The position numbers and the translations under genes were made by a program. A stretch of 64,000 nt of DNA. It comes from Pseudonocardia sp. N23 (GTDB lineage Bacteria; Actinomycetota; Actinomycetes; Mycobacteriales; Pseudonocardiaceae). The first letter of the stretch is position 1. Every line of letters begins with the position of its first letter. Shown piece by piece: positions 1 through 64,000 of this stretch. Location of the stretch: the NCBI RefSeq assembly GCF_002583555.1, contig NZ_BEGX01000029.1, positions 186,001 through 250,000 on the forward strand, read 5' to 3'. Below the pieces are notes generated by a model. That model made no database searches and was not told the origin of the DNA. It worked only from the letters and a program-made list of their open reading frames with translations.

Positions 1-2
1 TC

Positions 3-86
3 GTCGTCACCGAGGACGACGCGCCCGCCGCCGAGGTCGCGGCCCTCACCGACGCCGGCACCCGGATCGAGTTCGCGACCGGGTGA
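3..86 (+). CDS. C-terminal end of an unidentified protein (5' truncated by the window)
   Basis: An open frame enters from the left edge and ends in TGA at 84-86. The 27 visible residues (ending in TRIEFATG) are too few to assign a family. The base composition is typical of coding DNA here, and the stop lies just before the carbonic-anhydrase-like gene, so the two may form an operon. A GTG at 83 overlaps this stop, which would allow translational coupling if the next gene starts there. Confidence 0.55.
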   Translation, partial: VVTEDDAPAAEVAALTDAGTRIEFATG

Positions 87-103
87 TCGGGCAAGCTCGG
101 CCC

Positions 104-2740
<2,637 letters not shown>

Positions 2741-2749
2741 CTCCATCCG

Positions 2750-2840
2750 CTCCCTGCGCCGGCATGACCCGGATCAGGTTCGACGGTCGGGACGGCTCGC
2801 GTCCCCTCTCAGCCCGCTGTCCGGGCTCCCGTGCGTCACC
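2750..2840 (-). promoter_or_regulatory. TPP riboswitch (THI element)
   Basis: Read on the minus strand, the region has the conserved TPP-riboswitch blocks in order: GGGCTGAGAGGG, then GACCGTCGAACCTGATC, then CCGGGTCATGCCGGCGCAG, ending in AGGGA. It lies directly before thiO. The 3' side of the closing helix merges with the probable Shine-Dalgarno sequence, so TPP binding is expected to block translation initiation; no separate terminator hairpin is visible. It covers the thiO-thiS-thiG transcript but not the divergent thiE. Confidence 0.95.
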
Positions 2841-2848
2841 TGCCGTCC

Positions 2849-2865
2849 ACCCTACGCCGTAGGGT
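2849..2865. promoter_or_regulatory. back-to-back thi promoter: two divergent -10 boxes in one palindrome
   Basis: ACCCTACG-C-CGTAGGGT is a perfect inverted repeat with 8-bp arms. Each arm is a TAGGGT -10 hexamer (TANNNT) pointing outward. The minus-strand box (2854 to 2849) would start transcription near 2842, just before the riboswitch. The plus-strand box (2860-2865) would start it at about 2872-2874, which is the thiE GTG itself. No clear TTGACA-like -35 is visible on either side. Assignment as promoter is inference from position and consensus. Confidence 0.6.
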
Positions 2866-2873
2866 TCCGCGTC

Positions 2874-3542
2874 GTGCCCATCCCCGACGGTGATTCCCGG
2901 CGCGCACGCCTCGCCGACGCCCGCCTCTACCTGTGCACCGACGCCCGCCGAGCGCGGGGCGATCTGGCCGAGTTCGCCGACGCGGCGCTCGCCGGCGGTG
3001 TCGACGTGATCCAGCTGCGCGACAAGGGATCCGACGGCCCCCTCGAGGCCCGCGACGAGCTCGCCGCCCTCGAGACCCTCGCCGAGGCCTGCGCCCGGCA
3101 CGGTGCGCTCCTGGCCGTCAACGACCGCGCCGACGTCGCCCTCGCCGCCGGTGCCGACGTCCTGCACCTCGGCCAGGACGACCTGCCCGTCGAATGGGCG
3201 CGCCGCGTCGTCGGCGACGACGTCGTCATCGGCCGTTCCGCCCACAGCGCTCAGGAGACCGCCACCGCTGCCGACGAACCCGGTGTCGACTACTTCTGCG
3301 CCGGCCCCTGCTGGCCCACCCCCACGAAGCCGGGTCGCCACGCCCCCGGCCTCGACCTGGTCCGCACCGTCGCCGGCCGCGAACCCCACCGGCCCTGGTT
3401 CGCCATCGGCGGCATCGACCACGCCCGCCTCGACGAGGTCCTCGACGCAGGCGCCCGCCGCATCGTCGTCGTCCGGGTGATCACCGAGGCCGAGGACCCG
3501 AAGGCCGCCGCTCGCACCCTGGCCGACCGCCTCCGCGCCTGA
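2874..3542 (+). CDS. thiE: thiamine-phosphate synthase ThiE
   Basis: ThiE joins HMP pyrophosphate and thiazole phosphate to give thiamine monophosphate in a TIM barrel. Diagnostic segments are DVIQLRDKG (substrate-binding Arg and Lys), [22 protein letters not shown] and FAIGGI near the C-terminus. GTG at 2874 gives 222 residues, the normal length. There is no Shine-Dalgarno sequence; TAGGGT ends 8 nt upstream, so the mRNA is probably leaderless. The gene is divergent from thiOSG and lacks the riboswitch, so it should not respond to TPP through that element. Confidence 0.94.
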
Positions 3543-3577
3543 CCCGCCGATGACCACCGTACGGGGCGGCTGAGCGA

Positions 3578-3596
3578 CGCCGGCGACGTTCCGGCG
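3578..3596. terminator. possible bidirectional hairpin between thiE and a convergent gene
   Basis: CGCCGG and CCGGCG form a 6-bp stem with a 7-nt loop in the 146-nt gap between the convergent ends of thiE and the proline-rich membrane protein gene. There is no U-tract. The rest of the gap shows no coding signal. Confidence 0.3.
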
Positions 3597-3688
3597 ATCA
3601 GGAGCACTCCTGCCGGACGACCACTGCTCCGGGACACGAGCGTCGCCACCGACGCCCATGTCCAACAGTCGACGATCACCCCGAGGGG

Positions 3689-5059
3689 TCAGCCGTCCGC
3701 ACCGGAGCCTCCGAGGTTCGGGAGGAGGCCGCCGCCGCGCGGAGCGGTCGGGGCGGCGCCGGTGGTCGTCGGGGGGCTGGTGGTGCGGCTCGCCGGCCCA
3801 CCACCGTCGGGCTGGTTGCGCTGCGACGGCTGCTGCGTGGCATCGGTCCCGGGATCCTGGCGGCCGTCGTTCGCGCCGCTGGACTCCGGGTCCTGCGGCG
3901 GCGCGGTGGTCGTGGGCTCGGCTGCGCCGTCGGCGGGGCGCAGCACCCGGCCGACCGAGGTGCCCGACTCGCCCCCGGAGATCGGCGATCCCTTGATCCA
4001 TTCGATCCCGGTCACGACGAACAATCCGATCACGAAAGCCAGGACCGCGATTCCGGCCATCACCGCGATCCGCTTCGGCGTGAACCGGGACCCACTCCGG
4101 GCGGTGTCCTGGTCGCCCAGCCGGATGGTGCCGTCGGCATCGGCGACGGCGCGGGTCGCGTCGGGGTCGCCACCGTCGCGCGGGGCCGGGAGCGGCGGCA
4201 TGACGGCGGTCGCCTCGGTGCCGGTGTCGACGCGCCGCAGGCGCACGACCCGGGTTCGGACCGTCCTGGTGGTGGTGTCGAGGCCGCGCTGGAACGTCGT
4301 TGTCGCGACGGAGGTCACGATCGCGGCGAGGGCCGCTCCGACCACCGTTCCCGCGACGCCGAAGTACGAGCCGACGACGGCGGTGGTCGCGGCTGCACCG
4401 CCACCGGCGATGACCTTGGGAAGGTTGTACTCGGCCCGGGAGATCGCTCGCGCCCGCGCACCGGTGGGTTCGTCGCCCGCGGCGGGGCCGCTCGGAACCG
4501 GGTCGCGACGGGTCGGCGGCAGGTGGGGCGGGGCGGGCTGGCCGGCGGGCGGCGTCTGGACGCCGACCCTGCCGCGGTGCAGGTGCCGTCCAGGCCTGCC
4601 GTGGCCGGGCGCGAACCCACCGGGCGGGGTGCCACCCGGGCCGTTCCCACCGGACGGAGCGGCGCCCGGGCCGTAGGCGGCCGGCGGCGTTCCTCCGGGA
4701 CCGGCCGACGCGCCGCCCGGCGAGAGCCGGCCGGGAGGGGTCCCACCGGGCCGGGCTGCGGCAGGCGAGATGCCGCCGGGCGCGGGCGCACCTGCGGCCG
4801 GGCCACCAGGGACAGGGCCGGCAGATGCGTACCCGTCCGGGTACGCGGGCCGTGACGCCGGGAGGCCGGCGTGGGCCGGATCGGGCGGCCACGGCAGGCC
4901 GGACCGGCCGGCGTCGGGCCGGGCAGCGCTCCGCCGGCCCGGTGACGCGGGGCCGGTGGGGAGCGGGCCGTTCGCGTCGGTGTCGGGGTGTCGGCGCTGC
5001 CGGGGAGCCGGCTGCCGATCAGGGTCGGGGTTCGGGGGTGGGGACTGCTGGTACCGCAT
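3689..5059 (-). CDS. proline-rich membrane protein of unknown function
   Basis: 456 residues. About the first 180 are low-complexity Pro/Gly/Ala (PGGTPPG-type units) and likely cytoplasmic. Two hydrophobic blocks follow: residues about 212-250 (IAGGGAAATTAVVGSYFG and onward) and about 326-350 (RIAVMAGIAVLAFVIGLF). Between them is an Arg-rich segment. The last 100 residues are a Thr/Pro/Gly-rich tail, probably outside. The layout resembles actinobacterial envelope proteins with disordered ends, but I recognise no named domain. ATG 5059 is the first good start; no strong Shine-Dalgarno is visible. Stops converge with thiE. Confidence 0.7.
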   Translation of the reverse strand: MRYQQSPPPNPDPDRQPAPRQRRHPDTDANGPLPTGPASPGRRSAARPDAGRSGLPWPPDPAHAGLPASRPAYPDGYASAGPVPGGPAAGAPAPGGISPAAARPGGTPPGRLSPGGASAGPGGTPPAAYGPGAAPSGGNGPGGTPPGGFAPGHGRPGRHLHRGRVGVQTPPAGQPAPPHLPPTRRDPVPSGPAAGDEPTGARARAISRAEYNLPKVIAGGGAAATTAVVGSYFGVAGTVVGAALAAIVTSVATTTFQRGLDTTTRTVRTRVVRLRRVDTGTEATAVMPPLPAPRDGGDPDATRAVADADGTIRLGDQDTARSGSRFTPKRIAVMAGIAVLAFVIGLFVVTGIEWIKGSPISGGESGTSVGRVLRPADGAAEPTTTAPPQDPESSGANDGRQDPGTDATQQPSQRNQPDGGGPASRTTSPPTTTGAAPTAPRGGGLLPNLGGSGADG

Positions 5060-5240
5060 GGCTCCTGTTCGCGTTCACGTCGGTTCGGTGCGCTCACCGT
5101 CTACACCGGGGTCAACGCGACTGAGCCGCAGAACGCGCCCGTTGATCACCGACAGTGAGTGCCTTCACTCTCCTTCGTGGTGCCGGAAGCCGTCGATGTT
5201 ATCGAACCGTCACCAAGCATCCACCAACGGGGTGGCGACG

Positions 5241-5948
5241 TCACGACTCTCCGTGATCATTCGGGCGAGTCGGAGATTCCGTCGGCGAACCGTCGACGAC
5301 GGGGTGCAGCAGGCCCGGATGCCCCTCGGGCAGCGACCGGCGCAGGACCACCCACGAGAGCCCGACACAGGCCGCGACGAGGGGCCACGTCAGCGCGATG
5401 CGGGCGATGCCGAGGGCCACGACCTGCCCCGCGGCGAAGAGCGGGAGGAACACGACGAGCCGCACGAGGTACTGCCCGGCCCACACCCAGCTGGCCCGGC
5501 CGTAGCCACGCAACAGGTCCGGGTCGCGACGCCAGCGCGTCCGCTGCCCGAGCACGAGGCCGACGATGACGCCCAGCAGCGGCCAGCGGATCACGATCGA
5601 CACCGCGAAGGCGAGCGCGCTGCCGGCGTTGCTCACGATCTGGACCAGGAAGAAGTCGACGGCCCGCCCTGTCGCGACGGCGACGCCGACGGCCACGGCG
5701 ACCGGCAGCAGGCCGAGCAGGACCGAGCGCGGCCTACCCCCGCGCACCATCCGGAAGCCCGCCACCAGGATCGCGGCGACGACGGCGGCACCGCCACCCC
5801 AGGCGACGGCCGACGGGCTGCCCAGACGGTCGGCGAGGAGCCAGCCGACGACGAAGGCGGCGACGGGGGCGGTCGCGTCGATGGCGCCGTGCCGGCCGCC
5901 GAGGATTTCGCGCAGTGTCGGCTCGACGGGTCGAGGGGGAACGGTCAC
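5241..5948 (-). CDS. DUF3159 family integral membrane protein
   Basis: 235 residues with about six hydrophobic helices and the segments typical of DUF3159 proteins: an N-terminal TLREILGGRHGAIDATAP and a central FVQI-like stretch (DFFLVQIVSNAGSALAFAVS) followed by RWPLLGVIVG. GTG 5948 places the family N-terminus first. The frame stays open far upstream, but that part has no family similarity. No Shine-Dalgarno sequence is present; a TAGGGC hexamer lies 13 nt upstream. The function of this actinobacterial family is unknown. Confidence 0.8.
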   Translation of the reverse strand: MTVPPRPVEPTLREILGGRHGAIDATAPVAAFVVGWLLADRLGSPSAVAWGGGAAVVAAILVAGFRMVRGGRPRSVLLGLLPVAVAVGVAVATGRAVDFFLVQIVSNAGSALAFAVSIVIRWPLLGVIVGLVLGQRTRWRRDPDLLRGYGRASWVWAGQYLVRLVVFLPLFAAGQVVALGIARIALTWPLVAACVGLSWVVLRRSLPEGHPGLLHPVVDGSPTESPTRPNDHGES

Positions 5949-6110
5949 GAGGTAAGGGTGCCCTATTGATGCGATCAGATCACCCCTCTGGCGTTCCGGA
6001 CCGACTCTGGGTGATCCTGGGGGGAGCATCATCCGACGGTGGGATGACGTCCCGGTGAACGCGTCCGGGACGTCCGGTTGGTGCCGAAGTGGGATCGAGG
6101 GGGCAGCACC

Positions 6111-6917
6111 ATGCGCACCAGGAACAGCTACGTCGCGATCGGGGACAGCTTCACCGAGGGGCTCGACGACCTGTGGGACGACGGTTCGCCCCGCGGATGG
6201 GCCGACCGTACGGCCGAGCGGTTGGCAGCCGGGCGTCCCGATTTCACCTATGCCAACCTCGCGGTGCGCGGGAAGCTGCTCGACCAGGTCGTCGAGGACC
6301 AGATCCCGGTGGCCGAGCGGATGAAGCCGGACCTGATCACGTTCTGTGCCGGTGGCAACGACATCATCGGCATCCGGTGCGACACCGACGAGCTCGTGGC
6401 GCGGTTCGACGCGGCGCTCGCCCGGCTCGTGGCCACCGGCGCGGAGGTCGTCATCTTCACCGGCTTCGACCTGCGGAAGATGCACCTGCTGATGCGCAGG
6501 CTCCGTGGCCGCGTCGCCTGCTACAACGAACTGATGCGGGCCAGTGCCGAGCGTCACGGCTGCCTCGTCGTCGACCTGTGGGGCATGGACGTGCTGGCCG
6601 ATCCACGGGCGTGGAGCCAGGACCGGCTGCACCTGACGCCGGAGGCACACGAGCGCGTGTCGCTGCGGGTCCTCGAGGCCCTGGGCGAGCCCGTCCCGGC
6701 CGACTGGCGCACCCCGTGGCCCACGGCCGAGGCGCCGGGCTGGCGGACGCGGCAGCAGTCGGACCTCGTGTGGTTCCGCGACCACGTGATGCCGTACGTC
6801 CGCAAGCGGTTGCAGGGCATCGCGATCGGCGACGGCTACCTGCCCAAGCGCCCAGAGCTCTCCCCCGTCGTCCGCCTCGACGACACCCTCGGCTCCCGCG
6901 ACTCCCGCCGGGTCTGA
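6111..6917 (+). CDS. SGNH/GDSL-family hydrolase (esterase or lipase-like)
   Basis: 268 residues. Block I YVAIGDSFTEG holds the nucleophile serine at about residue 13, block III is GGNDIIG, and block V is DRLHLTPEAH with the catalytic Asp and His near residue 175. There is no signal peptide, so it is probably cytoplasmic. ATG 6111 follows a GAGGGGG Shine-Dalgarno sequence; a GTG at 6078 is in frame but lacks one. This group of soluble actinobacterial SGNH hydrolases is common, and substrates are usually unknown. Confidence 0.88.
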   Translation: MRTRNSYVAIGDSFTEGLDDLWDDGSPRGWADRTAERLAAGRPDFTYANLAVRGKLLDQVVEDQIPVAERMKPDLITFCAGGNDIIGIRCDTDELVARFDAALARLVATGAEVVIFTGFDLRKMHLLMRRLRGRVACYNELMRASAERHGCLVVDLWGMDVLADPRAWSQDRLHLTPEAHERVSLRVLEALGEPVPADWRTPWPTAEAPGWRTRQQSDLVWFRDHVMPYVRKRLQGIAIGDGYLPKRPELSPVVRLDDTLGSRDSRRV

Positions 6918-6933
6918 CCCGCCCTACCCGTAC

Positions 6934-6970
6934 GACGCCGGCCCCACCCGGACAGGGTGGGGCCGGCGTC
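6934..6970. terminator. strong bidirectional terminator between SGNH hydrolase and ectD
   Basis: A perfect inverted repeat with 16-bp arms (GACGCCGGCCCCACCC and its complement) and a 5-nt loop GGACA lies between the convergent stops at 6917 and 6983. It is followed by a G-run on the plus strand and has no U-tract, as is usual in such GC-rich genomes. Confidence 0.8.
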
Positions 6971-6982
6971 GGGGGGAGCCCG

Positions 6983-7894
6983 TCAGTGCGGCACAGGCGT
7001 GAAGTCGCGTGCGCCGATGAACTCCGGCCGCGGCTCGGGCGCGGAGAACGGCGCGACACAGGCGTTGTCGACGCTGTTGAACACCACGAAGATGTTCGAC
7101 CGCGGGTAGGGCGAGATGTTGTCCGACGAACCGTGCATGCAGTTCGAGTCGAAGAACGTCGCCGACCCCGCGGTGCCCGTGAGCATCGCGATGCCGTGCC
7201 GGTCGGAGAGCACCGTCAGGCTGTCCGGGTCCGGGGTGCCGATCTCCTGCTCCTTCAACGACGCCCGGTAGTGGTCCTTCGGCGTCTCACCGACGCAGGA
7301 CACGAACGTCCGGTGCGAACCCGGCATGATCATCAGGCAGCCGTTGTAGGCGTAGTTCTCCGTGAGCGAGATGGAGCAGCTCACCGCACGCGGGACGGGC
7401 ATGCCGTCCTCCGCGTGCCAGGTCTCGAAGTCGGAGTGCCAGTAGAAGCCGCCACCACCGAACCCGGGTTTGTAGTTTATCCGGCTCTGGTGGACGTAGA
7501 CCTCCGAGCCCAGGATCTGACGGGCCCTACCGGCGACGCGTTCGTCGGCGACCAACCGCGCGATCGCGTCGCTGATGCGGTGCACCTCGAAGATCGAGCG
7601 CACCTCGTCCGACGTCTTCTCCACGACACATCGTTCGTCGCGGCGGACATCCGGGTCCGTCGCCAGCCTGTCGAGCTCGGCTGCGTACCCGGCGACCTCG
7701 GCCGGCGTGAGGAGCTGCGGGACCTGCACGAACCCGTCCCGTTCATGCGCCTCGAGCTCTCCCACCCCGAACATCCCGCCTTCGGGGCCGCCCCAGACGG
7801 CCGGCTCCGCACGATCGATCAGCGACACGCCCGCCGCGATGCGTGTGGGGTACCGGTCGCCGGTCCGTCGATCACCGCCGACAGCAGCGGTCAT
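6983..7894 (-). CDS. ectD: ectoine hydroxylase EctD
   Basis: Fe(II)- and 2-oxoglutarate-dependent dioxygenase that makes 5-hydroxyectoine from ectoine. The iron ligands H153 and D155 lie in FYWHSDFETWH and H254 in NCMHGSSDN; this WHSDFETWHxEDGMP segment is the family signature. Length 303 matches EctD. The N-terminal ~15 residues before DRYPTR are a variable lead. The ATG directly follows the ectC stop (TGAATG), so the gene is translated as part of ectABCD. Its presence means the strain can likely make both compatible solutes. Confidence 0.97.
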   Translation of the reverse strand: MTAAVGGDRRTGDRYPTRIAAGVSLIDRAEPAVWGGPEGGMFGVGELEAHERDGFVQVPQLLTPAEVAGYAAELDRLATDPDVRRDERCVVEKTSDEVRSIFEVHRISDAIARLVADERVAGRARQILGSEVYVHQSRINYKPGFGGGGFYWHSDFETWHAEDGMPVPRAVSCSISLTENYAYNGCLMIMPGSHRTFVSCVGETPKDHYRASLKEQEIGTPDPDSLTVLSDRHGIAMLTGTAGSATFFDSNCMHGSSDNISPYPRSNIFVVFNSVDNACVAPFSAPEPRPEFIGARDFTPVPH

Positions 7895-8332
7895 TCAGCT
7901 CGCCTCCTCCACTTTCGCTTTCCGGGTGCCGGTCGCCTCGTCGGGGTTGATCCTGATCAGCGGGTACACGCCGTTCTCGTCGTGCACCTCGCGCCCCGTG
8001 ACCGGCGGGTTGAACACGCAGACCGTCCGCATCTCGGTGCGGGGACGGAGCTGGTGCCGCTCGTTGCCGTTGAGCACGTAGATCGAGCCCGGCCCGAGCT
8101 GGTGGGTGATGTCGTTGTCCTTGTCGTACAGCTCGCCCTCACCCGCGGTGATGAAGACGGCCTCGATGTGGTTGGCGTACCAGAAGTCGTTGACCGATCC
8201 CGCGTCGAGCACGGTCTCGTGCACCGAGAAGCCGACACCGTCGTCGGCGAGCACGATGCGCTTGCTGCGCCAGTTCTCGGTCTTGACGTCGCGCTCGGTG
8301 TCGGTGATCTCTGCAAGCGTCCGGACGATCAC
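7895..8332 (-). CDS. ectC: L-ectoine synthase EctC
   Basis: Cupin-fold hydro-lyase that cyclises N-gamma-acetyl-L-2,4-diaminobutyrate to ectoine. It starts [16 protein letters not shown] and contains the conserved [17 protein letters not shown] and [10 protein letters not shown] segments with the metal-binding Glu/His. Length 145 is slightly over the family norm because of a charged tail (RKAKVEEAS). GTG start at 8332, two bases after the ectB stop. Confidence 0.97.
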
Positions 8333-8334
8333 GG

Positions 8335-9720
8335 TCAGGCCCCCTTCACCACGGTGCGGACGGACTCGGCGATCGTCGCGAGTCCTTCGTCGAGCTCGGC
8401 GTCGCTGACCGTCAGCGGCGGCAGCACCTTCATGACCTCGCTGTCCGGGCCGGCGGTCTCCATCAGCAGACCACGCTCGAACGCCGCGGCACAGACCTTG
8501 GCGGCCTGCTCGGGCTGCTCGAACTGCAGGCCCCGCGCGAGACCACGACCCTTGACCGTGATCCCGGCCTCGCAGTTGTCGGCCGCGATCCGCTGGAAGA
8601 CGGCGTCGACGTGCTCACCCTTCGCCAGCGTCGAGCGCTCGAGGGTGTCATCGGACCAGAACTCGCGCAGCGCCGCGGTGGCGGTCACGAACGCGGGGTT
8701 GTGACCGCGGAAGGTGCCGTTGTGCTCACCGGGCCCCCACTGGTCGAGCTCCGGCTTGATCAGCACGAGCGCCATCGGCAGCCCGTAACCGGAGATCGAC
8801 TTGGAGATCGTGACGATGTCGGGCTCGATCCCGGCGATCTCGAAGGAGAAGAACGGGCCGGTGCGCCCGACGCCCATCTGCACGTCGTCGACGATCAGCA
8901 ACATCCCGTGGCGTTTGCACAGCTCGGCCAGGGCCTGCAGCCACTCGATGCGCGCCGGGTTGATTCCACCCTCGCCCTGCACGGTCTCGACGATCACGGC
9001 GGCGGGCTCGTTGAGCGACGATCCCTGGTCCTCGAGCAGCCGCTCGAACCACAGGAAGTCGGGGACCTGGCCGTCGAAGTAGTTGTCGAACGGCATCGGG
9101 GTGGCGTGCACCAGGGGGATCCCGGCGCCGCCGCGCTTCATCGAGTTGCCGGTCACCGACAGCGCGCCCAGGGTCATGCCGTGGAACGCGTTCGTGAAGT
9201 TGATCATCGCTTCGCGGCCGGTGACCTTGCGTGCCAGCTTGAGCGCGGACTCGACGGCGTTGGCGCCGGTCGGGCCCGGGAACTGCACCTTGTAGTTCAG
9301 CCCGCGCGGCTGGAGGACGACCTGGCGGAAGGTCTGCAGGAACTCGCCCTTGGCCGTGGTGTACATGTCCAGGCCGTGGGTGATGCCGTCGCGCGTCAGG
9401 TACTCGATCAACGGTTTCTTCAGCGCGGGCGGGTTGTGTCCGTAGTTGAGCGCGCCCGCACCGGCGAAGAAGTCGAGGTAGGAGTTGCCGTCGACGTCGG
9501 TGAGGCGGCTGCCGCGGGCGGTGTCGAACACGACCGGCCAGTTGCGGCAGTAGCTGCGGACCTCGGACTCCAGCTCGCCGAACACGGCGGTGTCGTCAGG
9601 TCGTCGGACCGTCGGGGTCGAACCGGCGGTGGGCGTCTCGCGCATCGGGGTCCCCAGGGTCGTGGAGTTCGGGTCGTCGTCGGTCGTGCGGGGAGATCCG
9701 GGCAGGTCGGTCGTCGTCAT
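8335..9720 (-). CDS. ectB: diaminobutyrate-2-oxoglutarate aminotransferase EctB
   Basis: PLP-dependent class III aminotransferase turning aspartate semialdehyde and glutamate into L-2,4-diaminobutyrate. The PLP lysine is in [11 protein letters not shown], with [16 protein letters not shown] and QGEGGIN upstream. At 461 residues it is about 40 longer than usual: the family start ([16 protein letters not shown]) is reached only after a Thr/Pro-rich lead. An in-frame ATG 25 codons in could be the true start, but a GAGGCG-like site precedes ATG 9720. Confidence 0.96.
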
Positions 9721-9799
9721 CTCACGCCTCGGGTCGGTCGTGACCGGCGGGCAGCCGGCCGTGATCGTTCGTGATCGGGGGTGTCGAACGCCGCTGGGA

Positions 9800-10330
9800 T
9801 CAGGCCGCGAACGGGCCGATGCGGTGCAGGATCTCGGGCTCGTGGTCGTCGCCGAGCAGGTCGGCGGAGAAGAGCTCGGACGTCACCAGCGGGGCGTCGC
9901 GACGCTCGGCGAACGCCGAGAACAGCCGCTCGGACGCATCGTTGCCGGGGGTGATCGTGGTCTCGAGGTGGTCGACGCCGGGGACGGCGTCGACCAGCTC
10001 GTCGAGCATCCGGCCCGCGACGCCCAGACCACGGGTGGCGGCGTCGACGGCGACCTGCCAGACCACGAGGGTGTCCGGCGAGTCGGGACGGCGGTAGCCG
10101 GTCACGAAGCCGACGGGCGCGCTGCGGGGGTCGTCCAGGCGCGCCAACACCGAGGTCTCGGCGAAGTCGCGGCACCAGAGCAGGTACGCGTAGCGGGAGT
10201 TCAGATCCAGCACCTTCGACTCGGCAGCGAGCCGGGAAACGTCCACACCGTCATCGACGGTCGGTCGCGAAATCAGCACGGTCGGGGCTGTGCTCGAACG
10301 ATGGTCGAGGTCGCTCAGGTCTACTGCCAT
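9800..10330 (-). CDS. ectA: L-2,4-diaminobutyrate acetyltransferase EctA
   Basis: GNAT acetyltransferase for the second step of ectoine synthesis. The substrate-binding segment SKVLDLNSRYAYLLWCRDF and the acetyl-CoA loop VDAATRGLGVAGRMLDEL are visible, as is the EctA-specific TTITPGNDASERLF. ATG 10330 gives 176 residues. There is no Shine-Dalgarno sequence; TACTTT ends 8 nt upstream, so the operon mRNA may be leaderless. An upstream in-frame ATG at 10420 would add an unrelated hydrophobic stretch and is unlikely. No ectR regulator or aspartokinase gene is linked. Confidence 0.95.
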   Translation of the reverse strand: MAVDLSDLDHRSSTAPTVLISRPTVDDGVDVSRLAAESKVLDLNSRYAYLLWCRDFAETSVLARLDDPRSAPVGFVTGYRRPDSPDTLVVWQVAVDAATRGLGVAGRMLDELVDAVPGVDHLETTITPGNDASERLFSAFAERRDAPLVTSELFSADLLGDDHEPEILHRIGPFAA

Positions 10331-10518
10331 GATGAGTGAAAGTAACAACCAAGTTGCCCACGTGCAGCCGTCGTGAGGCGGCGACCTGCGGAAACACGGA
10401 AATTCTGTGAGGTGGTCCACGGATATGTTTAGCCGCCGCAGCGATCGGGAACCGGTCGTCGACCGACCCCGTGAGGGCGCCGATATCGCCGGTCCACAAT
10501 GCTGCGGCGGAAGCGTCC
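10331..10518 (-). promoter_or_regulatory. ectABCD promoter region
   Basis: 188-nt gap upstream of ectA, noticeably richer in A/T than its surroundings. On the minus strand, TACTTT (10344 to 10339) is a good -10 hexamer 8 nt before the ectA ATG. No convincing -35 hexamer is visible 16-18 nt further up, which could mean an alternative sigma factor or an activator. The rest of the gap has no coding signal. Confidence 0.45.
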
Positions 10519-12120
10519 TCAGGCCATCACGAAACCGCGATATCCATCCTTCGCGACGTCCTCGCAGGTCCCCGCGTACGACGCCATTCCGCCTGCATAG
10601 GGCATGAAGACGCGTGGCTTGCCCGGCACGTTGGCGCCCAGGTACCAGGAGGTCGACGCACGCGGCAGCAGCGTCCGGTTCGCGGCCCGTTGCACCTCGT
10701 CACCCCACTCCTCCTCCGCGGCCTCCGTCGTCTCGATGCGGGTGAGGCCGCTGTCACGGGCGTGCTCGAGCGCACCGGCGATCCAGTCGACGTGCTGTTC
10801 GATGCACGTCGGCATGTTGGTGAGCACCGACGGGCTGCCCGGTCCGGTGATCGTGAACAGGTTCGGGAAGCCCGCGACCTGAAGCCCCAGGTAGGTCCTC
10901 GGGCCCTCGGCCCAGCGGTCGCGCAGGGCGACGCCGTCGCGGCCGCGGATGTTCATGCGCAGCAGCGGGCCGGTGAGCGCATCGAAGCCCGTCGCGAACA
11001 CGATGGCGTCGAGCGGGTACTCCTGCTCGGACGTGCGCATGCCGGTCGGGGTGATCTCCTGGATCGGCGTGGCCCGGACGTCGACGAGCGTGACGTTGTC
11101 GCGGTTGTAGGTCTCGAAGTACCGGGTGTCGATCGGCGGCCGCTTCGTCGCGAAGCCGTGGTCGTCGGGCAGCAGCCGTTCCGCGACCTCGGAGTCCTTG
11201 ACGACCTCACGGATCTTGTCGCGGATGAAGTCCGACGCGGTGTCGTTGGCGGACTGGTCGGACAACAGGTCGGCGTAGGCCGCACGGAAACGCAGACCGC
11301 CGAACTCCCACGCGGACTCGTAGGTGGCCGAGCGCTCCTCGTCGGCGACCGCGAGCGCGGAGGTCTCGCTGATCAGGAACGGATGGCCGTTCGTCGAGGA
11401 GCGCTGCACCGCACGGATCTCGGCGTAGTCCGCCTTGATCTTCGCGGACACCTCGGGCGGCATCGGGCCGTTGCGGGCCGGGATGGAGTAGTTCGGGGTG
11501 CGCTGGAAGACGGTGAGGTGCTCGGCCTCGGCGGCGATCACCGGGATGGCCTGGATACCCGTCGAGCCGGTGCCGACGATGCCGACGCGCTTGCCGGTGA
11601 AGTCGACCTTCTCGTGCGGCCACTGCCCGGTGTGGAACCAGTCGCCGTCGAATGCGTCGAGACCCGGGATGTCGGGCACGTTGGCCGACGACAGGCAACC
11701 GACCGCGGTGACCAGCCAGCGGGAGGTCCAGGTGCCACCGTCCTCGGTGCCGACGGTCCAGCTGCCCGCGGTGTCGTCCCACAGGGCCGCGGCGACCCGG
11801 GTGTTCAACCGGATGTCGCGGCGCAGGTCGAAGCGGTCGGCGACGTGGTCGAGGTAGCGCAGGATCTCGTCCTGCCCGGCGTAGCGCTCCGACCAGGTCC
11901 ACTCCTGCTGGAGGTCCTCGTCGAACGAGTAGGAGTAGTAGTAGCTCTCCGAGTCGCATCGGGCACCCGGGTAGCGGTTCCAGTACCAGGTGCCGCCGAC
12001 ACCGTCGGCGGCCTCGAGCACGACCGCGCTCAGGCCGAGACGGCGCAGCCGGTGCAACATGTACAGGCCGGCGAAACCGGCGCCGACGACGACCACGTCG
12101 ACGGTCTGCTCTTCGGTCAT
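10519..12120 (-). CDS. Baeyer-Villiger monooxygenase (flavin-containing, NADPH-dependent)
   Basis: 533 residues. It inserts oxygen beside a ketone using FAD and NADPH. The type I fingerprint FxGxxxHxxxWP is complete at residues 157-168 (FDGDWFHTGQWP), flanked by the two nucleotide-binding motifs GAGFAG (13-18) and GTGSTG (183-188). The family resembles phenylacetone and cyclohexanone monooxygenases; the substrate cannot be read from sequence. ATG 12120 has a strong GAGGAGGG Shine-Dalgarno sequence. It is monocistronic, with a promoter-overlapping operator upstream, suggesting repression. Confidence 0.95.
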   Translation of the reverse strand: MTEEQTVDVVVVGAGFAGLYMLHRLRRLGLSAVVLEAADGVGGTWYWNRYPGARCDSESYYYSYSFDEDLQQEWTWSERYAGQDEILRYLDHVADRFDLRRDIRLNTRVAAALWDDTAGSWTVGTEDGGTWTSRWLVTAVGCLSSANVPDIPGLDAFDGDWFHTGQWPHEKVDFTGKRVGIVGTGSTGIQAIPVIAAEAEHLTVFQRTPNYSIPARNGPMPPEVSAKIKADYAEIRAVQRSSTNGHPFLISETSALAVADEERSATYESAWEFGGLRFRAAYADLLSDQSANDTASDFIRDKIREVVKDSEVAERLLPDDHGFATKRPPIDTRYFETYNRDNVTLVDVRATPIQEITPTGMRTSEQEYPLDAIVFATGFDALTGPLLRMNIRGRDGVALRDRWAEGPRTYLGLQVAGFPNLFTITGPGSPSVLTNMPTCIEQHVDWIAGALEHARDSGLTRIETTEAAEEEWGDEVQRAANRTLLPRASTSWYLGANVPGKPRVFMPYAGGMASYAGTCEDVAKDGYRGFVMA

Positions 12121-12193
12121 GAGTCCCTCCTCATCGAGGGTGCGGCTCGACGCCGTCGGACGCACGTCGGAGCGGCGGACAGGGGTCGTCATT

Positions 12194-12212
12194 AGTGTAA
12201 CGACCGTTCCAC
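12194..12212 (-). promoter_or_regulatory. promoter and palindromic operator of the Baeyer-Villiger monooxygenase gene
   Basis: GTGTAACG-AC-CGTTCCAC (12195-12212) is an inverted repeat with 7 of 8 arm positions matching, the form of a TetR-type operator. It overlaps TACACT (12199 to 12194 on the minus strand), a -10 hexamer that would start transcription near 12187 and give a leader of about 67 nt. No TetR gene is adjacent, so the cognate regulator is unknown. Confidence 0.5.
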
Positions 12213-12272
12213 GAAACCGCGGCTCCGTGACACCGGAGCAACTCGAACCCGACGAGTCGCAGGGCGGGAGGG

Positions 12273-12680
12273 TCAGTACGCCGGGCGGTATCCGGGGTAG
12301 GTGAGCTCGGGGCGGTCGACGATCACCCGGCCCAGCGGGACAAGCGACACCGGGATCAGCTTGATGTTGGCCCACGCCAACGGGATCCCGATGATCGTCA
12401 CCGCCAGCGCGATCGCCGTCGCCAGGTGCCCGAGCGCGAGCCACCAGCCCGCGAAGATGAACCAGATGACGTTGCCGACCACCGACGGGGCGCCGGCGTC
12501 GGGCCGGCGGACCAGGTCACGGCCGAAGGGCCACAAGGCATAGTTCGCCATCCGGAACGAGGCGAGCCCGAAAGGGATCGTCACGATCAGGATGCAGCAG
12601 ACGACACCCGCGACCGCGTAGCCGATCGCGAGCCACACCCCGCACAGCACCAGCCAGATCACGTTGAGCACCGTGCGCAT
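12273..12680 (-). CDS. YccF domain-containing membrane protein
   Basis: 135 residues with two homologous hydrophobic halves, each with the YccF pattern N-x-I-W-x(2-3)-G-x-W-L-A: NVIWLVLCGVWLAIGY and NVIWFIFAGWWLALGH. Segments IPFGLASFRMANYALWPFGR and IPLAWANIKLIPVSLVPLGR follow each half. Predicted inner membrane protein of unknown function. ATG 12680, preceded by GAGAGGG. Confidence 0.9.
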   Translation of the reverse strand: MRTVLNVIWLVLCGVWLAIGYAVAGVVCCILIVTIPFGLASFRMANYALWPFGRDLVRRPDAGAPSVVGNVIWFIFAGWWLALGHLATAIALAVTIIGIPLAWANIKLIPVSLVPLGRVIVDRPELTYPGYRPAY

Positions 12681-12849
12681 CGTGGGTCCACCCTCTCACC
12701 CGGCGCGTTCGTCCGGACCGTCCAGTGTGCCCGTGACCGGCGAGCACTCGCCACCGACGCCCCGTCCGGCCACGACCGACGACCGCGGGCGCATGCGGAC
12801 GGCGCCGCGGGGTACGCGGCCGGCACCGGACCGGCGAGAGGTGATCGCG

Positions 12850-13059
12850 ATGACGCAGGAGTTCCGCAAGGGCGACAAGGTCCGCTGGAAGAGCCACGGC
12901 GGCACGGCGGAGGGCGAGGTGGTCCGGAAGATCACCTCCGACACCGGGGCGGGCGGCCGGACGGTGCGCGCGTCGGAGGAGGAGCCGCAGTACCTGGTGC
13001 GCAGCCGGAAGAGCGGCGGCGAGGCCGTCCACAAGCCCGACGCGCTGGAACGGACATGA
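12850..13059 (+). CDS. DUF2945 (TUDOR-like) small protein
   Basis: 69 residues. FRKGDKVRWKSHGG followed by EGEVVRKITSDT and a C-terminal PQYLVRSRKSGGEAVHKPDAL is the DUF2945 pattern, a small beta-barrel with Tudor-like features. ATG 12850 follows GAGAGG; a GTG at 12841 is an in-frame alternative. The cellular role of these proteins in actinobacteria is not known. Confidence 0.85.
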   Translation: MTQEFRKGDKVRWKSHGGTAEGEVVRKITSDTGAGGRTVRASEEEPQYLVRSRKSGGEAVHKPDALERT

Positions 13060-13095
13060 CGCAATAGATCATGGCCGGTGGGGGTTGGACCGGAC

Positions 13096-13470
13096 ATGAG
13101 CCGTAGCGTGAGGATTCCCGGTCCGGACCACCCGATCACGGTCGAGCCCGGTGGCGTGCGCGTCGTCGTGACGGCGGGCGGGCACGTCGTCGCCGACTCG
13201 ACGCGGGCGCTCGCCCTGCGCGAGGCCGACTACCCCGTCGCCTACTACGTGCCGCGTGACGACGTCACCCCCGGCGTCCTGTCCGACAGCGACACCACGA
13301 CGTACTGCCCGTACAAGGGCGACGCCTCCTACGTCACGGTGACGACGCCGGAGGGGGCGGTCCCTGACGCCGCCTGGAGCTACGTGGAGCCCTACGACGC
13401 CGTGGCGCCGATCGCCGGTCACCTGGCGTTCTACCCCGACCGCGTCGAGATCGTCGTCCAGGACTCCTGA
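13096..13470 (+). CDS. DUF427 domain-containing protein
   Basis: 124 residues. The family signature is present: VRVVVTAGGHVVADSTRALAL, then YPVAYYVPRDDV and TTTYCPYKGDASY, then AWSYVEPYDAVAPIAGHLAFY and a C-terminal beta strand. DUF427 proteins have a compact beta fold and often lie near oxidoreductases; no reaction is established. ATG 13096 fits the domain start; a GTG at 13078 is in frame. Confidence 0.9.
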   Translation: MSRSVRIPGPDHPITVEPGGVRVVVTAGGHVVADSTRALALREADYPVAYYVPRDDVTPGVLSDSDTTTYCPYKGDASYVTVTTPEGAVPDAAWSYVEPYDAVAPIAGHLAFYPDRVEIVVQDS

Positions 13471-13491
13471 ACCGCACGGTTCCCCGCGGGA

Positions 13492-13518
13492 CCGAGGAAA
13501 GCGTCACGCTGACCTCGG
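13492..13518 (+). terminator. probable terminator after the DUF427 gene
   Basis: CCGAGG and CCTCGG enclose a second small stem (AGCG/CGCT) with 2x2 internal mismatch, 22 nt after the stop at 13470, followed by a short T-containing stretch. The remaining gap to 13745 (about 225 nt) has short open frames with no recognisable homology and presumably the promoter of the oxidoreductase operon. Confidence 0.5.
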
Positions 13519-13745
13519 CCTCGTTTCTGTGCGATGTTGGAACCGTGCACGGCTCGACGCAGGTCACGAGGCGCACACGGGTCCCCGTGCCCGTGGGTGG
13601 CCGGGTGCCCGCTCGCGGGCCCGGCGACGTGCTCGTCGGCAGGCTGTGGCTCGACGGCTTCGGATCGCCCGCCGGGTTCTGACGCCCGGCGCCGCCACCG
13701 CGGCGCTCGTCCGCGTCCCTGCCGGTCCGACCCGAAGGCCACACC

Positions 13746-14933
13746 GTGTCCGACACCCCCTTGCACCTCGGCGTCTCCCTCGACGGCGCCGGCCGCCACC
13801 CCGCCGCCTGGCGTGAGCCGGGCGCCCGGCCCGACGAGCTGTTCACCGCGGGCTACTGGGCCGATCTCGTCGCCGAGGCCGAGCACGGTCTGCTCGACCT
13901 GGTGACGATCGACGACTCACTCGGCCTGCAGTCGGCCGACCCGTTCGCCGCCGACGACCGCGTCGACCAGGTCCGCGGCCGCCTCGACGCGTCGATGCTC
14001 GCCGCCCGCATCGCGCCGCTGACCGCGCACATCGGGATCCTGCCGACGGTCGTCGTCACCCACACCGAGCCCTTCCACGTGTCGACGACCATCGCGACGA
14101 TCGACTACGTCAGCAGTGGCCGCGCCGGCGTCCAGGTGCGGGTGGCCGCCCGGCCCGACGACGCCGCGCTCCTCGGCAGACGCACCTTCCCGGCCGACCG
14201 CGACGCCCTGCTGCGCGAGCTGTTCGACGAGGCCGCCGACGCCGTCGAGGTCATCCGCAGGCTGTGGGACAGCTGGGAGGACGACGCGATCGTCCGCGAC
14301 GGCGCGACGGGCCGGTTCGTCGACCGGGAACGCCTGCACTACATCGACTTCGAGGGTCCGCGGTTCAGCGTGCGCGGGCCGTCGATCACGCCGCGGCCGC
14401 CGCAGGGCCAGCCGGTCGTCGCCGCACTGGCGCACCGCGCGGAGCCGTTCGCGCTGGTCGGGACATCGTGCGACATCGGCTTCGTCACCCCGCGCGACGC
14501 CGCCGACGCCCGCGGCATCGTCGCCGCGATCCGGGAGGCCCAGGCGGGTGCGGGTCGCGAGGCCGAGACCGTACACGTGTGGGCCGACCTCACCGTCGTC
14601 CTCGACGACGACGCGGCCGCCGCCCGCGACAGGCTCGCCCGGCTCGACGCCACCGACCCCTGCACCGACGACGCGCGGGTCGTCGCCGGGACACCGGCCG
14701 AGCTCGCCGACCTGCTCGTGGAGCTGGGCGAGGCCGGGCTCACCGGCTTCCGGCTGCGCCCGGCCGTGCTGCCCGACGACCTGCGGCACATCACCCGCGG
14801 GCTCGTCCCCGAACTGCAACGGCGCGGCCTGTTCCGCACCGCATACGAGGCGACGACGCTGCGCGGGCACCTCGGCCTGCCCCGTCCCGCCGACCGCTAC
14901 GCGACCGCCGACACCGCAGGGAGCCACTCGTGA
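13746..14933 (+). CDS. LLM-class flavin-dependent oxidoreductase
   Basis: 395 residues of the luciferase-like TIM-barrel superfamily. Visible segments: LHLGVSLDGAG at the N-terminus, HIGILPTVVVTHTEPFHVS, then TIDYVSSGRAGVQVRVAA and RPPQGQPVVAALAHRAEPFALV. It likely uses reduced FMN from the reductase two genes downstream. GTG start at 13746. Its stop overlaps the next gene's start (GTGA), so the two monooxygenases are coupled. Paired LLM proteins plus FMN reductase usually serve oxidation of organosulfur or heterocyclic compounds; the substrate is unknown. Confidence 0.88.
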   Translation: MSDTPLHLGVSLDGAGRHPAAWREPGARPDELFTAGYWADLVAEAEHGLLDLVTIDDSLGLQSADPFAADDRVDQVRGRLDASMLAARIAPLTAHIGILPTVVVTHTEPFHVSTTIATIDYVSSGRAGVQVRVAARPDDAALLGRRTFPADRDALLRELFDEAADAVEVIRRLWDSWEDDAIVRDGATGRFVDRERLHYIDFEGPRFSVRGPSITPRPPQGQPVVAALAHRAEPFALVGTSCDIGFVTPRDAADARGIVAAIREAQAGAGREAETVHVWADLTVVLDDDAAAARDRLARLDATDPCTDDARVVAGTPAELADLLVELGEAGLTGFRLRPAVLPDDLRHITRGLVPELQRRGLFRTAYEATTLRGHLGLPRPADRYATADTAGSHS

Positions 14934-16294
14934 GCCGCAGGCAGATGCACCTCGCTGCGCACTTCCCCGGCGTCAACAACACGACGGTCTGGAGCGAGCC
15001 CGAGTCGGGCAGTCAGATCGAGTTCGCCTCGTTCGCGCACATGGCGCGCACCGCCGAGCGCGCCAAGTTCGACTTCATCTTCCTCGCCGAGGGCCTGCGG
15101 CTGCGCGAGCAGAACGGGGCGATCTACGACCTCGACGTCGTCGGCCGCCCCGACAACGCGACGATCCTCGCCGCGGTCGCCGCCGTCACCGACAGGCTCG
15201 GGCTCGCCGCGACGATCAGCTCCACGTTCAACGAGCCCTACGAGGTCGCGCGCCGCCTCGCCTCCATCGACCACCTGTCGGGCGGGCGCGCGGCGTGGAA
15301 CGTCGTGACCTCCTGGGACAAGTTCACCGGCGAGAACTTCCGCCGGGGCGGCTACCTCGCCCAGGGCGACCGCTACCTGCGCGCCAAGCAGTTCCTCGAC
15401 ACCGTCATGACGCTGGTCGACTCCTGGCGCGGCGACGAGATCGTCGCGGACAAGGCCACCGGCGAGTTCCTGCGCGACGCCGGCGCGGGCCGGTTCGACG
15501 TGGCCGTCGACCAGTTCGACATCCGCGGCCGGTTCTCGGTGCCGCGCAGCCCGCAGGGACGACCCGTCGTGCTGCAGGCGGGCGACTCCGACGAGGGCCG
15601 CGAGTTCGCCGCCGCGAGCGCCGACGCGATCTTCACCCGGCACGGCTCGCTGGAGGCCGGGCAGGCGTTCTACACCGACGTCAAGCGGCGGCTCGCGGCG
15701 TACGGTCGCAGCGAGGACCAGCTCAAGATCCTGCCCGCCACCACGTTCGCGCTCGGCGACACCCAGGCCGAGGCCGAGGAGCGGGGGCGCCGGATCCGTC
15801 GCCAGCAGGTGAGCGGCCAGACCGCGCTGCGCTTCCTGGAGCAGGTGTGGAACCGCGACCTGTCGCACCTCGACCCCGACGGACCGCTGCCCGAGATCGA
15901 CCCGCTCGTCGTCGACGCCGACTCGCCGCGGGTCTCGCAGGGCCGCGCCGCCGACCGGATGTACCGCGACCCGCTGGCGACCGCGAAGGAGTGGCGCGAG
16001 CGCGCGGCCGCCGGGAACCTCTCGATCCGCGACCTCATGACCGAGGTGACGTCGCGGCAGTCGTTCGTCGGCACCCCGCTGGGGATCGCGGAGCAGATGG
16101 AACGGTTCGTCGAGCAGCGGGCGTCCGACGGGTTCATCCTGGTCCCGCACATCACGCCCGGTGGCCTCGACGACTTCGCCGACCGCGTGGTGCCGATCCT
16201 GCAGGAGCGCGGCTCGTTCCGCGCCGACTACACGGGGACGACGTTGCGCGACCACCTCGGCCTGGCCCCGCTCGACGCCCGCAGCGTCGTCTGA
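14930..16294 (+). CDS. NtaA/DmoA-family FMN-dependent monooxygenase
   Basis: 454 residues. The N-terminus MHLAAHFPGVNNTTVW, the DHLSGGRAAWNVVTSW segment and the C-terminal TTLRDHLGL are characteristic of the nitrilotriacetate, dimethylsulfide and pristinamycin (SnaA) monooxygenase family. These are two-component enzymes needing reduced FMN. GTG 14930 overlaps the previous stop by 4 nt. Together with the upstream LLM gene and downstream reductase it forms a self-sufficient oxygenase set. Confidence 0.92.
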   Translation: MSRRQMHLAAHFPGVNNTTVWSEPESGSQIEFASFAHMARTAERAKFDFIFLAEGLRLREQNGAIYDLDVVGRPDNATILAAVAAVTDRLGLAATISSTFNEPYEVARRLASIDHLSGGRAAWNVVTSWDKFTGENFRRGGYLAQGDRYLRAKQFLDTVMTLVDSWRGDEIVADKATGEFLRDAGAGRFDVAVDQFDIRGRFSVPRSPQGRPVVLQAGDSDEGREFAAASADAIFTRHGSLEAGQAFYTDVKRRLAAYGRSEDQLKILPATTFALGDTQAEAEERGRRIRRQQVSGQTALRFLEQVWNRDLSHLDPDGPLPEIDPLVVDADSPRVSQGRAADRMYRDPLATAKEWRERAAAGNLSIRDLMTEVTSRQSFVGTPLGIAEQMERFVEQRASDGFILVPHITPGGLDDFADRVVPILQERGSFRADYTGTTLRDHLGLAPLDARSVV

Positions 16295-16332
16295 CCTGCC
16301 GATCCATCCGCCGCCGCTCGCGAGAGGACCAC

Positions 16333-16905
16333 ATGTCGCCCCTTCTGCAGATCGTCGTCGGCAGCACCCGGCCGGGCCGCGTCGGCGCGCCCGTCGCGGC
16401 CTGGATCGCCGAACAGGCGAGAGCCCACGGCGGCTTCGACGTCGAAATGCTCGACCTCGCGGAGATCGACCTGCCGATGTTCGACGAGCCCATCCACCCG
16501 GTGCGCGCCCAGTACTCCAACGACCACACCAAGCGGTGGTCGGCCACGGTGGCCCGCGGCGACGCCTACGTCTTCGTGACGCCCGAGTACAACGGCTCGT
16601 ACCCCGGCTCGCTCAAGAACGCGATCGACTTCCTCAACCACGAGTGGCGCTACAAGCCGGCGGGCGTGGTGTCCTACGGCGGCGTCTCCGCGGGCACCCG
16701 GGCGGCCGTGGCACTGCGGAGCGTGTTGTCGACGCTGCGGATGGTCCCGGCCGTCGACGCCGTGAGCATCCCGTTCGTCGGGGAGAAGATCGCCGAGGAC
16801 GGCACGCTCGTCGCCAACGACGTCATGGTCGCCGCGGCCAAGACGATGTTCGACGAGATCGAGCTGCTCCGCACCGGCATCGCGCCGCTGCGGCCCGGCG
16901 CCTGA
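16333..16905 (+). CDS. NAD(P)H-dependent FMN reductase
   Basis: 190 residues with flavodoxin-like fold. QIVVGSTRPGRVG is the FMN-phosphate loop, and TPEYNGSYPGSLKNAIDFL is the diagnostic substrate/FMN segment of the NADPH-dependent FMN reductase family. It is the expected partner that supplies reduced FMN to the two LLM monooxygenases just upstream. ATG 16333 has GAGAGG upstream. Separated by 38 nt from the previous gene, same strand. Confidence 0.92.
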   Translation: MSPLLQIVVGSTRPGRVGAPVAAWIAEQARAHGGFDVEMLDLAEIDLPMFDEPIHPVRAQYSNDHTKRWSATVARGDAYVFVTPEYNGSYPGSLKNAIDFLNHEWRYKPAGVVSYGGVSAGTRAAVALRSVLSTLRMVPAVDAVSIPFVGEKIAEDGTLVANDVMVAAAKTMFDEIELLRTGIAPLRPGA

Positions 16906-16949
16906 CGGGCCCGCGGAACACCGTCGGTGTCTGCGGGGTTGGGGGCGAC

Positions 16950-17894
16950 ATGACCATCGCGATCGTCGCCACCGCGTTCGGTGGGCCCGAGGTGCTGTCC
17001 GCCACCGAGATCGAGGTCCCCGTCCCCGGACCGGGCGAGGTCACCGTCCGGGTCCGGGCCACGTCGGTCAACCCCATCGACCAGAAGCGCTTCAGCGGCC
17101 TCATGGGCGCCGACCCCGCGGCGCTGCCGATGCGCCTGGGCAACGAGGCCGCGGGCGTCGTCACGGCGGTCGGTCCCGACGCGCAGGGCCCCGCTGGTCC
17201 GGTCGCGGTCGGCGACGAGGTCGTCGTGTACCCGGCCCCGGGCTCGTACGCCGGGGAGATCACGGTCGCGGCCACGGGCGTCGTCCCCAAGCCTCCGCAG
17301 GTGTCCTGGGAGGTCGCCGGGTCGGTGATGGCCGTCGGCGCCACCGCCGTGCACACCCTGGAGGCCGCCCGCGTGGGCGAGGGCGACACCGTCGTCGTCC
17401 ACGGCGCGTCCGGCGGGGTGGGCTCACTCGTCACGCAGCTGGCGCTGGCCCGGGGCGCCACCGTCATCGCGACGGCGAGCAAGCGCCACCACGACACCCT
17501 GCGCGGCTACGGCGCCGTCCCGATCGTCTACGGCGACGGCCTGGCCGACCGGATCCGGGCGGCCGCACCGTCGGGTGTGGACGCCGCGATCGACACCGTC
17601 GGCACCGACGAGGCCGTCGACACGTCCCTGGAGCTCGTGGCCGACCGCGGACGCGTCGTCTCCATCGTCGCGTTCGGCCGCGCCTCCGAGGGTTTCCGGC
17701 TGCTCGGCGGCGGCCCGGGCGCCGACCCGGGCACCGAGATCCGGTCCAACGCCTGGCGCACACTGCTCCCCGCGGTCTCCGAGGGCTCGCTGCGCGTCGT
17801 CGTGGCCGCCACGTTCCCGCTGACGGGGGCGGCCGACGCGATCACGTTCGTCGGGACGGGGCACGCCGGAGGCAAGGTCGTGCTCGTGCCCTGA
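16950..17894 (+). CDS. quinone reductase-like, zinc-independent MDR oxidoreductase
   Basis: 314 residues of the medium-chain dehydrogenase/reductase superfamily. The N-terminal GroES-like half has NPIDQKRFSG and GNEAAGVV; the Rossmann motif is VVVHGASGGVGSLVTQLA at about residue 150. The cysteine pairs of zinc-binding members are absent, so it is like NADPH:quinone reductases. It lies 44 nt after the FMN reductase and may be cotranscribed. GGGGG lies before ATG 16950. Confidence 0.88.
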   Translation: MTIAIVATAFGGPEVLSATEIEVPVPGPGEVTVRVRATSVNPIDQKRFSGLMGADPAALPMRLGNEAAGVVTAVGPDAQGPAGPVAVGDEVVVYPAPGSYAGEITVAATGVVPKPPQVSWEVAGSVMAVGATAVHTLEAARVGEGDTVVVHGASGGVGSLVTQLALARGATVIATASKRHHDTLRGYGAVPIVYGDGLADRIRAAAPSGVDAAIDTVGTDEAVDTSLELVADRGRVVSIVAFGRASEGFRLLGGGPGADPGTEIRSNAWRTLLPAVSEGSLRVVVAATFPLTGAADAITFVGTGHAGGKVVLVP

Positions 17895-18048
17895 CGCGCG
17901 GTACGTGCCGCCCGGACCCGGCGCCCGCCACCCACTCGTCACCACGTCGACACCTGACGGGCCTGAGGAACCGCCCGGATCTCGGTACGGTCCCACGAGG
18001 GAGTCGCCCCGCGTGGTCGCGCGGGGCTCAGTTCGTGGAGGTCGCAGC

Positions 18049-19542
18049 GTGGTCAGCCCCCGTCGTGCCCAGACGATCGCCTATCCGGCCACCGGCGGGC
18101 GGCCACGCCTGCGCGAGAACGAGCCGCTGGCGCCGCACGTCATCGTCCTGTTCGGAGCGACGGGCGACCTGGCCAAGCGCAAGCTCATCCCCGGCATGGC
18201 CTATCTTGAGCGGTCGTCGCTCGCGCCGGACATCCGCGTCGTCGGGACCGCGATGGAGGACATCTCCACCGACGAGTTCCGCGCGCTGGCCCGCGCGGCC
18301 ATAGAGTCGTTCGGGATGCACAAGCTCGACGACGACGGCTGGTCCCAGTTCGCCGAGCGGCTCACCTACGTCCCGCAGAGCGCCGGGCCCGAGGGGCTGT
18401 CCGCCGAGGTCGAACGGGCCCAGGAGCTGCTCGGCCCGGACTGCCGACGGCTGCACTACCTGTCGGTCCCGCCGAAGGCCGCGACCGCCGTCATCTCGAT
18501 GCTGCGCGACGCCGACCTCGTCATCGACTCGCGCGTCGTCATGGAGAAGCCGTTCGGCTCCGACCTCGACAGCGCGATCCGGCTCAACGACTTCGTCCAC
18601 GAGGTGTTCGACGAGTCGCAGGTCTTCCGGATCGACCACTTCCTCGGCAAGGAGGCGGCGCAGAACATCCTTGCGTTCCGCTTCGCCAACGGGCTGTTCG
18701 AACCGATCTGGAACCGCAACTTCATCGACCACGTCCAGATCGACATCCCCGAGACCCTCGGACTGGACCTGCGCGCGAACTTCTACGAGTCGACCGGCGC
18801 CTACAAGGACATGGTCGTCACGCACCTCATGCAGGTGCTGGCGTTCGTCGCGATGGAGCCGCCGACCGCGCTGGAACCGCGCGCGATCAGCGAGGAGAAG
18901 AACAAGGTCTTCCGCTCGTTGCTGCCGATCCACCCCTCCGACGTGGTGCGCGGGCAGTACTCCGGCTACCGCGCCGAGGAGGGCGTCAGCCGCGAGTCCG
19001 ACACCGAGACCTTCATCGCGCTCAAGGTCGGTCTCGACAACTGGCGCTGGGCCGGCACCCCGTTCTACCTGCGCACCGGCAAGAAGATGGCCGAGGGCAT
19101 GCGGATCATCTCCATCGCATTCAAGGAGGCGCCGCGGACGATGTTCCCGCAGGGCTCGGGCGTCGGGTCGCAGGGACCGGACCACCTGACCTTCGACCTG
19201 GCCGAGTCGGGGCGGGTGTCGCTGTCGTTCTACGGCAAGCGCCCGGGGCCGGGGATGCGGCTGGAGAAGCTGTCGCTGCAGTTCTCGACGCAGGACACCG
19301 AGCACGGTGGCGACGTCCTGGAGGCCTACGAGCGGCTCATCCTCGACGCCATGCGCGGCGACCACACGCTGTTCAACACCGCCGAGGGCATCGAGTCGCT
19401 GTGGGAGCGGTCGGCGCCGCTGCTGGAGGACCCGCCACCGGTCAAGAGCTACCCCCCGGGCACCTGGGGCCCCAACGCGATCCACCAGCTCATCGCCCCC
19501 AACGCGTGGCGGCTGCCGTTCGAGCGGGCCTGGCGGGAGTAG
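18049..19542 (+). CDS. zwf: glucose-6-phosphate 1-dehydrogenase
   Basis: 497 residues. First enzyme of the oxidative pentose-phosphate pathway. The nucleotide-binding GATGDLAKRKL (about residue 38) and the active-site RIDHFLGKE (about 196) are intact, as are MEKPFG and the C-terminal GTWGP. GTG 18049 follows GGAGG with 8-nt spacing. No opcA, tal or pgl follows, unlike the standard actinobacterial operon, so this may be a second, stand-alone copy. TACGGT about 60 nt upstream could be the -10. Confidence 0.96.
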   Translation: MVSPRRAQTIAYPATGGRPRLRENEPLAPHVIVLFGATGDLAKRKLIPGMAYLERSSLAPDIRVVGTAMEDISTDEFRALARAAIESFGMHKLDDDGWSQFAERLTYVPQSAGPEGLSAEVERAQELLGPDCRRLHYLSVPPKAATAVISMLRDADLVIDSRVVMEKPFGSDLDSAIRLNDFVHEVFDESQVFRIDHFLGKEAAQNILAFRFANGLFEPIWNRNFIDHVQIDIPETLGLDLRANFYESTGAYKDMVVTHLMQVLAFVAMEPPTALEPRAISEEKNKVFRSLLPIHPSDVVRGQYSGYRAEEGVSRESDTETFIALKVGLDNWRWAGTPFYLRTGKKMAEGMRIISIAFKEAPRTMFPQGSGVGSQGPDHLTFDLAESGRVSLSFYGKRPGPGMRLEKLSLQFSTQDTEHGGDVLEAYERLILDAMRGDHTLFNTAEGIESLWERSAPLLEDPPPVKSYPPGTWGPNAIHQLIAPNAWRLPFERAWRE

Positions 19543-19577
19543 CCGCACCGGCACAGCGGCACGGTGCGGCCGACCTT

Positions 19578-19635
19578 CCGCGCGCAACCCCACGGCCCTG
19601 CGGAGTGCGCCGAACAGCGGTGAGGTTGCGCGCGG
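19578..19635. repeat. long inverted repeat downstream of zwf
   Basis: CCGCGCGCAACC (19578-19589) and GGTTGCGCGCGG (19624-19635) are perfectly complementary, and after one mismatch CAC/GTG extends the stem; the loop is 26 nt. It is 36 nt after the zwf stop in a 182-nt gap before a convergent gene. It may terminate both transcripts or be a dispersed palindromic repeat. No other feature is visible in the gap. Confidence 0.5.
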
Positions 19636-19724
19636 GATGGGCGGGCCGGCCCCGGCGGGCACCCGGGATGTGCGGGCCGGGACCGGCGGGGCGTGCCGGC
19701 GTCGGCCGTGCTCCTGGGCCCTGC

Positions 19725-20453
19725 TCAGGCCGCGCGGCGGGCCGAGGGACGCAGGTCGACGCGACGACGTGGACCGGACGGGCCGTCCGCCCGCTCCATG
19801 GAGCCGTGCCCGTCGGCGGTGACCCGGTCGGTGACGACGGCGCGGTTGCCGCCGCCGGTGCGCGGCCCGGTCCGGTGCAGCAGGACCATCAGGACCAGCC
19901 CGGCGACGAGCACCGCGTGCCCGGCGAGGCGGCCGGCCTCGACGCGGCCGGCGAGGGCGTCGACACCCGAGGTCGCGAGCAGGACCGCGGTGAACACGCC
20001 GAGCGTCGCGACGAGACTGCCCGCGGGCCGGGTGCGCCGCAGCGCGACCACGAGGAACCCCACCCCGACGGCGACGTTCCAGGCCGCGCTCTCGTGCCCG
20101 AGGTGGGCGATCGCCGCCCCGCCGAGGGTGCCGCCGTGGTGGCCTGCGCCCGCGGCGTCGAGCAGCCCGGTGACCCCCAGCGCGAGCTGCGCGACGCCGG
20201 CGGCGGCGAGCAGGGCGTGCACGAGGTCGACGCGGGGCCGCTCGGGGACGACGTCGGGGAGCTCGAGAACCGCACCATCGGTGGAGGCGACCAGCCTCGT
20301 GCGGGTCAGCCTGGTGATGCGTGCGGACCGGTCGTGGAAGGCCCGGCACGCCGCGCAGCCGGCGAGGTGGGCGTCCGTCGCCTCGGCCTCACCGGGCCGG
20401 TCCTCACCGTCGAGACGCGCGGAGAGCGCGTCGCGGCACGTCGGGCAGTCCAT
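19725..20453 (-). CDS. zinc-finger (anti-sigma-like) integral membrane protein
   Basis: 242 residues. The N-terminus has the HxxxCxxC motif of zinc-binding anti-sigma domains: Cys 3 and 6 and H29-x3-C33-x2-C36 (DAHLAGCAAC). It is followed by about four hydrophobic segments (residues 75-200) and a basic, disordered tail. Such zf-HC2 membrane proteins commonly hold an ECF sigma factor inactive; the ECF gene 300 bp away, on the opposite strand, is the obvious candidate partner. No catalytic domain is present. ATG 20453. Confidence 0.8.
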   Translation of the reverse strand: MDCPTCRDALSARLDGEDRPGEAEATDAHLAGCAACRAFHDRSARITRLTRTRLVASTDGAVLELPDVVPERPRVDLVHALLAAAGVAQLALGVTGLLDAAGAGHHGGTLGGAAIAHLGHESAAWNVAVGVGFLVVALRRTRPAGSLVATLGVFTAVLLATSGVDALAGRVEAGRLAGHAVLVAGLVLMVLLHRTGPRTGGGNRAVVTDRVTADGHGSMERADGPSGPRRRVDLRPSARRAA

Positions 20454-20466
20454 CGAACGGTGTCGG

Positions 20467-20673
20467 TCAGCTCGCGGTGGACGCGACGACCTCGTCGAGG
20501 ACGCCGCGGCGGACGTCGTCGATCAGGTCGGCGAGCTGTCCGACGCTCATCTGGATCCGCTGGCCGAAGTCATCGGTGATGACGATCCGCTTCTCCGCCT
20601 CGGCGGTCTCGTCGACGAACAGCTCGGGGCATCCGCAGTTGCAGCTTCCGCAGAACGTGGCGATGTGGCGCAT
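20467..20673 (-). CDS. Cys-rich mini-protein, unknown function
   Basis: 68 residues from ATG 20673. The N-terminus ATFCGSCNCGCPELF carries four cysteines in ten residues (C-x2-C-x-C-x-C), suited to bind a metal. The rest, IVITDDFGQRIQMSVGQLADLIDDVRRG, is a small alpha/beta segment. An upstream GTG at 20727 is an alternative start adding 18 residues. It lies 13 nt upstream of the zinc-finger protein gene on the same strand, so the two are probably cotranscribed, and it is divergent from the sigma gene. I do not recognise the family. Confidence 0.65.
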   Translation of the reverse strand: MRHIATFCGSCNCGCPELFVDETAEAEKRIVITDDFGQRIQMSVGQLADLIDDVRRGVLDEVVASTAS

Positions 20674-20765
20674 GACGGAGAGGTCGTCGACGGCAGGCCT
20701 CCGGTTCCCCCAGGGGTACGATGTCACTCGATCGTGTCCGGATCACGGCGCCTACGGTCTGGCCC

Positions 20766-21344
20766 ATGTTCCGCCGGTCCGTCCCCGTCGATCACGCCCC
20801 GGCCGACCCGGTGACGGCGTGTGCGCTGGCCGCGGCGGCGGGCGACCGCGCGGCCCTCGACGAGTTCGTCCGCGCCACGCAGGCCGGCGTCCGGCAGTTC
20901 CTCATCCACCTCGCGGGCCCGGCCGACGCCGACGACCTCGTGCAGGAGACCTACCTGCGCGCGGTCCGGTCGCTGCCGCGCTTCACCGGCGACGGCCCGG
21001 CCCGGGCGTGGCTGCTCGCGATCGCGCGCCGGGCCGCGGCCGACGCCGTCCGGACCGCGGTGCGCCGGCCGCGGACGACGAACGTCGGCGACTGGGACGC
21101 GGTCACGGCCCGCGGCGCCCGGGTGTCGGCCGTCGACGAGGCCGTCCTCGTCGGCGAGCTGGTGGCGGGCCTGGAGCCGGACCGCCGCGACGCCTTCGTC
21201 CTCACCCAGGTGGTCGGGCTGGGCTACGCGGAGGCCGCGCAGGTGTGCGGCTGTCCCGTCGGCACGATCCGGTCGCGGGTGTCCCGGGCACGCGAGGACC
21301 TGGTCGCGGCGCTGGAGCCCGGCGACGCGCGCGCCTCGGGCTGA
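20766..21344 (+). CDS. ECF RNA polymerase sigma factor
   Basis: 192 residues. Region 2 has DADDLVQETYLRAVRSLPRF, including the -10-recognition helix. Region 4 has GLGYAEAAQVCGCPVGTIRSRVSRARE with the helix-turn-helix. It resembles the SigC-like group of actinobacterial ECF factors. ATG 20766 is preceded not by a Shine-Dalgarno sequence but by TACGGT ending 7 nt before it, so the transcript is probably leaderless. An ATG at 20721 is in frame but lies upstream of that -10 box. Confidence 0.92.
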   Translation: MFRRSVPVDHAPADPVTACALAAAAGDRAALDEFVRATQAGVRQFLIHLAGPADADDLVQETYLRAVRSLPRFTGDGPARAWLLAIARRAAADAVRTAVRRPRTTNVGDWDAVTARGARVSAVDEAVLVGELVAGLEPDRRDAFVLTQVVGLGYAEAAQVCGCPVGTIRSRVSRAREDLVAALEPGDARASG

Positions 21345-21384
21345 CGCGGGCCGACCCGCCGAGGTCGAGCCCGGTGCGCGGGGG

Positions 21385-22398
21385 TCAGGACTTCTCGTCG
21401 GCCTGCGGCTCGCGCGACTTCGTGGCCTTCAGCGAGCCGGCGTGCGCGGTGGCGGTGGGGTCGTTGCGCGTCTTGACCAGGCTCGCGACGGTGACGACGA
21501 CCAGGATGCCCACGATGATGCCCAGGCTCAGCGGCGTCGGGATCTCGGGTACCGATGGCGCGATGTCGACGTGCAGCCAGTGCAGGATCAGCTTCACCCC
21601 GATGAACGCGAGGATGATCGCCAGCCCCGTCGACAGGTAGACGAGCCGGTCGAGCAAGCCCTTCACCAGGAAGAACAGGGCGCGCAGGCCGAGCAGGGCG
21701 AATGCGTTGGCGGCGAAGACGATGAACGCCTCCGACGTCACCCCGAAGACGGCGGGGATGGAGTCGAGCGCGAACAGCAGGTCGATGCCGCCGATCGCGA
21801 CGAGCACGATGAACAGTGGCGTCACCATCCGCTTGCCGCCCAGCCGGGTGAAGAGCTTGCCGCCGTCGTACTCGTCGGTGACCGGGAAGACCCGGCGGGC
21901 GACCCTGACCAGGCCGTTGTCCTCGACGTCGGGGTCCTCGTCGCGGTGGCGGAACAGCTGGACCGCGGTGTAGACGAGGAGCAGCCCGAACAGCAGGAAC
22001 ATGAACGAGAAGTAGTTCAGCAGCGTGGCGCCGACGACGATGAAGATGGCCCGCATGATCAGTGCGAGCACGATGCCGAAGGTCAGCACCTTGTGCTGGT
22101 GCTCCTCGGGCACGGCGAACGTCGACATGATGATCACGAAGACGAACAGGTTGTCGACCGACAGGCTCTTCTCGACGATGTAGCCGGCGAAGAACTCGGT
22201 GCCGTACTGGGAGCCCGCCGTCATCCAGAAGACGATGCCGAAGGCCACCGCCACAGCGATGTAGAACAGCGACCACAGCAGCGCCTCGCGGAAGCCGACC
22301 TGGTGCGGGCGTACCGACGCCACGATCAGGTCGACGGCGAGAAGCACGACGACCAGCCCGATCGTCAGCCCCCACCCGAGCACACCGATCTCGAGCAA
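21385..22398 (-). CDS. TerC/Alx-family integral membrane protein
   Basis: 337 residues with seven to nine membrane helices. Conserved acidic motifs are visible: [12 protein letters not shown] and [14 protein letters not shown], with Asp residues in the membrane. TerC/Alx proteins export Mn2+ or are linked to tellurite and metal stress. A basic hydrophilic tail ends the protein. I chose TTG 22398 because AGGGGT lies upstream and the family start LEIGVLGW follows; GTG 22383 is an alternative. A TAGCCT -10 candidate (22529 to 22524) implies a leader of about 120 nt containing a GGCCCG/CGGGCC hairpin; I could not match it to the yybP-ykoY Mn2+ riboswitch. Confidence 0.9.
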
Positions 22399-22622
22399 CG
22401 CGGCACCCCTGTTCCGACGACCCTGCCGCCGAACCGGACGATTCGGACGGACGTCACCACCTTGCCACGGTCGGCCCGACGGTGCCGGGCCACCCGCCTC
22501 GTGCCCCGGCGACGTCCGGTCACAGGCTAGGGCTCCGGGACCTCCGGTGCGCGACGTCGCCCGTGCGTGGGTGTCCGATCCGTTCACGCCACCGGCCCCG
22601 GCGGTGGCTACGGTCCGACGAC

Positions 22623-23057
22623 ATGGACCATCGGCTGAGCTTCGTCACCGTGGCAACCCGGGACCTCGACGCTGCACGCACGTTCTACCGCGACGCGTTC
22701 GGCTGGTCCCCGCACCTCGACGTGCCGGGCGAGATCGTCTTCTACCAGGTGGCGCCCGGCCTGCTGCTCGGGTTCTTCGACACGGCCTCCTTCGACCGCG
22801 ACCTCGGCGTCCCGCCTGGCACGACGACCGGCCCTGCCGGGATGACATTGGCCCACAACGTCGGCGACCGCGACGAGGTCCACGCGCTGGCCACCGCCAT
22901 GGCCGCGGCGGGCGGGACGGTGCTGAAGCCGCCTCAGGAGGGCGAGTTCGGCGGGGTGTTCCACGCGCTGGTGCGCGACCCCAACGGCGTGCTGTGGGAG
23001 GTCGCGCACAACCCGTCGTGGCGGATCACCGACGACGGCACCGTCGAGCTCGGCTGA
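22623..23057 (+). CDS. VOC (glyoxalase-like) family protein
   Basis: 144 residues, two beta-alpha-beta-beta-beta modules: [20 protein letters not shown] at the N-terminus and [21 protein letters not shown] then [20 protein letters not shown] at the C-terminus. A final Glu (LWEVA) could bind metal. Substrate unknown. ATG 22623 has TACGGT ending 8 nt upstream and no Shine-Dalgarno, so it is likely leaderless. Confidence 0.88.
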
Positions 23058-23083
23058 CACACTCCGCGCTCGCGAGCGGCGCG

Positions 23084-23100
23084 CGTCTCCAACTGAGACG
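23084..23100 (+). terminator. possible terminator after the VOC gene
   Basis: CGTCTC-CAACT-GAGACG is a perfect 6-bp stem with a 5-nt loop, 26 nt after the stop. No U-tract follows. Confidence 0.4.
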
Positions 23101-23133
23101 GAACGGGGGGCCCGGACGCGGCAGGCTGTGCGG

Positions 23134-24288
23134 ATGGACGGGCTGCCCGAGGAGCCGATGACCGCCCGGTGGGGGACCGAGCACCCCGCGGCGCCGCTGG
23201 TCGTCGGGCTGCACGGCAACGGGACCAGCGAGCACTCACTGATCGAGCTGTCGCCGTGGCTGCCCTACGGCCCGGTCGCGTACGTCTCGCTGCGCGCACC
23301 GCACGTCGGCGGCTCGGGGTACTCGTGGTTCCCGCTGGTCGACGGCGTCCCCGACGCCGAGGCGCTCGCCGCGACGAGCCGGTGGGTGCTGCGCTGGCTC
23401 GACACCGAGGGCGACCCGGAGCGGCCGGTGCTGCTGCTCGGGTTCCGCGAGGGCGTCGCGCTGGCCGGGGCGCTGATGCTGCTGGCGCCGTACCGGTTCG
23501 CGGGCGCTGCGCTGCTGTACGGGGCGCTGCCGTTCGACGCAGGCGTCGCCATGCCGGCGGCCGCGCTGGCCGGGATGCCGGTGTTCCTCGCGCACGGCAG
23601 CGACGACGTCCGCACCCCGCCGCCGCTGCTGCACCGCACATGGGACTGGCTGACCCGCCGCAGCGGCGCGCCGGTGTGGGCCGAGCGCGAGCCGGGCGGG
23701 GACCAGCTGGCGGGCAAGATCGTCGGCGACATGGGCACCTGGCTGGGCGACCGGCTCGACTGGGTGCACGCGCACGGCGAGAACCCGCTGGCCGACGGCG
23801 ACGAGCCGCCGTGGCCGACGCTGCAGGGCGGACGGCTGGGCTGCCGTGCCGGGGAGCCCCCGGAGACGACGACGGGCATCCCCCAGCACCAGACGTCGCA
23901 GAACGGGCCGGCCGCGCTCGCCGACACGCTGTGGAAACGGGTCGCCGCGTTCGACGGGGTGACGACGGGCCCGACGCGGGTCGGCGTCGAGGGGACGCGG
24001 GCGCTGCTGCTGGACCGGTCGACGACCGCCGCGCCCGACGACGCGTTCGTCCTGCCCGACGCCGGCGAGTTCGCCCACCAGCACCCCGCCCCCGACCACA
24101 GCCTGCACGTGACACTGCCCGCCGAGCTGGCCTACGACGCGGTGGCCAAGGGCTGGGCGGTGCCGCACCCGTTGGCGGGGGTGCGGGTGAGTCCGGGGAT
24201 GGTTCTGGTCCCCGGCCCGCGCGACGACGCCGAGCTGGAGACGGTCGCGGGGATCGTCGCGGCGGCGCACCGGCACGCCCGCGGCTAG
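23134..24288 (+). CDS. alpha/beta-hydrolase-like domain fused to a luciferase-family (DUF5519) domain; nucleophile missing
   Basis: 384 residues. The N-terminal 230 follow the phospholipase/carboxylesterase fold: VVGLHGNGTSEHSL, SLRAPHVGG and FLAHGSDDVRTPP. At the nucleophile elbow, where GFSxG is expected, the sequence reads LLGFREGVALAG (residues 101-112), so Arg 105 replaces the serine. The closing GH motif is also absent. The C-terminal ~120 residues (HSLHVTLPAELAYDAVAKGW, AVPHPLAGVRVSPGMVLVPG) match the luciferase-family DUF5519 domain. Likely a non-catalytic, ligand-binding protein. Start ATG 23134; GTG 23128 and ATG 23158 are alternatives. Confidence 0.75.
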   Translation: MDGLPEEPMTARWGTEHPAAPLVVGLHGNGTSEHSLIELSPWLPYGPVAYVSLRAPHVGGSGYSWFPLVDGVPDAEALAATSRWVLRWLDTEGDPERPVLLLGFREGVALAGALMLLAPYRFAGAALLYGALPFDAGVAMPAAALAGMPVFLAHGSDDVRTPPPLLHRTWDWLTRRSGAPVWAEREPGGDQLAGKIVGDMGTWLGDRLDWVHAHGENPLADGDEPPWPTLQGGRLGCRAGEPPETTTGIPQHQTSQNGPAALADTLWKRVAAFDGVTTGPTRVGVEGTRALLLDRSTTAAPDDAFVLPDAGEFAHQHPAPDHSLHVTLPAELAYDAVAKGWAVPHPLAGVRVSPGMVLVPGPRDDAELETVAGIVAAAHRHARG

Positions 24289-24616
24289 CTAGCGCACGAG
24301 CAGCCGCGCGAACGATCGCCACGTGGGCCGAGCCGTCGCTCAGCACGTTGTCGTGGTGCAGGTCGCCGTGCGGCACGACCCGGCGCACCGCCGAGTCGCA
24401 CGGGTCGGTGAGCAGCTCTGCCCTGCGCGCGACGTACCCGCGCGGCAGCGGATCGGCGTCGCCGCACCGGCCGTGGTGGGCGGCGAGGTCGCCACCGAGG
24501 GTGCGGACGTCGGCGGCCCGGCCGGGCCGGGCCCGCGGTGCGACCGGGTCGCGACGGAGGCGATCGCGGCCCGCGTCGCCGAACGCGCGGGTGACATCGC
24601 GCGCCGACGTGTCCAT
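24289..24616 (-). pseudogene. remnant of an aminoglycoside-phosphotransferase-fold kinase
   Basis: On the minus strand, one frame carries PLPRGYVARRAELL and then VPHGDLHHDNVLSDGS, the catalytic loop HGDLHxDN of aminoglycoside/fructosamine kinases. The Mg-binding DPxG segment that must follow is missing. In the neighbouring frame a plausible C-terminus, TWRSFARLLVR, ends in TAG at 24289-24291. The N-lobe is absent too. This is a gene reduced at the 5' end and by an out-of-frame internal deletion. It lies just downstream of the MocR gene. Confidence 0.65.
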
Positions 24617-24621
24617 CCCGG

Positions 24622-26028
24622 TCACGGCGACAGCACCCGGCACAGCGCCTCGAGCGCGCCCGCCCACGCGCTGTCCGACGGCGTCGCGTAGCCGACGACG
24701 ATCCCGGCCTGCCCGGACGGGGCGTCGGGATGGCGGAACGTGCTCAGCCCCTCGACGGCCAGCCCGTGCCAGGCTGCGGAACGCAGCACGTCGCCCTCGG
24801 TCCCGTCCGGCACCGTCACGACGACGTGCAGGCCTGCGGCCAGCCCACCCACGCCGACGTGGGGAGCCTGGTCGGCGAGCGCGGCGACCAGCTCGTCGCG
24901 CCGCCGCCGATAGGACCGCCGCCGGCCCCGGACATGGCGGTCGTAGGCGCCCGAGGAGATCAGGTCGGCGAGGACCAGCTGTTCGAGCGCGCTCGTGACC
25001 GACGGCTCCGGATCGGCTGCGCCGCTGTCGATCTCCGCGACGACGTCGGCCGGAGCGACCATCCAGCCCAGCCGCAGCCCTGGCGCGAGCGCCTTGCTCG
25101 CCGTCCCGAGGTGCACGACGTGCTCGGGATCGAGCCCCTGCAGCGCGCCGACGGGCTGGCGGTCGTAGCGGAACTCGCCGTCGTAGTCGTCCTCCACCAC
25201 CAGGCCGCCCGTGGTGCGGGCCCACTCCACCACCGCGGCCCGCCGGGCAGGGTCGAGCGCGACGCCCGTCGGGAACTGGTGGGCGGGGGTGAGCAGGACG
25301 GCGCCGACGTCGCGGCCCAGCGTCTCGGTGCGGGCGCCGAGAGCGTCGACCTGGACCGGCGGGATCCGCAGGCCCGCCCCGAGGAGCAGGTCACGGTGGA
25401 TGTGCAGGCCCGCCGACTCGACCGCCACCGCCCGCACCCCGCGCCCGCGGAGCACCCTGGCGAGCAGCGTGAGCCCGTGCGACATCCCCGCGCACACGAC
25501 GATCCGATCGGGGTCGGCGCGCACCCCTCGGGCCCGGGCGAGGTACCCGGCGAGCGCCTCACGCAGCTCGGGACGACCGCGGACGGCGCCGTAGCCGAAC
25601 GCCTCGTCGGGTGCCGACGCCAGCGCCCGCCGGGTCGCCCGCAACCATTCGGCGCGCGGGAAGCTGGCGACGTCGGGCCGGCCGGGCATCAGGTCGTGCC
25701 GCGGGCCCGAGGTTCGCGGCGGCGCGGGCGGCACCGGCTCCCGCGGCGCGGCGGGAGCACGTTCGGCGACGCGGGTCCCCGATCCGTGCCGCGCGGTCAG
25801 CCAGCCCTCCGCGACGAGCTCGGCGTAGGCCTCGACGACCGTCGTCCGCGCCAGGCCCAGGTCGGCGGCCAGGGACCGGGACGCCGGCAGCCGGGTGCCG
25901 GGGGCGAGCCGGCCGCTGCGGACGGCGTCGCGCAGGGCGTCGGTGAGCGCGACCCGGACGCCGCGGCCGTGGTCGACCCGCAGGTCGAGATGCAGGTCCG
26001 CACCCGGAGAAGTGGTCCGCGAACTCAT
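24622..26028 (-). CDS. MocR/PdxR-type transcriptional regulator (GntR HTH fused to aminotransferase)
   Basis: 468 residues. Residues about 15-85 are a GntR winged helix (LRDAVRSGRLAPGTRLPASR, LGLARTTVVEAYAELVAEGW). The remainder is a fold-type I aminotransferase with the PLP lysine in GTASKALAPGLRLGW and VVEDDYDGEFRYDR. MocR proteins sense PLP or amino compounds and usually control the divergent gene, here the AhpD-like protein 50 bp away. ATG 26028 chosen; a GTG at 26046 is in frame. Confidence 0.93.
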   Translation of the reverse strand: MSSRTTSPGADLHLDLRVDHGRGVRVALTDALRDAVRSGRLAPGTRLPASRSLAADLGLARTTVVEAYAELVAEGWLTARHGSGTRVAERAPAAPREPVPPAPPRTSGPRHDLMPGRPDVASFPRAEWLRATRRALASAPDEAFGYGAVRGRPELREALAGYLARARGVRADPDRIVVCAGMSHGLTLLARVLRGRGVRAVAVESAGLHIHRDLLLGAGLRIPPVQVDALGARTETLGRDVGAVLLTPAHQFPTGVALDPARRAAVVEWARTTGGLVVEDDYDGEFRYDRQPVGALQGLDPEHVVHLGTASKALAPGLRLGWMVAPADVVAEIDSGAADPEPSVTSALEQLVLADLISSGAYDRHVRGRRRSYRRRRDELVAALADQAPHVGVGGLAAGLHVVVTVPDGTEGDVLRSAAWHGLAVEGLSTFRHPDAPSGQAGIVVGYATPSDSAWAGALEALCRVLSP

Positions 26029-26040
26029 CCCAGGATTGGA

Positions 26041-26060
26041 CCACACCTGCGAGCCACACC
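26041..26060. promoter_or_regulatory. candidate MocR binding site (direct repeats)
   Basis: CCACACC occurs twice, at 26041-26047 and 26054-26060, with a 13-bp period, in the 50-bp gap between the MocR gene and the divergent AhpD-like gene. GGACCA (26038-26043) also pairs with TGGTCC at 26013-26018 inside the regulator gene. Direct repeats near divergent promoters are usual for MocR regulators. TAGCGT (26066-26071) is the -10 of the plus-strand gene. Confidence 0.45.
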
Positions 26061-26078
26061 CGAACTAGCGTGGTGATC

Positions 26079-26576
26079 ATGACGCAGACGACCACGGCCC
26101 CCGACCGCGCCCCCGAACACCCCGCACGCCTGCAGATGGCCGAGCTCGCGCCCGACGTCTACAAGGCGATGATCCGGCTCGACGGCGCGGTCCGGCGCAA
26201 CATCGACCCCGTGATCAACGAGCTCGTGAAGATTCGTGCCTCCCAGATCAACCACTGCGCGTTCTGCATCGACATGCACACCAAGGACGCACTGGCCGCG
26301 GGCGAGAGCGTCGAGCGCATCGTCCAGCTCCCGGCGTGGGACGAGTCCCGGCACTTCTACTCCCCCAAGGAGATCGCGGCGATCGAGCTCACCGAGGCGA
26401 TCACCGTGCTGACCGACGGCTTCGTCCCCGACGACGTCTACGCCCGCGCCGCCGAGCACTTCGACGAGACCGAGCTCGCCCACCTGATCGCCGCGATCAC
26501 GGTGATCAACGCCTGGAACCGCTTCGCCGTCTCGACCCGGATGGTCCCCGGCCACTACACCCCGGGCGCGCACTGA
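26079..26576 (+). CDS. carboxymuconolactone decarboxylase / AhpD-like family protein
   Basis: 165 residues. The all-helical AhpD fold is indicated by IDPVINELVKIRASQINHCAFCIDMHTKDA with the redox CxxC (Cys-Ala-Phe-Cys) and downstream His. Members act as alkylhydroperoxidases or are uncharacterised disulfide proteins. TAGCGT ends 7 nt before ATG 26079 and there is no Shine-Dalgarno, so it is probably leaderless. Divergent from the MocR gene, its likely regulator. Confidence 0.93.
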   Translation: MTQTTTAPDRAPEHPARLQMAELAPDVYKAMIRLDGAVRRNIDPVINELVKIRASQINHCAFCIDMHTKDALAAGESVERIVQLPAWDESRHFYSPKEIAAIELTEAITVLTDGFVPDDVYARAAEHFDETELAHLIAAITVINAWNRFAVSTRMVPGHYTPGAH

Positions 26577-26590
26577 TCCCGTGAGTGGTC

Positions 26591-27376
26591 TCAGCCGCGG
26601 ACCGTCGCCAGGAACGCGTAGCGGTTGAGGCTGAAGAAGTACTCGTCCTCCGCCGCCCGCGCCTGCAGGTCGGCGAGCCAGGCCGCCGTGTCGTCGGCCG
26701 TCACCCCGCGCCTGCCCGGCACGAACGCCGCGATCGTCTCCTTGATCGTCACGCTGAACGTGTCCGCGTGCAGGCGCGGGTTGAAGATCGGGACGACCCG
26801 CTGCTCGGTGACGTCGAACCCGCCGCGGCGCAGCAGCCCGCCCAGGCGCCGCGGCAGCCGCGAGTCGGCGAGGTGCTCCTCCCAGGCGTCGATGATCCGG
26901 TCGTGCAGCGCCCGGTCGGCGACGTTCCAGACCAGCGAGTCCCAGTCGGTGTCGAGCACCAGCGCGCGCCCACCCGGACGCAGCACCCGGCGCAGCTCCG
27001 CGACCGCCGCAGGCATGTCCGGGACGTACTCGTAGACCTGCGTGGAGACGGCGACGTCGAACGCGGCGTCGCCGAAGGGCAGGGCGAGGGCGTCGCCGGT
27101 GCCGACGGTCGCCCACGGCATCGACGCGCAGCGCTCCCGGGCGAGGGCGTTCATCGCCTCGCTCGGGTCCATGCCGTGCACCGCACCCGCCGGGCCGACC
27201 GCCTCGGCCATCGCCGCCAGCAGGTGCCCGGGCCCGGACCCGATGTCGAGGACGCGTTCGCCGCGCTGCAGGCACAGCATGTCCAGCGTCTGCGCCCGTT
27301 GCCCGACGACGTCGCTGGTCGCGTAGCTGCGGTCGAGCCGCCTGGCCTCGTCGTCACCGAACTCCAGCATCGCCAC
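26591..27376 (-). CDS. class I SAM-dependent methyltransferase
   Basis: 261 residues. The SAM-binding motif I is ERVLDIGSGPGHLLAAM at about residue 40; motif II is FDVAVSTQVYEYVPD and motif III RVLRPGGRALVLDTD. Small-molecule methyltransferase of the UbiE/arsenite type, acceptor unknown. GTG 27376 is preceded at 7 nt by TAACCT, suggesting leaderless expression; ATG 27370 is two codons later. It converges on the AhpD-like gene with a 14-nt gap and is divergent from the amidase. Confidence 0.9.
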   Translation of the reverse strand: MAMLEFGDDEARRLDRSYATSDVVGQRAQTLDMLCLQRGERVLDIGSGPGHLLAAMAEAVGPAGAVHGMDPSEAMNALARERCASMPWATVGTGDALALPFGDAAFDVAVSTQVYEYVPDMPAAVAELRRVLRPGGRALVLDTDWDSLVWNVADRALHDRIIDAWEEHLADSRLPRRLGGLLRRGGFDVTEQRVVPIFNPRLHADTFSVTIKETIAAFVPGRRGVTADDTAAWLADLQARAAEDEYFFSLNRYAFLATVRG

Positions 27377-27482
27377 GTACCGGAGGTTAGCGACCGCCGG
27401 GTCCCCGCGAGCGGTGTCTGTCCGCCGGCGCCGCACCACGTTAGGGTCGCCCCGCCCCGACGATCGGCGAGGGAGCCGCGAC

Positions 27483-28961
27483 GTGGACTACACCGAGTAC
27501 CGCCGCCACGACGCCGTCGGGCTGGCCGAGCTGGTCGCGAAGGGCGAGGTCGGCGCGTCGGACCTGCTGGAGACGGCGATCTCGCGGGCAGCGGAGGTCG
27601 AACCGCGGATCCACGCGATCGTCCGGCCCATGCACGAGATCGCCAGGGCCCGCGCCGCAGGCCCGCTGTCCGGGCCGTTCGCCGGGGTCCCGTTCCTGCT
27701 CAAGGACCTGGGCCAGCACTACGCGGGCCTGCCGACGGGCGCGGGGTCCCGCTCGCTGGCCGCGTACGCGCAGCCCGCGCACGCGGTCGTCGTGCAGCGC
27801 TGGCTCGACGCCGGGCTGGTCCCGTTCGGCAAGACCAACACCCCGGAGTTCGGGGCGAAGGCCATCACCGAACCGGAGGTGAACGGCCCGACCCGCAACC
27901 CGTGGGACGCCGGCCGCACCCCGGGCGGCTCGTCGGGCGGGTCGGCGGCGGCCGTCGCGGCGGGCATCGTCCCGGTCGCGGGCGCCTCCGACGGCGGCGG
28001 TTCCATCCGGATCCCGGCGGCGTGCTGCGGGCTGTTCGGTCTCAAGCCCGGTCGTGGCCTGCTGCCCGACGGGCCCGACGTCGCCGAACGGCTCCACGGC
28101 GCGGCGGTGAACGGGGTGGTGTCCCGGTCGGTCCGCGACACCGCCGCGATGCTGGACGTGCTGGCCGGGCCGGACCCGGGCGGGCCGTACGTGACGGCAT
28201 TGCCGGCCGAGCCGTTCGCCGACCTGGCCCGCCGGTCCCCCGGGACCCTGCGCGTCGGGTTCACCACGGCCTCGCCGCTGGGCACACCCGTCGACGCCCA
28301 GGCCGTCGCGGCGGTGCAGGATGCGGCGGAGCTGCTGGAGTCCCTCGGGCACGTCGTGGAGCCGGCGTCGAGCGGGGTCGACGAGCGACAGCTCGCGAAG
28401 GACTTCCTGACGATGTGGTTCGCGGCGGTCGCCTCCCAGGTCACGCAGACGCGGACGCTGACGGGCTGCGGGCCGGACGCCTTCGAGCTCGACACCCGGA
28501 TCATGGCGGCCGTCGGGCGGGCGACGTCGGCCCCGACCTACATCGCCGCGCACGACCGGTGGAACGACCACACCCGCAGGCTTGCCGCGTTCCACGAGCG
28601 CTACGACCTGCTGCTGACCCCGACCCTGGCCCGTCCACCCGTGCGGATCGGGGAGCTCACCGCGCCCGAGGCGGTGCAGCGGGCGAGCCGGGCGCTGCTG
28701 CGCGTCCACGCCGCCGGGTTGCTGGCGAGGACGAACGTGCTGGACACGCTGATCGACCAGAACCTGTCGCCGGTGCCGTTCACACAGCTCGCGAACATCA
28801 CGGGCCGCCCGGCGATGTCGGTGCCGCTGTACCGGACGCCCGACGGTCTGCCGCTGGGCGTGCAGTTCGTCGGACCGCTCGGCGGCGAGGGCCGGCTGCT
28901 CGCGCTGGCGACGCAGCTGGAGGAGGCGCGCCCCTGGGCCGACCGGGAGCCGCCCCTCTGA
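27483..28961 (+). CDS. amidase (amidase-signature family)
   Basis: 492 residues. The Ser-cisSer-Lys triad is visible: Lys in VPFLLKDLG (about residue 80), cis-Ser in GGSSGGSAAA and nucleophile Ser in GASDGGGSIRIPA. C-terminal LPLGVQFVGP is standard. It hydrolyses amides or aryl-amides in the cytoplasm; substrate unknown. GTG 27483 has GAGGGAG upstream. TAGGGT at 27442-27447 is a probable -10 giving a 30-nt leader. Followed by a strong terminator. Confidence 0.93.
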   Translation: MDYTEYRRHDAVGLAELVAKGEVGASDLLETAISRAAEVEPRIHAIVRPMHEIARARAAGPLSGPFAGVPFLLKDLGQHYAGLPTGAGSRSLAAYAQPAHAVVVQRWLDAGLVPFGKTNTPEFGAKAITEPEVNGPTRNPWDAGRTPGGSSGGSAAAVAAGIVPVAGASDGGGSIRIPAACCGLFGLKPGRGLLPDGPDVAERLHGAAVNGVVSRSVRDTAAMLDVLAGPDPGGPYVTALPAEPFADLARRSPGTLRVGFTTASPLGTPVDAQAVAAVQDAAELLESLGHVVEPASSGVDERQLAKDFLTMWFAAVASQVTQTRTLTGCGPDAFELDTRIMAAVGRATSAPTYIAAHDRWNDHTRRLAAFHERYDLLLTPTLARPPVRIGELTAPEAVQRASRALLRVHAAGLLARTNVLDTLIDQNLSPVPFTQLANITGRPAMSVPLYRTPDGLPLGVQFVGPLGGEGRLLALATQLEEARPWADREPPL

Positions 28962-28999
28962 CCGGAACGGGGGCGCACTCGATCGTCGCAGGGCCCCGA

Positions 29000-29031
29000 C
29001 AACACCCCCGGACCACGGTCCGGGGGTGTTG
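29000..29031 (+). terminator. strong terminator after the amidase gene
   Basis: CAACACCCCCGGACC and its perfect complement form a hairpin of at least 14 bp with a CACG loop, 38 nt after the stop at 28961. Confidence 0.8.
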
Positions 29032-29265
29032 CGCGTCCGCATCTGGCTCGAACGTGTCGTCCGCGCCACCCGGGCGCGCTCAGCACACGTTCACCGGCGG
29101 GCTCCGCACCCGACCGAGCCCGAGGGCATCCGGGAACTCGGCGAGTCGATCTCCATGCCGCTGAACAGGAAGTATGCGATCAGCCACGTGTGGTGCCGCA
29201 CGGCACCCACCGCTCGGAGCGGTGATCGCTACTGGTGCGCCCCACGACCCGTGCAGACTGAGCGC
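29032..29265 (+). promoter_or_regulatory. kup upstream region
   Basis: 234 nt between the amidase terminator and kup. It contains two small hairpins, GGTGCCG-CA-CGGCACC and CCGCT-CGG-AGCGG, near 29195-29225. A CAGACT hexamer ends 6 nt before the kup GTG. I looked for a ydaO c-di-AMP riboswitch, common before kup genes in actinobacteria, and could not find its conserved blocks. A frame is open through this region but shows no protein similarity. Confidence 0.35.
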
Positions 29266-31257
29266 GTGACCGACGCAGAGCCCTCCGCCGTCGCGGAGGC
29301 CGGGGCACCCGAGCCCGTCGAACCGCCGCCGTCCGCACCACGGCCGGCCACCGGGAACCCCGACCATCCCGCCGCGCACGGCGGGGGCCTCGCCGGCCTC
29401 GCGCTCGGCGCGCTCGGGATCGTGTTCGGCGACATCGGGACGAGCCCGCTGTACGCGATGCAGACGGTCTTCTCCATCGACGACGGCGCCGTCAAGCCGA
29501 CACCGTCGGACGTCTACGGGATCGTGTCGCTGATCTTCTGGTCGGTGACGATCGTCGTCACGATCAAGTACGTCTCGTTCATCCTGCGCGCCGACAACGA
29601 CGGCGAGGGCGGGATCATGGCGCTCGCCGCCCTGGTCCGGGAGGCGACGAAGTCCCATCCCCGCCGCGCGGCGCTGGCGCTGATGTTCGGGGTGCTGGGG
29701 GCGTCGCTGTTCTACGGCGACTCGTTGATCACCCCGGCCATCTCGGTGCTGTCGGCCGTCGAGGGGCTCGAGCTCGCCGAGCCCCGGCTCGCCGACCTCG
29801 TGCTGCCCATCGGGATCGGCATCCTGGCGCTGCTGTTCCTGGCCCAGCGTTTCGGGACGCACCGCGTCGGGCGGCTGTTCGGGCCGATCATGATGCTGTG
29901 GTTCGCCGCCCTGGCGGTGCTGGGCGTCCCACACATCGCCACCCACCCGACGGTGCTGGCCGGGCTGTCGCCGACCTACATCGTGTCGTTCGTCGTCGAC
30001 CACCCGTTCACGGCGTTCATCGCGATGGGCGCGGTCGTCCTGTCGATCACCGGCGCCGAGGCGCTGTACGCCGACATGGGGCACTTCGGGAAGCGGCCGA
30101 TCCGCGTGTCCTGGTTCGTGATCGTGTGGCCCGCGCTGGTCCTCAACTACCTGGGTCAGGCGGCGCTGATCCTCGACGACCCGAAGGCCGTCGACAACCC
30201 GTTCTACCTGCTGGCCCCCGACTGGGCCCGCTGGCCGCTGGTCGTCCTGGCGACCTTCGCGACGGTCATCGCCTCCCAGGCCGTCATCTCGGGGGCGTTC
30301 TCGGTGTCCCGGCAGGCCGTGCGGCTGGGCTACCTGCCGCACCTCACCGTCCGGCACACGTCGACGCACGAGAGCGGCCAGATCTACGTCCCGGCCGTGA
30401 ACTGGCTCCTGTTCGCCGGGGTGCTGGTGCTGATGGTCGCGTTCACGTCCTCGGACAAGCTCGCCACCGCCTACGGCCTTGCCGTCACCGGCACCCTGAT
30501 GCTGACGACGACCCTGTTCCTGATGTACGCCCACACGAAGTGGCGATGGCCGACGTGGCAGCTCGTGCTCACCGGCATCGTGTTCGGCGGGCTGGAACTG
30601 CTGTACTTCGCCGCCAACGTCACCAAGATCCCGCACGGCGGCTGGCTCCCGCTGCTGATCGCGGCGATCGTCGTCACCGTGATGACGACGTGGCAGCGCG
30701 GCCGCCAGATCGTCACGGGCAGGCGGATCGAGCTGGAGGGCCCGCTGCCCGAGTTCGTGCAGAAGCTTCGCGACGACCGGGTGCCGCGGGTGCCGGGGAT
30801 CGCCGTCTTCCCACACCCCACCAACCAGACGGCGCCGCTCGCGTTGCGCGCCAACGTCGAGTTCAACAAGGTCCTGCACGAGCGGGTGGTGATCGTGTCG
30901 GTGCAGTCGCTGAACGTGCCGTACGTGCCCCTGACCGAGCGGCTCACCGTCGACGACCTGGGCGACGTCGAGGACGGGGTCGTGCACGTGACGGCACGGT
31001 TCGGGTTCCAGGACCCGCCCGACATCCCGCAGCTGCTGCGCGACTGCCGGTCGATGTCCGAGGAGCTGGACTTCGACTCCGACACGGCGTCGTACTTCCT
31101 GTCGCGGCTGACGATCGAGCGCGGCCGGTCCGGCGGGATGGCGTCGTGGCGCACACGGCTGTTCATCGGTCTCTCGCACAACGCTGCCACGCCTGCCGCG
31201 TTCTTCAAGCTGCCCCTGGAACGGACCGTCGTGATGGGCTCCCGGATCGAGATCTGA
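29266..31257 (+). CDS. kup: KUP/HAK/KT-family potassium uptake transporter
   Basis: 663 residues with about twelve membrane helices (residues 45-470) and a cytoplasmic C-terminal domain. The family signature GIVFGDIGTSPLYAMQTVFS is at the first helix, with GxxALYADMGHFG (EALYADMGHFGKRPI) and KYVSFILRADNDGEGG further on. It imports K+ with protons. A 40-residue Pro/Ala-rich lead precedes the first helix. GTG 29266 chosen; no Shine-Dalgarno. Potassium uptake fits the ectoine operon in the same window as osmotic adaptation, though the two are not linked. Confidence 0.95.
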   Translation: MTDAEPSAVAEAGAPEPVEPPPSAPRPATGNPDHPAAHGGGLAGLALGALGIVFGDIGTSPLYAMQTVFSIDDGAVKPTPSDVYGIVSLIFWSVTIVVTIKYVSFILRADNDGEGGIMALAALVREATKSHPRRAALALMFGVLGASLFYGDSLITPAISVLSAVEGLELAEPRLADLVLPIGIGILALLFLAQRFGTHRVGRLFGPIMMLWFAALAVLGVPHIATHPTVLAGLSPTYIVSFVVDHPFTAFIAMGAVVLSITGAEALYADMGHFGKRPIRVSWFVIVWPALVLNYLGQAALILDDPKAVDNPFYLLAPDWARWPLVVLATFATVIASQAVISGAFSVSRQAVRLGYLPHLTVRHTSTHESGQIYVPAVNWLLFAGVLVLMVAFTSSDKLATAYGLAVTGTLMLTTTLFLMYAHTKWRWPTWQLVLTGIVFGGLELLYFAANVTKIPHGGWLPLLIAAIVVTVMTTWQRGRQIVTGRRIELEGPLPEFVQKLRDDRVPRVPGIAVFPHPTNQTAPLALRANVEFNKVLHERVVIVSVQSLNVPYVPLTERLTVDDLGDVEDGVVHVTARFGFQDPPDIPQLLRDCRSMSEELDFDSDTASYFLSRLTIERGRSGGMASWRTRLFIGLSHNAATPAAFFKLPLERTVVMGSRIEI

Positions 31258-31282
31258 GGCTGCCGGCCGGTTGCGCGCCCGG

Positions 31283-32023
31283 TCAGGGCGGCGGGAGCGT
31301 CACGCCGAACCCGGCGACCGAGAGTCGCAGCAGCACCTGCCCCGGCGCGAGCAGGTCGGCGATCTTCGCCGCGGCCAGCACCTCCAGCTCGGTGAGCCGG
31401 GCCGCGTAGGTGTCGGGCCCGGCGAGGCGCGCCCGCTGCAGCTCGATCGCGTTGTGCCACACCTTCTGCCGGGACTCGCGCAGGAACCGTCGTGACGCCC
31501 GGCGGTTGACCGGGGTCAGCGCGCGGTCCAGCAGCCGGCGCGCCGAGCGGGCGGCCAGCTCGCCGTCCTCGGCCGCCACCCGGGTAGAGAGGATGCCGTC
31601 GATGCGCTCGTGGTCGCGGCGGCGCAGGTCCATCAGCGCGGGGTCGGCGAACGCGGCGTCGGGGATGACGGCGAGGAGTGCCTGGGGCAGGTCGTAGTTG
31701 ACGTGCGCGTTCACCCCGAGCAGCACGTGCAGCAGCGACGGCAGCGACTCCCGCGCCCCGAACGCCAGCCGCCACGGCCGGGGCGGTGACGCGCCGGTGA
31801 GGTGGGCGTCGAGCGCGGCGAGGTAGAACCCCGCGAACACGACGTCCCACTCCTCCACCCACGCCGGGTCCTCGAACACCCCGCGGCCGACGGCCTCGCC
31901 GACGGCCAGCGTCGTGCGCCGGTAGGTCCCGAGGAAGTCGCGCTGGGCGGTCCGGCCGGGTGGCATCGCGTCGAGCCGGGCCTGCAGGTCCGCGGCGACG
32001 GCCTCGATCGCGGCGCTGCTCAT
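31283..32023 (-). CDS. DUF5995 family protein
   Basis: 246 residues, largely helical. Family features include WDVVFAGFYLAALDAHLTG, HVLLGVNAHVNYDLPQALL and a C-terminal RLTELEVLAAAKIADLLAP. Conserved His and Asp in the NAHVNYD segment suggest metal binding, but no activity is known. Convergent with kup; 78 nt from the next gene upstream on the same strand. Confidence 0.85.
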   Translation of the reverse strand: MSSAAIEAVAADLQARLDAMPPGRTAQRDFLGTYRRTTLAVGEAVGRGVFEDPAWVEEWDVVFAGFYLAALDAHLTGASPPRPWRLAFGARESLPSLLHVLLGVNAHVNYDLPQALLAVIPDAAFADPALMDLRRRDHERIDGILSTRVAAEDGELAARSARRLLDRALTPVNRRASRRFLRESRQKVWHNAIELQRARLAGPDTYAARLTELEVLAAAKIADLLAPGQVLLRLSVAGFGVTLPPP

Positions 32024-32101
32024 CGGGGCGATCCTGCCCGCGAGCGTGCCGTCACGCCACGGCGGACGTGTGCCCGGTGCTCGTGCGACGCGGGTGCGTC
32101 A

Positions 32102-32698
32102 TCAGCGGTGGTCGGCGACGACCGCGTCGGAACCCCACGGCGTCACCTCGACGTCGCGGGCGTGGAAACGTTCGGGCAGGTCGTCGACGATGTCCCAGGT
32201 CGCCGACAGCCGTCCGAACCCGACGAACACCGCGATCTGCATGCCCAGCTCGACGATCTCGGGCTCGGCGAAGTGCAGGCGCAGGTCGTCGAAGACGGCC
32301 TCGCCGGCGGCGAGGTGGTCGGTGGCGAAGAGGTCGGCGTAGCGCAGTGCGGCCTTCTCGGCGTCGGTCAGGTCCGGCGCCTCGTCCGGCTTCTCCAGCG
32401 AACACACCAGGGCCTCGGTGACGCCGTCCGCGGCACCGGTGGCCGTGCGCAGGGCCATGCAGCTGCGGCACTGGTTGTGGAACGCGATGCGCAGCCGCGT
32501 CAGCTCGACCAGCCGCGGCGGCAACGTGGACGTCGCTGCCATCGCGCTGCGGAACGCCAGGAAGGCGTCCGTGACGTCGGGCCGCTGGGCGAGGACCCGC
32601 AGCAGGCCGAGGCCCTGGGGGTCGTCGATGGCGGGGCCGAGCGTGGTGCGCAGGGCCGGGTCGAACTCGTGCGGCGGGACGGCGTGCAGGCGGGCCAC
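32102..32698 (-). CDS. carboxymuconolactone decarboxylase family (AhpD-like) protein
   Basis: 198 residues. LPPRLVELTRLRIAFHNQCRSCMALRT has the CxxC of AhpD-type peroxidase partners, and YADLFATDHLAAGEAVFDDL follows. It is the second AhpD-fold protein of the window, not closely similar to the first. ATG or GTG at 32698; GAGGAGAGG lies just upstream. Probably in an operon with the DUF5995 gene. Confidence 0.88.
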   Translation of the reverse strand: MARLHAVPPHEFDPALRTTLGPAIDDPQGLGLLRVLAQRPDVTDAFLAFRSAMAATSTLPPRLVELTRLRIAFHNQCRSCMALRTATGAADGVTEALVCSLEKPDEAPDLTDAEKAALRYADLFATDHLAAGEAVFDDLRLHFAEPEIVELGMQIAVFVGFGRLSATWDIVDDLPERFHARDVEVTPWGSDAVVADHR

Positions 32699-32926
32699 GG
32701 GACCTCTCCTCGTCGAGGGACGGTCCGAGTGTCATCGCGCACGCCTGACGTAGTCAAGGTTCTAACGACGACACCCGGGCCCGCCGAGCCAGCGGCGAAC
32801 CCGGCGCGGGAAGAAACGGGGGTCGCCCCTACCCGGCTCGGGGGTCGGCACGATCGAGACCCGGCCACCGGATCGGCAGGATTCTCCTCATGCGGGAGCC
32901 CCCCGCCCCCTGGAAGGAGACTCCCG

Positions 32927-33697
32927 ATGCCCCCCTACAGCAACGGCCCCGCACACCACGGTCAGCAGCCCGGCTACGGCTACCCGCCCCCACCGCCCCG
33001 CCCGCCGATGCCTGGGCAGCGCAGCTACGGCGAGGCGCCCGGGTACTTCCCGCCCCAGGGCTACGCGCCGCCCCAGGCTCCGTCCCGCTCCGGCGACACC
33101 CACATCGCACGGTCCGGTTCGGGCAAGTCGATCGCGACGATCGTCGTCGTCGTGATCGCTGTGCTCGTCGTCGGTGGCGGTGCCGCGTACTGGGCCCTCG
33201 GCGGCTCACTGCCGTTCGGCTCGGGCACGGCCAAGCCCTCCGCCGTGTCGACCGGCTCCGCCGGCTCCGGTTCCGGTTCCGGTTCCGGTTCCGGTTCCGA
33301 GGACGTCGCCTTCGGCGGCGGCGCCGGCACCACGGCCCCCGGCTGCCCGTTCACGGCCGCGGAGATCACCTCACTGGTGGGCCAGCCGATGAAGGACGAC
33401 GGCAGCTGCCTGTTCGGCGACGGCAAGGGCGTCGCCCAGCTGAGCATCACGATGTCGAGCGCGTCGACCGGCGAGATCATGCTCGACACGCTGCGCGAGC
33501 ACGCGAGCGGGCAGTACGACCAGGTGTCGGACCTGTCCGGGGCGAAGGGTTACGTCGCCACCAAGGAGCTCGGCGGCGAGGCCGTCGCGGTCACCGGCAA
33601 GGGCGGCTACACGATCACCATGAGCGGCTTCGAGCGGTTCTCGAAGACCGGCTACGGCCCGGTCCTGACGAAGATCGCCGACGCGCTGCCCGCCTGA
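32927..33697 (+). CDS. single-pass membrane protein with proline-rich N-terminus and extracellular domain
   Basis: 256 residues. Residues 1-60 are Pro/Gly/Tyr-rich and cytoplasmic; one transmembrane helix (about 66-90, IATIVVVVIAVLVVGGGAAY); then a (Gly-Ser)6 linker encoded by a hexanucleotide repeat; then an outer domain of about 130 residues with two cysteines (PGCPFTAAEI, GSCLFGDG), probably a disulfide. The outer domain resembles lipoprotein-like sensor folds of actinobacteria but I cannot name it. ATG 32927 follows AAGGAG with 9-nt spacing. Confidence 0.8.
   Translation: MPPYSNGPAHHGQQPGYGYPPPPPRPPMPGQRSYGEAPGYFPPQGYAPPQAPSRSGDTHIARSGSGKSIATIVVVVIAVLVVGGGAAYWALGGSLPFGSGTAKPSAVSTGSAGSGSGSGSGSGSEDVAFGGGAGTTAPGCPFTAAEITSLVGQPMKDDGSCLFGDGKGVAQLSITMSSASTGEIMLDTLREHASGQYDQVSDLSGAKGYVATKELGGEAVAVTGKGGYTITMSGFERFSKTGYGPVLTKIADALPA
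33269..33298 (+). repeat. hexanucleotide tandem repeat GGTTCC x5
   Basis: Five perfect GGTTCC units in frame, each coding Gly-Ser, preceded by a variant GGCTCC unit. Change in copy number would alter the linker between membrane and outer domain without shifting frame. Confidence 0.9.
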
Positions 33698-33798
33698 CCC
33701 GCACGTTCCCTACCACGCGCCGGGCGGTCCCCCGACCTCCCGGCGCCTTCTTCATCGCAAGTAGTTGTCTTGCGTCAAGCAAGCATGATGATGCGGAG

Positions 33799-33987
33799 GT
33801 GGCCACCCCGGACGCCGGCGCCATCTGGCTGCTGGCCTGGCGGATCGGGCAGGGCGTCGGCGGGGCGTTCCCCGTCGGCGACTCCGGCGCGATCCTCACG
33901 ATCGTCGCCTGCCTGATCGCCGCGGCGGCCAGCGTCTCCCGCGGCACCAGCTACGTCGACGGCGGCGTCCCGACGACGGGCCGCTGA
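33799..33987 (+). pseudogene. composite remnant: MFS transporter fragment joined to an SDR C-terminus
   Basis: The frame from GTG 33799 reads AIWLLAWRIGQGVGGAFPVG, the helix-4 signature of DHA2-type MFS exporters, then quickly SRGTSYVDGGVPTTGR and stop, which is the C-terminus of short-chain dehydrogenases. Nothing lies between. Upstream, CTTG-CGT-CAAG within a MarR-like site (33765-33790) looks like the old control region. The piece is best explained by a large deletion that joined the ends of two neighbouring genes. Confidence 0.55.
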
Positions 33988-34015
33988 CCACCCGGCGCAC
34001 GGCCCACGGGGTGTC

Positions 34016-34056
34016 GTGAGTGGCGACGGCCGCTGTGGCGACTATCGCCACTCACG
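34016..34056. repeat. 41-bp palindromic intergenic repeat, copy 1
   Basis: Begins GTGAGTGGCGA and ends TCGCCACTCACG, giving 11 perfect base pairs and an imperfect extension to 18 pairs around a 4-nt loop. Copy 2 at 54320-54360 has the same length and 30 of 41 identical bases, all differences being transitions. It lies between a pseudogene and the alcohol dehydrogenase gene. Confidence 0.8.
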
Positions 34057-34120
34057 GGGGGGCGCTCACACTGATCGCGACGGCGGCGCTCGGCGTGGAG
34101 CCCGCCCGGAGGGAGACGCG

Positions 34121-35206
34121 ATGCCGGACACCGTCGAGGCCATGGTGCTCACCGAGGCGCGAGAGCTCGTCGCACGCGAGTTCCCGAGACCCGAGGTCGG
34201 GCCCGACGACGGGCTCCTGCGCGTGGAGATCGCGGGCATCTGCCACACCGACGTCGACATCGTCACCGGCGGCTACCCCACGCCTTTGCCGCTGATCATG
34301 GGCCACGAGATCGTCGGCAGGATCGAGGAGGTCGGCGCCCGGGCCGCGCGGCGATGGGGGGTGGCGACCGGGGACCGGGTCGTCGTCGAACCGATGGTGG
34401 CCTGCGGCGCCTGCCCGTACTGCACGGCCGGGGACAGCCGGTTCTGCGACAACGCCGACGGCTACGGCACCGTCACCTCCTCCGACGTCGCGCCGCACCT
34501 CTGGGGCGCCTACTCACCGCTGATGCACCTCGCGCCCGGCTCGGTGGTGCACCGCGTCCCCGCCGGGATGAGCGCCGAGACCGGGATGCTCTGCACCGTC
34601 GCGATCGCCAACGCCGTGCAGTGGACGCTCGCCCGGGGCGGGGTCGTCCAGGGTCACGACGTCGTCGTGCAGGGTGTCGGGCCGATCGGGCTGTGCTGCG
34701 TCGCCGCCGCCCGGGCCGCCGGGGCCCGCACGGTCATCGCCACCGGCCTGCCCCGCGACGTACTGGGCCGTGAGCTCGCCCCCGATTTCGGTGCCGACGT
34801 CGTGGTCACCGCCGGCGAGCAGGACGTCGTCGAGGCCGTGCGGATAGCGACGGGTGGGCGGCTGGCCGACGTCGTCGTCGACACCACGGGCAGCCCGCAG
34901 GCGCTGCGCACGTCGCTGGACCTGGTCCGCCGGACCGGGACCGTCGTGAGCGGCGGGGTCACCGGCAAGGACGTGCTGACACCGCTGCCGATGGACGTCG
35001 TGACGCTCAAGGAGATCCGGCTGCAGGGCGTGTTCAGCTTCGACAGCTCGGCGGTCCGCCGCGCGATGGCCCTCGCGGAGACGGGCCGTTTTCCCTTCGA
35101 ACGCCTCGTGACCCACCGCTTCGACCTGCACGACGCGGCGGCAGCCCTGGCGGCCGTGTCGAACCACGACCTCACGGACCGCCTCAAGGTCGTCCTGGTG
35201 CCCTGA
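34121..35206 (+). CDS. zinc-dependent alcohol dehydrogenase-like oxidoreductase
   Basis: 361 residues, MDR superfamily. Catalytic zinc ligands are in GICHTDVDIVTG (Cys) and MGHEIVG (His, Glu). The structural-zinc lobe has ACGACPYCTAGDSRFC, with four cysteines. The NAD-binding motif is QGVGPIGLCCVAAARAAGA. ATG 34121 has GGAGGGAG upstream. Substrate unknown. The gene stands alone between an intergenic repeat and a convergent small gene. Confidence 0.93.
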   Translation: MPDTVEAMVLTEARELVAREFPRPEVGPDDGLLRVEIAGICHTDVDIVTGGYPTPLPLIMGHEIVGRIEEVGARAARRWGVATGDRVVVEPMVACGACPYCTAGDSRFCDNADGYGTVTSSDVAPHLWGAYSPLMHLAPGSVVHRVPAGMSAETGMLCTVAIANAVQWTLARGGVVQGHDVVVQGVGPIGLCCVAAARAAGARTVIATGLPRDVLGRELAPDFGADVVVTAGEQDVVEAVRIATGGRLADVVVDTTGSPQALRTSLDLVRRTGTVVSGGVTGKDVLTPLPMDVVTLKEIRLQGVFSFDSSAVRRAMALAETGRFPFERLVTHRFDLHDAAAALAAVSNHDLTDRLKVVLVP

Positions 35207-35217
35207 CCCGGCCGAGG

Positions 35218-35310
35218 TCAGCAGCCGACGAGGTACAGCACGAACGACGCCACCAGGACGACGAGGACGACGACGACACGGCCGCGCAGCAACCGCTGCT
35301 GACGGGTCAC
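35218..35310 (-). CDS. possible 30-residue single-helix membrane peptide
   Basis: GTG 35310 opens a frame for a 30-residue peptide: a basic start (VTRQQRLLRGR) and one hydrophobic helix rich in Val and Leu (VVVVLVVLVASFVLYLVGC), ending in Cys and TGA. Positive-inside topology is clear. It lies 62 nt downstream of the L,D-transpeptidase gene on the same strand. AGGCAGGA touches the start codon, which is closer than ideal for a ribosome binding site. Coding status is inference. Confidence 0.45.
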   Translation of the reverse strand: MTRQQRLLRGRVVVVLVVLVASFVLYLVGC

Positions 35311-35372
35311 TCCTGCCTGGTCGGCGCCGGACTCCGCCCGTTACTCCGCAGCCCCGTCGGTTCGCGGCACCG

Positions 35373-36593
35373 CTACTTCGCCGCGCTGCCCGTCTGCCAC
35401 TGCGCCCAGGACAGCTCCCAGTCTCCGTAGGTGTCGCCCAGCGGGAGCGTCGGCCCGCCGGAGTTGGCGATCTCGACGACGTCGCCGATCCCGAAGTGGT
35501 CGAAGAACCACTGCGCGTTGGCGGGACTGAGGTTGACGCAGCCGTGCGAGACGTTGGCCCCGCCCTGCGACCCCACCGACCAGGGCGCGGAGTGCACGAA
35601 CTCGCCGTCGTCGGAGATCCGCAGGTCCAGGTCGACCTGCTCCTTGTAGTAGCCGGGCTGGCCCGCGCAGACGCCGTAGGTGCAGGAGTCCATGGTGATC
35701 GTCGGCTGCTTGTCGGAGATGACGTGCGGGCCGGTGTGCGAGGGGAAGCCGGGCGAGCCGAGGCTGATCGGCATCGTCTTGACCAGCGCGCCGTTCTGGA
35801 AGATCTGCATCTGCTCGGTCTTGCCGTCGGCCTTGGCGACCCAGGAGTCGTGGACGTGGATCGTCTCGGTGCGGTCGGTCTGGCCGTAGGTGCCGTTGCC
35901 GAGGTCGACGCCGAAGAGGTCGGCCTTGAGCGTGAGGGTGCTGCCGGACTGCCAGTAGACCTTGGGCCGGTAGTGGACCTCGGTGTTCGACAGCCAGTAC
36001 CAGCTCCCCTCCTGTGGTGGGCTCGACGTGACCGTCAGCGCCTTCTCGGCGGTGGCATGGTCCTTCACGGCGTGGTCGAAGCGCACGACGATGGGCTGCC
36101 CGACCCCGACGGTGGTCTGCGCGGGCGGCGGGATGAACGACGGGTAGGCGGTCCGCTCGGGCGCCAGGGTCGTGACGGTGCGGTCGTCGTGGTGACGGCT
36201 GCCGTCGGGGCCGAGGGTGTCGACGCCGACGGTGTAGGTGGTGCCGTAGCCGAGGTCACCGGTGGAGGACCACTCGGTGGCGTTCTGCGCGAGGTCGCCG
36301 GTGACCTGCTTGCCGTCGGACTTGTCGGTCATCGCGACGGCGGCGATGGTGCCGCCGGTGACGCTGAGGTGCAACGGGTCGCCGGGGTTGAAGGGGCCGC
36401 TGTCGGCGTTGGTGGCGACGACGGGCGCGACCGGCGCCGCCGGTCCAGCGGCGTCGCCACCGATGCCGGCCGAGAGCGCCTCCGCCTGTCGTGGCGACAC
36501 GATGACCAACGCGGCCAGCACGATGCACGCCAGCACCGCGACGCCCAGCGACAGCGTCAGCCCGGTCCGCACGCGGCCCGTCGGAGCTCTCAC
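35373..36593 (-). CDS. L,D-transpeptidase with Ig-like domains (LdtMt2-type)
   Basis: 406 residues. A signal anchor (residues about 8-35) is followed by two Ig-like domains and a YkuD catalytic domain. The active-site motif SHGCVNLS carries the nucleophile cysteine near residue 357, with the conserved His (FVHSAPW) 18 residues earlier. It makes 3-3 crosslinks in peptidoglycan outside the membrane and is the target of carbapenems in mycobacteria. GTG 36593 chosen; GTG 36605 is an alternative. Divergent from the nitronate monooxygenase gene across about 180 nt. Confidence 0.94.
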   Translation of the reverse strand: MRAPTGRVRTGLTLSLGVAVLACIVLAALVIVSPRQAEALSAGIGGDAAGPAAPVAPVVATNADSGPFNPGDPLHLSVTGGTIAAVAMTDKSDGKQVTGDLAQNATEWSSTGDLGYGTTYTVGVDTLGPDGSRHHDDRTVTTLAPERTAYPSFIPPPAQTTVGVGQPIVVRFDHAVKDHATAEKALTVTSSPPQEGSWYWLSNTEVHYRPKVYWQSGSTLTLKADLFGVDLGNGTYGQTDRTETIHVHDSWVAKADGKTEQMQIFQNGALVKTMPISLGSPGFPSHTGPHVISDKQPTITMDSCTYGVCAGQPGYYKEQVDLDLRISDDGEFVHSAPWSVGSQGGANVSHGCVNLSPANAQWFFDHFGIGDVVEIANSGGPTLPLGDTYGDWELSWAQWQTGSAAK

Positions 36594-36776
36594 GACAGTC
36601 CCCACCCACCCCTTCGGCCCCCGTCGCGACGGCCTACGGGTACAGACTGCCACCGTCGGGTGAGGGCCCTCCCGTGAGGCGGATCCCTTGTGACGCAACG
36701 AGAACGAACCGCGCGAACCTCCCCAACAGGGCTCGCGTGAGAACCTGGGACCGAGCGGGACGAACAGGAGCTGACG

Positions 36777-37823
36777 ATGACGGTGACGGCGCGGGTGGCC
36801 GCATTCTGCGAGCGGTTCGGCACGACCGTGCCGGTACTGGAGGCCCCGATGGCAGGCGCGTGCCCACCGGAGCTGGCAGCGGCCGTCGCCAACGCGGGCG
36901 GGATGGGCGCGAACGGCGTCGTCCTCGACGGTCCGGCCAGGATCGCCGACTGGGTCGCCCGCTTCCGCGGGCTGTCCGACGGCCCGCTGCAGCTCAACGT
37001 CTGGCTGCCCGACGAACCCGTCGACGCCCCCGAGCGTGTCGCCGCGGCCACCGCGTTCCTGGAGACCTTCGGCTCGCCGGGCGCCGACGCCGAGGGTCCC
37101 GACTTCGCCGCACAGTGCGAGGCGATGCTCGGCGCGGCACCGACCGTCGTGTCCTCGATCATGGGCCTGTTCGCGCCCGACTACGTCGACCGCCTGCACG
37201 AGCGAGGTATCGCGTGGTTCGCCTGCGCGACGACGCTGGACGACGCCTTGGCCGCGCAGGACGCGGGGGCCGACGTCGTCGTCGCGCAGAGCATGGAGGC
37301 CGGCGGGCATCGCGGGACGTTCGACCCGGCGGCCGCGGAGGCGACGACGGTCGGGTTGATGGCGCTGGTCCCCCGGTTCGCCGACGCCCTCGACGTGCCG
37401 GTGGTCGCCGCGGGCGGGATCGCCGACGGCCGGGGTGTCGCGGCGGCACTGGCGCTCGGGGCGAGCGCGGTGCAGGTCGGGACGGCGTTGCTGCGCTCGC
37501 CGGAGGCGGGGATCGACGCGGAGTGGTCGACGACGCTGGACGGCCTCGCGCCGGAGCGGACCACTCCGACCCGCGCCTACTCGGGCCGGTTGGGCCGGGC
37601 GGTGGCGACGCCGTTCGTCGAGGCCTGGGCTGCGGACGGCGGGCCGCGCCCGGCGCCCTACCCGCAGCAGCGGCGTCTCGTCGGGCGGTTCCGCCGGGGT
37701 GGCGCCGAGGGCGTCGACCGCGTGAACCTCTGGGCGGGCCAGTCCGCGGGCCTCGCCCGCGCGGAACCGGCCGGGCAGATCGTCACGCGGATGTGGGCGG
37801 AGGCCCGCGCCCTGCTGGCCTGA
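36777..37823 (+). CDS. nitronate monooxygenase family flavoprotein
   Basis: 348 residues, FMN-binding TIM barrel. VLEAPMAGACPPELAAAVANAGG is the N-terminal signature; QSMEAGGHRG and VPVVAAGGIADGRGVAAALALGASAVQVGTALL bind FMN phosphate. The family detoxifies propionate 3-nitronate or has related functions. ATG 36777 has AGGAG with 9-nt spacing. Monocistronic. Confidence 0.94.
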   Translation: MTVTARVAAFCERFGTTVPVLEAPMAGACPPELAAAVANAGGMGANGVVLDGPARIADWVARFRGLSDGPLQLNVWLPDEPVDAPERVAAATAFLETFGSPGADAEGPDFAAQCEAMLGAAPTVVSSIMGLFAPDYVDRLHERGIAWFACATTLDDALAAQDAGADVVVAQSMEAGGHRGTFDPAAAEATTVGLMALVPRFADALDVPVVAAGGIADGRGVAAALALGASAVQVGTALLRSPEAGIDAEWSTTLDGLAPERTTPTRAYSGRLGRAVATPFVEAWAADGGPRPAPYPQQRRLVGRFRRGGAEGVDRVNLWAGQSAGLARAEPAGQIVTRMWAEARALLA

Positions 37824-37859
37824 TCCTGCGAGCGGCTCGGCTCATCCGTTGCACGCCGC

Positions 37860-38324
37860 TCACGACTCCGCTGCGAGGAGGTCGTCCCCCTGCGCGACCG
37901 CCGCCGAGAGCCCGCGGTCGAAGCCCAGCGACAGCAGGAGCTCCATGTCGTCGCCGCCGGCGAAGCGGACCAGGATCGTCACGCGGGTGCCGCCGGGCCG
38001 GTCGGCGACGGTGATGCAGACACTCGTCGACGGCACCCCCGGGTCGCTCATCGTGAACTCGACCCGGCGCGGTTCGTCGACGTGCGACACGGCCCAGCTG
38101 CCCGAGCGTGGGCCGTCAGGGGTCGCGCAGTCGTAGGTGACACGCCCTCCCACGACGAGGTCGTGCTCGTGCACGGTCGCGGTGACGCCGGGCGGGAACC
38201 ACCAGCGTTCGAGCGTGCGGGGTTCCGCCCAGAGCCGCCACACCCGTTCGGCGGGCGCGTCGAACTCCGCGGTGATGGTGAGCGTCCGTGCGCTCGCGTC
38301 CTTCTCCACCGACACGACACTCAC
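37860..38324 (-). CDS. SRPBCC (AHSA1-like) family protein
   Basis: 154 residues. ITAEFDAPAERVWRLWAEPRTLERWWFPPG is the characteristic START at the N-terminus of AHSA1-like SRPBCC proteins, with a hydrophobic ligand pocket. It forms a coupled pair with the upstream ArsR gene (GTGA overlap at 38321-38324), a very common arrangement in actinobacteria. Function is unknown; the ArsR partner probably controls it. Confidence 0.92.
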   Translation of the reverse strand: MSVVSVEKDASARTLTITAEFDAPAERVWRLWAEPRTLERWWFPPGVTATVHEHDLVVGGRVTYDCATPDGPRSGSWAVSHVDEPRRVEFTMSDPGVPSTSVCITVADRPGGTRVTILVRFAGGDDMELLLSLGFDRGLSAAVAQGDDLLAAES

Positions 38325-38650
38325 GAGTCGTTCTCCTCCTCCAGCAACATGCCCATCCGGTCGACCCTGGCCCGCCAGACGTCCTCCAGCGCGTCGAGCA
38401 CGGCGCCGGCCCGCCGGAGCGCGTCGACGTCGCCGGACACGAGCTGTTCGCGGCCCTGTCTCCGCTTGGTGACGAGCCCGGCCTCGGCCAGCACGGTGAC
38501 GTGCTTCTGCACGGCAGCGAAGCTCATCGGGTAGCTCCGGGCCAGCGCGGAGACCGAGTGCTCGCCCTGCAGGGTGCGTACGACGATGTCGCGGCGGGTG
38601 CCGTCGGACAGCGCGTGGAAGAGCCGGTCGACGGATCGCCGCTCCCCCAT
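38321..38650 (-). CDS. ArsR-family transcriptional regulator
   Basis: 109 residues. Winged helix-turn-helix: LFHALSDGTRRDIVVRTLQ, then HSVSALARSYPMSFAAVQKHVTVLAEAGLV. No metal-binding cysteines, so it is of the non-metal, SRPBCC-linked type. ATG 38650 is preferred over ATG 38662, because the latter falls within the operator. It probably represses its own operon and the divergent reductase-like gene. Confidence 0.92.
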   Translation of the reverse strand: MGERRSVDRLFHALSDGTRRDIVVRTLQGEHSVSALARSYPMSFAAVQKHVTVLAEAGLVTKRRQGREQLVSGDVDALRRAGAVLDALEDVWRARVDRMGMLLEEENDS

Positions 38651-38653
38651 ATC

Positions 38654-38671
38654 TACAACCATGTGGTAGTA
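38654..38671. promoter_or_regulatory. candidate ArsR operator
   Basis: TACAACCA-TG-TGGTAGTA is an 18-bp inverted repeat with 7 of 8 arm positions matching. It lies directly upstream of the ArsR start and abuts TACGTT (38670-38675), the likely -10 box of the divergent gene at 38681. One dimer could thus control both directions. Confidence 0.55.
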
Positions 38672-38680
38672 CGTTACGCC

Positions 38681-39295
38681 ATGAAGCTCACCGTGATGCA
38701 GTTCGTGTCGCTCGACGGCGTGTGCCAGGGCCCCGGCGCCCCGGACGAGGACCTCACCGACGGGTTCACCCGCGGCGGCTGGCTCGTCCCGTTCCTCGAC
38801 GACCGTTTCCTGGAGATCGTCACCGCGTGGACGTGCGAGGCAGCGGCGTTCCTCTTCGGGCGTCGCACCTACGAGGCGTTCGCCCGCGACTGGCCGAGGG
38901 CCACCGACCCGGACGACCCCGTCGCGAGCAGGCTGAACGGCCTGCCCAAGTACGTCGCGTCGACGACGCTGCGCGACGCCGGCTGGGCGCCGTCGACGAT
39001 CCTGACCGGCGACGTCGCAGCGCGGGTCGCGGAGCTGAAGGCACAGCCCGGCGGGGAGCTGCAGGTGCACGGAAGCGCCCGCCTCGGCGCATGGCTCCTC
39101 GGCAGGGGCCTGGTCGACGAGCTGCGGCTGACCGTCGCGCCCGTCGTCGTCGGGGAGGGTCGGCGGTTCTTCCGGCCCGGCGACGAGCCCGCCGCGCTTC
39201 GCCCGCTGCGCCAGGAGACGACGCCCGCCGGCGTCACCGTGCTGACCTACGGACCGGCCGGTCCCGCGCGCTTCGGCAGCCACGAGGTGGCCTGA
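38681..39295 (+). CDS. dihydrofolate reductase family (RibD_C-like) protein
   Basis: 204 residues. LTVMQFVSLDGVCQGPGAPDEDLTDGF and FLFGRRTYEAFARDWP, then LQVHGSARLGAWLLGRGLVDELRLTVAPVVVG are typical of the DHFR-like RibD C-terminal family often paired with ArsR-SRPBCC genes. Substrate unknown; NADPH is the expected cofactor. ATG 38681. It is divergent from the ArsR operon. Confidence 0.92.
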   Translation: MKLTVMQFVSLDGVCQGPGAPDEDLTDGFTRGGWLVPFLDDRFLEIVTAWTCEAAAFLFGRRTYEAFARDWPRATDPDDPVASRLNGLPKYVASTTLRDAGWAPSTILTGDVAARVAELKAQPGGELQVHGSARLGAWLLGRGLVDELRLTVAPVVVGEGRRFFRPGDEPAALRPLRQETTPAGVTVLTYGPAGPARFGSHEVA

Positions 39296-39316
39296 GCCGC
39301 GCGCTGCACCCCGGGG

Positions 39317-39430
39317 ATGCACTCGAACCTGCGCCCGACCCAGCAGGGCACCGCGATCGCCAAGGACGTGTGGCTGCTCGGCACGGGTCTCGCCCTGGTC
39401 GCCGACGGCGTCCGGAAGCAGAAGGCCTGA
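39317..39430 (+). CDS. small protein of 37 residues, unknown
   Basis: ATG 39317 to TGA 39430. The C-terminal part AIAKDVWLLGTGLALVADGV looks like an amphipathic or membrane-associated helix followed by a basic end (RKQKA). No clear Shine-Dalgarno. It could be a real small gene or the end of a lost larger one. A GCCACTCACG half-arm of the 41-bp repeat follows the stop. Confidence 0.35.
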   Translation: MHSNLRPTQQGTAIAKDVWLLGTGLALVADGVRKQKA

Positions 39431-39460
39431 CGCCACTCACGGCAGCCTTCCCCTGCACGG

Positions 39461-39691
39461 TCAGTCGCGCTCTCCGCGCATCGTGAGGACGACCCGGAGC
39501 ACGTGGTCGACGGCCGCCGCGAACAACGAGCCGCGCAGCTCGTCACGGGCGGCGAGCGAGTGCGACGCGAACTGCAGCATCTCCTCCTCGCCGAGGCGCC
39601 GGACGACGAGCGCGGCGACCTCCTCCAGGTCGACCCCCGGGTTGTCGAGGCGCACGAGCGCGAACGCGACGATCAACTCCTCGTCGGACAC
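39461..39691 (-). CDS. small hypothetical protein
   Basis: 76 residues, helical and acidic (DEELIVAFALVRLDNPGVDLEEVAALVVRR split by short turns). No known motif. GTG 39691 has a strong GAGGAGG site at 5-6 nt. It lies 21 nt downstream of the dehydrogenase-acetyltransferase pair on the same strand, so it may be the last gene of that operon. Confidence 0.65.
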   Translation of the reverse strand: MSDEELIVAFALVRLDNPGVDLEEVAALVVRRLGEEEMLQFASHSLAARDELRGSLFAAAVDHVLRVVLTMRGERD

Positions 39692-39712
39692 CGCACACCT
39701 CCTCGGGGCCCA

Positions 39713-40606
39713 TCATCCCGGATCCGGGGCGACCCCCGACAGGGTCCGGGCCTCGATCGCACCCAGCACGGCGACCATGTCGTCGGCACCGCGCCCGGCC
39801 GCGACCGTCTCGGCGAACAGCTCCCGGCAGACGTCGATCAGCGGGGACGCGATGCCCACGGCCCGGGCGGCGTCGGTGACCAGCCGGGCGTTGTGGGCGA
39901 CGTCGGCTGCCGCGGCCTGGGCGGTGACGTCGCCGTCGACGAGCTTGGCCGCCTTGACCCGGGAGACGTCGCTGGCCATCGGGCCGGCGTCGAGCACCGC
40001 GCGGACGACGTCGAGGTCGAGGCCGTTGCGGTCGGCGAAGTGGAAGGCCTCGGCGAGCCCGGTGACCATCGTGACCAGGTAGAGGTTCACGGCGAGCTTC
40101 GTCAGCAGCGCGCCGGGGACCGCGCCGCAGGGCACGGTCTCGCGGCACGTCGGGGCGAGCAGCGGCCGGACCGCGGCGACGGCGTCGTCGTCCCCCGCGA
40201 GCATCGCGACGAGCTCACCCTGCTCGGCCGGCACCCGCGACCCGGACACCGGCGCCTCGACGTAGCGCCCGCCGGCGGCGCGGACGTCGGCGGCGAGGTC
40301 CTGGGAGAACCCGGGCGCGGTCGTGCCCATGTGGACGAGCGTGCGACCGCGGACGAGGCCGGCGAAGGTGGGGGTACCGCGGTGCAGCACGACGTCGATC
40401 GCGGCGGCGTGGGCGAGCATCATCAGCACGACGTCGGCGCGGGCGAACACCTCGGCGGGGTCGGCGGCGACGTCGGCTCCCGCCTCGCGCAGTGGCGCGC
40501 AGCGCGACGGCGTCCGGTTCCAGACGACGAGCGGCGTCCCGGCGCGGGCGAGCCGCAGCGCCATCGGGGTACCCATGAGACCGAGTCCGAGGAAGCCGAT
40601 CGTCAT
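39713..40606 (-). CDS. beta-hydroxyacid dehydrogenase family NAD(P)-dependent oxidoreductase
   Basis: 297 residues. [18 protein letters not shown] is the Rossmann motif, [10 protein letters not shown]-like ([14 protein letters not shown]) the substrate segment and [14 protein letters not shown] carries the catalytic lysine (about residue 170). Related to 3-hydroxyisobutyrate and glyoxylate/succinic semialdehyde reductases. Its start overlaps the stop of the upstream acetyltransferase gene (ATGA). Probably under the ATGAC-N4-GTCAT operator upstream of that gene. Confidence 0.93.
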
Positions 40607-41082
40607 GCCGGGATCGCGATCTCGTAGGTGAGCTCGCCCGCGTCGGACGAGGCGAGCCGGACGGGGCCGAGCGCCTGGGTCCGCAGCAGGGCGACGGCGG
40701 CGCGGTTGTCGGCGCGGACCGTGGCGCGGACGGTCCAGCCGGCGCGGGCGGGTCCGCCGAGCGCGTGGGCGAGCAGGCCGGTGGCGACGCCGCGGCGCTG
40801 CACGTCGTCGACGACCAGCAGGGCGAGGTCGGTGGTGCGCGGCCGCAGCGGGTCGTCGACGAGGTTGAGCAGCCCGACGGGTCGCGCGCCGGCCATCGCG
40901 ACGACGGCGTCACCTGCGAGCAGCCAGTGCCGGTGGCGGGTGAGGACGACGTCGGGGGTGAGCCGGTGGGCGGCGAAGCGCTCGGAGAGCGACCGTACCG
41001 AGCAGGCCCGCACCAGCATCTGGACGGTGGCGTCGGTGGCGGACGTCCAGCCGGTCACGAGGCGTTCTATGACAGTCGTCAT
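40603..41082 (-). CDS. GNAT-family acetyltransferase
   Basis: 159 residues. Acetyl-CoA binding motif: [23 protein letters not shown], and [18 protein letters not shown] at the C-terminus. Acceptor unknown. ATG 41082 falls inside a palindromic operator (41069-41082), so either the operator overlaps the first codons or the true start is GTG 41058. First gene of a two- or three-gene leftward operon. Confidence 0.85.
41069..41082. promoter_or_regulatory. TetR-type operator, copy A
   Basis: ATGAC-AGTC-GTCAT: perfect 5-bp arms with a 4-bp spacer at the start of the acetyltransferase gene. Same consensus as copies at 41122 and 42580. Confidence 0.6.
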
Positions 41083-41121
41083 AACCCGCTGTTCTACGCG
41101 CTCACCCCGTTGTCAGGCATC

Positions 41122-41135
41122 ATGACGCTCGTCAT
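41122..41135. promoter_or_regulatory. TetR-type operator, copy B
   Basis: ATGAC-GCTC-GTCAT, 21 bp before the ATG of the SCO6745-like gene. Its centre is 53 bp from copy A, about five helical turns, in the shared divergent promoter region. Confidence 0.6.
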
Positions 41136-41156
41136 ACCCGGCGACCCGGAGGACGG

Positions 41157-42026
41157 ATGGACAACACCGCACGCCGTATGTGGACCCGCTACGAGCCGGT
41201 CCACGACGTCACCTACTTCGCCCCCGAGGCGCGCGCCGCGGCCGACGCGCTCGGCATGCGCGGCTTCTGGATGGGCTACGTCGCGCAACGCGTCGCACCC
41301 CTCGGCGCGGTCGGCCCCCGGGTCGCGACGGCCGCGTTCCACGGTTTCCACCCCAGCAGGCTCGAACGCGCGCTCCCCGAGGCCTGGACGGTCGCGGGCC
41401 CGGGACAGGCGCTGGCCGCCCGCCTCGACGGCGTCGACGCAGCCCTGCGTCGCGTCTGGGGTGCCGACGGCGTCGCATCCCCGCAGGTCAGCGAGGCAGC
41501 CGACCTCGCCTGGGCCGCCGCGCAGGCCGCCGACACCGCGGGCCGGGTGCTCGCCGCCGCCAACCAGGACCTCCCACGCCCCAGGCAGCCGCACCTCGCG
41601 CTCTGGCAGGCGACGACAACGCTGCGCGAGCACCGCGGCGACGGCCACATCGCCGTACTGGTCGCCCGCGGGATCGGTCCGCTGACCTCGCACCTGGTGA
41701 AGGTCGCCGCCGACGAGTCGGAGCCGGCCGCGCTGCAGACCGGGCGCCGCTTCACCGACGGGGCGTGGCAGTCGGGCATCGACGACCTGCGCGCCGCGGG
41801 CCTCCTCGACGCGGACGGAGCGCTCACCGACGCCGGCTGCGCCCTGCACGACGACGTCGAGGCCGCCACCGACGCCGCGGCGAGCCAACCGTGGCGGGCG
41901 CTGGGCGCCGAGGCGACCGACCGGCTCGCCGAGCTGCTCACGCCCCTGGCCGGCGCGGTGCTGCACAGCGGCATGATCCCCGAACCGAACCCGGTCGGGA
42001 TCGTCCTAGAGGGCCTCGAGCAGTAG
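41157..42026 (+). CDS. SCO6745 family protein (helix-turn-helix-like)
   Basis: 289 residues. The N-terminus RRMWTRYEPVHDVTYFAPEA and AADALGMRGFWMGYVAQRVAPLG are the family signature; the C-terminal half contains a winged-helix-like segment (DDLRAAGLLDADGALTDAG). Widespread in actinobacteria, function unknown. ATG 41157 has GGAGG. Its 3' end overlaps the convergent TetR gene by 21 nt. Confidence 0.88.
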   Translation: MDNTARRMWTRYEPVHDVTYFAPEARAAADALGMRGFWMGYVAQRVAPLGAVGPRVATAAFHGFHPSRLERALPEAWTVAGPGQALAARLDGVDAALRRVWGADGVASPQVSEAADLAWAAAQAADTAGRVLAAANQDLPRPRQPHLALWQATTTLREHRGDGHIAVLVARGIGPLTSHLVKVAADESEPAALQTGRRFTDGAWQSGIDDLRAAGLLDADGALTDAGCALHDDVEAATDAAASQPWRALGAEATDRLAELLTPLAGAVLHSGMIPEPNPVGIVLEGLEQ

Positions 42027-42593
42027 GTCCAGCTCCTCCTGCACGGCGTCGAGCGCGGTCTCGTCGCGGCGCGCCCGGCTGACGACGAGCGCGCCCTCCA
42101 CCGCGCTGACCACCATCAGCGCGAGACGTTCGGCCCGGCCTGCCGGGACGCCGCCGCGGCGCAGGGCGTGGGCGAGCGGGTCGAGCCAGTGCACGAAGGC
42201 GTCCCGCGCGGCGTCGGCGACGACGTCGCTCTCCCAGGCCGCGTCGGCGACACCGGCGACGATCGGGCAGCCGCCGCGGAAGTCGGTGATCGTCAGCACC
42301 TCGCGGAACCGGTCGACGACGCCGCGGACGACCTCGGCGGGTGCGGGCGGGGGCTCGACGTCGAGGCTCGCGCGCAGCGGCCGGGCCGCCCGCTCGGCCA
42401 TCCACGTCATCGCCTCGGCGACGAGCTCGTCCTTGCCGCCGGGGAAGTAGTGCTGCAACGAGCCGCGGGGTGCCCCGGCGTGCGCGACGACCTCGCGCAT
42501 CCCGGTCGCACCCACACCGCGCTCGCGGAACAGCAGGGCGGCGCTGCGCACGGTGCGCTCGCGAGGACTCCGTTCGACCATGACGACCGTCAT
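42006..42593 (-). CDS. TetR-family transcriptional regulator
   Basis: 195 residues. HTH: RTVRSAALLFRERGVGATGMREVV then GAPRGSLQHYFPGGKDELV. The C-terminal ligand domain is of the LmrA/YxaF-like type with a GGCPIVAG segment. Its ATG overlaps the YdeI stop (ATGA), and the first five codons form an operator identical in pattern to the two upstream of the SCO6745 and acetyltransferase genes. It therefore probably represses itself and those genes. ATG 42581 is an alternative start. Confidence 0.92.
   Translation of the reverse strand: MTVVMVERSPRERTVRSAALLFRERGVGATGMREVVAHAGAPRGSLQHYFPGGKDELVAEAMTWMAERAARPLRASLDVEPPPAPAEVVRGVVDRFREVLTITDFRGGCPIVAGVADAAWESDVVADAARDAFVHWLDPLAHALRRGGVPAGRAERLALMVVSAVEGALVVSRARRDETALDAVQEELDLLLEAL
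42580..42593. promoter_or_regulatory. TetR-type operator, copy C (autoregulatory)
   Basis: ATGAC-GACC-GTCAT at the 5' end of the TetR gene. TATCAT on the minus strand just before it (42598 to 42593 region) could be a -10 box for an internal promoter. Confidence 0.6.
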
Positions 42594-43285
42594 GATAGGC
42601 CGCCGCACGGCCGACCGCCGGGTCCGCCGGGTTCGGTCCGTACTGGTTCGATCATGGTCGGAACCGGTCTCACGCCGGGCTCGGCGCCGGGCCGGTCGGG
42701 CTCGGCGTGGGGTCGTCGGCCCCGCGCGGGGGCGTCCGCCGTCGCGCGTGCCACGATCTCGGCGATCCGCTGCTCCCGCGTGGCCGGGCGCTTCGCCCGT
42801 GCGAGGTGCTCCAGCGCGGCCCGGCGGGCGGAGTGCGACCAGCCGTCGAACGTGGCGGAGGGTGCGGCGTCGAGCGCGGCGCGCAGGTCGCCGGGCACGA
42901 CGCCGCGCTGGGCGTCGGCGAGCATCGACCACGTCCCGGTCCGCTTCGCGAGGTCGACGGCCGCCTGCCCGCGCGGGGTCATCAGCCCCTGCGCGGTCAG
43001 CGTCGCGACGATCTCGTGGTTGACCAGGCTCCATGAGCTGCGCGGGTTGCGCGGGGTGAACCGCAGCAGCCACGAGTCGTCGTCGCGGCGGCGGGCCAGG
43101 CTGTCGATCCAGCCGCCCGCGACGGCCTCCTCGATGGCCTCGCGATGCGCGACGCGCGGTGTCGGCGACCCGCCCCGGCCGAGGACGAGCCAGGCCTCGG
43201 AGGCGTTGTCGCCGTGGGCGGCGAGCCAGGCCCGCCACTGTGCCCGGTCGACGGCCTCGACGATGTCCACGACGGCCGCGGTCAC
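42590..43285 (-). CDS. YdeI/OmpD-associated family protein
   Basis: 231 residues. WRAWLAAHGDNASEAWLVLGR, EAIEEAVAGGWIDSLARR and FTPRNPRSSWSLVN are typical, as is the C-terminal module with PSATFDGWSHSARRAALEHL and KRPATREQRIAEIV. The last 35 residues are a Pro/Gly/Arg-rich tail. Function unknown. Overlaps both neighbours by 4 nt, so VOC-YdeI-TetR is one coupled operon. Confidence 0.9.
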   Translation of the reverse strand: MTAAVVDIVEAVDRAQWRAWLAAHGDNASEAWLVLGRGGSPTPRVAHREAIEEAVAGGWIDSLARRRDDDSWLLRFTPRNPRSSWSLVNHEIVATLTAQGLMTPRGQAAVDLAKRTGTWSMLADAQRGVVPGDLRAALDAAPSATFDGWSHSARRAALEHLARAKRPATREQRIAEIVARATADAPARGRRPHAEPDRPGAEPGVRPVPTMIEPVRTEPGGPGGRPCGGLS

Positions 43286-43704
43286 GACGGGCTCCGCGCG
43301 GCGTGCAGCTCGGCGAAGTGGGGGTTGGTCATGACGCCCAGGACGTTGCCGAAGGGGTCGACGACCGATGCCGTCACGAACCCGGAGTCGCCGCGCGGGG
43401 TGATCGGCTCGTACTCCGTCGCGCCGAGCCCCAGGAGTCGGGCGACGGTGGCCTCCAGGTCGTCGACGTGCCAGAACATGACGGCGCCGCCGGGGGCGTT
43501 GCCCGCGCCGGGCGGGGCCCAGCGACGGTCGATGACGCCGAGCTCGTCCTCGTCGTCGCCGATGCGGAACTCGATGTAGGCGGGCTGCGCGGGTGCGACG
43601 GGGAAGGCGAAGTAGGGCTGCGCGCCGAGCAGCTCGGCATACCAGTCACGGGCAGCGGCGAGGTCGTCGGCGTAGAAGCTGACGGTGGCGAATCCGCGGA
43701 ACAT
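43282..43704 (-). CDS. VOC (glyoxalase-like) family protein
   Basis: 140 residues: FATVSFYADDLAAARDWYAELLG, then AYIEFRIGDDEDELGVIDRR and MFWHVDDLEATVARLLGLGA, FVTASVVDPFGNVLGVMTNPHF. Candidate metal residues are His and Glu in these strands. Divergent from the WYL regulator across 86 bp that hold a strong palindrome. Such WYL-VOC pairs are common and the regulator probably controls this operon. Confidence 0.9.
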   Translation of the reverse strand: MFRGFATVSFYADDLAAARDWYAELLGAQPYFAFPVAPAQPAYIEFRIGDDEDELGVIDRRWAPPGAGNAPGGAVMFWHVDDLEATVARLLGLGATEYEPITPRGDSGFVTASVVDPFGNVLGVMTNPHFAELHAARSPS

Positions 43705-43747
43705 CGGGAACCTCCTGGTCGGGAACTGGGGACAGCATGCCGGGGTG

Positions 43748-43770
43748 AAGTGCTCATCCGCTGAGCACTT
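43748..43770. promoter_or_regulatory. candidate WYL-regulator operator
   Basis: AAGTGCTCA-TCCGC-TGAGCACTT is a perfect inverted repeat with 9-bp arms and 5-bp spacer, 21 bp before the WYL gene start and 44 bp before the VOC start. Its A/T-rich end (TTTTTC) may include the regulator's promoter. Confidence 0.65.
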
Positions 43771-43790
43771 TTTCAGGGAATATCGGAGAC

Positions 43791-44771
43791 ATGCGCGCCG
43801 ACCGCCTCGTGGCCACCCTTCTGCTCATGCAGGCCCGTGGCCGCGTCACCGCAGCACAGCTCGCCGAGGAGCTGGACATCTCGGTGGCGACGGCCCGTCG
43901 CGACCTGGAGGCGCTGTCGTCGGCGGGCGTGCCCGTCTACCCGCAGCCGGGCCGCGGCGGCGGCTGGTCGCTCGTCGGTGGCGCGCGCACCGACCTCACC
44001 GGGCTCACCGCGGGCGAGGCGACGGCCCTGTTCGCGCTGGCCGGACCGGGTGCGGCGGTCGCTCCCGCGGCCCGCTCCGCGCTGCGCAAGCTCGTGCAGG
44101 CGCTCCCCCACACCTTCCGCGCCGACGCCGAGGCCGCCGCCGAGTCGGTCGTCGTCGACCCGGCGCGCTGGGGTCGCGACGACCGCAACCGCCCCGCGAT
44201 GGTCGACACCCTGCAGGACGCGGTCGTGCGCAGGCGACGGGTGCGCCTGGGCTACGCCGACCGGCAGGGGCGGCGCAGCGACCGGCCGGTCGACCCGTGG
44301 GGGCTCGTCGACAAGGACGGTGACTGGTACCTCGTGGCCGGGACCCCGAAGGGGCGCAGGACGTTCCGCGTCGACCGGGTCGTCGCCGCCGAGGTCACCG
44401 ACGAGCCGGCCGAGCGCCCCTCGGACCTGGACCTCTCCCGCGAGTGGGAGCAGGTCGTCGGAGAGATGGAACGGCGTCGCTCGCTGGTCGAAGCGGTCGT
44501 GCTGCTCCCGCAGCGGCACGTGCACGTGCTGCGCCACCAGTTCGGCCGGCACTGCGCGACGCTCGGGCTCGAGGACGACGGCCGCGCCCGGGTGCGGATC
44601 GCGGCCCCGATGGCGCTGTCGATCGCGGAGAACCTCGCAGGGTGGGGCGCGGGTGTCGAGGTGCTGGGGCCCGACTCGGTGAGGGCGGAGCTGGCCCGGA
44701 TCGGTGCGGAGCTGGTCGCGGCCCACGGCGGCGATGAGCTCCGGTCGCCCCCGCGGTCATCACCGGCATGA
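43791..44771 (+). CDS. WYL domain-containing transcriptional regulator (YafY-like)
   Basis: 326 residues. N-terminal DeoR/HTH_11 helix-turn-helix: RVTAAQLAEELDISVATARRDLEAL. Middle WYL domain with DPWGLVDKDGDWYLVAGTPKGRRTFRVDRV, where WYL is read as WYL in DGDWYLVA, then a WCX domain with APMALSIAENLAGWGAGVEVLGP. WYL domains bind nucleic acid or small ligands. ATG 43791; its stop overlaps the next (decayed) gene. Confidence 0.93.
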   Translation: MRADRLVATLLLMQARGRVTAAQLAEELDISVATARRDLEALSSAGVPVYPQPGRGGGWSLVGGARTDLTGLTAGEATALFALAGPGAAVAPAARSALRKLVQALPHTFRADAEAAAESVVVDPARWGRDDRNRPAMVDTLQDAVVRRRRVRLGYADRQGRRSDRPVDPWGLVDKDGDWYLVAGTPKGRRTFRVDRVVAAEVTDEPAERPSDLDLSREWEQVVGEMERRRSLVEAVVLLPQRHVHVLRHQFGRHCATLGLEDDGRARVRIAAPMALSIAENLAGWGAGVEVLGPDSVRAELARIGAELVAAHGGDELRSPPRSSPA

Positions 44772-44960
44772 GCGACGTGCGGGAGAAGGTCGCGGCGCGG
44801 GCTCACGAGCTGGTGGAGTCGGGGGCGGAGCGTGGTGTCCAGGTCCCGGGCGTGGGCGGGCGCCGATCGCGACCGTGGGATCGCCGTGGCCGTCACGAAG
44901 AACGTGCTGAGCATGGACTTCGAGGTGGTGGGCCGGTTCGTCGGCGCCGTCTACGCGGCG
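44768..44960 (+). pseudogene. remnant of a serine hydrolase of the beta-lactamase superfamily
   Basis: From ATG 44768 the frame reads VREKVAARAHELVESGAERG, the N-terminus of EstA-type serine hydrolases ('SGAERGxQVAV'). After about 25 codons similarity is lost. In another frame, RGIAVAVTKNVLSMDFEVVG and RFVGAVYAAV match the C-terminus of the same family. The central domain with the SxxK active site is missing. The 3' end overlaps the convergent amidohydrolase gene. Start overlaps the WYL stop. Confidence 0.6.
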
Positions 44961-46195
44961 GTCCGTGCCACGACCCGGCCGGCCTGGACGACCATCGCCC
45001 TGGCGTCGTCGTCGGAGAGGGCGGTGACGTCGTCGAGCGGGTTGCGGCGCAGGACCAGCAGGTCGGCGGCCTTCCCGGGCGCGAGCGTGCCGACCTCGTC
45101 GGCGATCCCGAGCAGGCGGGCGACGTCGACGGTGATGGTCCGCAGCGCGGCCTGCGCGCTCATCCCGACGAGCTCCACGTAGGTGGCCGGTTCGATCGCG
45201 CAGCTGCCCTGCGGGAAGTGGGTGAGCCCGGCGTCGCCGCCCGCGACGATCGGGACGCCCGCCGCGACGGCGCGGCGGATGCTGTCGACGTGGTGCTCGT
45301 GGGTGCGGCGGTGCTCGTCGACGATCACCTGCGGGATGCCCATCTCCAGGCCCTGCTCGGCGAACGCGCGGTACATCGACAGCGTCGGCGAGATCGTGAC
45401 GCCGTTCTCGACGATCGCCTCCAGCGCGTCGTCGGGCAGGAAGATCGCGTGCTCGATGCTGGCGACACCGGCCCGGGCCGCGATCCGGACCGCGCCCGCC
45501 GACTCGGCGTGCGCGACGACGGGGACGCCCTGGCGGCCCGCCTCCTCGATCAGGGCGGTGAACTCGACGTCGGTGAGCCCGCTGCGTTCGGCCGGGCAGA
45601 GCGGGTTGAACCCGGTGCCGCTGACGCCGACCTTGATCCAGTCCACCCCGTCCTTGAGCTGGGTGCGCACGACCGCGGCGGCCTCGTACGGGCCGACGAC
45701 CTGCACGGCCAGGCTGTACTTGTAGGGCGCGTCCTCGAACAGGTGCGAGGGCTGGAAGTCGCCGAGCCCGCCGGGCGCCGACACGATCCGGCCCGCCGCA
45801 AGCACCCGCGGGCCGGGGACGTCGCCGCGCGCGATCGCGTTGCGCACCTCGACGCCGATGTTGGCGCGGCTGCCGACGTCGCGGATCGTGGTGAAGCCCT
45901 TGCGCAGCAGCAGGGTCGCGGTGGCCACGGCGTCGACGGTCGCCTGCGGGACGGACTTGCGCAGCTCGATGTCGTACGGGTCGGCGACGTCACGGTAGAT
46001 GAGGTGGCAGTGCGCGTCCATCAGCCCCGGCATCGCGACGCCACCGCCGAGGTCGACGACGTCGTCGCCGGGGCGGGCGCCGACGTCGGGGCCGATGGCC
46101 TCGATGCGCCCGCCCGAGGTGGCGAGTGCGCCCGTGACGGGGGCGAAGTCGTCCCCGGTGAGGAACGTGCCGTTGATCAGAACCGTTCGTTGCAT
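44951..46195 (-). CDS. metal-dependent amidohydrolase (imidazolonepropionase-like family)
   Basis: 414 residues. Metal ligands visible: DAHCHLIYRD (HxH, about residue 62), carboxylated Lys in DWIKVGVSGTG, His in VVAHAESAG and IEHAIF, and Asp in IVAGGDAGLTHF. The N- and C-terminal beta-sandwich segments (LINGTFLTGDD; ADLLVLRRNPLDD) are standard. Likely hydrolyses a cyclic amide or a dipeptide (prolidase-like group). ATG 46195 follows GAGGG. Divergent from the decayed LuxR gene. Confidence 0.93.
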   Translation of the reverse strand: MQRTVLINGTFLTGDDFAPVTGALATSGGRIEAIGPDVGARPGDDVVDLGGGVAMPGLMDAHCHLIYRDVADPYDIELRKSVPQATVDAVATATLLLRKGFTTIRDVGSRANIGVEVRNAIARGDVPGPRVLAAGRIVSAPGGLGDFQPSHLFEDAPYKYSLAVQVVGPYEAAAVVRTQLKDGVDWIKVGVSGTGFNPLCPAERSGLTDVEFTALIEEAGRQGVPVVAHAESAGAVRIAARAGVASIEHAIFLPDDALEAIVENGVTISPTLSMYRAFAEQGLEMGIPQVIVDEHRRTHEHHVDSIRRAVAAGVPIVAGGDAGLTHFPQGSCAIEPATYVELVGMSAQAALRTITVDVARLLGIADEVGTLAPGKAADLLVLRRNPLDDVTALSDDDARAMVVQAGRVVARTAA

Positions 46196-46329
46196 GCAGT
46201 TCCCTCCTCGTGTCACCGCTGAACCCGGATTCTGTCGGCCTGCACAAGTTTTCGTATACAACCACAGATCCGCGAGTCCCCTGCCGATCGGCGGTTGTTC
46301 CGCAGCCGCACGATCCCCAGACTCGGACC

Positions 46330-46787
46330 GTGGGCTCGGTTGAGCCGTTCGTCGGACGTTCGGCCGAGCTCGCCGTGCTGACCGGTGAGCTCGACCGGGC
46401 GCGCTCCGGCGAGCCCTCCGTCGTCGTCGCGGCCGGACAGGCCGGCATCGGCAGGACGACGATGCTGCAGCGGCTCGCCACGGCGGGCCGCGTCGCCACC
46501 GTGCTGCACGCGACCGGCGCCCCCGAGGAGGTCGCGGTGCTCGCCCAGGCGCAGGGCGACCCCGCGGGCATGGTCGCCGCGCTCGCCCCCGGCTCGCCGA
46601 CGACCCGGTCCGCGGTCCCGTCGACCGGGTCGGGGTGCTGCCGTGGCGGGCGCTGCTCGTCGAGACCCTGATCGGGACCGGTGATCGTGACGCCGCCGCC
46701 GCGGAGCTCGACGCGCTCGCGCCGCGTGTCGGCCGCAACCTCATGGCTGCCCGCACCCTGGGCACGACCATCGGGTTGCGGCCGAGG
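46330..46787 (+). pseudogene. remnant of a LAL-type LuxR regulator (AAA-TPR protein)
   Basis: From GTG 46330 the frame gives VEPFVGRSAELAVLTGELDR and AAGQAGIGRTTMLQRL, a P-loop as at the start of LuxR-family ATPases. After about 80 residues it breaks; in another frame from about 46635, PWRALLVETLIGTGDRDAAA and AELDALAPRVGRNLMAART resemble the TPR-like helices of the same proteins. The middle and the DNA-binding LuxR end are missing. CAGACT ends 6 nt before the GTG. Confidence 0.6.
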
Positions 46788-46847
46788 TCGGGGCCGCACG
46801 TGCCCTGGCGCAACCCCACGGTCGTCCGGCGGCCCGCCGAGGACCGC

Positions 46848-48389
46848 TCAGCCGTCCCCGAGCAGGTCGGCCCGCAGGACCCGCTTGAGGACCTTGCCCG
46901 AGACGTTCTTGGGCAGCTCCTCGCGGACGTGCACGGTCTTGGGCAGCTTGTAGCCGGCGAGATGGTGCCTGGTGCGTTGCACCAGCTCGGCAGTGTCGCA
47001 GGCCCGGCCATCACGGAACGTAACGAAGGCGGTGACGGCCTCGCCCCACCGGTCGTCGGGGACACCCAGGACGGCCGCTTCGGCGAGCTCCGGGTTGGCG
47101 GCCAGCAGCGCCATCTCGACCTCCAGGGAGAAGACGTTCTCCCCGCCCGACTTGATCATGTCCTTCTTGCGGTCGACGAAGTACAGGTAGCCGTCCTCGT
47201 CGGCCCGGGCGAGGTCGCCGGTGTGCAGCCAGCCACCGCGCAGCACCTCCTTGTTGACGTCGTCGCGTTTGTAGTAGCCACGGAAGACGTTGGGTCCCTT
47301 GACGAGGATCTCCCCGACCTCCCCGGGCGCGACAGGCTGGTCGTCGTCGTCGGCGATGCGGACGTCGAGGTACCACATGGGTCGCCCGAGGGTGTTCTCC
47401 CGATCGGCCATCTCGCCGACGAACTCGGTCACCGACACCATCGGCGAGGCCTCGGTGAGGCCGTAGGCGAACCACAGGTGTTCCAGCGCGAGCTTGTGCA
47501 TGACCTGCGCCGGGAACTCCCGGTTGTACTTCGCGGCCGCGGTGAGCACCGACCGCAGCGAGCTGAGGTCGTGGGTGTGCAGCTCGGGGTACTCCAACAG
47601 CATCTGCATGGGTGTGACGAGGATGCAGGCCTGCGTGACGCGGTGCTCGGCGATGAGCCGGCATGCTTCGGCCGGCTCGAACTGCCGCATGACGACGATC
47701 GGCAGCGCGCGGGCGAAGAACGCGTTGACGACCATGTGGAGCCCGCTGACGTGGTTGGTCGGCATCGAGAGCAGCGCGACGTCGCCGGCCCGCGGCGGAG
47801 CGTAGGTCAGGTAGGAGACGGTGTCCCAGCAGATGTTGCCGTGGGTGAGCACCGCACCCTTGGGCAGTCCGGTCGTGCCCGAGGTGTACATGATCAGCGC
47901 CTCGTCGTCGCTGTTCACCTCGACGTCCGCGTTGTCGGTGGCCGCAGCGGCATGCAGGTCGTCGTAGGTGAGAGCGCCGGGCAGGGTCGGGGGGCCGTCG
48001 TAGACGACGAGGGTGATGCCGGCCAGCTCGTCGAGCACGGCGGCGACGGCGTCCTGGAACATCGCCTCGACGAAGAGCACCTTGGCGTCGCCGTCGGTGA
48101 CGATGAAGCTGATCTCCTTGGGCGCGAGCCGCCAGTTGATCGTGCCGAAGACTGCGCCGATCCGGCCCGCGCCGTGGCACAGCTCGAGGTACTCGATCGA
48201 GTTGCGCCCCAGGATCGCGACGTGCTCGCCGAAGCCGATGTCGAGGTCCCGCAGCAGGTTCGCGGCCCGGTTGACGCGGTCGTCGTACTCCCGGTAGGTC
48301 CACCTGCGGCCCTCGTAGACGATCGCCGTCCGGTAGGGGTGCAGCTCGGCGGCGCGACGTACCGCCGCCGACATCGTCAGTCCGTCCAT
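46848..48389 (-). CDS. AMP-dependent acyl-CoA synthetase/ligase
   Basis: 513 residues, ANL superfamily. A3 motif MYTSGTTGLPKGAVLTHGN (about residue 170), A5 FAYGLTEASPM, A7 GWLHTGDLARAD, A8 YLYFVDRKKDMIKSGGENV and the C-terminal catalytic Lys in KNVSGKVLKR. It activates a carboxylic acid as acyl-AMP and then acyl-CoA; likely medium/long-chain or alicyclic. ATG 48389 has GGGAGG about 10 nt upstream. It is downstream of the TetR/SDR/Rieske genes on the same strand, 64 nt from the next gene, and probably in one catabolic operon. Confidence 0.94.
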   Translation of the reverse strand: MDGLTMSAAVRRAAELHPYRTAIVYEGRRWTYREYDDRVNRAANLLRDLDIGFGEHVAILGRNSIEYLELCHGAGRIGAVFGTINWRLAPKEISFIVTDGDAKVLFVEAMFQDAVAAVLDELAGITLVVYDGPPTLPGALTYDDLHAAAATDNADVEVNSDDEALIMYTSGTTGLPKGAVLTHGNICWDTVSYLTYAPPRAGDVALLSMPTNHVSGLHMVVNAFFARALPIVVMRQFEPAEACRLIAEHRVTQACILVTPMQMLLEYPELHTHDLSSLRSVLTAAAKYNREFPAQVMHKLALEHLWFAYGLTEASPMVSVTEFVGEMADRENTLGRPMWYLDVRIADDDDQPVAPGEVGEILVKGPNVFRGYYKRDDVNKEVLRGGWLHTGDLARADEDGYLYFVDRKKDMIKSGGENVFSLEVEMALLAANPELAEAAVLGVPDDRWGEAVTAFVTFRDGRACDTAELVQRTRHHLAGYKLPKTVHVREELPKNVSGKVLKRVLRADLLGDG

Positions 48390-48453
48390 GTTCAGCGGGC
48401 CTCCCACTTCGTCGGGGTCGGTGTCGCCGTGCTCCACCAGGTGTCGCCGTGCT

Positions 48454-48945
48454 CTACGGGCGGGTGGCGCGCTCCTCGAGCGCGAGGTTGTAGCGGGCGC
48501 GGCCCTCGAGCCGGGCGCGGCACTCGGGGGTCGCGTAGATCGAGTCGAGGTCGAGCAGCCCGCGGACGACGCGGTGGCGGCCGGCGCGGTCGCCGGGGCC
48601 GGCGACGCGGCCGGCCGCCCAGACCTCCGCGCCCTCGTAGTCGGCGCGGGCGCGGGAGAGCCCGGTGAGCAGGACGTCGGCGAGGACGGCGGCGTCGGGG
48701 CCGTCGTCGAGGTAGGGCCGGTCGCGCAGGGGGTCGAGGGCGACGAGGGCGTCGACGTGCGGGCCGGGGTGGGCCTCGGGTTCGGCGAGGAGGCCGGTGA
48801 GCAACGGGATGGTCGCCCGCGACATCGTCGCCACGGCCAGCGCGACCGCACCCGGACTGTCCGCCCGATGCGCGAGCTCCTCGACCCAGAACGCCATCTC
48901 CCGGGGCCCGCCCGTGAGGGACATCCAGGCCCGGTCAGTCGTCAC
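48454..48945 (-). CDS. hypothetical protein in the Rieske/CoA-ligase operon
   Basis: About 163 residues, mostly helical, no motif that I recognise. It has a repeated Arg/Asp/Leu character (ADVLLTGLSRARADYEGAE) and a C-terminal CRARLEGRARYNLALEERA. GTG 48945 overlaps the TetR stop by 11 nt; ATG 48924 is an alternative start. Its place between the regulator and the CoA ligase suggests a role in the same pathway. Confidence 0.6.
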   Translation of the reverse strand: MTTDRAWMSLTGGPREMAFWVEELAHRADSPGAVALAVATMSRATIPLLTGLLAEPEAHPGPHVDALVALDPLRDRPYLDDGPDAAVLADVLLTGLSRARADYEGAEVWAAGRVAGPGDRAGRHRVVRGLLDLDSIYATPECRARLEGRARYNLALEERATRP

Positions 48946-49546
48946 CGGCGAGCCCACGGATCACCACCTGTGCGTAGAGCCGGCCGATCTCGCGCGCGGT
49001 GAGGGTGCCCGGGTGGTACCAGTGGTAGGTCCAGGCGCTCATCCCGATGATCCCGAACGCGACGATCTTGGCCGACTCGATCGGCCGGAACTCCCCGCGT
49101 TCGACACCGCGTTCGATCATCCGCACGACGCGGCGTTCGAACTCGCTGCGCTTGACCTTGACGGCCTCGAACCGCTCGTCGGTGAGGAAGCGGTGCTGCT
49201 CGTAGAAGATGCGTTGCTGCTGCTGGTAGGCCTCGACGCCGACGACGATCTCCTCGATCAGCTCGGCGAGGGTCTCGGTGACGGGCCGGTCGCCGGTGGA
49301 GATGGAGTCGAGCACGTCGAGCTGGTGGTCGATGAAGGTGTCGTGGATGACCAGCAGGACGGCGTCCTTGCTGTCGAAGTGATGATAAAAGGACCCCTTG
49401 GTCACGCCGGCCGCGTCGACGATCTCCTGCACCGCCGTGGCCTCGTAGCCCTGCTTGTCGAACAGCTCGACCGCGGCGGCGACGATCCCGTCGCGCGCGC
49501 TGCGCCGCCCCGCCCGGGGGGCGGCCGGTTCAGCCGCCCGCGACAC
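48935..49546 (-). CDS. TetR/AcrR-family transcriptional regulator
   Basis: 203 residues. HTH: IVAAAVELFDKQGYEATAVQEIVDAAGV then TKGSFYHHFDSKDAVL. The C-terminal domain (YEQHRFLTDERFEAVKVKR; AYQQQQRIFYEQ) is of the KstR2/fatty-acid-regulator type that senses acyl-CoA. It lies in the operon and probably binds the two TACCG-NN-CGGTA palindromes upstream of the Rieske gene. Its start overlaps the SDR stop by 17 nt. Confidence 0.92.
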   Translation of the reverse strand: MSRAAEPAAPRAGRRSARDGIVAAAVELFDKQGYEATAVQEIVDAAGVTKGSFYHHFDSKDAVLLVIHDTFIDHQLDVLDSISTGDRPVTETLAELIEEIVVGVEAYQQQQRIFYEQHRFLTDERFEAVKVKRSEFERRVVRMIERGVERGEFRPIESAKIVAFGIIGMSAWTYHWYHPGTLTAREIGRLYAQVVIRGLAGDD

Positions 49547-50408
49547 GGCCGTCCACCTCCGACCGCCTCCGCACCACGGACTGCCGGCCCGTCGATCCCC
49601 TGGCGACGCCGGTCAGCCCGCGCGCCGCCGGGTCCCCGCCGACGAGGTCGCCGACGTGCGGGCCCGCCGCCGTGACCCCGCCGTCCACGTTGATCGACTC
49701 GCCGGTCACGAACGACGAGTCGGGCCCGACGAGGAACGAGACCACCGACGCGACGTGCGCGGGCTCGCCGATCTCGGGCCACGGCTGCACGGTGCCGAGC
49801 AGCCGGTCGAGGTGCCTTGCGCCGCCCCCGAGAATCGGCGTGCGGATGAACCCCGGGGAGACGCTGTTGACCCGGATCCGCCACGGCGCCAGCTCGACCG
49901 CGACCGCTCGCGTGAAGTTGATGACGGCCGCCTTCGCCGCCGAGTAGGCCTGCGGGCCAGCGCCGCCGCTGATCCCGGCGAGCGACCCGGTGTTGACGAT
50001 GGCCCCGCCGCACGCATCGGCTTTCATGATCCGTGCGGCGTGTTTCGTCCCGAGGAACACTCCGCGGCTGATCACGCCGAACGTGTACTCCCAGTCCGCC
50101 AGCTCGACGTCGGTGATCGGCCCGAACGCCCCGCCGACGCCCGCGTTGTTGACCACGGCGTCGAGCCGGCCGAAGCGTTCCCGGGTCGTGGCGACGGCCG
50201 CGGCGACGGCGTCCTCGTCGGAGACGTCGACGCGCACGAACGCCACCCGGTCGCCGAAACCCGCGTCGGTCAGCTCGGCCACGGCACGGTCGCCGTTGGC
50301 CTCGTTGACGTCGGCGACGACGACGCCCAGCCCGTCGCGCAGCAGCCGCTCGACGACGGCCCGCCCGATCCCGCTGGCGCCGCCGGTGACCAGCGCCGCG
50401 CCGGTCAC
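49530..50408 (-). CDS. short-chain dehydrogenase/reductase with C-terminal extension
   Basis: 292 residues. Rossmann TGGASGIG (residues 8-15), NNAGVGG, catalytic Ser in VNTGSLAG and YSAAK (Tyr, Lys). After the normal family end (GESINVDGGVT) there are about 45 more residues, basic and Gly-rich (RGSTGRQSVVRRRSEVDG). The extension runs into the TetR gene. GTG 50408 overlaps the Rieske stop (GTGA). Likely oxidises the product of the oxygenase or a beta-hydroxyacyl intermediate. Confidence 0.92.
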   Translation of the reverse strand: MTGAALVTGGASGIGRAVVERLLRDGLGVVVADVNEANGDRAVAELTDAGFGDRVAFVRVDVSDEDAVAAAVATTRERFGRLDAVVNNAGVGGAFGPITDVELADWEYTFGVISRGVFLGTKHAARIMKADACGGAIVNTGSLAGISGGAGPQAYSAAKAAVINFTRAVAVELAPWRIRVNSVSPGFIRTPILGGGARHLDRLLGTVQPWPEIGEPAHVASVVSFLVGPDSSFVTGESINVDGGVTAAGPHVGDLVGGDPAARGLTGVARGSTGRQSVVRRRSEVDGRVAGG

Positions 50409-51544
50409 ACCGCCTCCGCGACGTTGCGGTAGTAGTCCTGCAGGCCGATCTCGTTGCGGCCGTACACGATCTCGGGAAGCGCGCCGGAGCTGACGGTACG
50501 CTGGATGTTGGCCATCGTCGCGAAGTCCTCGCCGTACACGGTCGACTTGGTGAGCTCCCAGTTGCGCTGCCAGTGCCGGCGCGCCTTGTCGGTCTGCGGT
50601 TCCTGCTCCGTGGTGAGCCACAGTCCGACCTGGCACGACCCCGGATCGCCGGGTGTCGGGGTGAACCGCCAGACCTCGAGATGGTCGAGCTGCCACACGA
50701 ACACGGTGTTGGGGAACAGCACGTAGACGAGCGTGCAGTGCGGGAACAGCGTCCGGTCCGGCTCCGGTCCCGCGACCATCTCGGGGAAGGTGCTGCGCAC
50801 GACCGTGAGGCGCTGGTGCAACGGGTAGCTGCGGTAGGCCGACACGTTGGAGATGAACGCCGAGCCCAGCGTCTTCTTGTGCAGGAACGCCAGGTGGAAA
50901 AGCTCCTGGAAGGTGTTGACGCCGAACTTCCAGTTGAAGCCGAATGTCGTGGTCTCGCCCGCGTAGAGGTGACGGGCGTGCGGGGCGAACCCGGCCAGCT
51001 CGGCGTCGAGGTCAGGACCGAGGTGGGCGGCGACGTCGAGGTCGGCGCCCGCGGTCAGCCGCGCCCAGATCAGCCCGTGCCGCTCCTCCGTCGGGAACGC
51101 GACCAGGCTCGTGTCACTGTCGTCGAGGCCCGCGAAGCCGGCCCGGTCGACGGTGCTGCGGCAGTTCCCCTGCCGGTCGTAGGTCCAGGCGTGGTAGCGG
51201 CAGGAGAACACCCGCTGGTTCCCCGACGCCTCCTCGCACACCAGGTTCCCGCGGTGCCGGCAGGCGTTGAGGAAGACGCGGACGACCCCGTCGTCACCGC
51301 GGACGACCAGCAGCGGGATGCCCGCGATCTCGTCGGCCACGAAGTCGCCCGGCCGCGGGACCGCGGCCCCGGGGGCGACGACGAGCGGACGCTGCGTGAA
51401 CAGGGCCCGCTCCGCCTCGGCGCGCTCCGGCCCGACGATGTCGACGGTGCGGACGCGGCCCACGTCCGCGGCCATCGCCGTCGTGCCGCGGGCGAGGAGA
51501 TCGGCTATCTCGTCGATGAGGGCCAGCTCCGACGTGCGGTCCAC
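50405..51544 (-). CDS. Rieske non-heme iron oxygenase, alpha subunit
   Basis: 379 residues. Rieske [2Fe-2S] ligands: C95, H97, C115, H118 (C-x-H-x17-C-x2-H). Mononuclear iron ligands H217 and H222 (HLAFLH). The residue that bridges the two centres between subunits, Asp in most Rieske dioxygenases, is Glu 214 here (FQELFH), as reported for the carnitine monooxygenase CntA group. No ferredoxin, reductase or beta subunit gene is adjacent. GTG 51544 has AGGAAGG. First gene of the leftward operon. Confidence 0.93.
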   Translation of the reverse strand: MDRTSELALIDEIADLLARGTTAMAADVGRVRTVDIVGPERAEAERALFTQRPLVVAPGAAVPRPGDFVADEIAGIPLLVVRGDDGVVRVFLNACRHRGNLVCEEASGNQRVFSCRYHAWTYDRQGNCRSTVDRAGFAGLDDSDTSLVAFPTEERHGLIWARLTAGADLDVAAHLGPDLDAELAGFAPHARHLYAGETTTFGFNWKFGVNTFQELFHLAFLHKKTLGSAFISNVSAYRSYPLHQRLTVVRSTFPEMVAGPEPDRTLFPHCTLVYVLFPNTVFVWQLDHLEVWRFTPTPGDPGSCQVGLWLTTEQEPQTDKARRHWQRNWELTKSTVYGEDFATMANIQRTVSSGALPEIVYGRNEIGLQDYYRNVAEAV

Positions 51545-51579
51545 CGGGCACCTTCCTGTCGCGGACGGGCTCGTCGACC

Positions 51580-51591
51580 TACCGTCCGGTA
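51580..51591. promoter_or_regulatory. TACCG-NN-CGGTA operator O1
   Basis: TACCG-TC-CGGTA, a perfect palindrome about 36 bp upstream of the Rieske start, downstream of the probable transcription start. Confidence 0.55.
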
Positions 51592-51624
51592 TGCCGGCGA
51601 GGGATGGTTCCGTTGTAGCAACCT

Positions 51625-51668
51625 GTGGCCCGGCCCACAAGTCGCAGCCGCGGGCGTACCGATCGGTA
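51625..51668 (-). promoter_or_regulatory. Rieske operon promoter with TACCG-NN-CGGTA operator O2
   Basis: On the minus strand TTGTGG, 17 nt, TACAAC gives a reasonable -35/-10 pair. O2, CGTACCGATCGGTACG (51655-51670), is a perfect 16-bp palindrome just upstream of the -35. O1 and O2 share TACCG-NN-CGGTA and bracket the promoter, so a dimer pair could block it. The remaining region up to 51758 has a TAGCGT that may serve the divergent MFS gene. Confidence 0.5.
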
Positions 51669-51758
51669 CGGCTGGGATCGCGGTCGGGCTTCCGGTGCTC
51701 GCGACCGCGACATAGCGTCGACGGCGACACCGCGACCACCGTCGACACCGGGAGCCCG

Positions 51759-52925
51759 ATGACCACCGACGCTCCCACCCGCTCGGCGACGCCGTGGCGG
51801 ACGGTCGCGCTCGGCGCCTGCGCGCTCGCGACGGCGATGGGGATCGGCCGCTTCGTCTTCACCCCGATCCTGCCACTGATGGAGGACCAGGCCGGGCTGA
51901 GCGCGCAGTCCGCCGCCGCGCTCGCGACGGCCAACTACGTCGGCTACCTCGTCGGCGCCGTGATCGGGACGGTCGCGCCCGCCGCGATGCGCTCCCGGAG
52001 CGTCTACCGGCTGTCGCTGGTGCTGCTCGTGGCGGCAGTCGCGCTGATGGCGGTCACCACGAACGTGCCGGCGTGGGAGGTCCTCCGCGGTGTCGCGGGC
52101 ATCGCGAGCGCCGTCGTGTTCGTCGCGACGTTCACGACCGTCCTCTCCGACCTGCGCGGGCACGCCGACCATCTCGTCGGCTGGACGATCGGCGGCGTCG
52201 GCGCGGGGATCGCGCTGTCGGGGCTGCTCGTCGCGGTGGTGAGGGTCGTCGCGGACTGGACCGTCGCCTGGTGGGCGTCGGCGGCGCTGGCGGCGCTGCT
52301 CGCGTCGGTCGCGTGGATGCTGCCCGTGGGCGGTGACCCGGCGCCCGACGCCGCAGCCGCCGGCCGTCCACGGCGCCGAACCCGGCCGTGGTTCATGGCG
52401 CTGTTCGTCAGCTACTCGCTCGAGGGCGTCGGCTACATCATCGCCGGGACGTTCCTGGTAGCGGCGGTGCAGCAGAACACCTCCGGAGCCGTCGGCGCGT
52501 GGACCTGGATCGTCGTCGGGCTGGCGGCGCTGCCGTCGTGCGCGCTGTGGACGATGCTGATCCGTCGCTGGTCGCGGCCCACTCTGCTGCTCGCGGCGCT
52601 GGTCGTGCAGGCGGTCGGGATCGCGCTGCCCGCGCTCGTCGCCGGGACGGTTACGGCGGTCGTCGCGGCTGTGCTGTTCGGGGCGACGTTCCTGGCCGTC
52701 GCGACGATCTCGCTGCCCATCGGCACCCAGCTCGGCTTCGCCCGCTCGATCGCGGTGCTGACCGTCGGCTACAGCGTCGGCCAGATCCTCGGGCCGATCG
52801 TGGCCGCGCCGCTGCTCGGCGGCGGGTACCGGCCGGCGTTGCTGCTCGGCGCGATCGTGGTGGCCGCCGCCGCGCTCGCCGCGGCCGCCCTGCGCGTGCG
52901 CTTCCCCCACGAGCCCGCCGGCTGA
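51759..52925 (+). CDS. YbfB/YjiJ-family MFS transporter
   Basis: 388 residues, 12 membrane helices. GIGRFVFTPILPLM near helix 1 and the helix-2/3 loop RSRSVYRLSL fit YbfB/YjiJ. The C-terminal half contains YSLEGVGYIIAGTFLVAAV, the family marker. Substrate unknown; it may import or export the compound handled by the divergent Rieske operon. ATG 51759 with GGGAG. Confidence 0.9.
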   Translation: MTTDAPTRSATPWRTVALGACALATAMGIGRFVFTPILPLMEDQAGLSAQSAAALATANYVGYLVGAVIGTVAPAAMRSRSVYRLSLVLLVAAVALMAVTTNVPAWEVLRGVAGIASAVVFVATFTTVLSDLRGHADHLVGWTIGGVGAGIALSGLLVAVVRVVADWTVAWWASAALAALLASVAWMLPVGGDPAPDAAAAGRPRRRTRPWFMALFVSYSLEGVGYIIAGTFLVAAVQQNTSGAVGAWTWIVVGLAALPSCALWTMLIRRWSRPTLLLAALVVQAVGIALPALVAGTVTAVVAAVLFGATFLAVATISLPIGTQLGFARSIAVLTVGYSVGQILGPIVAAPLLGGGYRPALLLGAIVVAAAALAAAALRVRFPHEPAG

Positions 52926-52929
52926 CCGG

Positions 52930-53403
52930 TCACACGTCGCGGCCACCACCCTCCTCGTCGAGGATCGCGACGAGCCGGTCGAGGGTGCGCATCGCCTGCT
53001 CGAACTCGGTGGGCCCGACCCGGTCACCCCATGCCGTCTCGATCTCCGCGACCCGCCTACCGGCCAGCTCGAGGAGCTCCCGCCCCCGTGGAGTGGGCAC
53101 GATCAGCTTCGCGCGGCCGTCGGTGGGGTCGCGACGACGTTCCAGGTAATCCTTGCGCTGCAGGTCGTCGACGAGCTCGGCGCACGCGGCGAGGCTCAGC
53201 TGTGCACGACGGGCCAACGTCGTCAGCCGGACCCCGTCGACGCCGACGTTGCCGAGGACGGGCAGGTGCGCCTCTCGCACGTCGGTGACGCCGTGCTCGG
53301 CGGCGACCTCCAGCACGGCGTGCCGGAACCGCTGCAGCAGCCGCACGAGGACCTGTCCGACGGCGAGCCTGTCGGTGGGCAGGGGACGGGTTGACGGGGC
53401 CAC
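52930..53403 (-). CDS. MarR-family transcriptional regulator
   Basis: 157 residues. Winged helix: VDGVRLTTLARRAQLSLAACAELVDDL and RRDPTDGRAKLIVPTPRGREL (wing). GTG 53403 is preceded by TATGTT ending 8 nt upstream, suggesting a leaderless transcript. It is divergent from the alpha/beta hydrolase gene and the palindromic TTCCGAAGC array between them is its probable operator. Confidence 0.92.
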   Translation of the reverse strand: MAPSTRPLPTDRLAVGQVLVRLLQRFRHAVLEVAAEHGVTDVREAHLPVLGNVGVDGVRLTTLARRAQLSLAACAELVDDLQRKDYLERRRDPTDGRAKLIVPTPRGRELLELAGRRVAEIETAWGDRVGPTEFEQAMRTLDRLVAILDEEGGGRDV

Positions 53404-53424
53404 GATCGCCGAACATACTCCGGT

Positions 53425-53448
53425 TTCCGAAGCTTCGGATTCCGAAGC
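53425..53448. promoter_or_regulatory. candidate MarR operator
   Basis: TCCGAAGCTTCGGA (53426-53439) is a perfect 14-bp palindrome. TTCCGAAGC is repeated directly at 53425-53433 and 53440-53448, so a third half-site follows. Lies 22 bp from the regulator start and 20 bp from the divergent hydrolase ATG. Confidence 0.65.
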
Positions 53449-53468
53449 ATCTTTCGAGGGAGATTGCC

Positions 53469-54245
53469 ATGCGCATCGATACCGGGATCGGCACCGTGTA
53501 CGTCGAGGTCGACGGCGCCGGGCCGCCCGCCCTCCTGTGGCACAGCCTGTTCCTGGACGCGCGGCAGTGGGACCGCGTCCGCGCCACACTCGGCGCGCAC
53601 CGCACGCTCGTCCTGCTCGACGGCCCCGGGCACGGCCGCGCCGGCCGCCCACCACGCCGGTTCGGTTTCGACGACTGCGCCGACGCCGCCGCCCAGGTGC
53701 TGCGGGCCCTCGACCTGGGCCCGGAGGTCGACTGGGTCGGCAACGCCTGGGGCGGGCACGTCGGATACGCCTTCGCGGCCCGGCACGCGATACGCAGCCT
53801 CGTCGCGATCGCCGCTCCGCCGACGCCGCTGCCGCCCGCCCAGCGACGCAGGATCGCCCTGCTCACCGCAGCCTTCCGCGTCGCCGGAGCACGTCCGCTC
53901 ACCGGCCCGGTCGTCGACGCGTTGCTGTCTCCCACCGTCGACGCGGACACCACCACCCTGGTCCGGGAGGCGTTCCGCGGCGGTGACCGCGTCGGGATGC
54001 ACCGCGTGATGCGGTCGATGATGCTGGCGCGCCCGGACCTCTCGGAGCGCCTGGATCGGATCGGCGTGCCGACGCTACTGATCGCCGGGGCCGAGGACCC
54101 GATGTGGACGTCCGAGCGGGCCGCGCGCGCCGCGACCGGGCTCGTCGACGGCCGGGTCGTGACGATCCCCGGGGCCGGTCACATCCCGCCGCTGGAGCGT
54201 CCGGCGGAGACCGCCGCCGCGATCCTCGAGCTCTGGAAGGCTTGA
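53469..54245 (+). CDS. alpha/beta hydrolase-fold protein with Ala at the nucleophile position
   Basis: 258 residues. The fold is intact: LLWHSLFLDARQWD, LLDGPGHGRAG, AGAEDPMWT (acid) and GAGHIPPLERP (His). The nucleophile elbow reads WVGNAWGGHVGY, with Ala 93 (GCC) where Ser is expected in GNSWGG. It may be a binding protein, or the residue is naturally Ala in this subfamily. ATG 53469 has GAGGGAG. Controlled by the divergent MarR. Confidence 0.88.
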   Translation: MRIDTGIGTVYVEVDGAGPPALLWHSLFLDARQWDRVRATLGAHRTLVLLDGPGHGRAGRPPRRFGFDDCADAAAQVLRALDLGPEVDWVGNAWGGHVGYAFAARHAIRSLVAIAAPPTPLPPAQRRRIALLTAAFRVAGARPLTGPVVDALLSPTVDADTTTLVREAFRGGDRVGMHRVMRSMMLARPDLSERLDRIGVPTLLIAGAEDPMWTSERAARAATGLVDGRVVTIPGAGHIPPLERPAETAAAILELWKA

Positions 54246-54319
54246 CCGGCGACGCACCGACGACCCGCTGCGAGCTGCGACGCCCTCCCACACGACGGAC
54301 GACGACGCCTCCGGCGCTC

Positions 54320-54360
54320 GTGAGTGGCAATGGTCGTCATGGCGACCATTGCCGCTCGCA
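54320..54360. repeat. 41-bp palindromic intergenic repeat, copy 2
   Basis: Begins GTGAGTGGCAATGGTCG and ends CGACCATTGCCGCTCGCA; 18 base pairs (three G-T) around a 4-nt loop. It sits 3 nt before the stop of the convergent LLM gene and 74 nt after the hydrolase stop. See copy 1. Confidence 0.8.
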
Positions 54361-54363
54361 GGG

Positions 54364-55257
54364 TCACGAGAGCTGCGGGAGGACGTCCGAGGCGACGCGG
54401 TCGAACAGGCGCCTGGCATCGTCGGCGCTGCCGCGGATGCCGGGGACGATCACCTCGTCGACGCCCGCGTCGGCCCACTGCCCGATGACGTCGACGATCT
54501 GCGCGACCGACCCGGAGACCACCGCGCTGCCCGGGCCGCTGCTGTCGCCGTCGATCTCCAGCATCGCCTGGGTGGAACGGCGGATCTCCCGCGGGTCGCG
54601 GCCGATGCGCTCGCAGTGCTCGTCGAGGACGTTCGACTTGTGCGCGAACAGCTCGGGCGTCGACCAGCAGTTCCACTCGTCGGCGTGGCGGGCGACGACG
54701 CCGAGCATCCGCTGCTCACCGGCCGCGCCGATGAGGATCGGCAGCCGGGCGGCGCAGGGCCGCGTCACGATCGGTGCGCCCGTGACCGTGTAGTGGTCAC
54801 CGGCGAACGTCGTGGTCGGCTCCCGCAGCAGCCCGGTGAGGACCTGCAGGCCCTCCTCGAACCGGTCGATGCGCTCGCGGACCGGCCCGAGCGCCAGCCC
54901 GTAGGCGGCGTGCTCGTTGAGCTGCCAGCCCGCACCGACCCCGAGGACGAGGCGGCCGCCGCTGATGCCGTCGACGGTCGCGGCGACGTTGGCCAGCACC
55001 GCCGGGTGCCGGAAGGTGATCGACGCGACGAGGCTGCCCAGCCGCACCCGCGGCACCACCGCGGCGATGCCGGCGAGCATCCCGAAGCATTCGAGGTTGC
55101 CCCGGTCGGACACCTCTTCGGTGCCGGTGTTGGCCATGAAGTGGTCGGCCAGCCACACGGAGTCGAACCCGGCGGCCTCGGCCTCCCCCGCCACGGCGAG
55201 CACCTCGTGCGGCGCCCACGTCGTCCCCAGCCATGCCCCGAATGCCGGCTTCGCCAC
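54364..55257 (-). CDS. LLM-class (probably F420-dependent) oxidoreductase
   Basis: 297 residues. FDSVWLADHFMANTGTEEVSDRG, LGSLVASITFRHPAVLANVAATVD and SGGRLVLGVGAGWQLNEHAAYG are typical of F420-dependent luciferase-like oxidoreductases of actinobacteria. Cofactor assignment is by family, not shown by sequence alone. GTG 55257 has GGAGGA at 7 nt; ATG 55278 is an alternative start. Monocistronic. Confidence 0.9.
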   Translation of the reverse strand: MAKPAFGAWLGTTWAPHEVLAVAGEAEAAGFDSVWLADHFMANTGTEEVSDRGNLECFGMLAGIAAVVPRVRLGSLVASITFRHPAVLANVAATVDGISGGRLVLGVGAGWQLNEHAAYGLALGPVRERIDRFEEGLQVLTGLLREPTTTFAGDHYTVTGAPIVTRPCAARLPILIGAAGEQRMLGVVARHADEWNCWSTPELFAHKSNVLDEHCERIGRDPREIRRSTQAMLEIDGDSSGPGSAVVSGSVAQIVDVIGQWADAGVDEVIVPGIRGSADDARRLFDRVASDVLPQLS

Positions 55258-55352
55258 GCGCACTCCTCCGTCGTCCATCGCCGATCGTCGGATCCCATCC
55301 TGCGACGGCGCCCGGCATTCGGCTTGCGCGAGGGCGCGGAGTCGGCCGAACG

Positions 55353-56915
55353 TCACTCCACGGTCTGGTACGCCCCGATGTCGGGCTTCTCGGCCGGCCG
55401 GGGGGCGCCGGCGATGTCGGCGGGCGGCGCCCCGTCGGCCGAACCGGCCGCGGTACCCGGGGTGCCCGGCTTGAGGTGGAAGTCCCCGGCCGGCTGGTCG
55501 ACGAACTCGGGCACGCCGGTCACCTGGTCGGTGCCGACGCCCGCCGCGGCGAACAGGTTGTGGTCGGCGGTCAACGCCGTCCCCGGGCGGCCCTTGACGT
55601 CCTGCTCGTTGCCCGCGAAGAGGTTGTTGCGCAGGATGTTCGTGCCGCTCAGCCGGGTGTTGCCGAGGACCAGGCCCGCCGTCTCGTTGCCGACGATCGT
55701 GTTGTTGAGGATCCGGACGTCGGAGAAGGTGCCGTCGGACTCGGTGAAGAAGCCGATCCCGCCGCCGTTGTTGCCGGTCACGACGTTGTTGACGATGTCG
55801 ATGTTGGCCAGCCGGCGCGTGTCGGAGTAGTCCTCGACACCCAGCATGATCCCGGTCTTGCCGGGGCCGCTGGCGCCGGAGACCTTGTTGTCGGACACCA
55901 CGATGTCGTGCGCGGAGTCGATGTAGATGTTCGGGCCGCGGTTGTCGCTCGCGGTGTTGCCGTGGATGCGGCCGTTGCGGGCCTCGTACTTCGCGTCGAT
56001 GCCCTCCTCGCCGTTGCCCGTCACCGTGCAGCCGACGATCTCGAACCCGTCGACGTTGTCCATGCTGATGGCCTCCATCTCGGCGTCGGTGCCGATGGAG
56101 TTGTTGCCGTGGACGTCGGCGTACTGGACGGTGATCGCCGACCCGTTGAGGAAGACGACGCCGCCGTGGCGGGAGTCGGCCACCTCGACCTTGTCGAGCA
56201 CGATGTTCGAGGTGTTCTCGGCGTAGATGCCGAAGCGGTTCGCCTTCTGCACCGAGAGGCCCGCGATCCGGACGTACGAGCGCTCGGACAGGTCGATCCG
56301 GCCCTTGTCGCTGCCGTCGCCGCCGTTGATCTCGACGGCGCCGCCCGGCGCGCCCTGGTAGGTGATCCACTGGCCGTCGGTGCCGCTCGTCGGGACCCGG
56401 AAGCCCTCGTAGGAGCCGGGCTGGATCAGCACGGTGTCACCGGGCTTCGCCTGCGCGGCGGCGTCGGCGATGCTGCGGAACTGCTTCGACCCGTCGGCAG
56501 CGACATCGAGGGTCCTCCCGGTCCCGGCGGGGGCCGGGCCGACGCCTGACGGCACGGCGACCGGCGCGTTGCCGGCGGGCTGCGACGACGAGGTCGTCGT
56601 CGGCGAGAGCACCCACCACAGCACGCCCGCGACGAGGACGACGACGAGCGCGATCGCGCCGGGCACCAGCCACCGCGGGCGCCGCGGGGCCGCGGCGGCG
56701 ACCACCTGTGTGGTCCGGGTGCCGCCGGGCGGATCGCCGGCCGGCATGGCCTGGGTGGCCTGCGGCGGCGGCGCGCCGGGGCCCGTCCGCGGCGGCATGA
56801 TCGCCTGCGTGGCGTCGGCTCCGGGCCCGGGCCCGGCCGCTGCGGCCGGGAGGACGGCGGGGATCGGCTGGGTGTCGTCGACCTGCCGCCGCGGTGTCGG
56901 TGTCGGGGACGTCAT
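55353..56915 (-). CDS. membrane-anchored right-handed beta-helix protein
   Basis: 520 residues. Residues 1-80 are Pro/Ala-rich cytoplasmic with two 'TQAI/TQAM' motifs (possible phosphorylation sites, inference); one transmembrane helix at about 84-104 (PGAIALVVVLVAGVLWWVLS); then a parallel beta-helix of PbH1 repeats with Asn/Gly ladders (NRFGIYAENTSNIVLDKVEV, NNGGGIGFFTESDGT, NNTIVGNETAGLVLGN). The fold is that of polysaccharide lyases and C5-epimerases, so a surface carbohydrate role is likely. ATG 56915 with GAGGA. Confidence 0.85.
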   Translation of the reverse strand: MTSPTPTPRRQVDDTQPIPAVLPAAAAGPGPGADATQAIMPPRTGPGAPPPQATQAMPAGDPPGGTRTTQVVAAAAPRRPRWLVPGAIALVVVLVAGVLWWVLSPTTTSSSQPAGNAPVAVPSGVGPAPAGTGRTLDVAADGSKQFRSIADAAAQAKPGDTVLIQPGSYEGFRVPTSGTDGQWITYQGAPGGAVEINGGDGSDKGRIDLSERSYVRIAGLSVQKANRFGIYAENTSNIVLDKVEVADSRHGGVVFLNGSAITVQYADVHGNNSIGTDAEMEAISMDNVDGFEIVGCTVTGNGEEGIDAKYEARNGRIHGNTASDNRGPNIYIDSAHDIVVSDNKVSGASGPGKTGIMLGVEDYSDTRRLANIDIVNNVVTGNNGGGIGFFTESDGTFSDVRILNNTIVGNETAGLVLGNTRLSGTNILRNNLFAGNEQDVKGRPGTALTADHNLFAAAGVGTDQVTGVPEFVDQPAGDFHLKPGTPGTAAGSADGAPPADIAGAPRPAEKPDIGAYQTVE

Positions 56916-56955
56916 CCGCGGGTCCTCGTCGTCATGCCGTCAGTCTCCCGGCCAC

Positions 56956-56967
56956 TCGGTTAACCGA
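56956..56967. promoter_or_regulatory. palindrome upstream of the beta-helix gene
   Basis: TCGGTTAACCGA, a perfect 12-bp palindrome 41 bp before the ATG, with an A5-loop mini-hairpin (CGGC-AAAAA-GCCG) next to it. Possible operator or promoter element; regulator unknown. Confidence 0.4.
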
Positions 56968-56983
56968 CGGCAAAAAGCCGCAG

Positions 56984-57366
56984 TCGGTGCCGCCGAACGG
57001 TCCCCGGGCGCGGCCGACGTGCTGCTCGGCCCGTGTTCGTCGGTGCCGCCGGCTCCTGTGGCGGCACCGAGCGCGGCACCCGCCGCTCCCCCGTGTGGAA
57101 GGTCCTCGCCGAGGTCGCGCACCTCACCGGCCTGGTCGCCCTGACGGACGCCTCGGCCTCGTACCCACCTACGGATGGTTCGTGCTGGTCACGCTCGTCC
57201 TGGTGCTGGCCGTCGTGGTCGCGGGCGCGCTCAACCAGCGCTCGTCGTCTCGTTCGTCGCGACGGTCGAGGTCGGGAACCGCCTCGGCCGGCGCGAACCG
57301 GGCGGCCTGGCGGAGGCGGGCCGACCCACGCCTCGTATCCGGACAAATCCTCACTATCCTGGCGGC
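56984..57366. other. non-coding or decayed stretch with repeated TCGGTGCCGCC element
   Basis: TCGGTGCCGCC occurs at 56984-56994 and 57040-57050 and in inverted form at 57060-57070; the last two form a perfect 11-bp stem with a 9-nt loop. Between 57090 and 57340 short frames give hydrophobic peptides (FVLVTLVLVLAVVVAGAL) in different frames, as expected of a decayed membrane protein gene, but I cannot name it. TATCCT at 57355-57360 is the -10 box of the next gene. Confidence 0.45.
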
Positions 57367-57696
57367 GTGACCCTCCGTACGCCCGCCCGGCGCGCATCCC
57401 TCGGCCTCGTCGGCGTCGCCCTCGCGCTGGTCCTCTCGGGCTGCGGGGGCGGATCGTCGACGACCGACTGTGGCCTGAACGGCTGCACGATCGCATTCCC
57501 CCGCAGCGGCGAGGCAGCGGTGTCGGTGCTCGGCATCGAGGCCGAGCTCGTCGGGGTGCAGAACGACGTCGCCGAGATCGTGGTCGCCGGCCAGCGCGTC
57601 CGGGTGCCGGTCGGCGCCGAGACCGAGGCGGGCGGGTTCACCGTCGGTGTCGAGAGCGTGACCGCGTCCGAGGTCGTCGTCCGCGTCCGCCCCTGA
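57367..57696 (+). CDS. small lipoprotein of unknown function
   Basis: 109 residues. A lipoprotein signal peptide (RTPARRASLGLVGVALALVL) ends in the lipobox LSGC, with the acylated Cys at residue 25. Two more cysteines follow (DCGLNGC), probably a disulfide, then a small beta domain. GTG 57367 has TATCCT ending 6 nt before it and no Shine-Dalgarno: likely leaderless. Convergent with the enoyl-CoA hydratase gene, 3 nt apart. Confidence 0.8.
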   Translation: MTLRTPARRASLGLVGVALALVLSGCGGGSSTTDCGLNGCTIAFPRSGEAAVSVLGIEAELVGVQNDVAEIVVAGQRVRVPVGAETEAGGFTVGVESVTASEVVVRVRP

Positions 57697-57699
57697 CCC

Positions 57700-58467
57700 T
57701 CAGCGCCCCGTCCAGCGGGGCTCGCGCTTGTCCAGGAACGCTGCGACGCCCTCGGCCTTGTCCTCGGAGCCGTCGATGACGACCCCGGCGACGGCGGTCG
57801 CGCGCCAGCCCCGCTCGTCGGACTCGGACACGACGGCGTCGACGGCCCGCAGGGTCGCGCGGACGGCGACGGGCGAGTTGGCACACACCTGTTCGGCCAG
57901 CGCCACCGCGGCGTCCTCGGCCTCGCCGTCGTCGACCAGCTCTCCGACCAGACCCAGGTCGTAGGCGCGCTGCGCATCGAGCGGCCGCCCCGTCAACAGC
58001 ATCTGCTTGGCGACGGTCAGCGGCAGCGGGCGGTGCGTCCGGAACAGGGCGCCACAGTTGGCGACGAGGCCACGTGCCACCTCGGGCAGCGCGAACCGGG
58101 CCGACCGCGCGGCCACCACCATGTCGCAGGCCAGCACGATCTCGAACCCGCCGCCGTAGGCCGCCCCCTCGACGGCGGCCACCAGCGGGGTCGACCGCAC
58201 GCGGCGGACGACGCCGTAGTTGCCCCCACGCGGCGTCGGCTCCCCGGCGCGGGTGGCCAGGTCGGTTCCGGCGCAGAACGTCCCGGGCCCCCCGGACAGG
58301 ACGCCGCACCAGAGGTCCGGGTCGTCCTCGAGCTCATTGAGGGCCGCGTCGAGAGCGGCGGTCATCGCGGCGTCGACTGCGTTGCGCTTGGCGGGGCGCT
58401 CCATCCGGATCAGCAGGACGTGTCCGCGGCGCTCGGTCGTCACACGGTGCTCGGTCGACGTGCTCAC
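57700..58467 (-). CDS. enoyl-CoA hydratase/isomerase family protein
   Basis: 255 residues, crotonase fold. Oxyanion-hole segment AGTDLATR with preceding GPGTFCAG, and VEGAAYGGGFEIVLACDMVVA; ALPEVARGLVAN carries the conserved Glu of the second catalytic site. C-terminal AFLDKREPRWTGR is typical. Acts on a CoA thioester in fatty- or aromatic-acid degradation; exact substrate unknown. GTG 58467 chosen. Confidence 0.93.
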   Translation of the reverse strand: MSTSTEHRVTTERRGHVLLIRMERPAKRNAVDAAMTAALDAALNELEDDPDLWCGVLSGGPGTFCAGTDLATRAGEPTPRGGNYGVVRRVRSTPLVAAVEGAAYGGGFEIVLACDMVVAARSARFALPEVARGLVANCGALFRTHRPLPLTVAKQMLLTGRPLDAQRAYDLGLVGELVDDGEAEDAAVALAEQVCANSPVAVRATLRAVDAVVSESDERGWRATAVAGVVIDGSEDKAEGVAAFLDKREPRWTGR

Positions 58468-58522
58468 CGGGCCACCCTGACAGACGCGACCCCGCCCGTC
58501 TGTCGTCGACGCCACACGGTCG

Positions 58523-58768
58523 TCACGAACCTGGCACGGTCCCGTCCGGCGAGGGCTCGGCCCTGACCCCGCTCAAGGCGAGCCTGCCGGTCCACCCGAA
58601 CATCCAGGCGCCCGGGAACCCCGCCGCGGTAGCGGTGGCGCCCAACGCCGCGCGGCGCACGACCTCGACGCCCGTGATCTCCGGGTCGCTCGCGCCGCGG
58701 ACTACGGCGTCGAGCAGCTCCGCGGTAGCGGACGACGGCGTGTGATGGACGATCATCAGCCGCGCCAT
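58523..58768 (-). pseudogene. truncated flavodoxin-family NAD(P)H reductase
   Basis: From ATG 58768, ARLMIVHHTPSSATAELLDA and VVRGASDPEITGVEVVRRAAL match the N-terminus of flavodoxin-fold NADPH reductases. After residue 47 the similarity stops: the GTPANxGxMSGALKHFFD core that should follow is absent and an unrelated 34-residue tail ends at 58523. Considered a remnant; expression of an 81-residue peptide cannot be excluded. Confidence 0.6.
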
Positions 58769-58789
58769 ACCCCGGATGGTGCCACCGGC

Positions 58790-59079
58790 TCCGCCGACTC
58801 GACCTCGGGCTGCAGGACGCGGTGAACCGGCTGGCGCCTCGCCGCCACCGTCCGCGGCGACGCCCCGGACGGGCTGCTCGACGGCCACCACGACGACCGG
58901 CACCCCGTCGCGACACGGGTGCTCGTCAGCAACCCGGCAACCCGCGACCACGACGTCGCCGTGCGCACCATCGCGCAGCACCTGGCGCGCACCGCGTTCA
59001 CCGCGATGGCCGACGTCGCCCCCACCCTCGACGCCGCCGCACCCGCGCCGCGCTCAACCTGCTGCTGCGCAACGGTTGA
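58790..59079 (+). pseudogene. frameshifted C-terminal fragment of an FAD-dependent aromatic monooxygenase
   Basis: One frame gives RLDLGLQDAVN and the next gives WRLAATVRGDAPDGLLDGHH and DRHPVATRVL. Joined, they are the C-terminal FAD-domain signature of PheA/TfdB-type hydroxylases (GLQDAVNLGWRLAAVxxG...LLDxYxxERxPVA). The joint is explained by loss of two bases in the AVN-LGW codons. The N-terminal two thirds are missing. Confidence 0.7.
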
Positions 59080-59109
59080 GCGGCGGCGCGATGGGTCCGC
59101 GCGGTCGGC

Positions 59110-59397
59110 TCAGCCCCAGCTGAAGTGGGTGGGGCCCGTGGGGATGCCGGGGATGGGCTCGTTGTTGCCGCCCAGGTTGATCCGCACCGCGCTGACCCAG
59201 CCCTGGCCGACGGGCGTGTCGAGCAGGACCCACCAGAAGTTGGTGTTCTCGCCCTCGGTGACCTGCTCGCCCGCACACTGGCCGATGGCGTTGTAGTCGC
59301 CCGCGTCGATCGCGCCGAGGATGTTGTCCGGGTTGCCCTTCGTGCTACCGCCCCGGCGGACGTTGGTGCCGTTCTTGAACACGGGAACTGCTGCCAC
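59110..59397 (-). CDS. small SH3-like domain protein
   Basis: 95 residues, no signal peptide: VFKNGTNVRRGGSTKGNPDN at the N-terminus and FWWVLLDTPVGQGWVSAVRI at the C-terminus fit a bacterial SH3-like beta-barrel (GxxxVRxxxxxxGxWxxV pattern). One Cys (GQCAGEQ). GTG 59397 with AGGGGGAGA. Function unknown. Confidence 0.65.
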   Translation of the reverse strand: MAAVPVFKNGTNVRRGGSTKGNPDNILGAIDAGDYNAIGQCAGEQVTEGENTNFWWVLLDTPVGQGWVSAVRINLGGNNEPIPGIPTGPTHFSWG

Positions 59398-59514
59398 GGT
59401 CTCCCCCTGACGTCGGTGTCGAGGTCAGTCTGGACCGCGATGCGGCGCAGCGGATCGGCCGGACGGGCTGATCTCTCCACTTCGGATTCCCCGCCCCGCG
59501 GCTATCCTCGCCCG

Positions 59515-62172
59515 ATGCCGGTGCCCGGGACGAAGGTCCGCGTCCCGGCACCGCGGCGTCGTCTCGTCCCCCGCCCGCGCCTGCTCGACGACGTCCGGCG
59601 CGGCTCGCCGCGGCTGGTCCTCGTCTCGGCCCCGGCCGGCTTCGGCAAGACCACGATGCTCACGCAGTGGCTGACCTCGGACGGGATCGACGTCGCAGCG
59701 GTCGCGTGGCTGTCGCTCGACACGTCCGACGACGACCTGCGACGGTTCCTCACCGCGGTCGTCGCCGCGCTGCGGCGCGTGGCCCCTGACCTGGGTGCGG
59801 CGACGCTCGCGCTCATGGACAGCGGCCGTCCCGCCGTGGTCGAGACGCTCGCGGCCGCGCTCGTCGACGACCTCGACCGGCTTCCCGGCGCGACCGTGCT
59901 GGCCCTCGACGACTACCACGTCGTCGACGACCCCGGGGTGCACGAGTGCGTCGCCTACCTGCTCGACCACCTTCCGGCAGGGGTCACGCTGGCGATCGCG
60001 ACCCGTGCCGACCCACCACTGCCGCTGCCCCGGCTGCGCGTCCGCGACGAGCTGGTCGAGCTGCGCGCCGCGGACCTGCGCTTCACCCCTCCGGAGGCCG
60101 CCGAGTTCCTCACCGGCGTGATGGGGCTGCCCCTCACCGACGCGCACGTCGCCGCCCTCGGCGCCCGAACCGAGGGGTGGGCGGCCGGGCTGCAGCTGGC
60201 GGCGCTGACGGTGCACGGCCAGGACGACGTCGACGGGTTCGTCGACGACTTCGCGGGCAGTCACCGGTTCGTCCTCGACTACCTCGTCGAGGAGGTGCTG
60301 CGCCGTCGGCCCGACGACGTCCGCGACTTCCTGCTGGCGACGTCGGTGCTCGCGCAGCTCACCGGCCCGCTGTGCGACGCGCTGACCGGCCGCGACGACG
60401 GCGCCGCGACCCTGGAGACCCTGGACCGCGACAACGTGTTCGTCGTGCCGCTCGATGGGCGACGCACCTGGTACCGCTACCACCACCTGTTCGGCGAGGC
60501 ACTGCGCGCGCGCCTGACGGCCGGGTCGCCCGACCGGGTCCCGTCGCTGCACCGCGCCGCGGCCCGCTGGCACGCCGCCCACGGTGAGCTCACCGACGCC
60601 GTCGGCCACGCCGTCGCCGGCGGCGACGCCGGCCTGGCAGCCGACCTGGTCGAGCTGGGCCTGCCGGAGCTGCGCCGCAACCGCGAGGACCGCACCCTGC
60701 GCGACTGGCTGCGCGCGCTGCCCGACGAGCAGGTCCGCGCGCGGGCCCTGCTCGGCACCGCGGCGGCGTGGACGCGGCTGTCGGAGGGCGACCTCGACGG
60801 CGTCGACGACCGGCTCGACGCCGCGGAGGCGGCCCTGGCGCGGCCGGCGGCGGCCATCGACGGTGATCCCGCGCGGGTCGCCGCCCGCGCCGACGAGCTC
60901 CGGGCCCTGCCGGCGACGGTCGCGATCTACCGGGCGTCGGTGGCGCAGGCCCGCGGCGACGTCGCCGGGACCCTCGCCCACGCCCGCAGCGCCCTCGACC
61001 TCGCCGGCCCGCACGACCACCTGGCCCGTGGGGGCGCCGCCGGGTTCCTCGGCCTGGCCGCGTGGGCCGACGGCGACATGGCGACGGCCGTCGACACCTT
61101 CTCCGACGCCGTCCGCAGCCTCGCCGCGGCCGGGAACCTCGCCGACGAGCTGGGTGCGACCGTCGTGCTCGCCGAGATGCGGCGGGCGCGGGGCCGGCCG
61201 GTGCAGGCCCGTCACCTGCTGGAACGGGCGCTCGCCACCGCACGGGCCCACGCCACACCGTTGACGACGACCGGTGACCTGCACGTCGCGCTGGCCGATG
61301 TGCTGCGTGAGCAGGACGATCTCCCCGCCGCCGACGAGCACCTGCGGGCCGCGCGGGAGCTGGGCGAGGGCGCGTCGCTGCTGGAGAACCGGCATCGCTG
61401 GTTCACCACGGCGGCGGGGCTGGCGCGGGCCCGCGGCGACCTCGACGACGCGTTGCGGCTGCTCGACGAGGCCGCGCCGCTGTACCTGCCGGGCTTCTTC
61501 CCGGACATACGCCCGATCGCGTCGGTGCGGGCCAGGGTGCTGATCGCGGCGGGCCGGCTCGACGAGGCACGGGAGTCGTTGCGCGAGCGCGGGATCGCCG
61601 TCCCCGACGAGCCGTCCCACCTGGCCGAGTTCGACCAGCTCACCCTCGTGCGGCTGCGTTTGGCGGAGCACCGCGAGAACGGACACCTCGGCGACGAGGT
61701 CACCGACATCCTCGACCGCATCGAGACCGACGCCCGTCGCGGCCACCGGGACGCGAGCATCGTGGAGGTCCGGCTGCTCCGCGCGCTCGTCCACGAGGCC
61801 CAGGGCCGTGGGGCCGACGCCGACGCCGAGCTCGTCGCCGCCCTCGGCCTCGGCGTCCCGGCCGGGTTCGCGCGGCTGTTCCTCGACGAGGGCCCACCGC
61901 TGGCCGGCCTGCTCGACCGTGCCGCCGCCCAGTCGGAGCACGCTGCACACCTGTTGCCGCACACGACATCTCAGGTCGTCGACGTGCTCAGCGCCCGCGA
62001 GCGCGACGTGCTGCGGCTGCTCGCCACCGACCTCACCGGCCCCGAGATCGCGCGGAGCCTGTACGTCACCGTCAACACGCTGCGCACCCACACCAAGAGC
62101 ATCTTCACCAAGCTCGACGTGAACACCCGCAGGGCCGCGGTCCGGCGCGCGGGCGAACGCGGCCTGCTCTGA
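59515..62172 (+). CDS. MalT-like LuxR-family ATP-dependent transcriptional regulator
   Basis: 885 residues. Walker A SAPAGFGKTTMLTQWL (about residue 40), Walker B VLALDDYHVVDDPGVHE, a winged-helix/TPR middle region (residues 350-780) and a C-terminal LuxR HTH: LSARERDVLRLLATDLTGPEIARSL, then YVTVNTLRTHTKSIFTKLDV. It is an ATP-dependent, inducer-sensing activator of the STAND class. TATCCT ends 6 nt before ATG 59515: probably leaderless. The membrane protein operon 91 bp downstream is a likely target. Confidence 0.95.
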   Translation: MPVPGTKVRVPAPRRRLVPRPRLLDDVRRGSPRLVLVSAPAGFGKTTMLTQWLTSDGIDVAAVAWLSLDTSDDDLRRFLTAVVAALRRVAPDLGAATLALMDSGRPAVVETLAAALVDDLDRLPGATVLALDDYHVVDDPGVHECVAYLLDHLPAGVTLAIATRADPPLPLPRLRVRDELVELRAADLRFTPPEAAEFLTGVMGLPLTDAHVAALGARTEGWAAGLQLAALTVHGQDDVDGFVDDFAGSHRFVLDYLVEEVLRRRPDDVRDFLLATSVLAQLTGPLCDALTGRDDGAATLETLDRDNVFVVPLDGRRTWYRYHHLFGEALRARLTAGSPDRVPSLHRAAARWHAAHGELTDAVGHAVAGGDAGLAADLVELGLPELRRNREDRTLRDWLRALPDEQVRARALLGTAAAWTRLSEGDLDGVDDRLDAAEAALARPAAAIDGDPARVAARADELRALPATVAIYRASVAQARGDVAGTLAHARSALDLAGPHDHLARGGAAGFLGLAAWADGDMATAVDTFSDAVRSLAAAGNLADELGATVVLAEMRRARGRPVQARHLLERALATARAHATPLTTTGDLHVALADVLREQDDLPAADEHLRAARELGEGASLLENRHRWFTTAAGLARARGDLDDALRLLDEAAPLYLPGFFPDIRPIASVRARVLIAAGRLDEARESLRERGIAVPDEPSHLAEFDQLTLVRLRLAEHRENGHLGDEVTDILDRIETDARRGHRDASIVEVRLLRALVHEAQGRGADADAELVAALGLGVPAGFARLFLDEGPPLAGLLDRAAAQSEHAAHLLPHTTSQVVDVLSARERDVLRLLATDLTGPEIARSLYVTVNTLRTHTKSIFTKLDVNTRRAAVRRAGERGLL

Positions 62173-62184
62173 CGCTCGCCGGGC

Positions 62185-62222
62185 GCGCTCACATCGTCGT
62201 GTGATGTGCGCTCACCACATCG
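62185..62222 (+). promoter_or_regulatory. direct repeats upstream of the membrane-protein operon promoter
   Basis: GCGCTCACATCG (62185-62196) and GCGCTCACCACATCG (62208-62222) form imperfect direct repeats spaced 23 bp, just upstream of TAGCGT (62228-62233), a -10 candidate. CACATC/GATGTG within them is also an inverted repeat. The position fits an activator site, perhaps for the adjacent LuxR protein. Confidence 0.4.
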
Positions 62223-62263
62223 GTTCCTAGCGTCAGCGCCACACCGCAACCCGAGGAGCCGAC

Positions 62264-62929
62264 ATGACCGTCACCGCCATCGCCCTCACCCGGGCCGCGG
62301 GCCTCGCCGCCGCGGCGTCGGGCCTGCTGTTCGGGTTCGTGCAGTTCATCCACCCCGTCGAGACCGTCGCTGCCGTGGGCACGACCGCATGGGCCGTCGT
62401 CCACCACCTGACGCTGCTCATGGCGGTCCTCGGCCTCGCCGGTATGACGGGCGTCTACCTGCGGCAGGTGCGACAGGCCGGCGTCACCGGCCTCGTCGGG
62501 TACCTGGCGTTCAGCGGCTTCTACCTGGTGACGATCGCCTACACGTTCGTCGAGGCGTTCGTGCTGCCCGAGCTGGCCGCGGACGCGCCCCGGATCGTCG
62601 ACGAGATCCTGGCCATCCCGCTCGGCGGCGACACCGGTGGCCTCGGTGCGGTCGCCGCGCTCGGCACGGTCTCGTTCGCGCTCTACCTGGGCGGCGGTGT
62701 CCTGCTCGGCATCGCGCTGTTCCGGGCGCGGGTCCTGGCCCGCTGGGCGTCACTGCTGCTGGCGGTCGCGCCCGTCCTCACGCTGGCGGGCTCGTTCGTC
62801 CCGCACTCGGTGATCCGGCTCGCCGCCGTCCCCATGGGCGTCGCGCTGATCGGCCTCGGAGTCTCGTTGTGGCACAACGCCGGCCGGACCGTTGCGGCGG
62901 TGCCGACCGACGCGGTTCTCGCGCGATGA
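62264..62929 (+). CDS. integral membrane protein, unknown function
   Basis: 221 residues with about six transmembrane helices (GLAAAASGLLFGFVQFIHP, LTLLMAVLGLAGMTGVYL, YLAFSGFYLVTIAYTFVEAF and more). The HP in the first helix and an Glu/Phe-rich loop are conserved-looking, but I cannot name a family. ATG 62264 follows GAGGAG. Its stop overlaps the next start (ATGA). Confidence 0.85.
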   Translation: MTVTAIALTRAAGLAAAASGLLFGFVQFIHPVETVAAVGTTAWAVVHHLTLLMAVLGLAGMTGVYLRQVRQAGVTGLVGYLAFSGFYLVTIAYTFVEAFVLPELAADAPRIVDEILAIPLGGDTGGLGAVAALGTVSFALYLGGGVLLGIALFRARVLARWASLLLAVAPVLTLAGSFVPHSVIRLAAVPMGVALIGLGVSLWHNAGRTVAAVPTDAVLAR

Positions 62930-63561
62930 CCAGCCCCACCCGGGCATGGCCGGCACCCGCCGCGCTGGTGGCGCTCGGCACGATCCCGCTGGTCGCGGGC
63001 GGGCTGCGACTGCTGCAGCTCGCCGGCGGGCCCGCAGTCGTCGCCGCCGACCCCCGCTTCGACGCGGGTCCCCTGCCCGTCGTGGCGCACATCGTCGGCG
63101 CAGCGGTGTTCGTCCTCGCCGGCGCCGCGCAGTTCGTCCCCGCGCTGCGCCGCCGCGGATGGCACCGGCGTGCGGGCCGGGTCGTGGTCCTCGCGGGGCT
63201 GGTCGTCGCCGCGTCGGCGCTGTGGCTGACGCTGTTCACCCCCGCGAAGGCCGGCACCGGCGACATCCTGTTCGTGCTGCGGCTCGCCCTCGGCTCGGCG
63301 CAGGCCGCGACGCTCGTGCTCGGGGTCGCCGCCGCCCACCGCCGCGACCTCGCCGCGCACGGGGCATGGATGATCCGCGCCTACGCGATCGCGCTGGCCG
63401 CGGGGACCCAGACGGTGACGATCGGTGTCGGGTACGCGCTGTTCGGTACCGGGGTGCTCGTCACCGACCTCGCCAACGGCGCCGGCTGGGTGCTGAACCT
63501 GGCCGTCGCGGAGTGGATCGTCCGCCGACGCGGCGTCACCCCCGCAGGGGCGCGGAGGTGA
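62926..63561 (+). CDS. DUF2306 family membrane protein
   Basis: 211 residues, six or seven helices: VAHIVGAAVFVLAGAAQFVPALR with the conserved His, then RRRGWHRRAGRVVVLAGL and AAHRRDLAAHGAWMIRAYAIALAAGTQ, the family pattern of paired His residues facing the membrane. Possibly heme- or quinone-linked, not proved. ATG overlaps the previous stop, and its own stop overlaps the next GTG. Confidence 0.88.
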   Translation: MTSPTRAWPAPAALVALGTIPLVAGGLRLLQLAGGPAVVAADPRFDAGPLPVVAHIVGAAVFVLAGAAQFVPALRRRGWHRRAGRVVVLAGLVVAASALWLTLFTPAKAGTGDILFVLRLALGSAQAATLVLGVAAAHRRDLAAHGAWMIRAYAIALAAGTQTVTIGVGYALFGTGVLVTDLANGAGWVLNLAVAEWIVRRRGVTPAGARR

Positions 63562-64000
63562 GCGCCGTCTACGAGCTCCGGCTCCGCGGCCACCTCGACG
63601 ACCACTGGTCGCCCCGGCTCGACGGGCTCGCGCTGCTCCGCCACCCCGACGGCACCTCCACCCTGACCGGCGCGCTGGCCGACCAGGCGCGGCTGCACGG
63701 GGTGCTCGCCGCGGTCCGCGACATCGGGGCGCCGCTGCTGTCCCTGCGGATCGTGGACCACGTCGATACCGTCGAGTCCCGCGCCGAGCCGAAGGAGTCC
63801 GCGAGCATGGCCGAGCCACCCGTCGTCGACGTCGAGACCTGGCGCCGTGAGCTCGCCGATCTGCGGGCCCGGGAGAAGGCCGCCACGAAGGAGCTCGATG
63901 CCATCGCGGCGCAGCGTCGCCGGCTCCCGATGGTGCGGATGCCCGAGTACACCCTCGTCGGCGCGGACGGCCCGGTCCGGCTCGTCGACGTCTTCGCCGG
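63558..64000 (+). CDS. small actinobacterial domain fused in frame to a DUF899 (thioredoxin-like) protein, 3' truncated
   Basis: From GTG 63558 the frame is open to the window edge. Residues 1-70 (YELRLRGHLDDHWSPRLDGL; GALADQARLHGVLAAVRDIG) match a small protein usually encoded alone in actinobacteria. From Met 84 (ATG 63807) the sequence is the start of DUF899: PPVVDVETWRRELADLRARE, KAATKELDAIAAQRRRLPMV, VRLVDVFAG. AAGGAG lies 9 nt before ATG 63807, so DUF899 may also be translated separately. DUF899 proteins have a thioredoxin fold. Confidence 0.8.
   Translation, partial: MSAVYELRLRGHLDDHWSPRLDGLALLRHPDGTSTLTGALADQARLHGVLAAVRDIGAPLLSLRIVDHVDTVESRAEPKESASMAEPPVVDVETWRRELADLRAREKAATKELDAIAAQRRRLPMVRMPEYTLVGADGPVRLVDVFA

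Follow-up and report, generated by a model that had tools for sequence, protein, structure and literature searches.

The genome of Pseudonocardia sp. N23 carries a high-copy family of long, stop-proximal palindromes, two copies of which lie in the window (the whole 64,000-nucleotide stretch analyzed here). We put the probability at roughly three in four that these repeats constitute a REP-like, non-autonomous dispersed palindrome of Pseudonocardia that is copied, kept at gene ends and overwritten, with mobility, overwriting and any effect on RNA or translation being properties that we infer. Three features stand out as unusual: the palindrome is long and often perfect, the genome has no Y1_Tnp transposase, and shared sites bear signs of overwriting.

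The repeat unit is a 40-nt palindrome of 18-pair arms around a 4-nt center, in keeping with the high-copy palindromes of 20-60 bp that count as REPs in the broad sense, with the N23 consensus GGTC-GTGAGTGGCGATGGTCGC-NNNN-GCGACCATCGCCACTCAC-AGGG. A covariance model built from 35 N23 copies gave at least 150 placements in the 6.54-Mb genome, which were reduced by hand to at least 87 distinct places, well past the threshold of ten copies that had been set beforehand; a 171-base query around copy 1 returned 72 matches in N23, with many places counted on both strands. The family is not a product of chance: in 646 kb of N23 DNA, comprising the regions fetched around known copies plus the window, 82 of 83 weight-matrix matches score 30 or higher, whereas no match in 1 Mb of first-order shuffled sequence scores above 2.9. 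Of 84 N23 copies, 82 were scanned in this way, the other two having a one-base gap that the ungapped matrix misses. The palindrome has an orientation, given by an unpaired TC ahead of it and usually AGG behind: among 35 N23 copies the preceding base is always C, with T before that in 33, and the following base is A in 27, then G in 34. TC is kept in at least 72 of 82 N23 copies, the full tags including GGTC (40), CCTC (13), GCTC (9) and CGTC (4), and the outer palindrome bases are nearly invariant. The 4-base center is self-complementary in 30/82 copies in N23, 50/96 in Pseudonocardia genome G023 and 16/34 in genome G065, and in N23 the excess of self-pairing over independence is moderate for the outer center pair (53 versus 39.1 expected) and small for the inner one (38 versus 32.7). 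Lone GTGAGTGG arms outside full copies are few (17 in the 646 kb versus 9 expected; 11 of them within 15 nt of a facing stop and three inside genes), and we rejected the single 8-nt arm as the unit.

Within the window, copy 1 (palindrome 34016..34055, plus strand; modeled unit 34012-34059; 4-nt flanks TGTC and GGGG; covariance-model score 65.9 bits) has the center TGTG and pairs over its 18 positions through 15 Watson-Crick, one G-T and two C-A combinations, the C-A mismatches falling at positions 12 and 15. Copy 2 (palindrome 54320..54359, plus strand; unit 54316-54363; flanks GCTC and AGGG; 64.5 bits) has the center CATG and 15 Watson-Crick plus three G-T pairs. The original prediction had compared 41-mers at 34016-34056 and 54320-54360, and recomputation returns the same 30 of 41 identical bases, the same 11 differences, all transitions, and the same joint change from G-C to A-T at positions 10/31; the 18-pair hairpin that it ascribed to both copies fails for copy 1. 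Copy 2 sits between convergent genes, 74 nt after the end of an alpha/beta hydrolase gene (53469..54245, plus strand; Pfam PF12697) and 4 nt from the stop codon of a luciferase-like monooxygenase gene (54364..55278, minus strand; Pfam PF00296), and G023 has a copy at the equivalent site. The placement of copy 1 is looser: it lies upstream of a zinc-binding alcohol dehydrogenase gene (34121..35206, plus strand; Pfam PF08240/PF00107), and its palindrome begins 28 nt past the stop of a short, weakly coding ORF (33799..33987, plus strand; coding score 24.8) that may be a decayed gene. The proposal that both full copies follow stop codons or decayed genes is broadly right, most copies adjoining a stop, with copy 1 among the looser cases. 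The two half-arms reported near gene ends, at 26581 and 39432, are present 2-4 nt from called stops and are probably truncated copies: GTGAGTGG (26581..26588, plus strand) lies where two convergent genes are 14 nt apart, 4 nt past one stop and 2 nt ahead of the other, and CCACTCAC (39433..39440, plus strand) begins 2 nt past the stop of an ORF that is short and has weak support. Folded as RNA with their flanks, copies 1 and 2 reach predicted energies of -34.8 and -43.0 kcal/mol (z -2.7 and -7.2), and a scan of these two copies for a hairpin followed by a T run found no U-tract terminator near either. A known RNA family as the repeat's identity was set aside, as an Rfam scan of the 64-kb window returned just one TPP riboswitch.

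Paired double changes lie far above shuffled expectation both within N23 and across Pseudonocardia, in agreement with the covariation that had been anticipated. A set of 35 N23 copies was gathered by BLAST and consensus matching, so that no structure model guided the choice. Its 612 cells are 96.6% paired, both sides have changed at 7 of the 18 pairs, and 18 double-change cells compare with a shuffled mean of 4.2; none of 500 shuffles reaches the paired, double-change or covariation values, and one reaches the number of pair types. A cross-species set of 46 copies (45 distinct) from N23 and at least 12 other Pseudonocardia genomes, which leans towards pairing because it was mostly selected through the structure model, has 98.8% of 810 cells paired, double changes in 12 of 18 pairs and 133 double-change cells versus 34.7 in shuffles (0/500 reach this value). 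At pair 13/28, the G023 copies (n = 96) divide into 67 AT, 25 GC, three GT and one AC, and the N23 copies (n = 82) have G-C in 48 and a half-changed pair in 18. Covariation in a DNA palindrome is by itself no proof of a selected RNA structure.

With genes called by a codon-usage caller (whose calls were checked with Pfam for three genes of the window and for 8 of the 12 with in-gene copies) and a location null of intergenic points within the regions fetched around copies, the copies are found to be mostly extragenic and close to where convergent or tandem genes end, as in REPs in the broad sense. The 82 N23 copies comprise 71 intergenic and 11 in-gene ones, and the former lie between convergent genes in 36 cases (null 18%), between tandem genes in 28 and between divergent genes in seven (null 37%), the convergent count varying with the caller's training genes (36/84, 34/82 and 36/82). 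A facing stop lies within 13 nt of 51/71 copies in N23 (null 9%), 70/91 in G023 (8%) and 25/32 in G065 (7%). In 17, 24 and 10 of these copies, respectively, the palindrome itself supplies that stop as a TGA at positions 2-4, and since the location null is unable to produce such cases, we also left them out, which yields 34/71, 46/91 and 15/32. A smaller stop peak at -14 comes from copies whose position 13 is A, in which positions 12-14 read TAG. An impression of bias away from the origin, formed on a partial list, was discarded: in G017, whose dnaA lies at 1504, copies among those listed occur from 96 kb to 6.78 Mb.

Fifteen copies lie inside predicted ORFs (11 in N23, three in G023 and one in G065), all of them in frame 0 and read as V/M-SG...; a second open frame is available in 11 of the 15, and if the frames were equally likely, the chance of this outcome would be about 1 in 2,000. 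These copies fall in 12 predicted genes, with four in a single NRPS ORF, and the eight hosts compared with Pfam all match, encoding an NRPS, a FabG-type reductase, a GMC oxidoreductase, a biotin-dependent carboxylase, an OYE-like oxidoreductase, a HAD-like protein, an ABC transporter ATPase and an acyl-CoA synthetase-like enzyme, while the other four hosts are those at loci L024, L094, L132 and L136. Some of the in-gene copies are near gene ends (C-terminal at L132; N-terminal, with an uncertain start codon, at L024 and L154), and those at L107 and L136 are orthologs. The nearest orthologs of the N23 FabG gene belong to Pseudonocardia sp. SCN 73-27 (91%) and P. sulfidoxydans NBRC 16205 (86%), and the copy sits at the same base in N23 and SCN 73-27 and 9 nt further on in P. 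sulfidoxydans; 11 further orthologs, L201 with a poor alignment among them, yielded no copy. The SCN 73-27 copy is of the other arm type, with tags that score better in the direction opposite to that of N23. The copy in the GMC oxidoreductase gene is missing from the sole aligned ortholog (G017, L252).

The family occurs in Pseudonocardia and was not found among the other sampled members of the class. A covariance-model search of 60 genomes including N23 identifies matches in 26, namely N23, 24 of 35 genomes of the same genus and one of 24 from other genera, where the match is weak; at the class level, 16 of 197 genomes including N23 match, all except N23 at 38 bits or below. The zero counts in 11 of the 35 same-genus genomes may reflect dialects missed by the model, and a distant blastn search for plasmid or phage copies returned no match, at the low power that a 48-base query affords. 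Nine Pseudonocardia genomes have at least 94 model matches (G000, G010, G012, G017, G023, G025, G029, G065 and G074), and arm types differ between species: GAGTGGTCC is found in all five best-scoring copies of G010, GAGTGTCGC and GAGTAGCGC among the five best-scoring copies of G012, GAGTAACGC in two of the four best-scoring copies of G020, and GTGCGCGG ends in 5/5 and 3/5 best-scoring copies of G013 and G026, respectively, with mixed arm types among the best-scoring copies of G033. Minority arm types also coexist within one genome (3/32 copies in G065 and 1/97 in G023).

Comparison of shared sites points to turnover in place. Where both flanks could be matched, a counterpart occupies the G023 site for 12 of 14 N23 copies and the N23 site for 11 of 20 G023 copies; for at least four of the nine G023 copies without one, the N23 site holds a copy that is shortened, gapped or decayed. 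Requiring an anchor on at least one flank gave 34 orthologous copy pairs (15 N23-G023, 14 N23-G065 and 5 G065-G023), a small set drawn with no reciprocal filter from regions chosen around copies, in which orientation is kept in 29. The orthologous elements are 83-89% alike versus 65-76% for their 20-nt flanks. With one misaligned pair (L101) excluded from the difference counts, orthologs differ at 6.0 of 40 bases in N23-G023 (6.66 permuted, P 0.028), 6.71 in N23-G065 (7.39 permuted, P 0.096) and 4.6 in G065-G023 (4.83 permuted, P 0.46), and copies within one genome differ at 4.03 bases in G023 versus 6.87 in N23. Little ancestral identity thus appears to remain, weakly discernible in one comparison (N23-G023); together with the kept orientation, this small memory indicates that inheritance with mutation explains part of the pattern. 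At one orthologous site (L156:5341/L121:6881), where the left flank is identical over its last 19 nt, the arm types GTTATTGGC and GATAGTCGC are separated by three double changes and no single ones, and at a second (L020:12485/L150:15504), where the copies lie in opposite orientation, they are separated by four double changes and again no single ones. The scant ortholog identity and the arm-type swaps argue for copying or overwriting, and not only for selection on structure; copying between sites is the simplest explanation for the swaps, and selection or arm-to-arm template switching could contribute to the rest. The REP-like palindrome family of the original prediction stands, and the selection on structure that it had deduced is one possible reading among others, since orthologous copies share little copy-specific identity and arm type differs at some sites. 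A search for a clean empty site or for a target site duplication, the latter a mark of MITEs of DDE transposases along with a parental transposon sharing their ends, yielded seven candidates, none of them clean and several with remnants.

The RAYT-like transposase that had been suggested was not found: Y1_Tnp (PF01797) has no match in the N23 genome, nor in eight other element-rich genomes. Among 60 Pseudonocardia genomes including N23, the domain is present in five (G003, G008, G015, G020 and G022) and in none of the nine with at least 94 model matches, copy counts and Y1_Tnp results both being available for G000-G035, G065 and G074. A RAYT was rejected as the driver, Y1_Tnp being absent from these element-rich genomes. 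Inspection by eye of 22 pairs of copies less than 2.5 kb apart, 20 of them with called genes between, revealed no transposase between the copies.

We propose a model in which a copying process would disperse the repeats over the chromosome, copies being kept where they are least harmful or somewhat useful, in or just after stop codons and above all between convergent genes, with in-gene copies tolerated occasionally in the sole frame that would give a soluble peptide, VSGDGRxxDHRHS. At shared sites, sibling copies would largely overwrite the resident ones, and species would differ in arm dialect as a result. Once in place, a copy transcribed from either strand could fold into a highly stable RNA hairpin, which makes a 3'-end role in RNA stability, attenuation or translation termination plausible. 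The more specific proposition, that the family is maintained by in-place, RAYT-independent overwriting even within coding genes and thereby acquires genome-wide arm dialects, we advance tentatively and at somewhat short of even odds; if true, it would lend comparative support to the old proposal of REP evolution by gene conversion, which Higgins and colleagues reportedly put forward in 1988.

The best-surviving alternative, which we still regard as unlikely, is template switching within an imperfect palindrome, whereby one arm is copied onto the other and covariation arises without selection or copying between sites. Such a process would fit the often self-complementary centers and the few half-changed 13/28 pairs in G023 (four of 96), but it would leave unexplained the single new state present in most copies of a genome, the arm types common to a species' dispersed copies and the three or four joint paired transversions; in addition, the many half-changed 13/28 pairs in N23 (18/82) imply that the perfecting of arms is not universal. 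Slightly less probable again are fixed, non-mobile 3'-end RNA hairpins, acting as bidirectional terminators or stability elements, in which the pair changes would be ordinary compensatory evolution. The stable predicted folds of both window copies, the convergent and stop-adjacent placement and the orientation shared by 29 of 34 orthologous copies are in keeping with such hairpins, whereas the in-frame copies within NRPS, FabG-type, GMC oxidoreductase and biotin-carboxylase genes, the lack of a U-tract terminator near either window copy, the sequence-specific outer bases and tags, superfluous for a terminator, and the arm types that differ at one shared site all speak against them. Finally, a dyad-symmetric site for a dimeric DNA-binding protein, its specificity drifting between species and the sites following, would match the self-complementary centers, near-invariant outer bases and species-specific inner arms, but is very improbable given copies at gene ends or inside genes, seldom in promoter-type gaps (7/71 divergent versus a null of 37%), and minority arm types side by side in one genome (G065, G023).

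N23 and eight other element-rich genomes thus hold a REP-like family and lack the Y1 transposase that accounts for the best-studied REPs, and the shared sites, dialects and in-frame copies make the roles of transposition, gene conversion and selection in REP spread and uniformity testable by comparison of close strains. Among other dispersed repeats, the DNA uptake sequences of Neisseriaceae are motifs with inverted pairs at gene ends and species dialects; the Pseudonocardia repeat is similar in being dispersed, located at gene ends and differentiated into species dialects, but its unit is the whole palindrome and single 8-nt arms are few. Intrinsic terminators have a T run behind the hairpin, whereas the common tail here is AGGG. 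Like Rickettsia palindromic elements, the Pseudonocardia palindromes occur in-frame within protein-coding genes (15 copies in 12 predicted genes); unlike them, they are mostly intergenic, and sequence and phylum differ.

None of the papers listed in searches of the open-licence PMC literature describes this Pseudonocardia palindrome family, and the passages of PMC12542641 on MITE predictions in Pseudonocardia do not describe it either. REP-like repeats are not new to the phylum, as a passage in Di Nocera et al. 2013 (PMC3733652), whose main text does not contain the word Actinobacteria, cites M. tuberculosis REP-like sequences without conserved terminal motifs, and a table in PMC12306157 lists predicted REPs for three Actinomycetota; the latter paper's text on E. 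coli also sets out a 15-nt rule for REPs and ribosome stalling. Passages of PMC3686654 describe different REP classes beside orthologous RAYTs and several REP classes in related strains, REPINs are treated in portions of PMC3116915 and PMC8049555, and the ends of GTAG REPs often supply the stop codon, according to a passage in PMC3733652. The Pseudonocardia palindromes resemble GTAG REPs and REPINs in being short, dispersed and near stop codons, but have NNTC and AGGG flanks in place of a GTAG tag, lack Y1_Tnp in N23 and occur as single units rather than as the REP doublets of REPINs. Another parallel is with the CGTC REPs, with which RPE-4 and RPE-6 of R. conorii have been grouped: these are tagged palindromes mostly less than 20 bp from the 3' ends of genes in convergent or tandem arrangement, with some copies in genes and no dedicated transposase (Di Nocera et al. 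2013, PMC3733652). By comparison, the Pseudonocardia arms are longer (18 bp versus stems of 8-9 bp) and the tail is AGGG rather than CCA-like. The tag of the CGTC class is CGTC, TGTC or CCTC, and that of the N23 copies is mostly GGTC, with CGTC in 4/82 and CCTC in 13/82. The two resemble each other in being short palindromes tagged at one end by unpaired bases, in their placement at gene ends, in having some in-gene copies and in lacking a dedicated transposase.

The G023 genome, another Pseudonocardia rich in copies of the palindrome and carrying one at the same place as copy 2 (window 54320..54359, + strand), matches this part of the window from about position 54305, immediately before the copy 2 palindrome; the hydrolase gene on the left side of this copy (within window 53469-54319) falls outside the match. 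The palindromic repeat may mark a rearrangement boundary at this site.

Elsewhere, palindrome copies in three other regions (L101, position 3054; L102, about 8230; L011, about 4145) are variant or decaying: one of them contains approximately 12 additional nucleotides within its match to the covariance model, and in the others the middle of the hairpin is deleted or shortened. Tandem repeats adjoin two further copies. In region L074 (about 3083-3140), a repeat with an 18-nt unit (about GACGTCGGCGCCACTCAC) borders a full copy and looks like an amplified palindrome end; in L024 (about 5950-6002), a short repeat reading VSNPPVSNPPVSGDGR, close to the N-terminus of a predicted protein, adjoins an in-gene copy.

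Contig C28 (regions L015, L086 and L094) harbors four in-frame copies within a single NRPS ORF and one copy in a second long ORF, which appears NRPS-like as judged by its motifs.

Finally, the window contains a predicted TPP riboswitch aptamer (2734-2842, - strand), which scores 65 bits, above the gathering score of 54.3.
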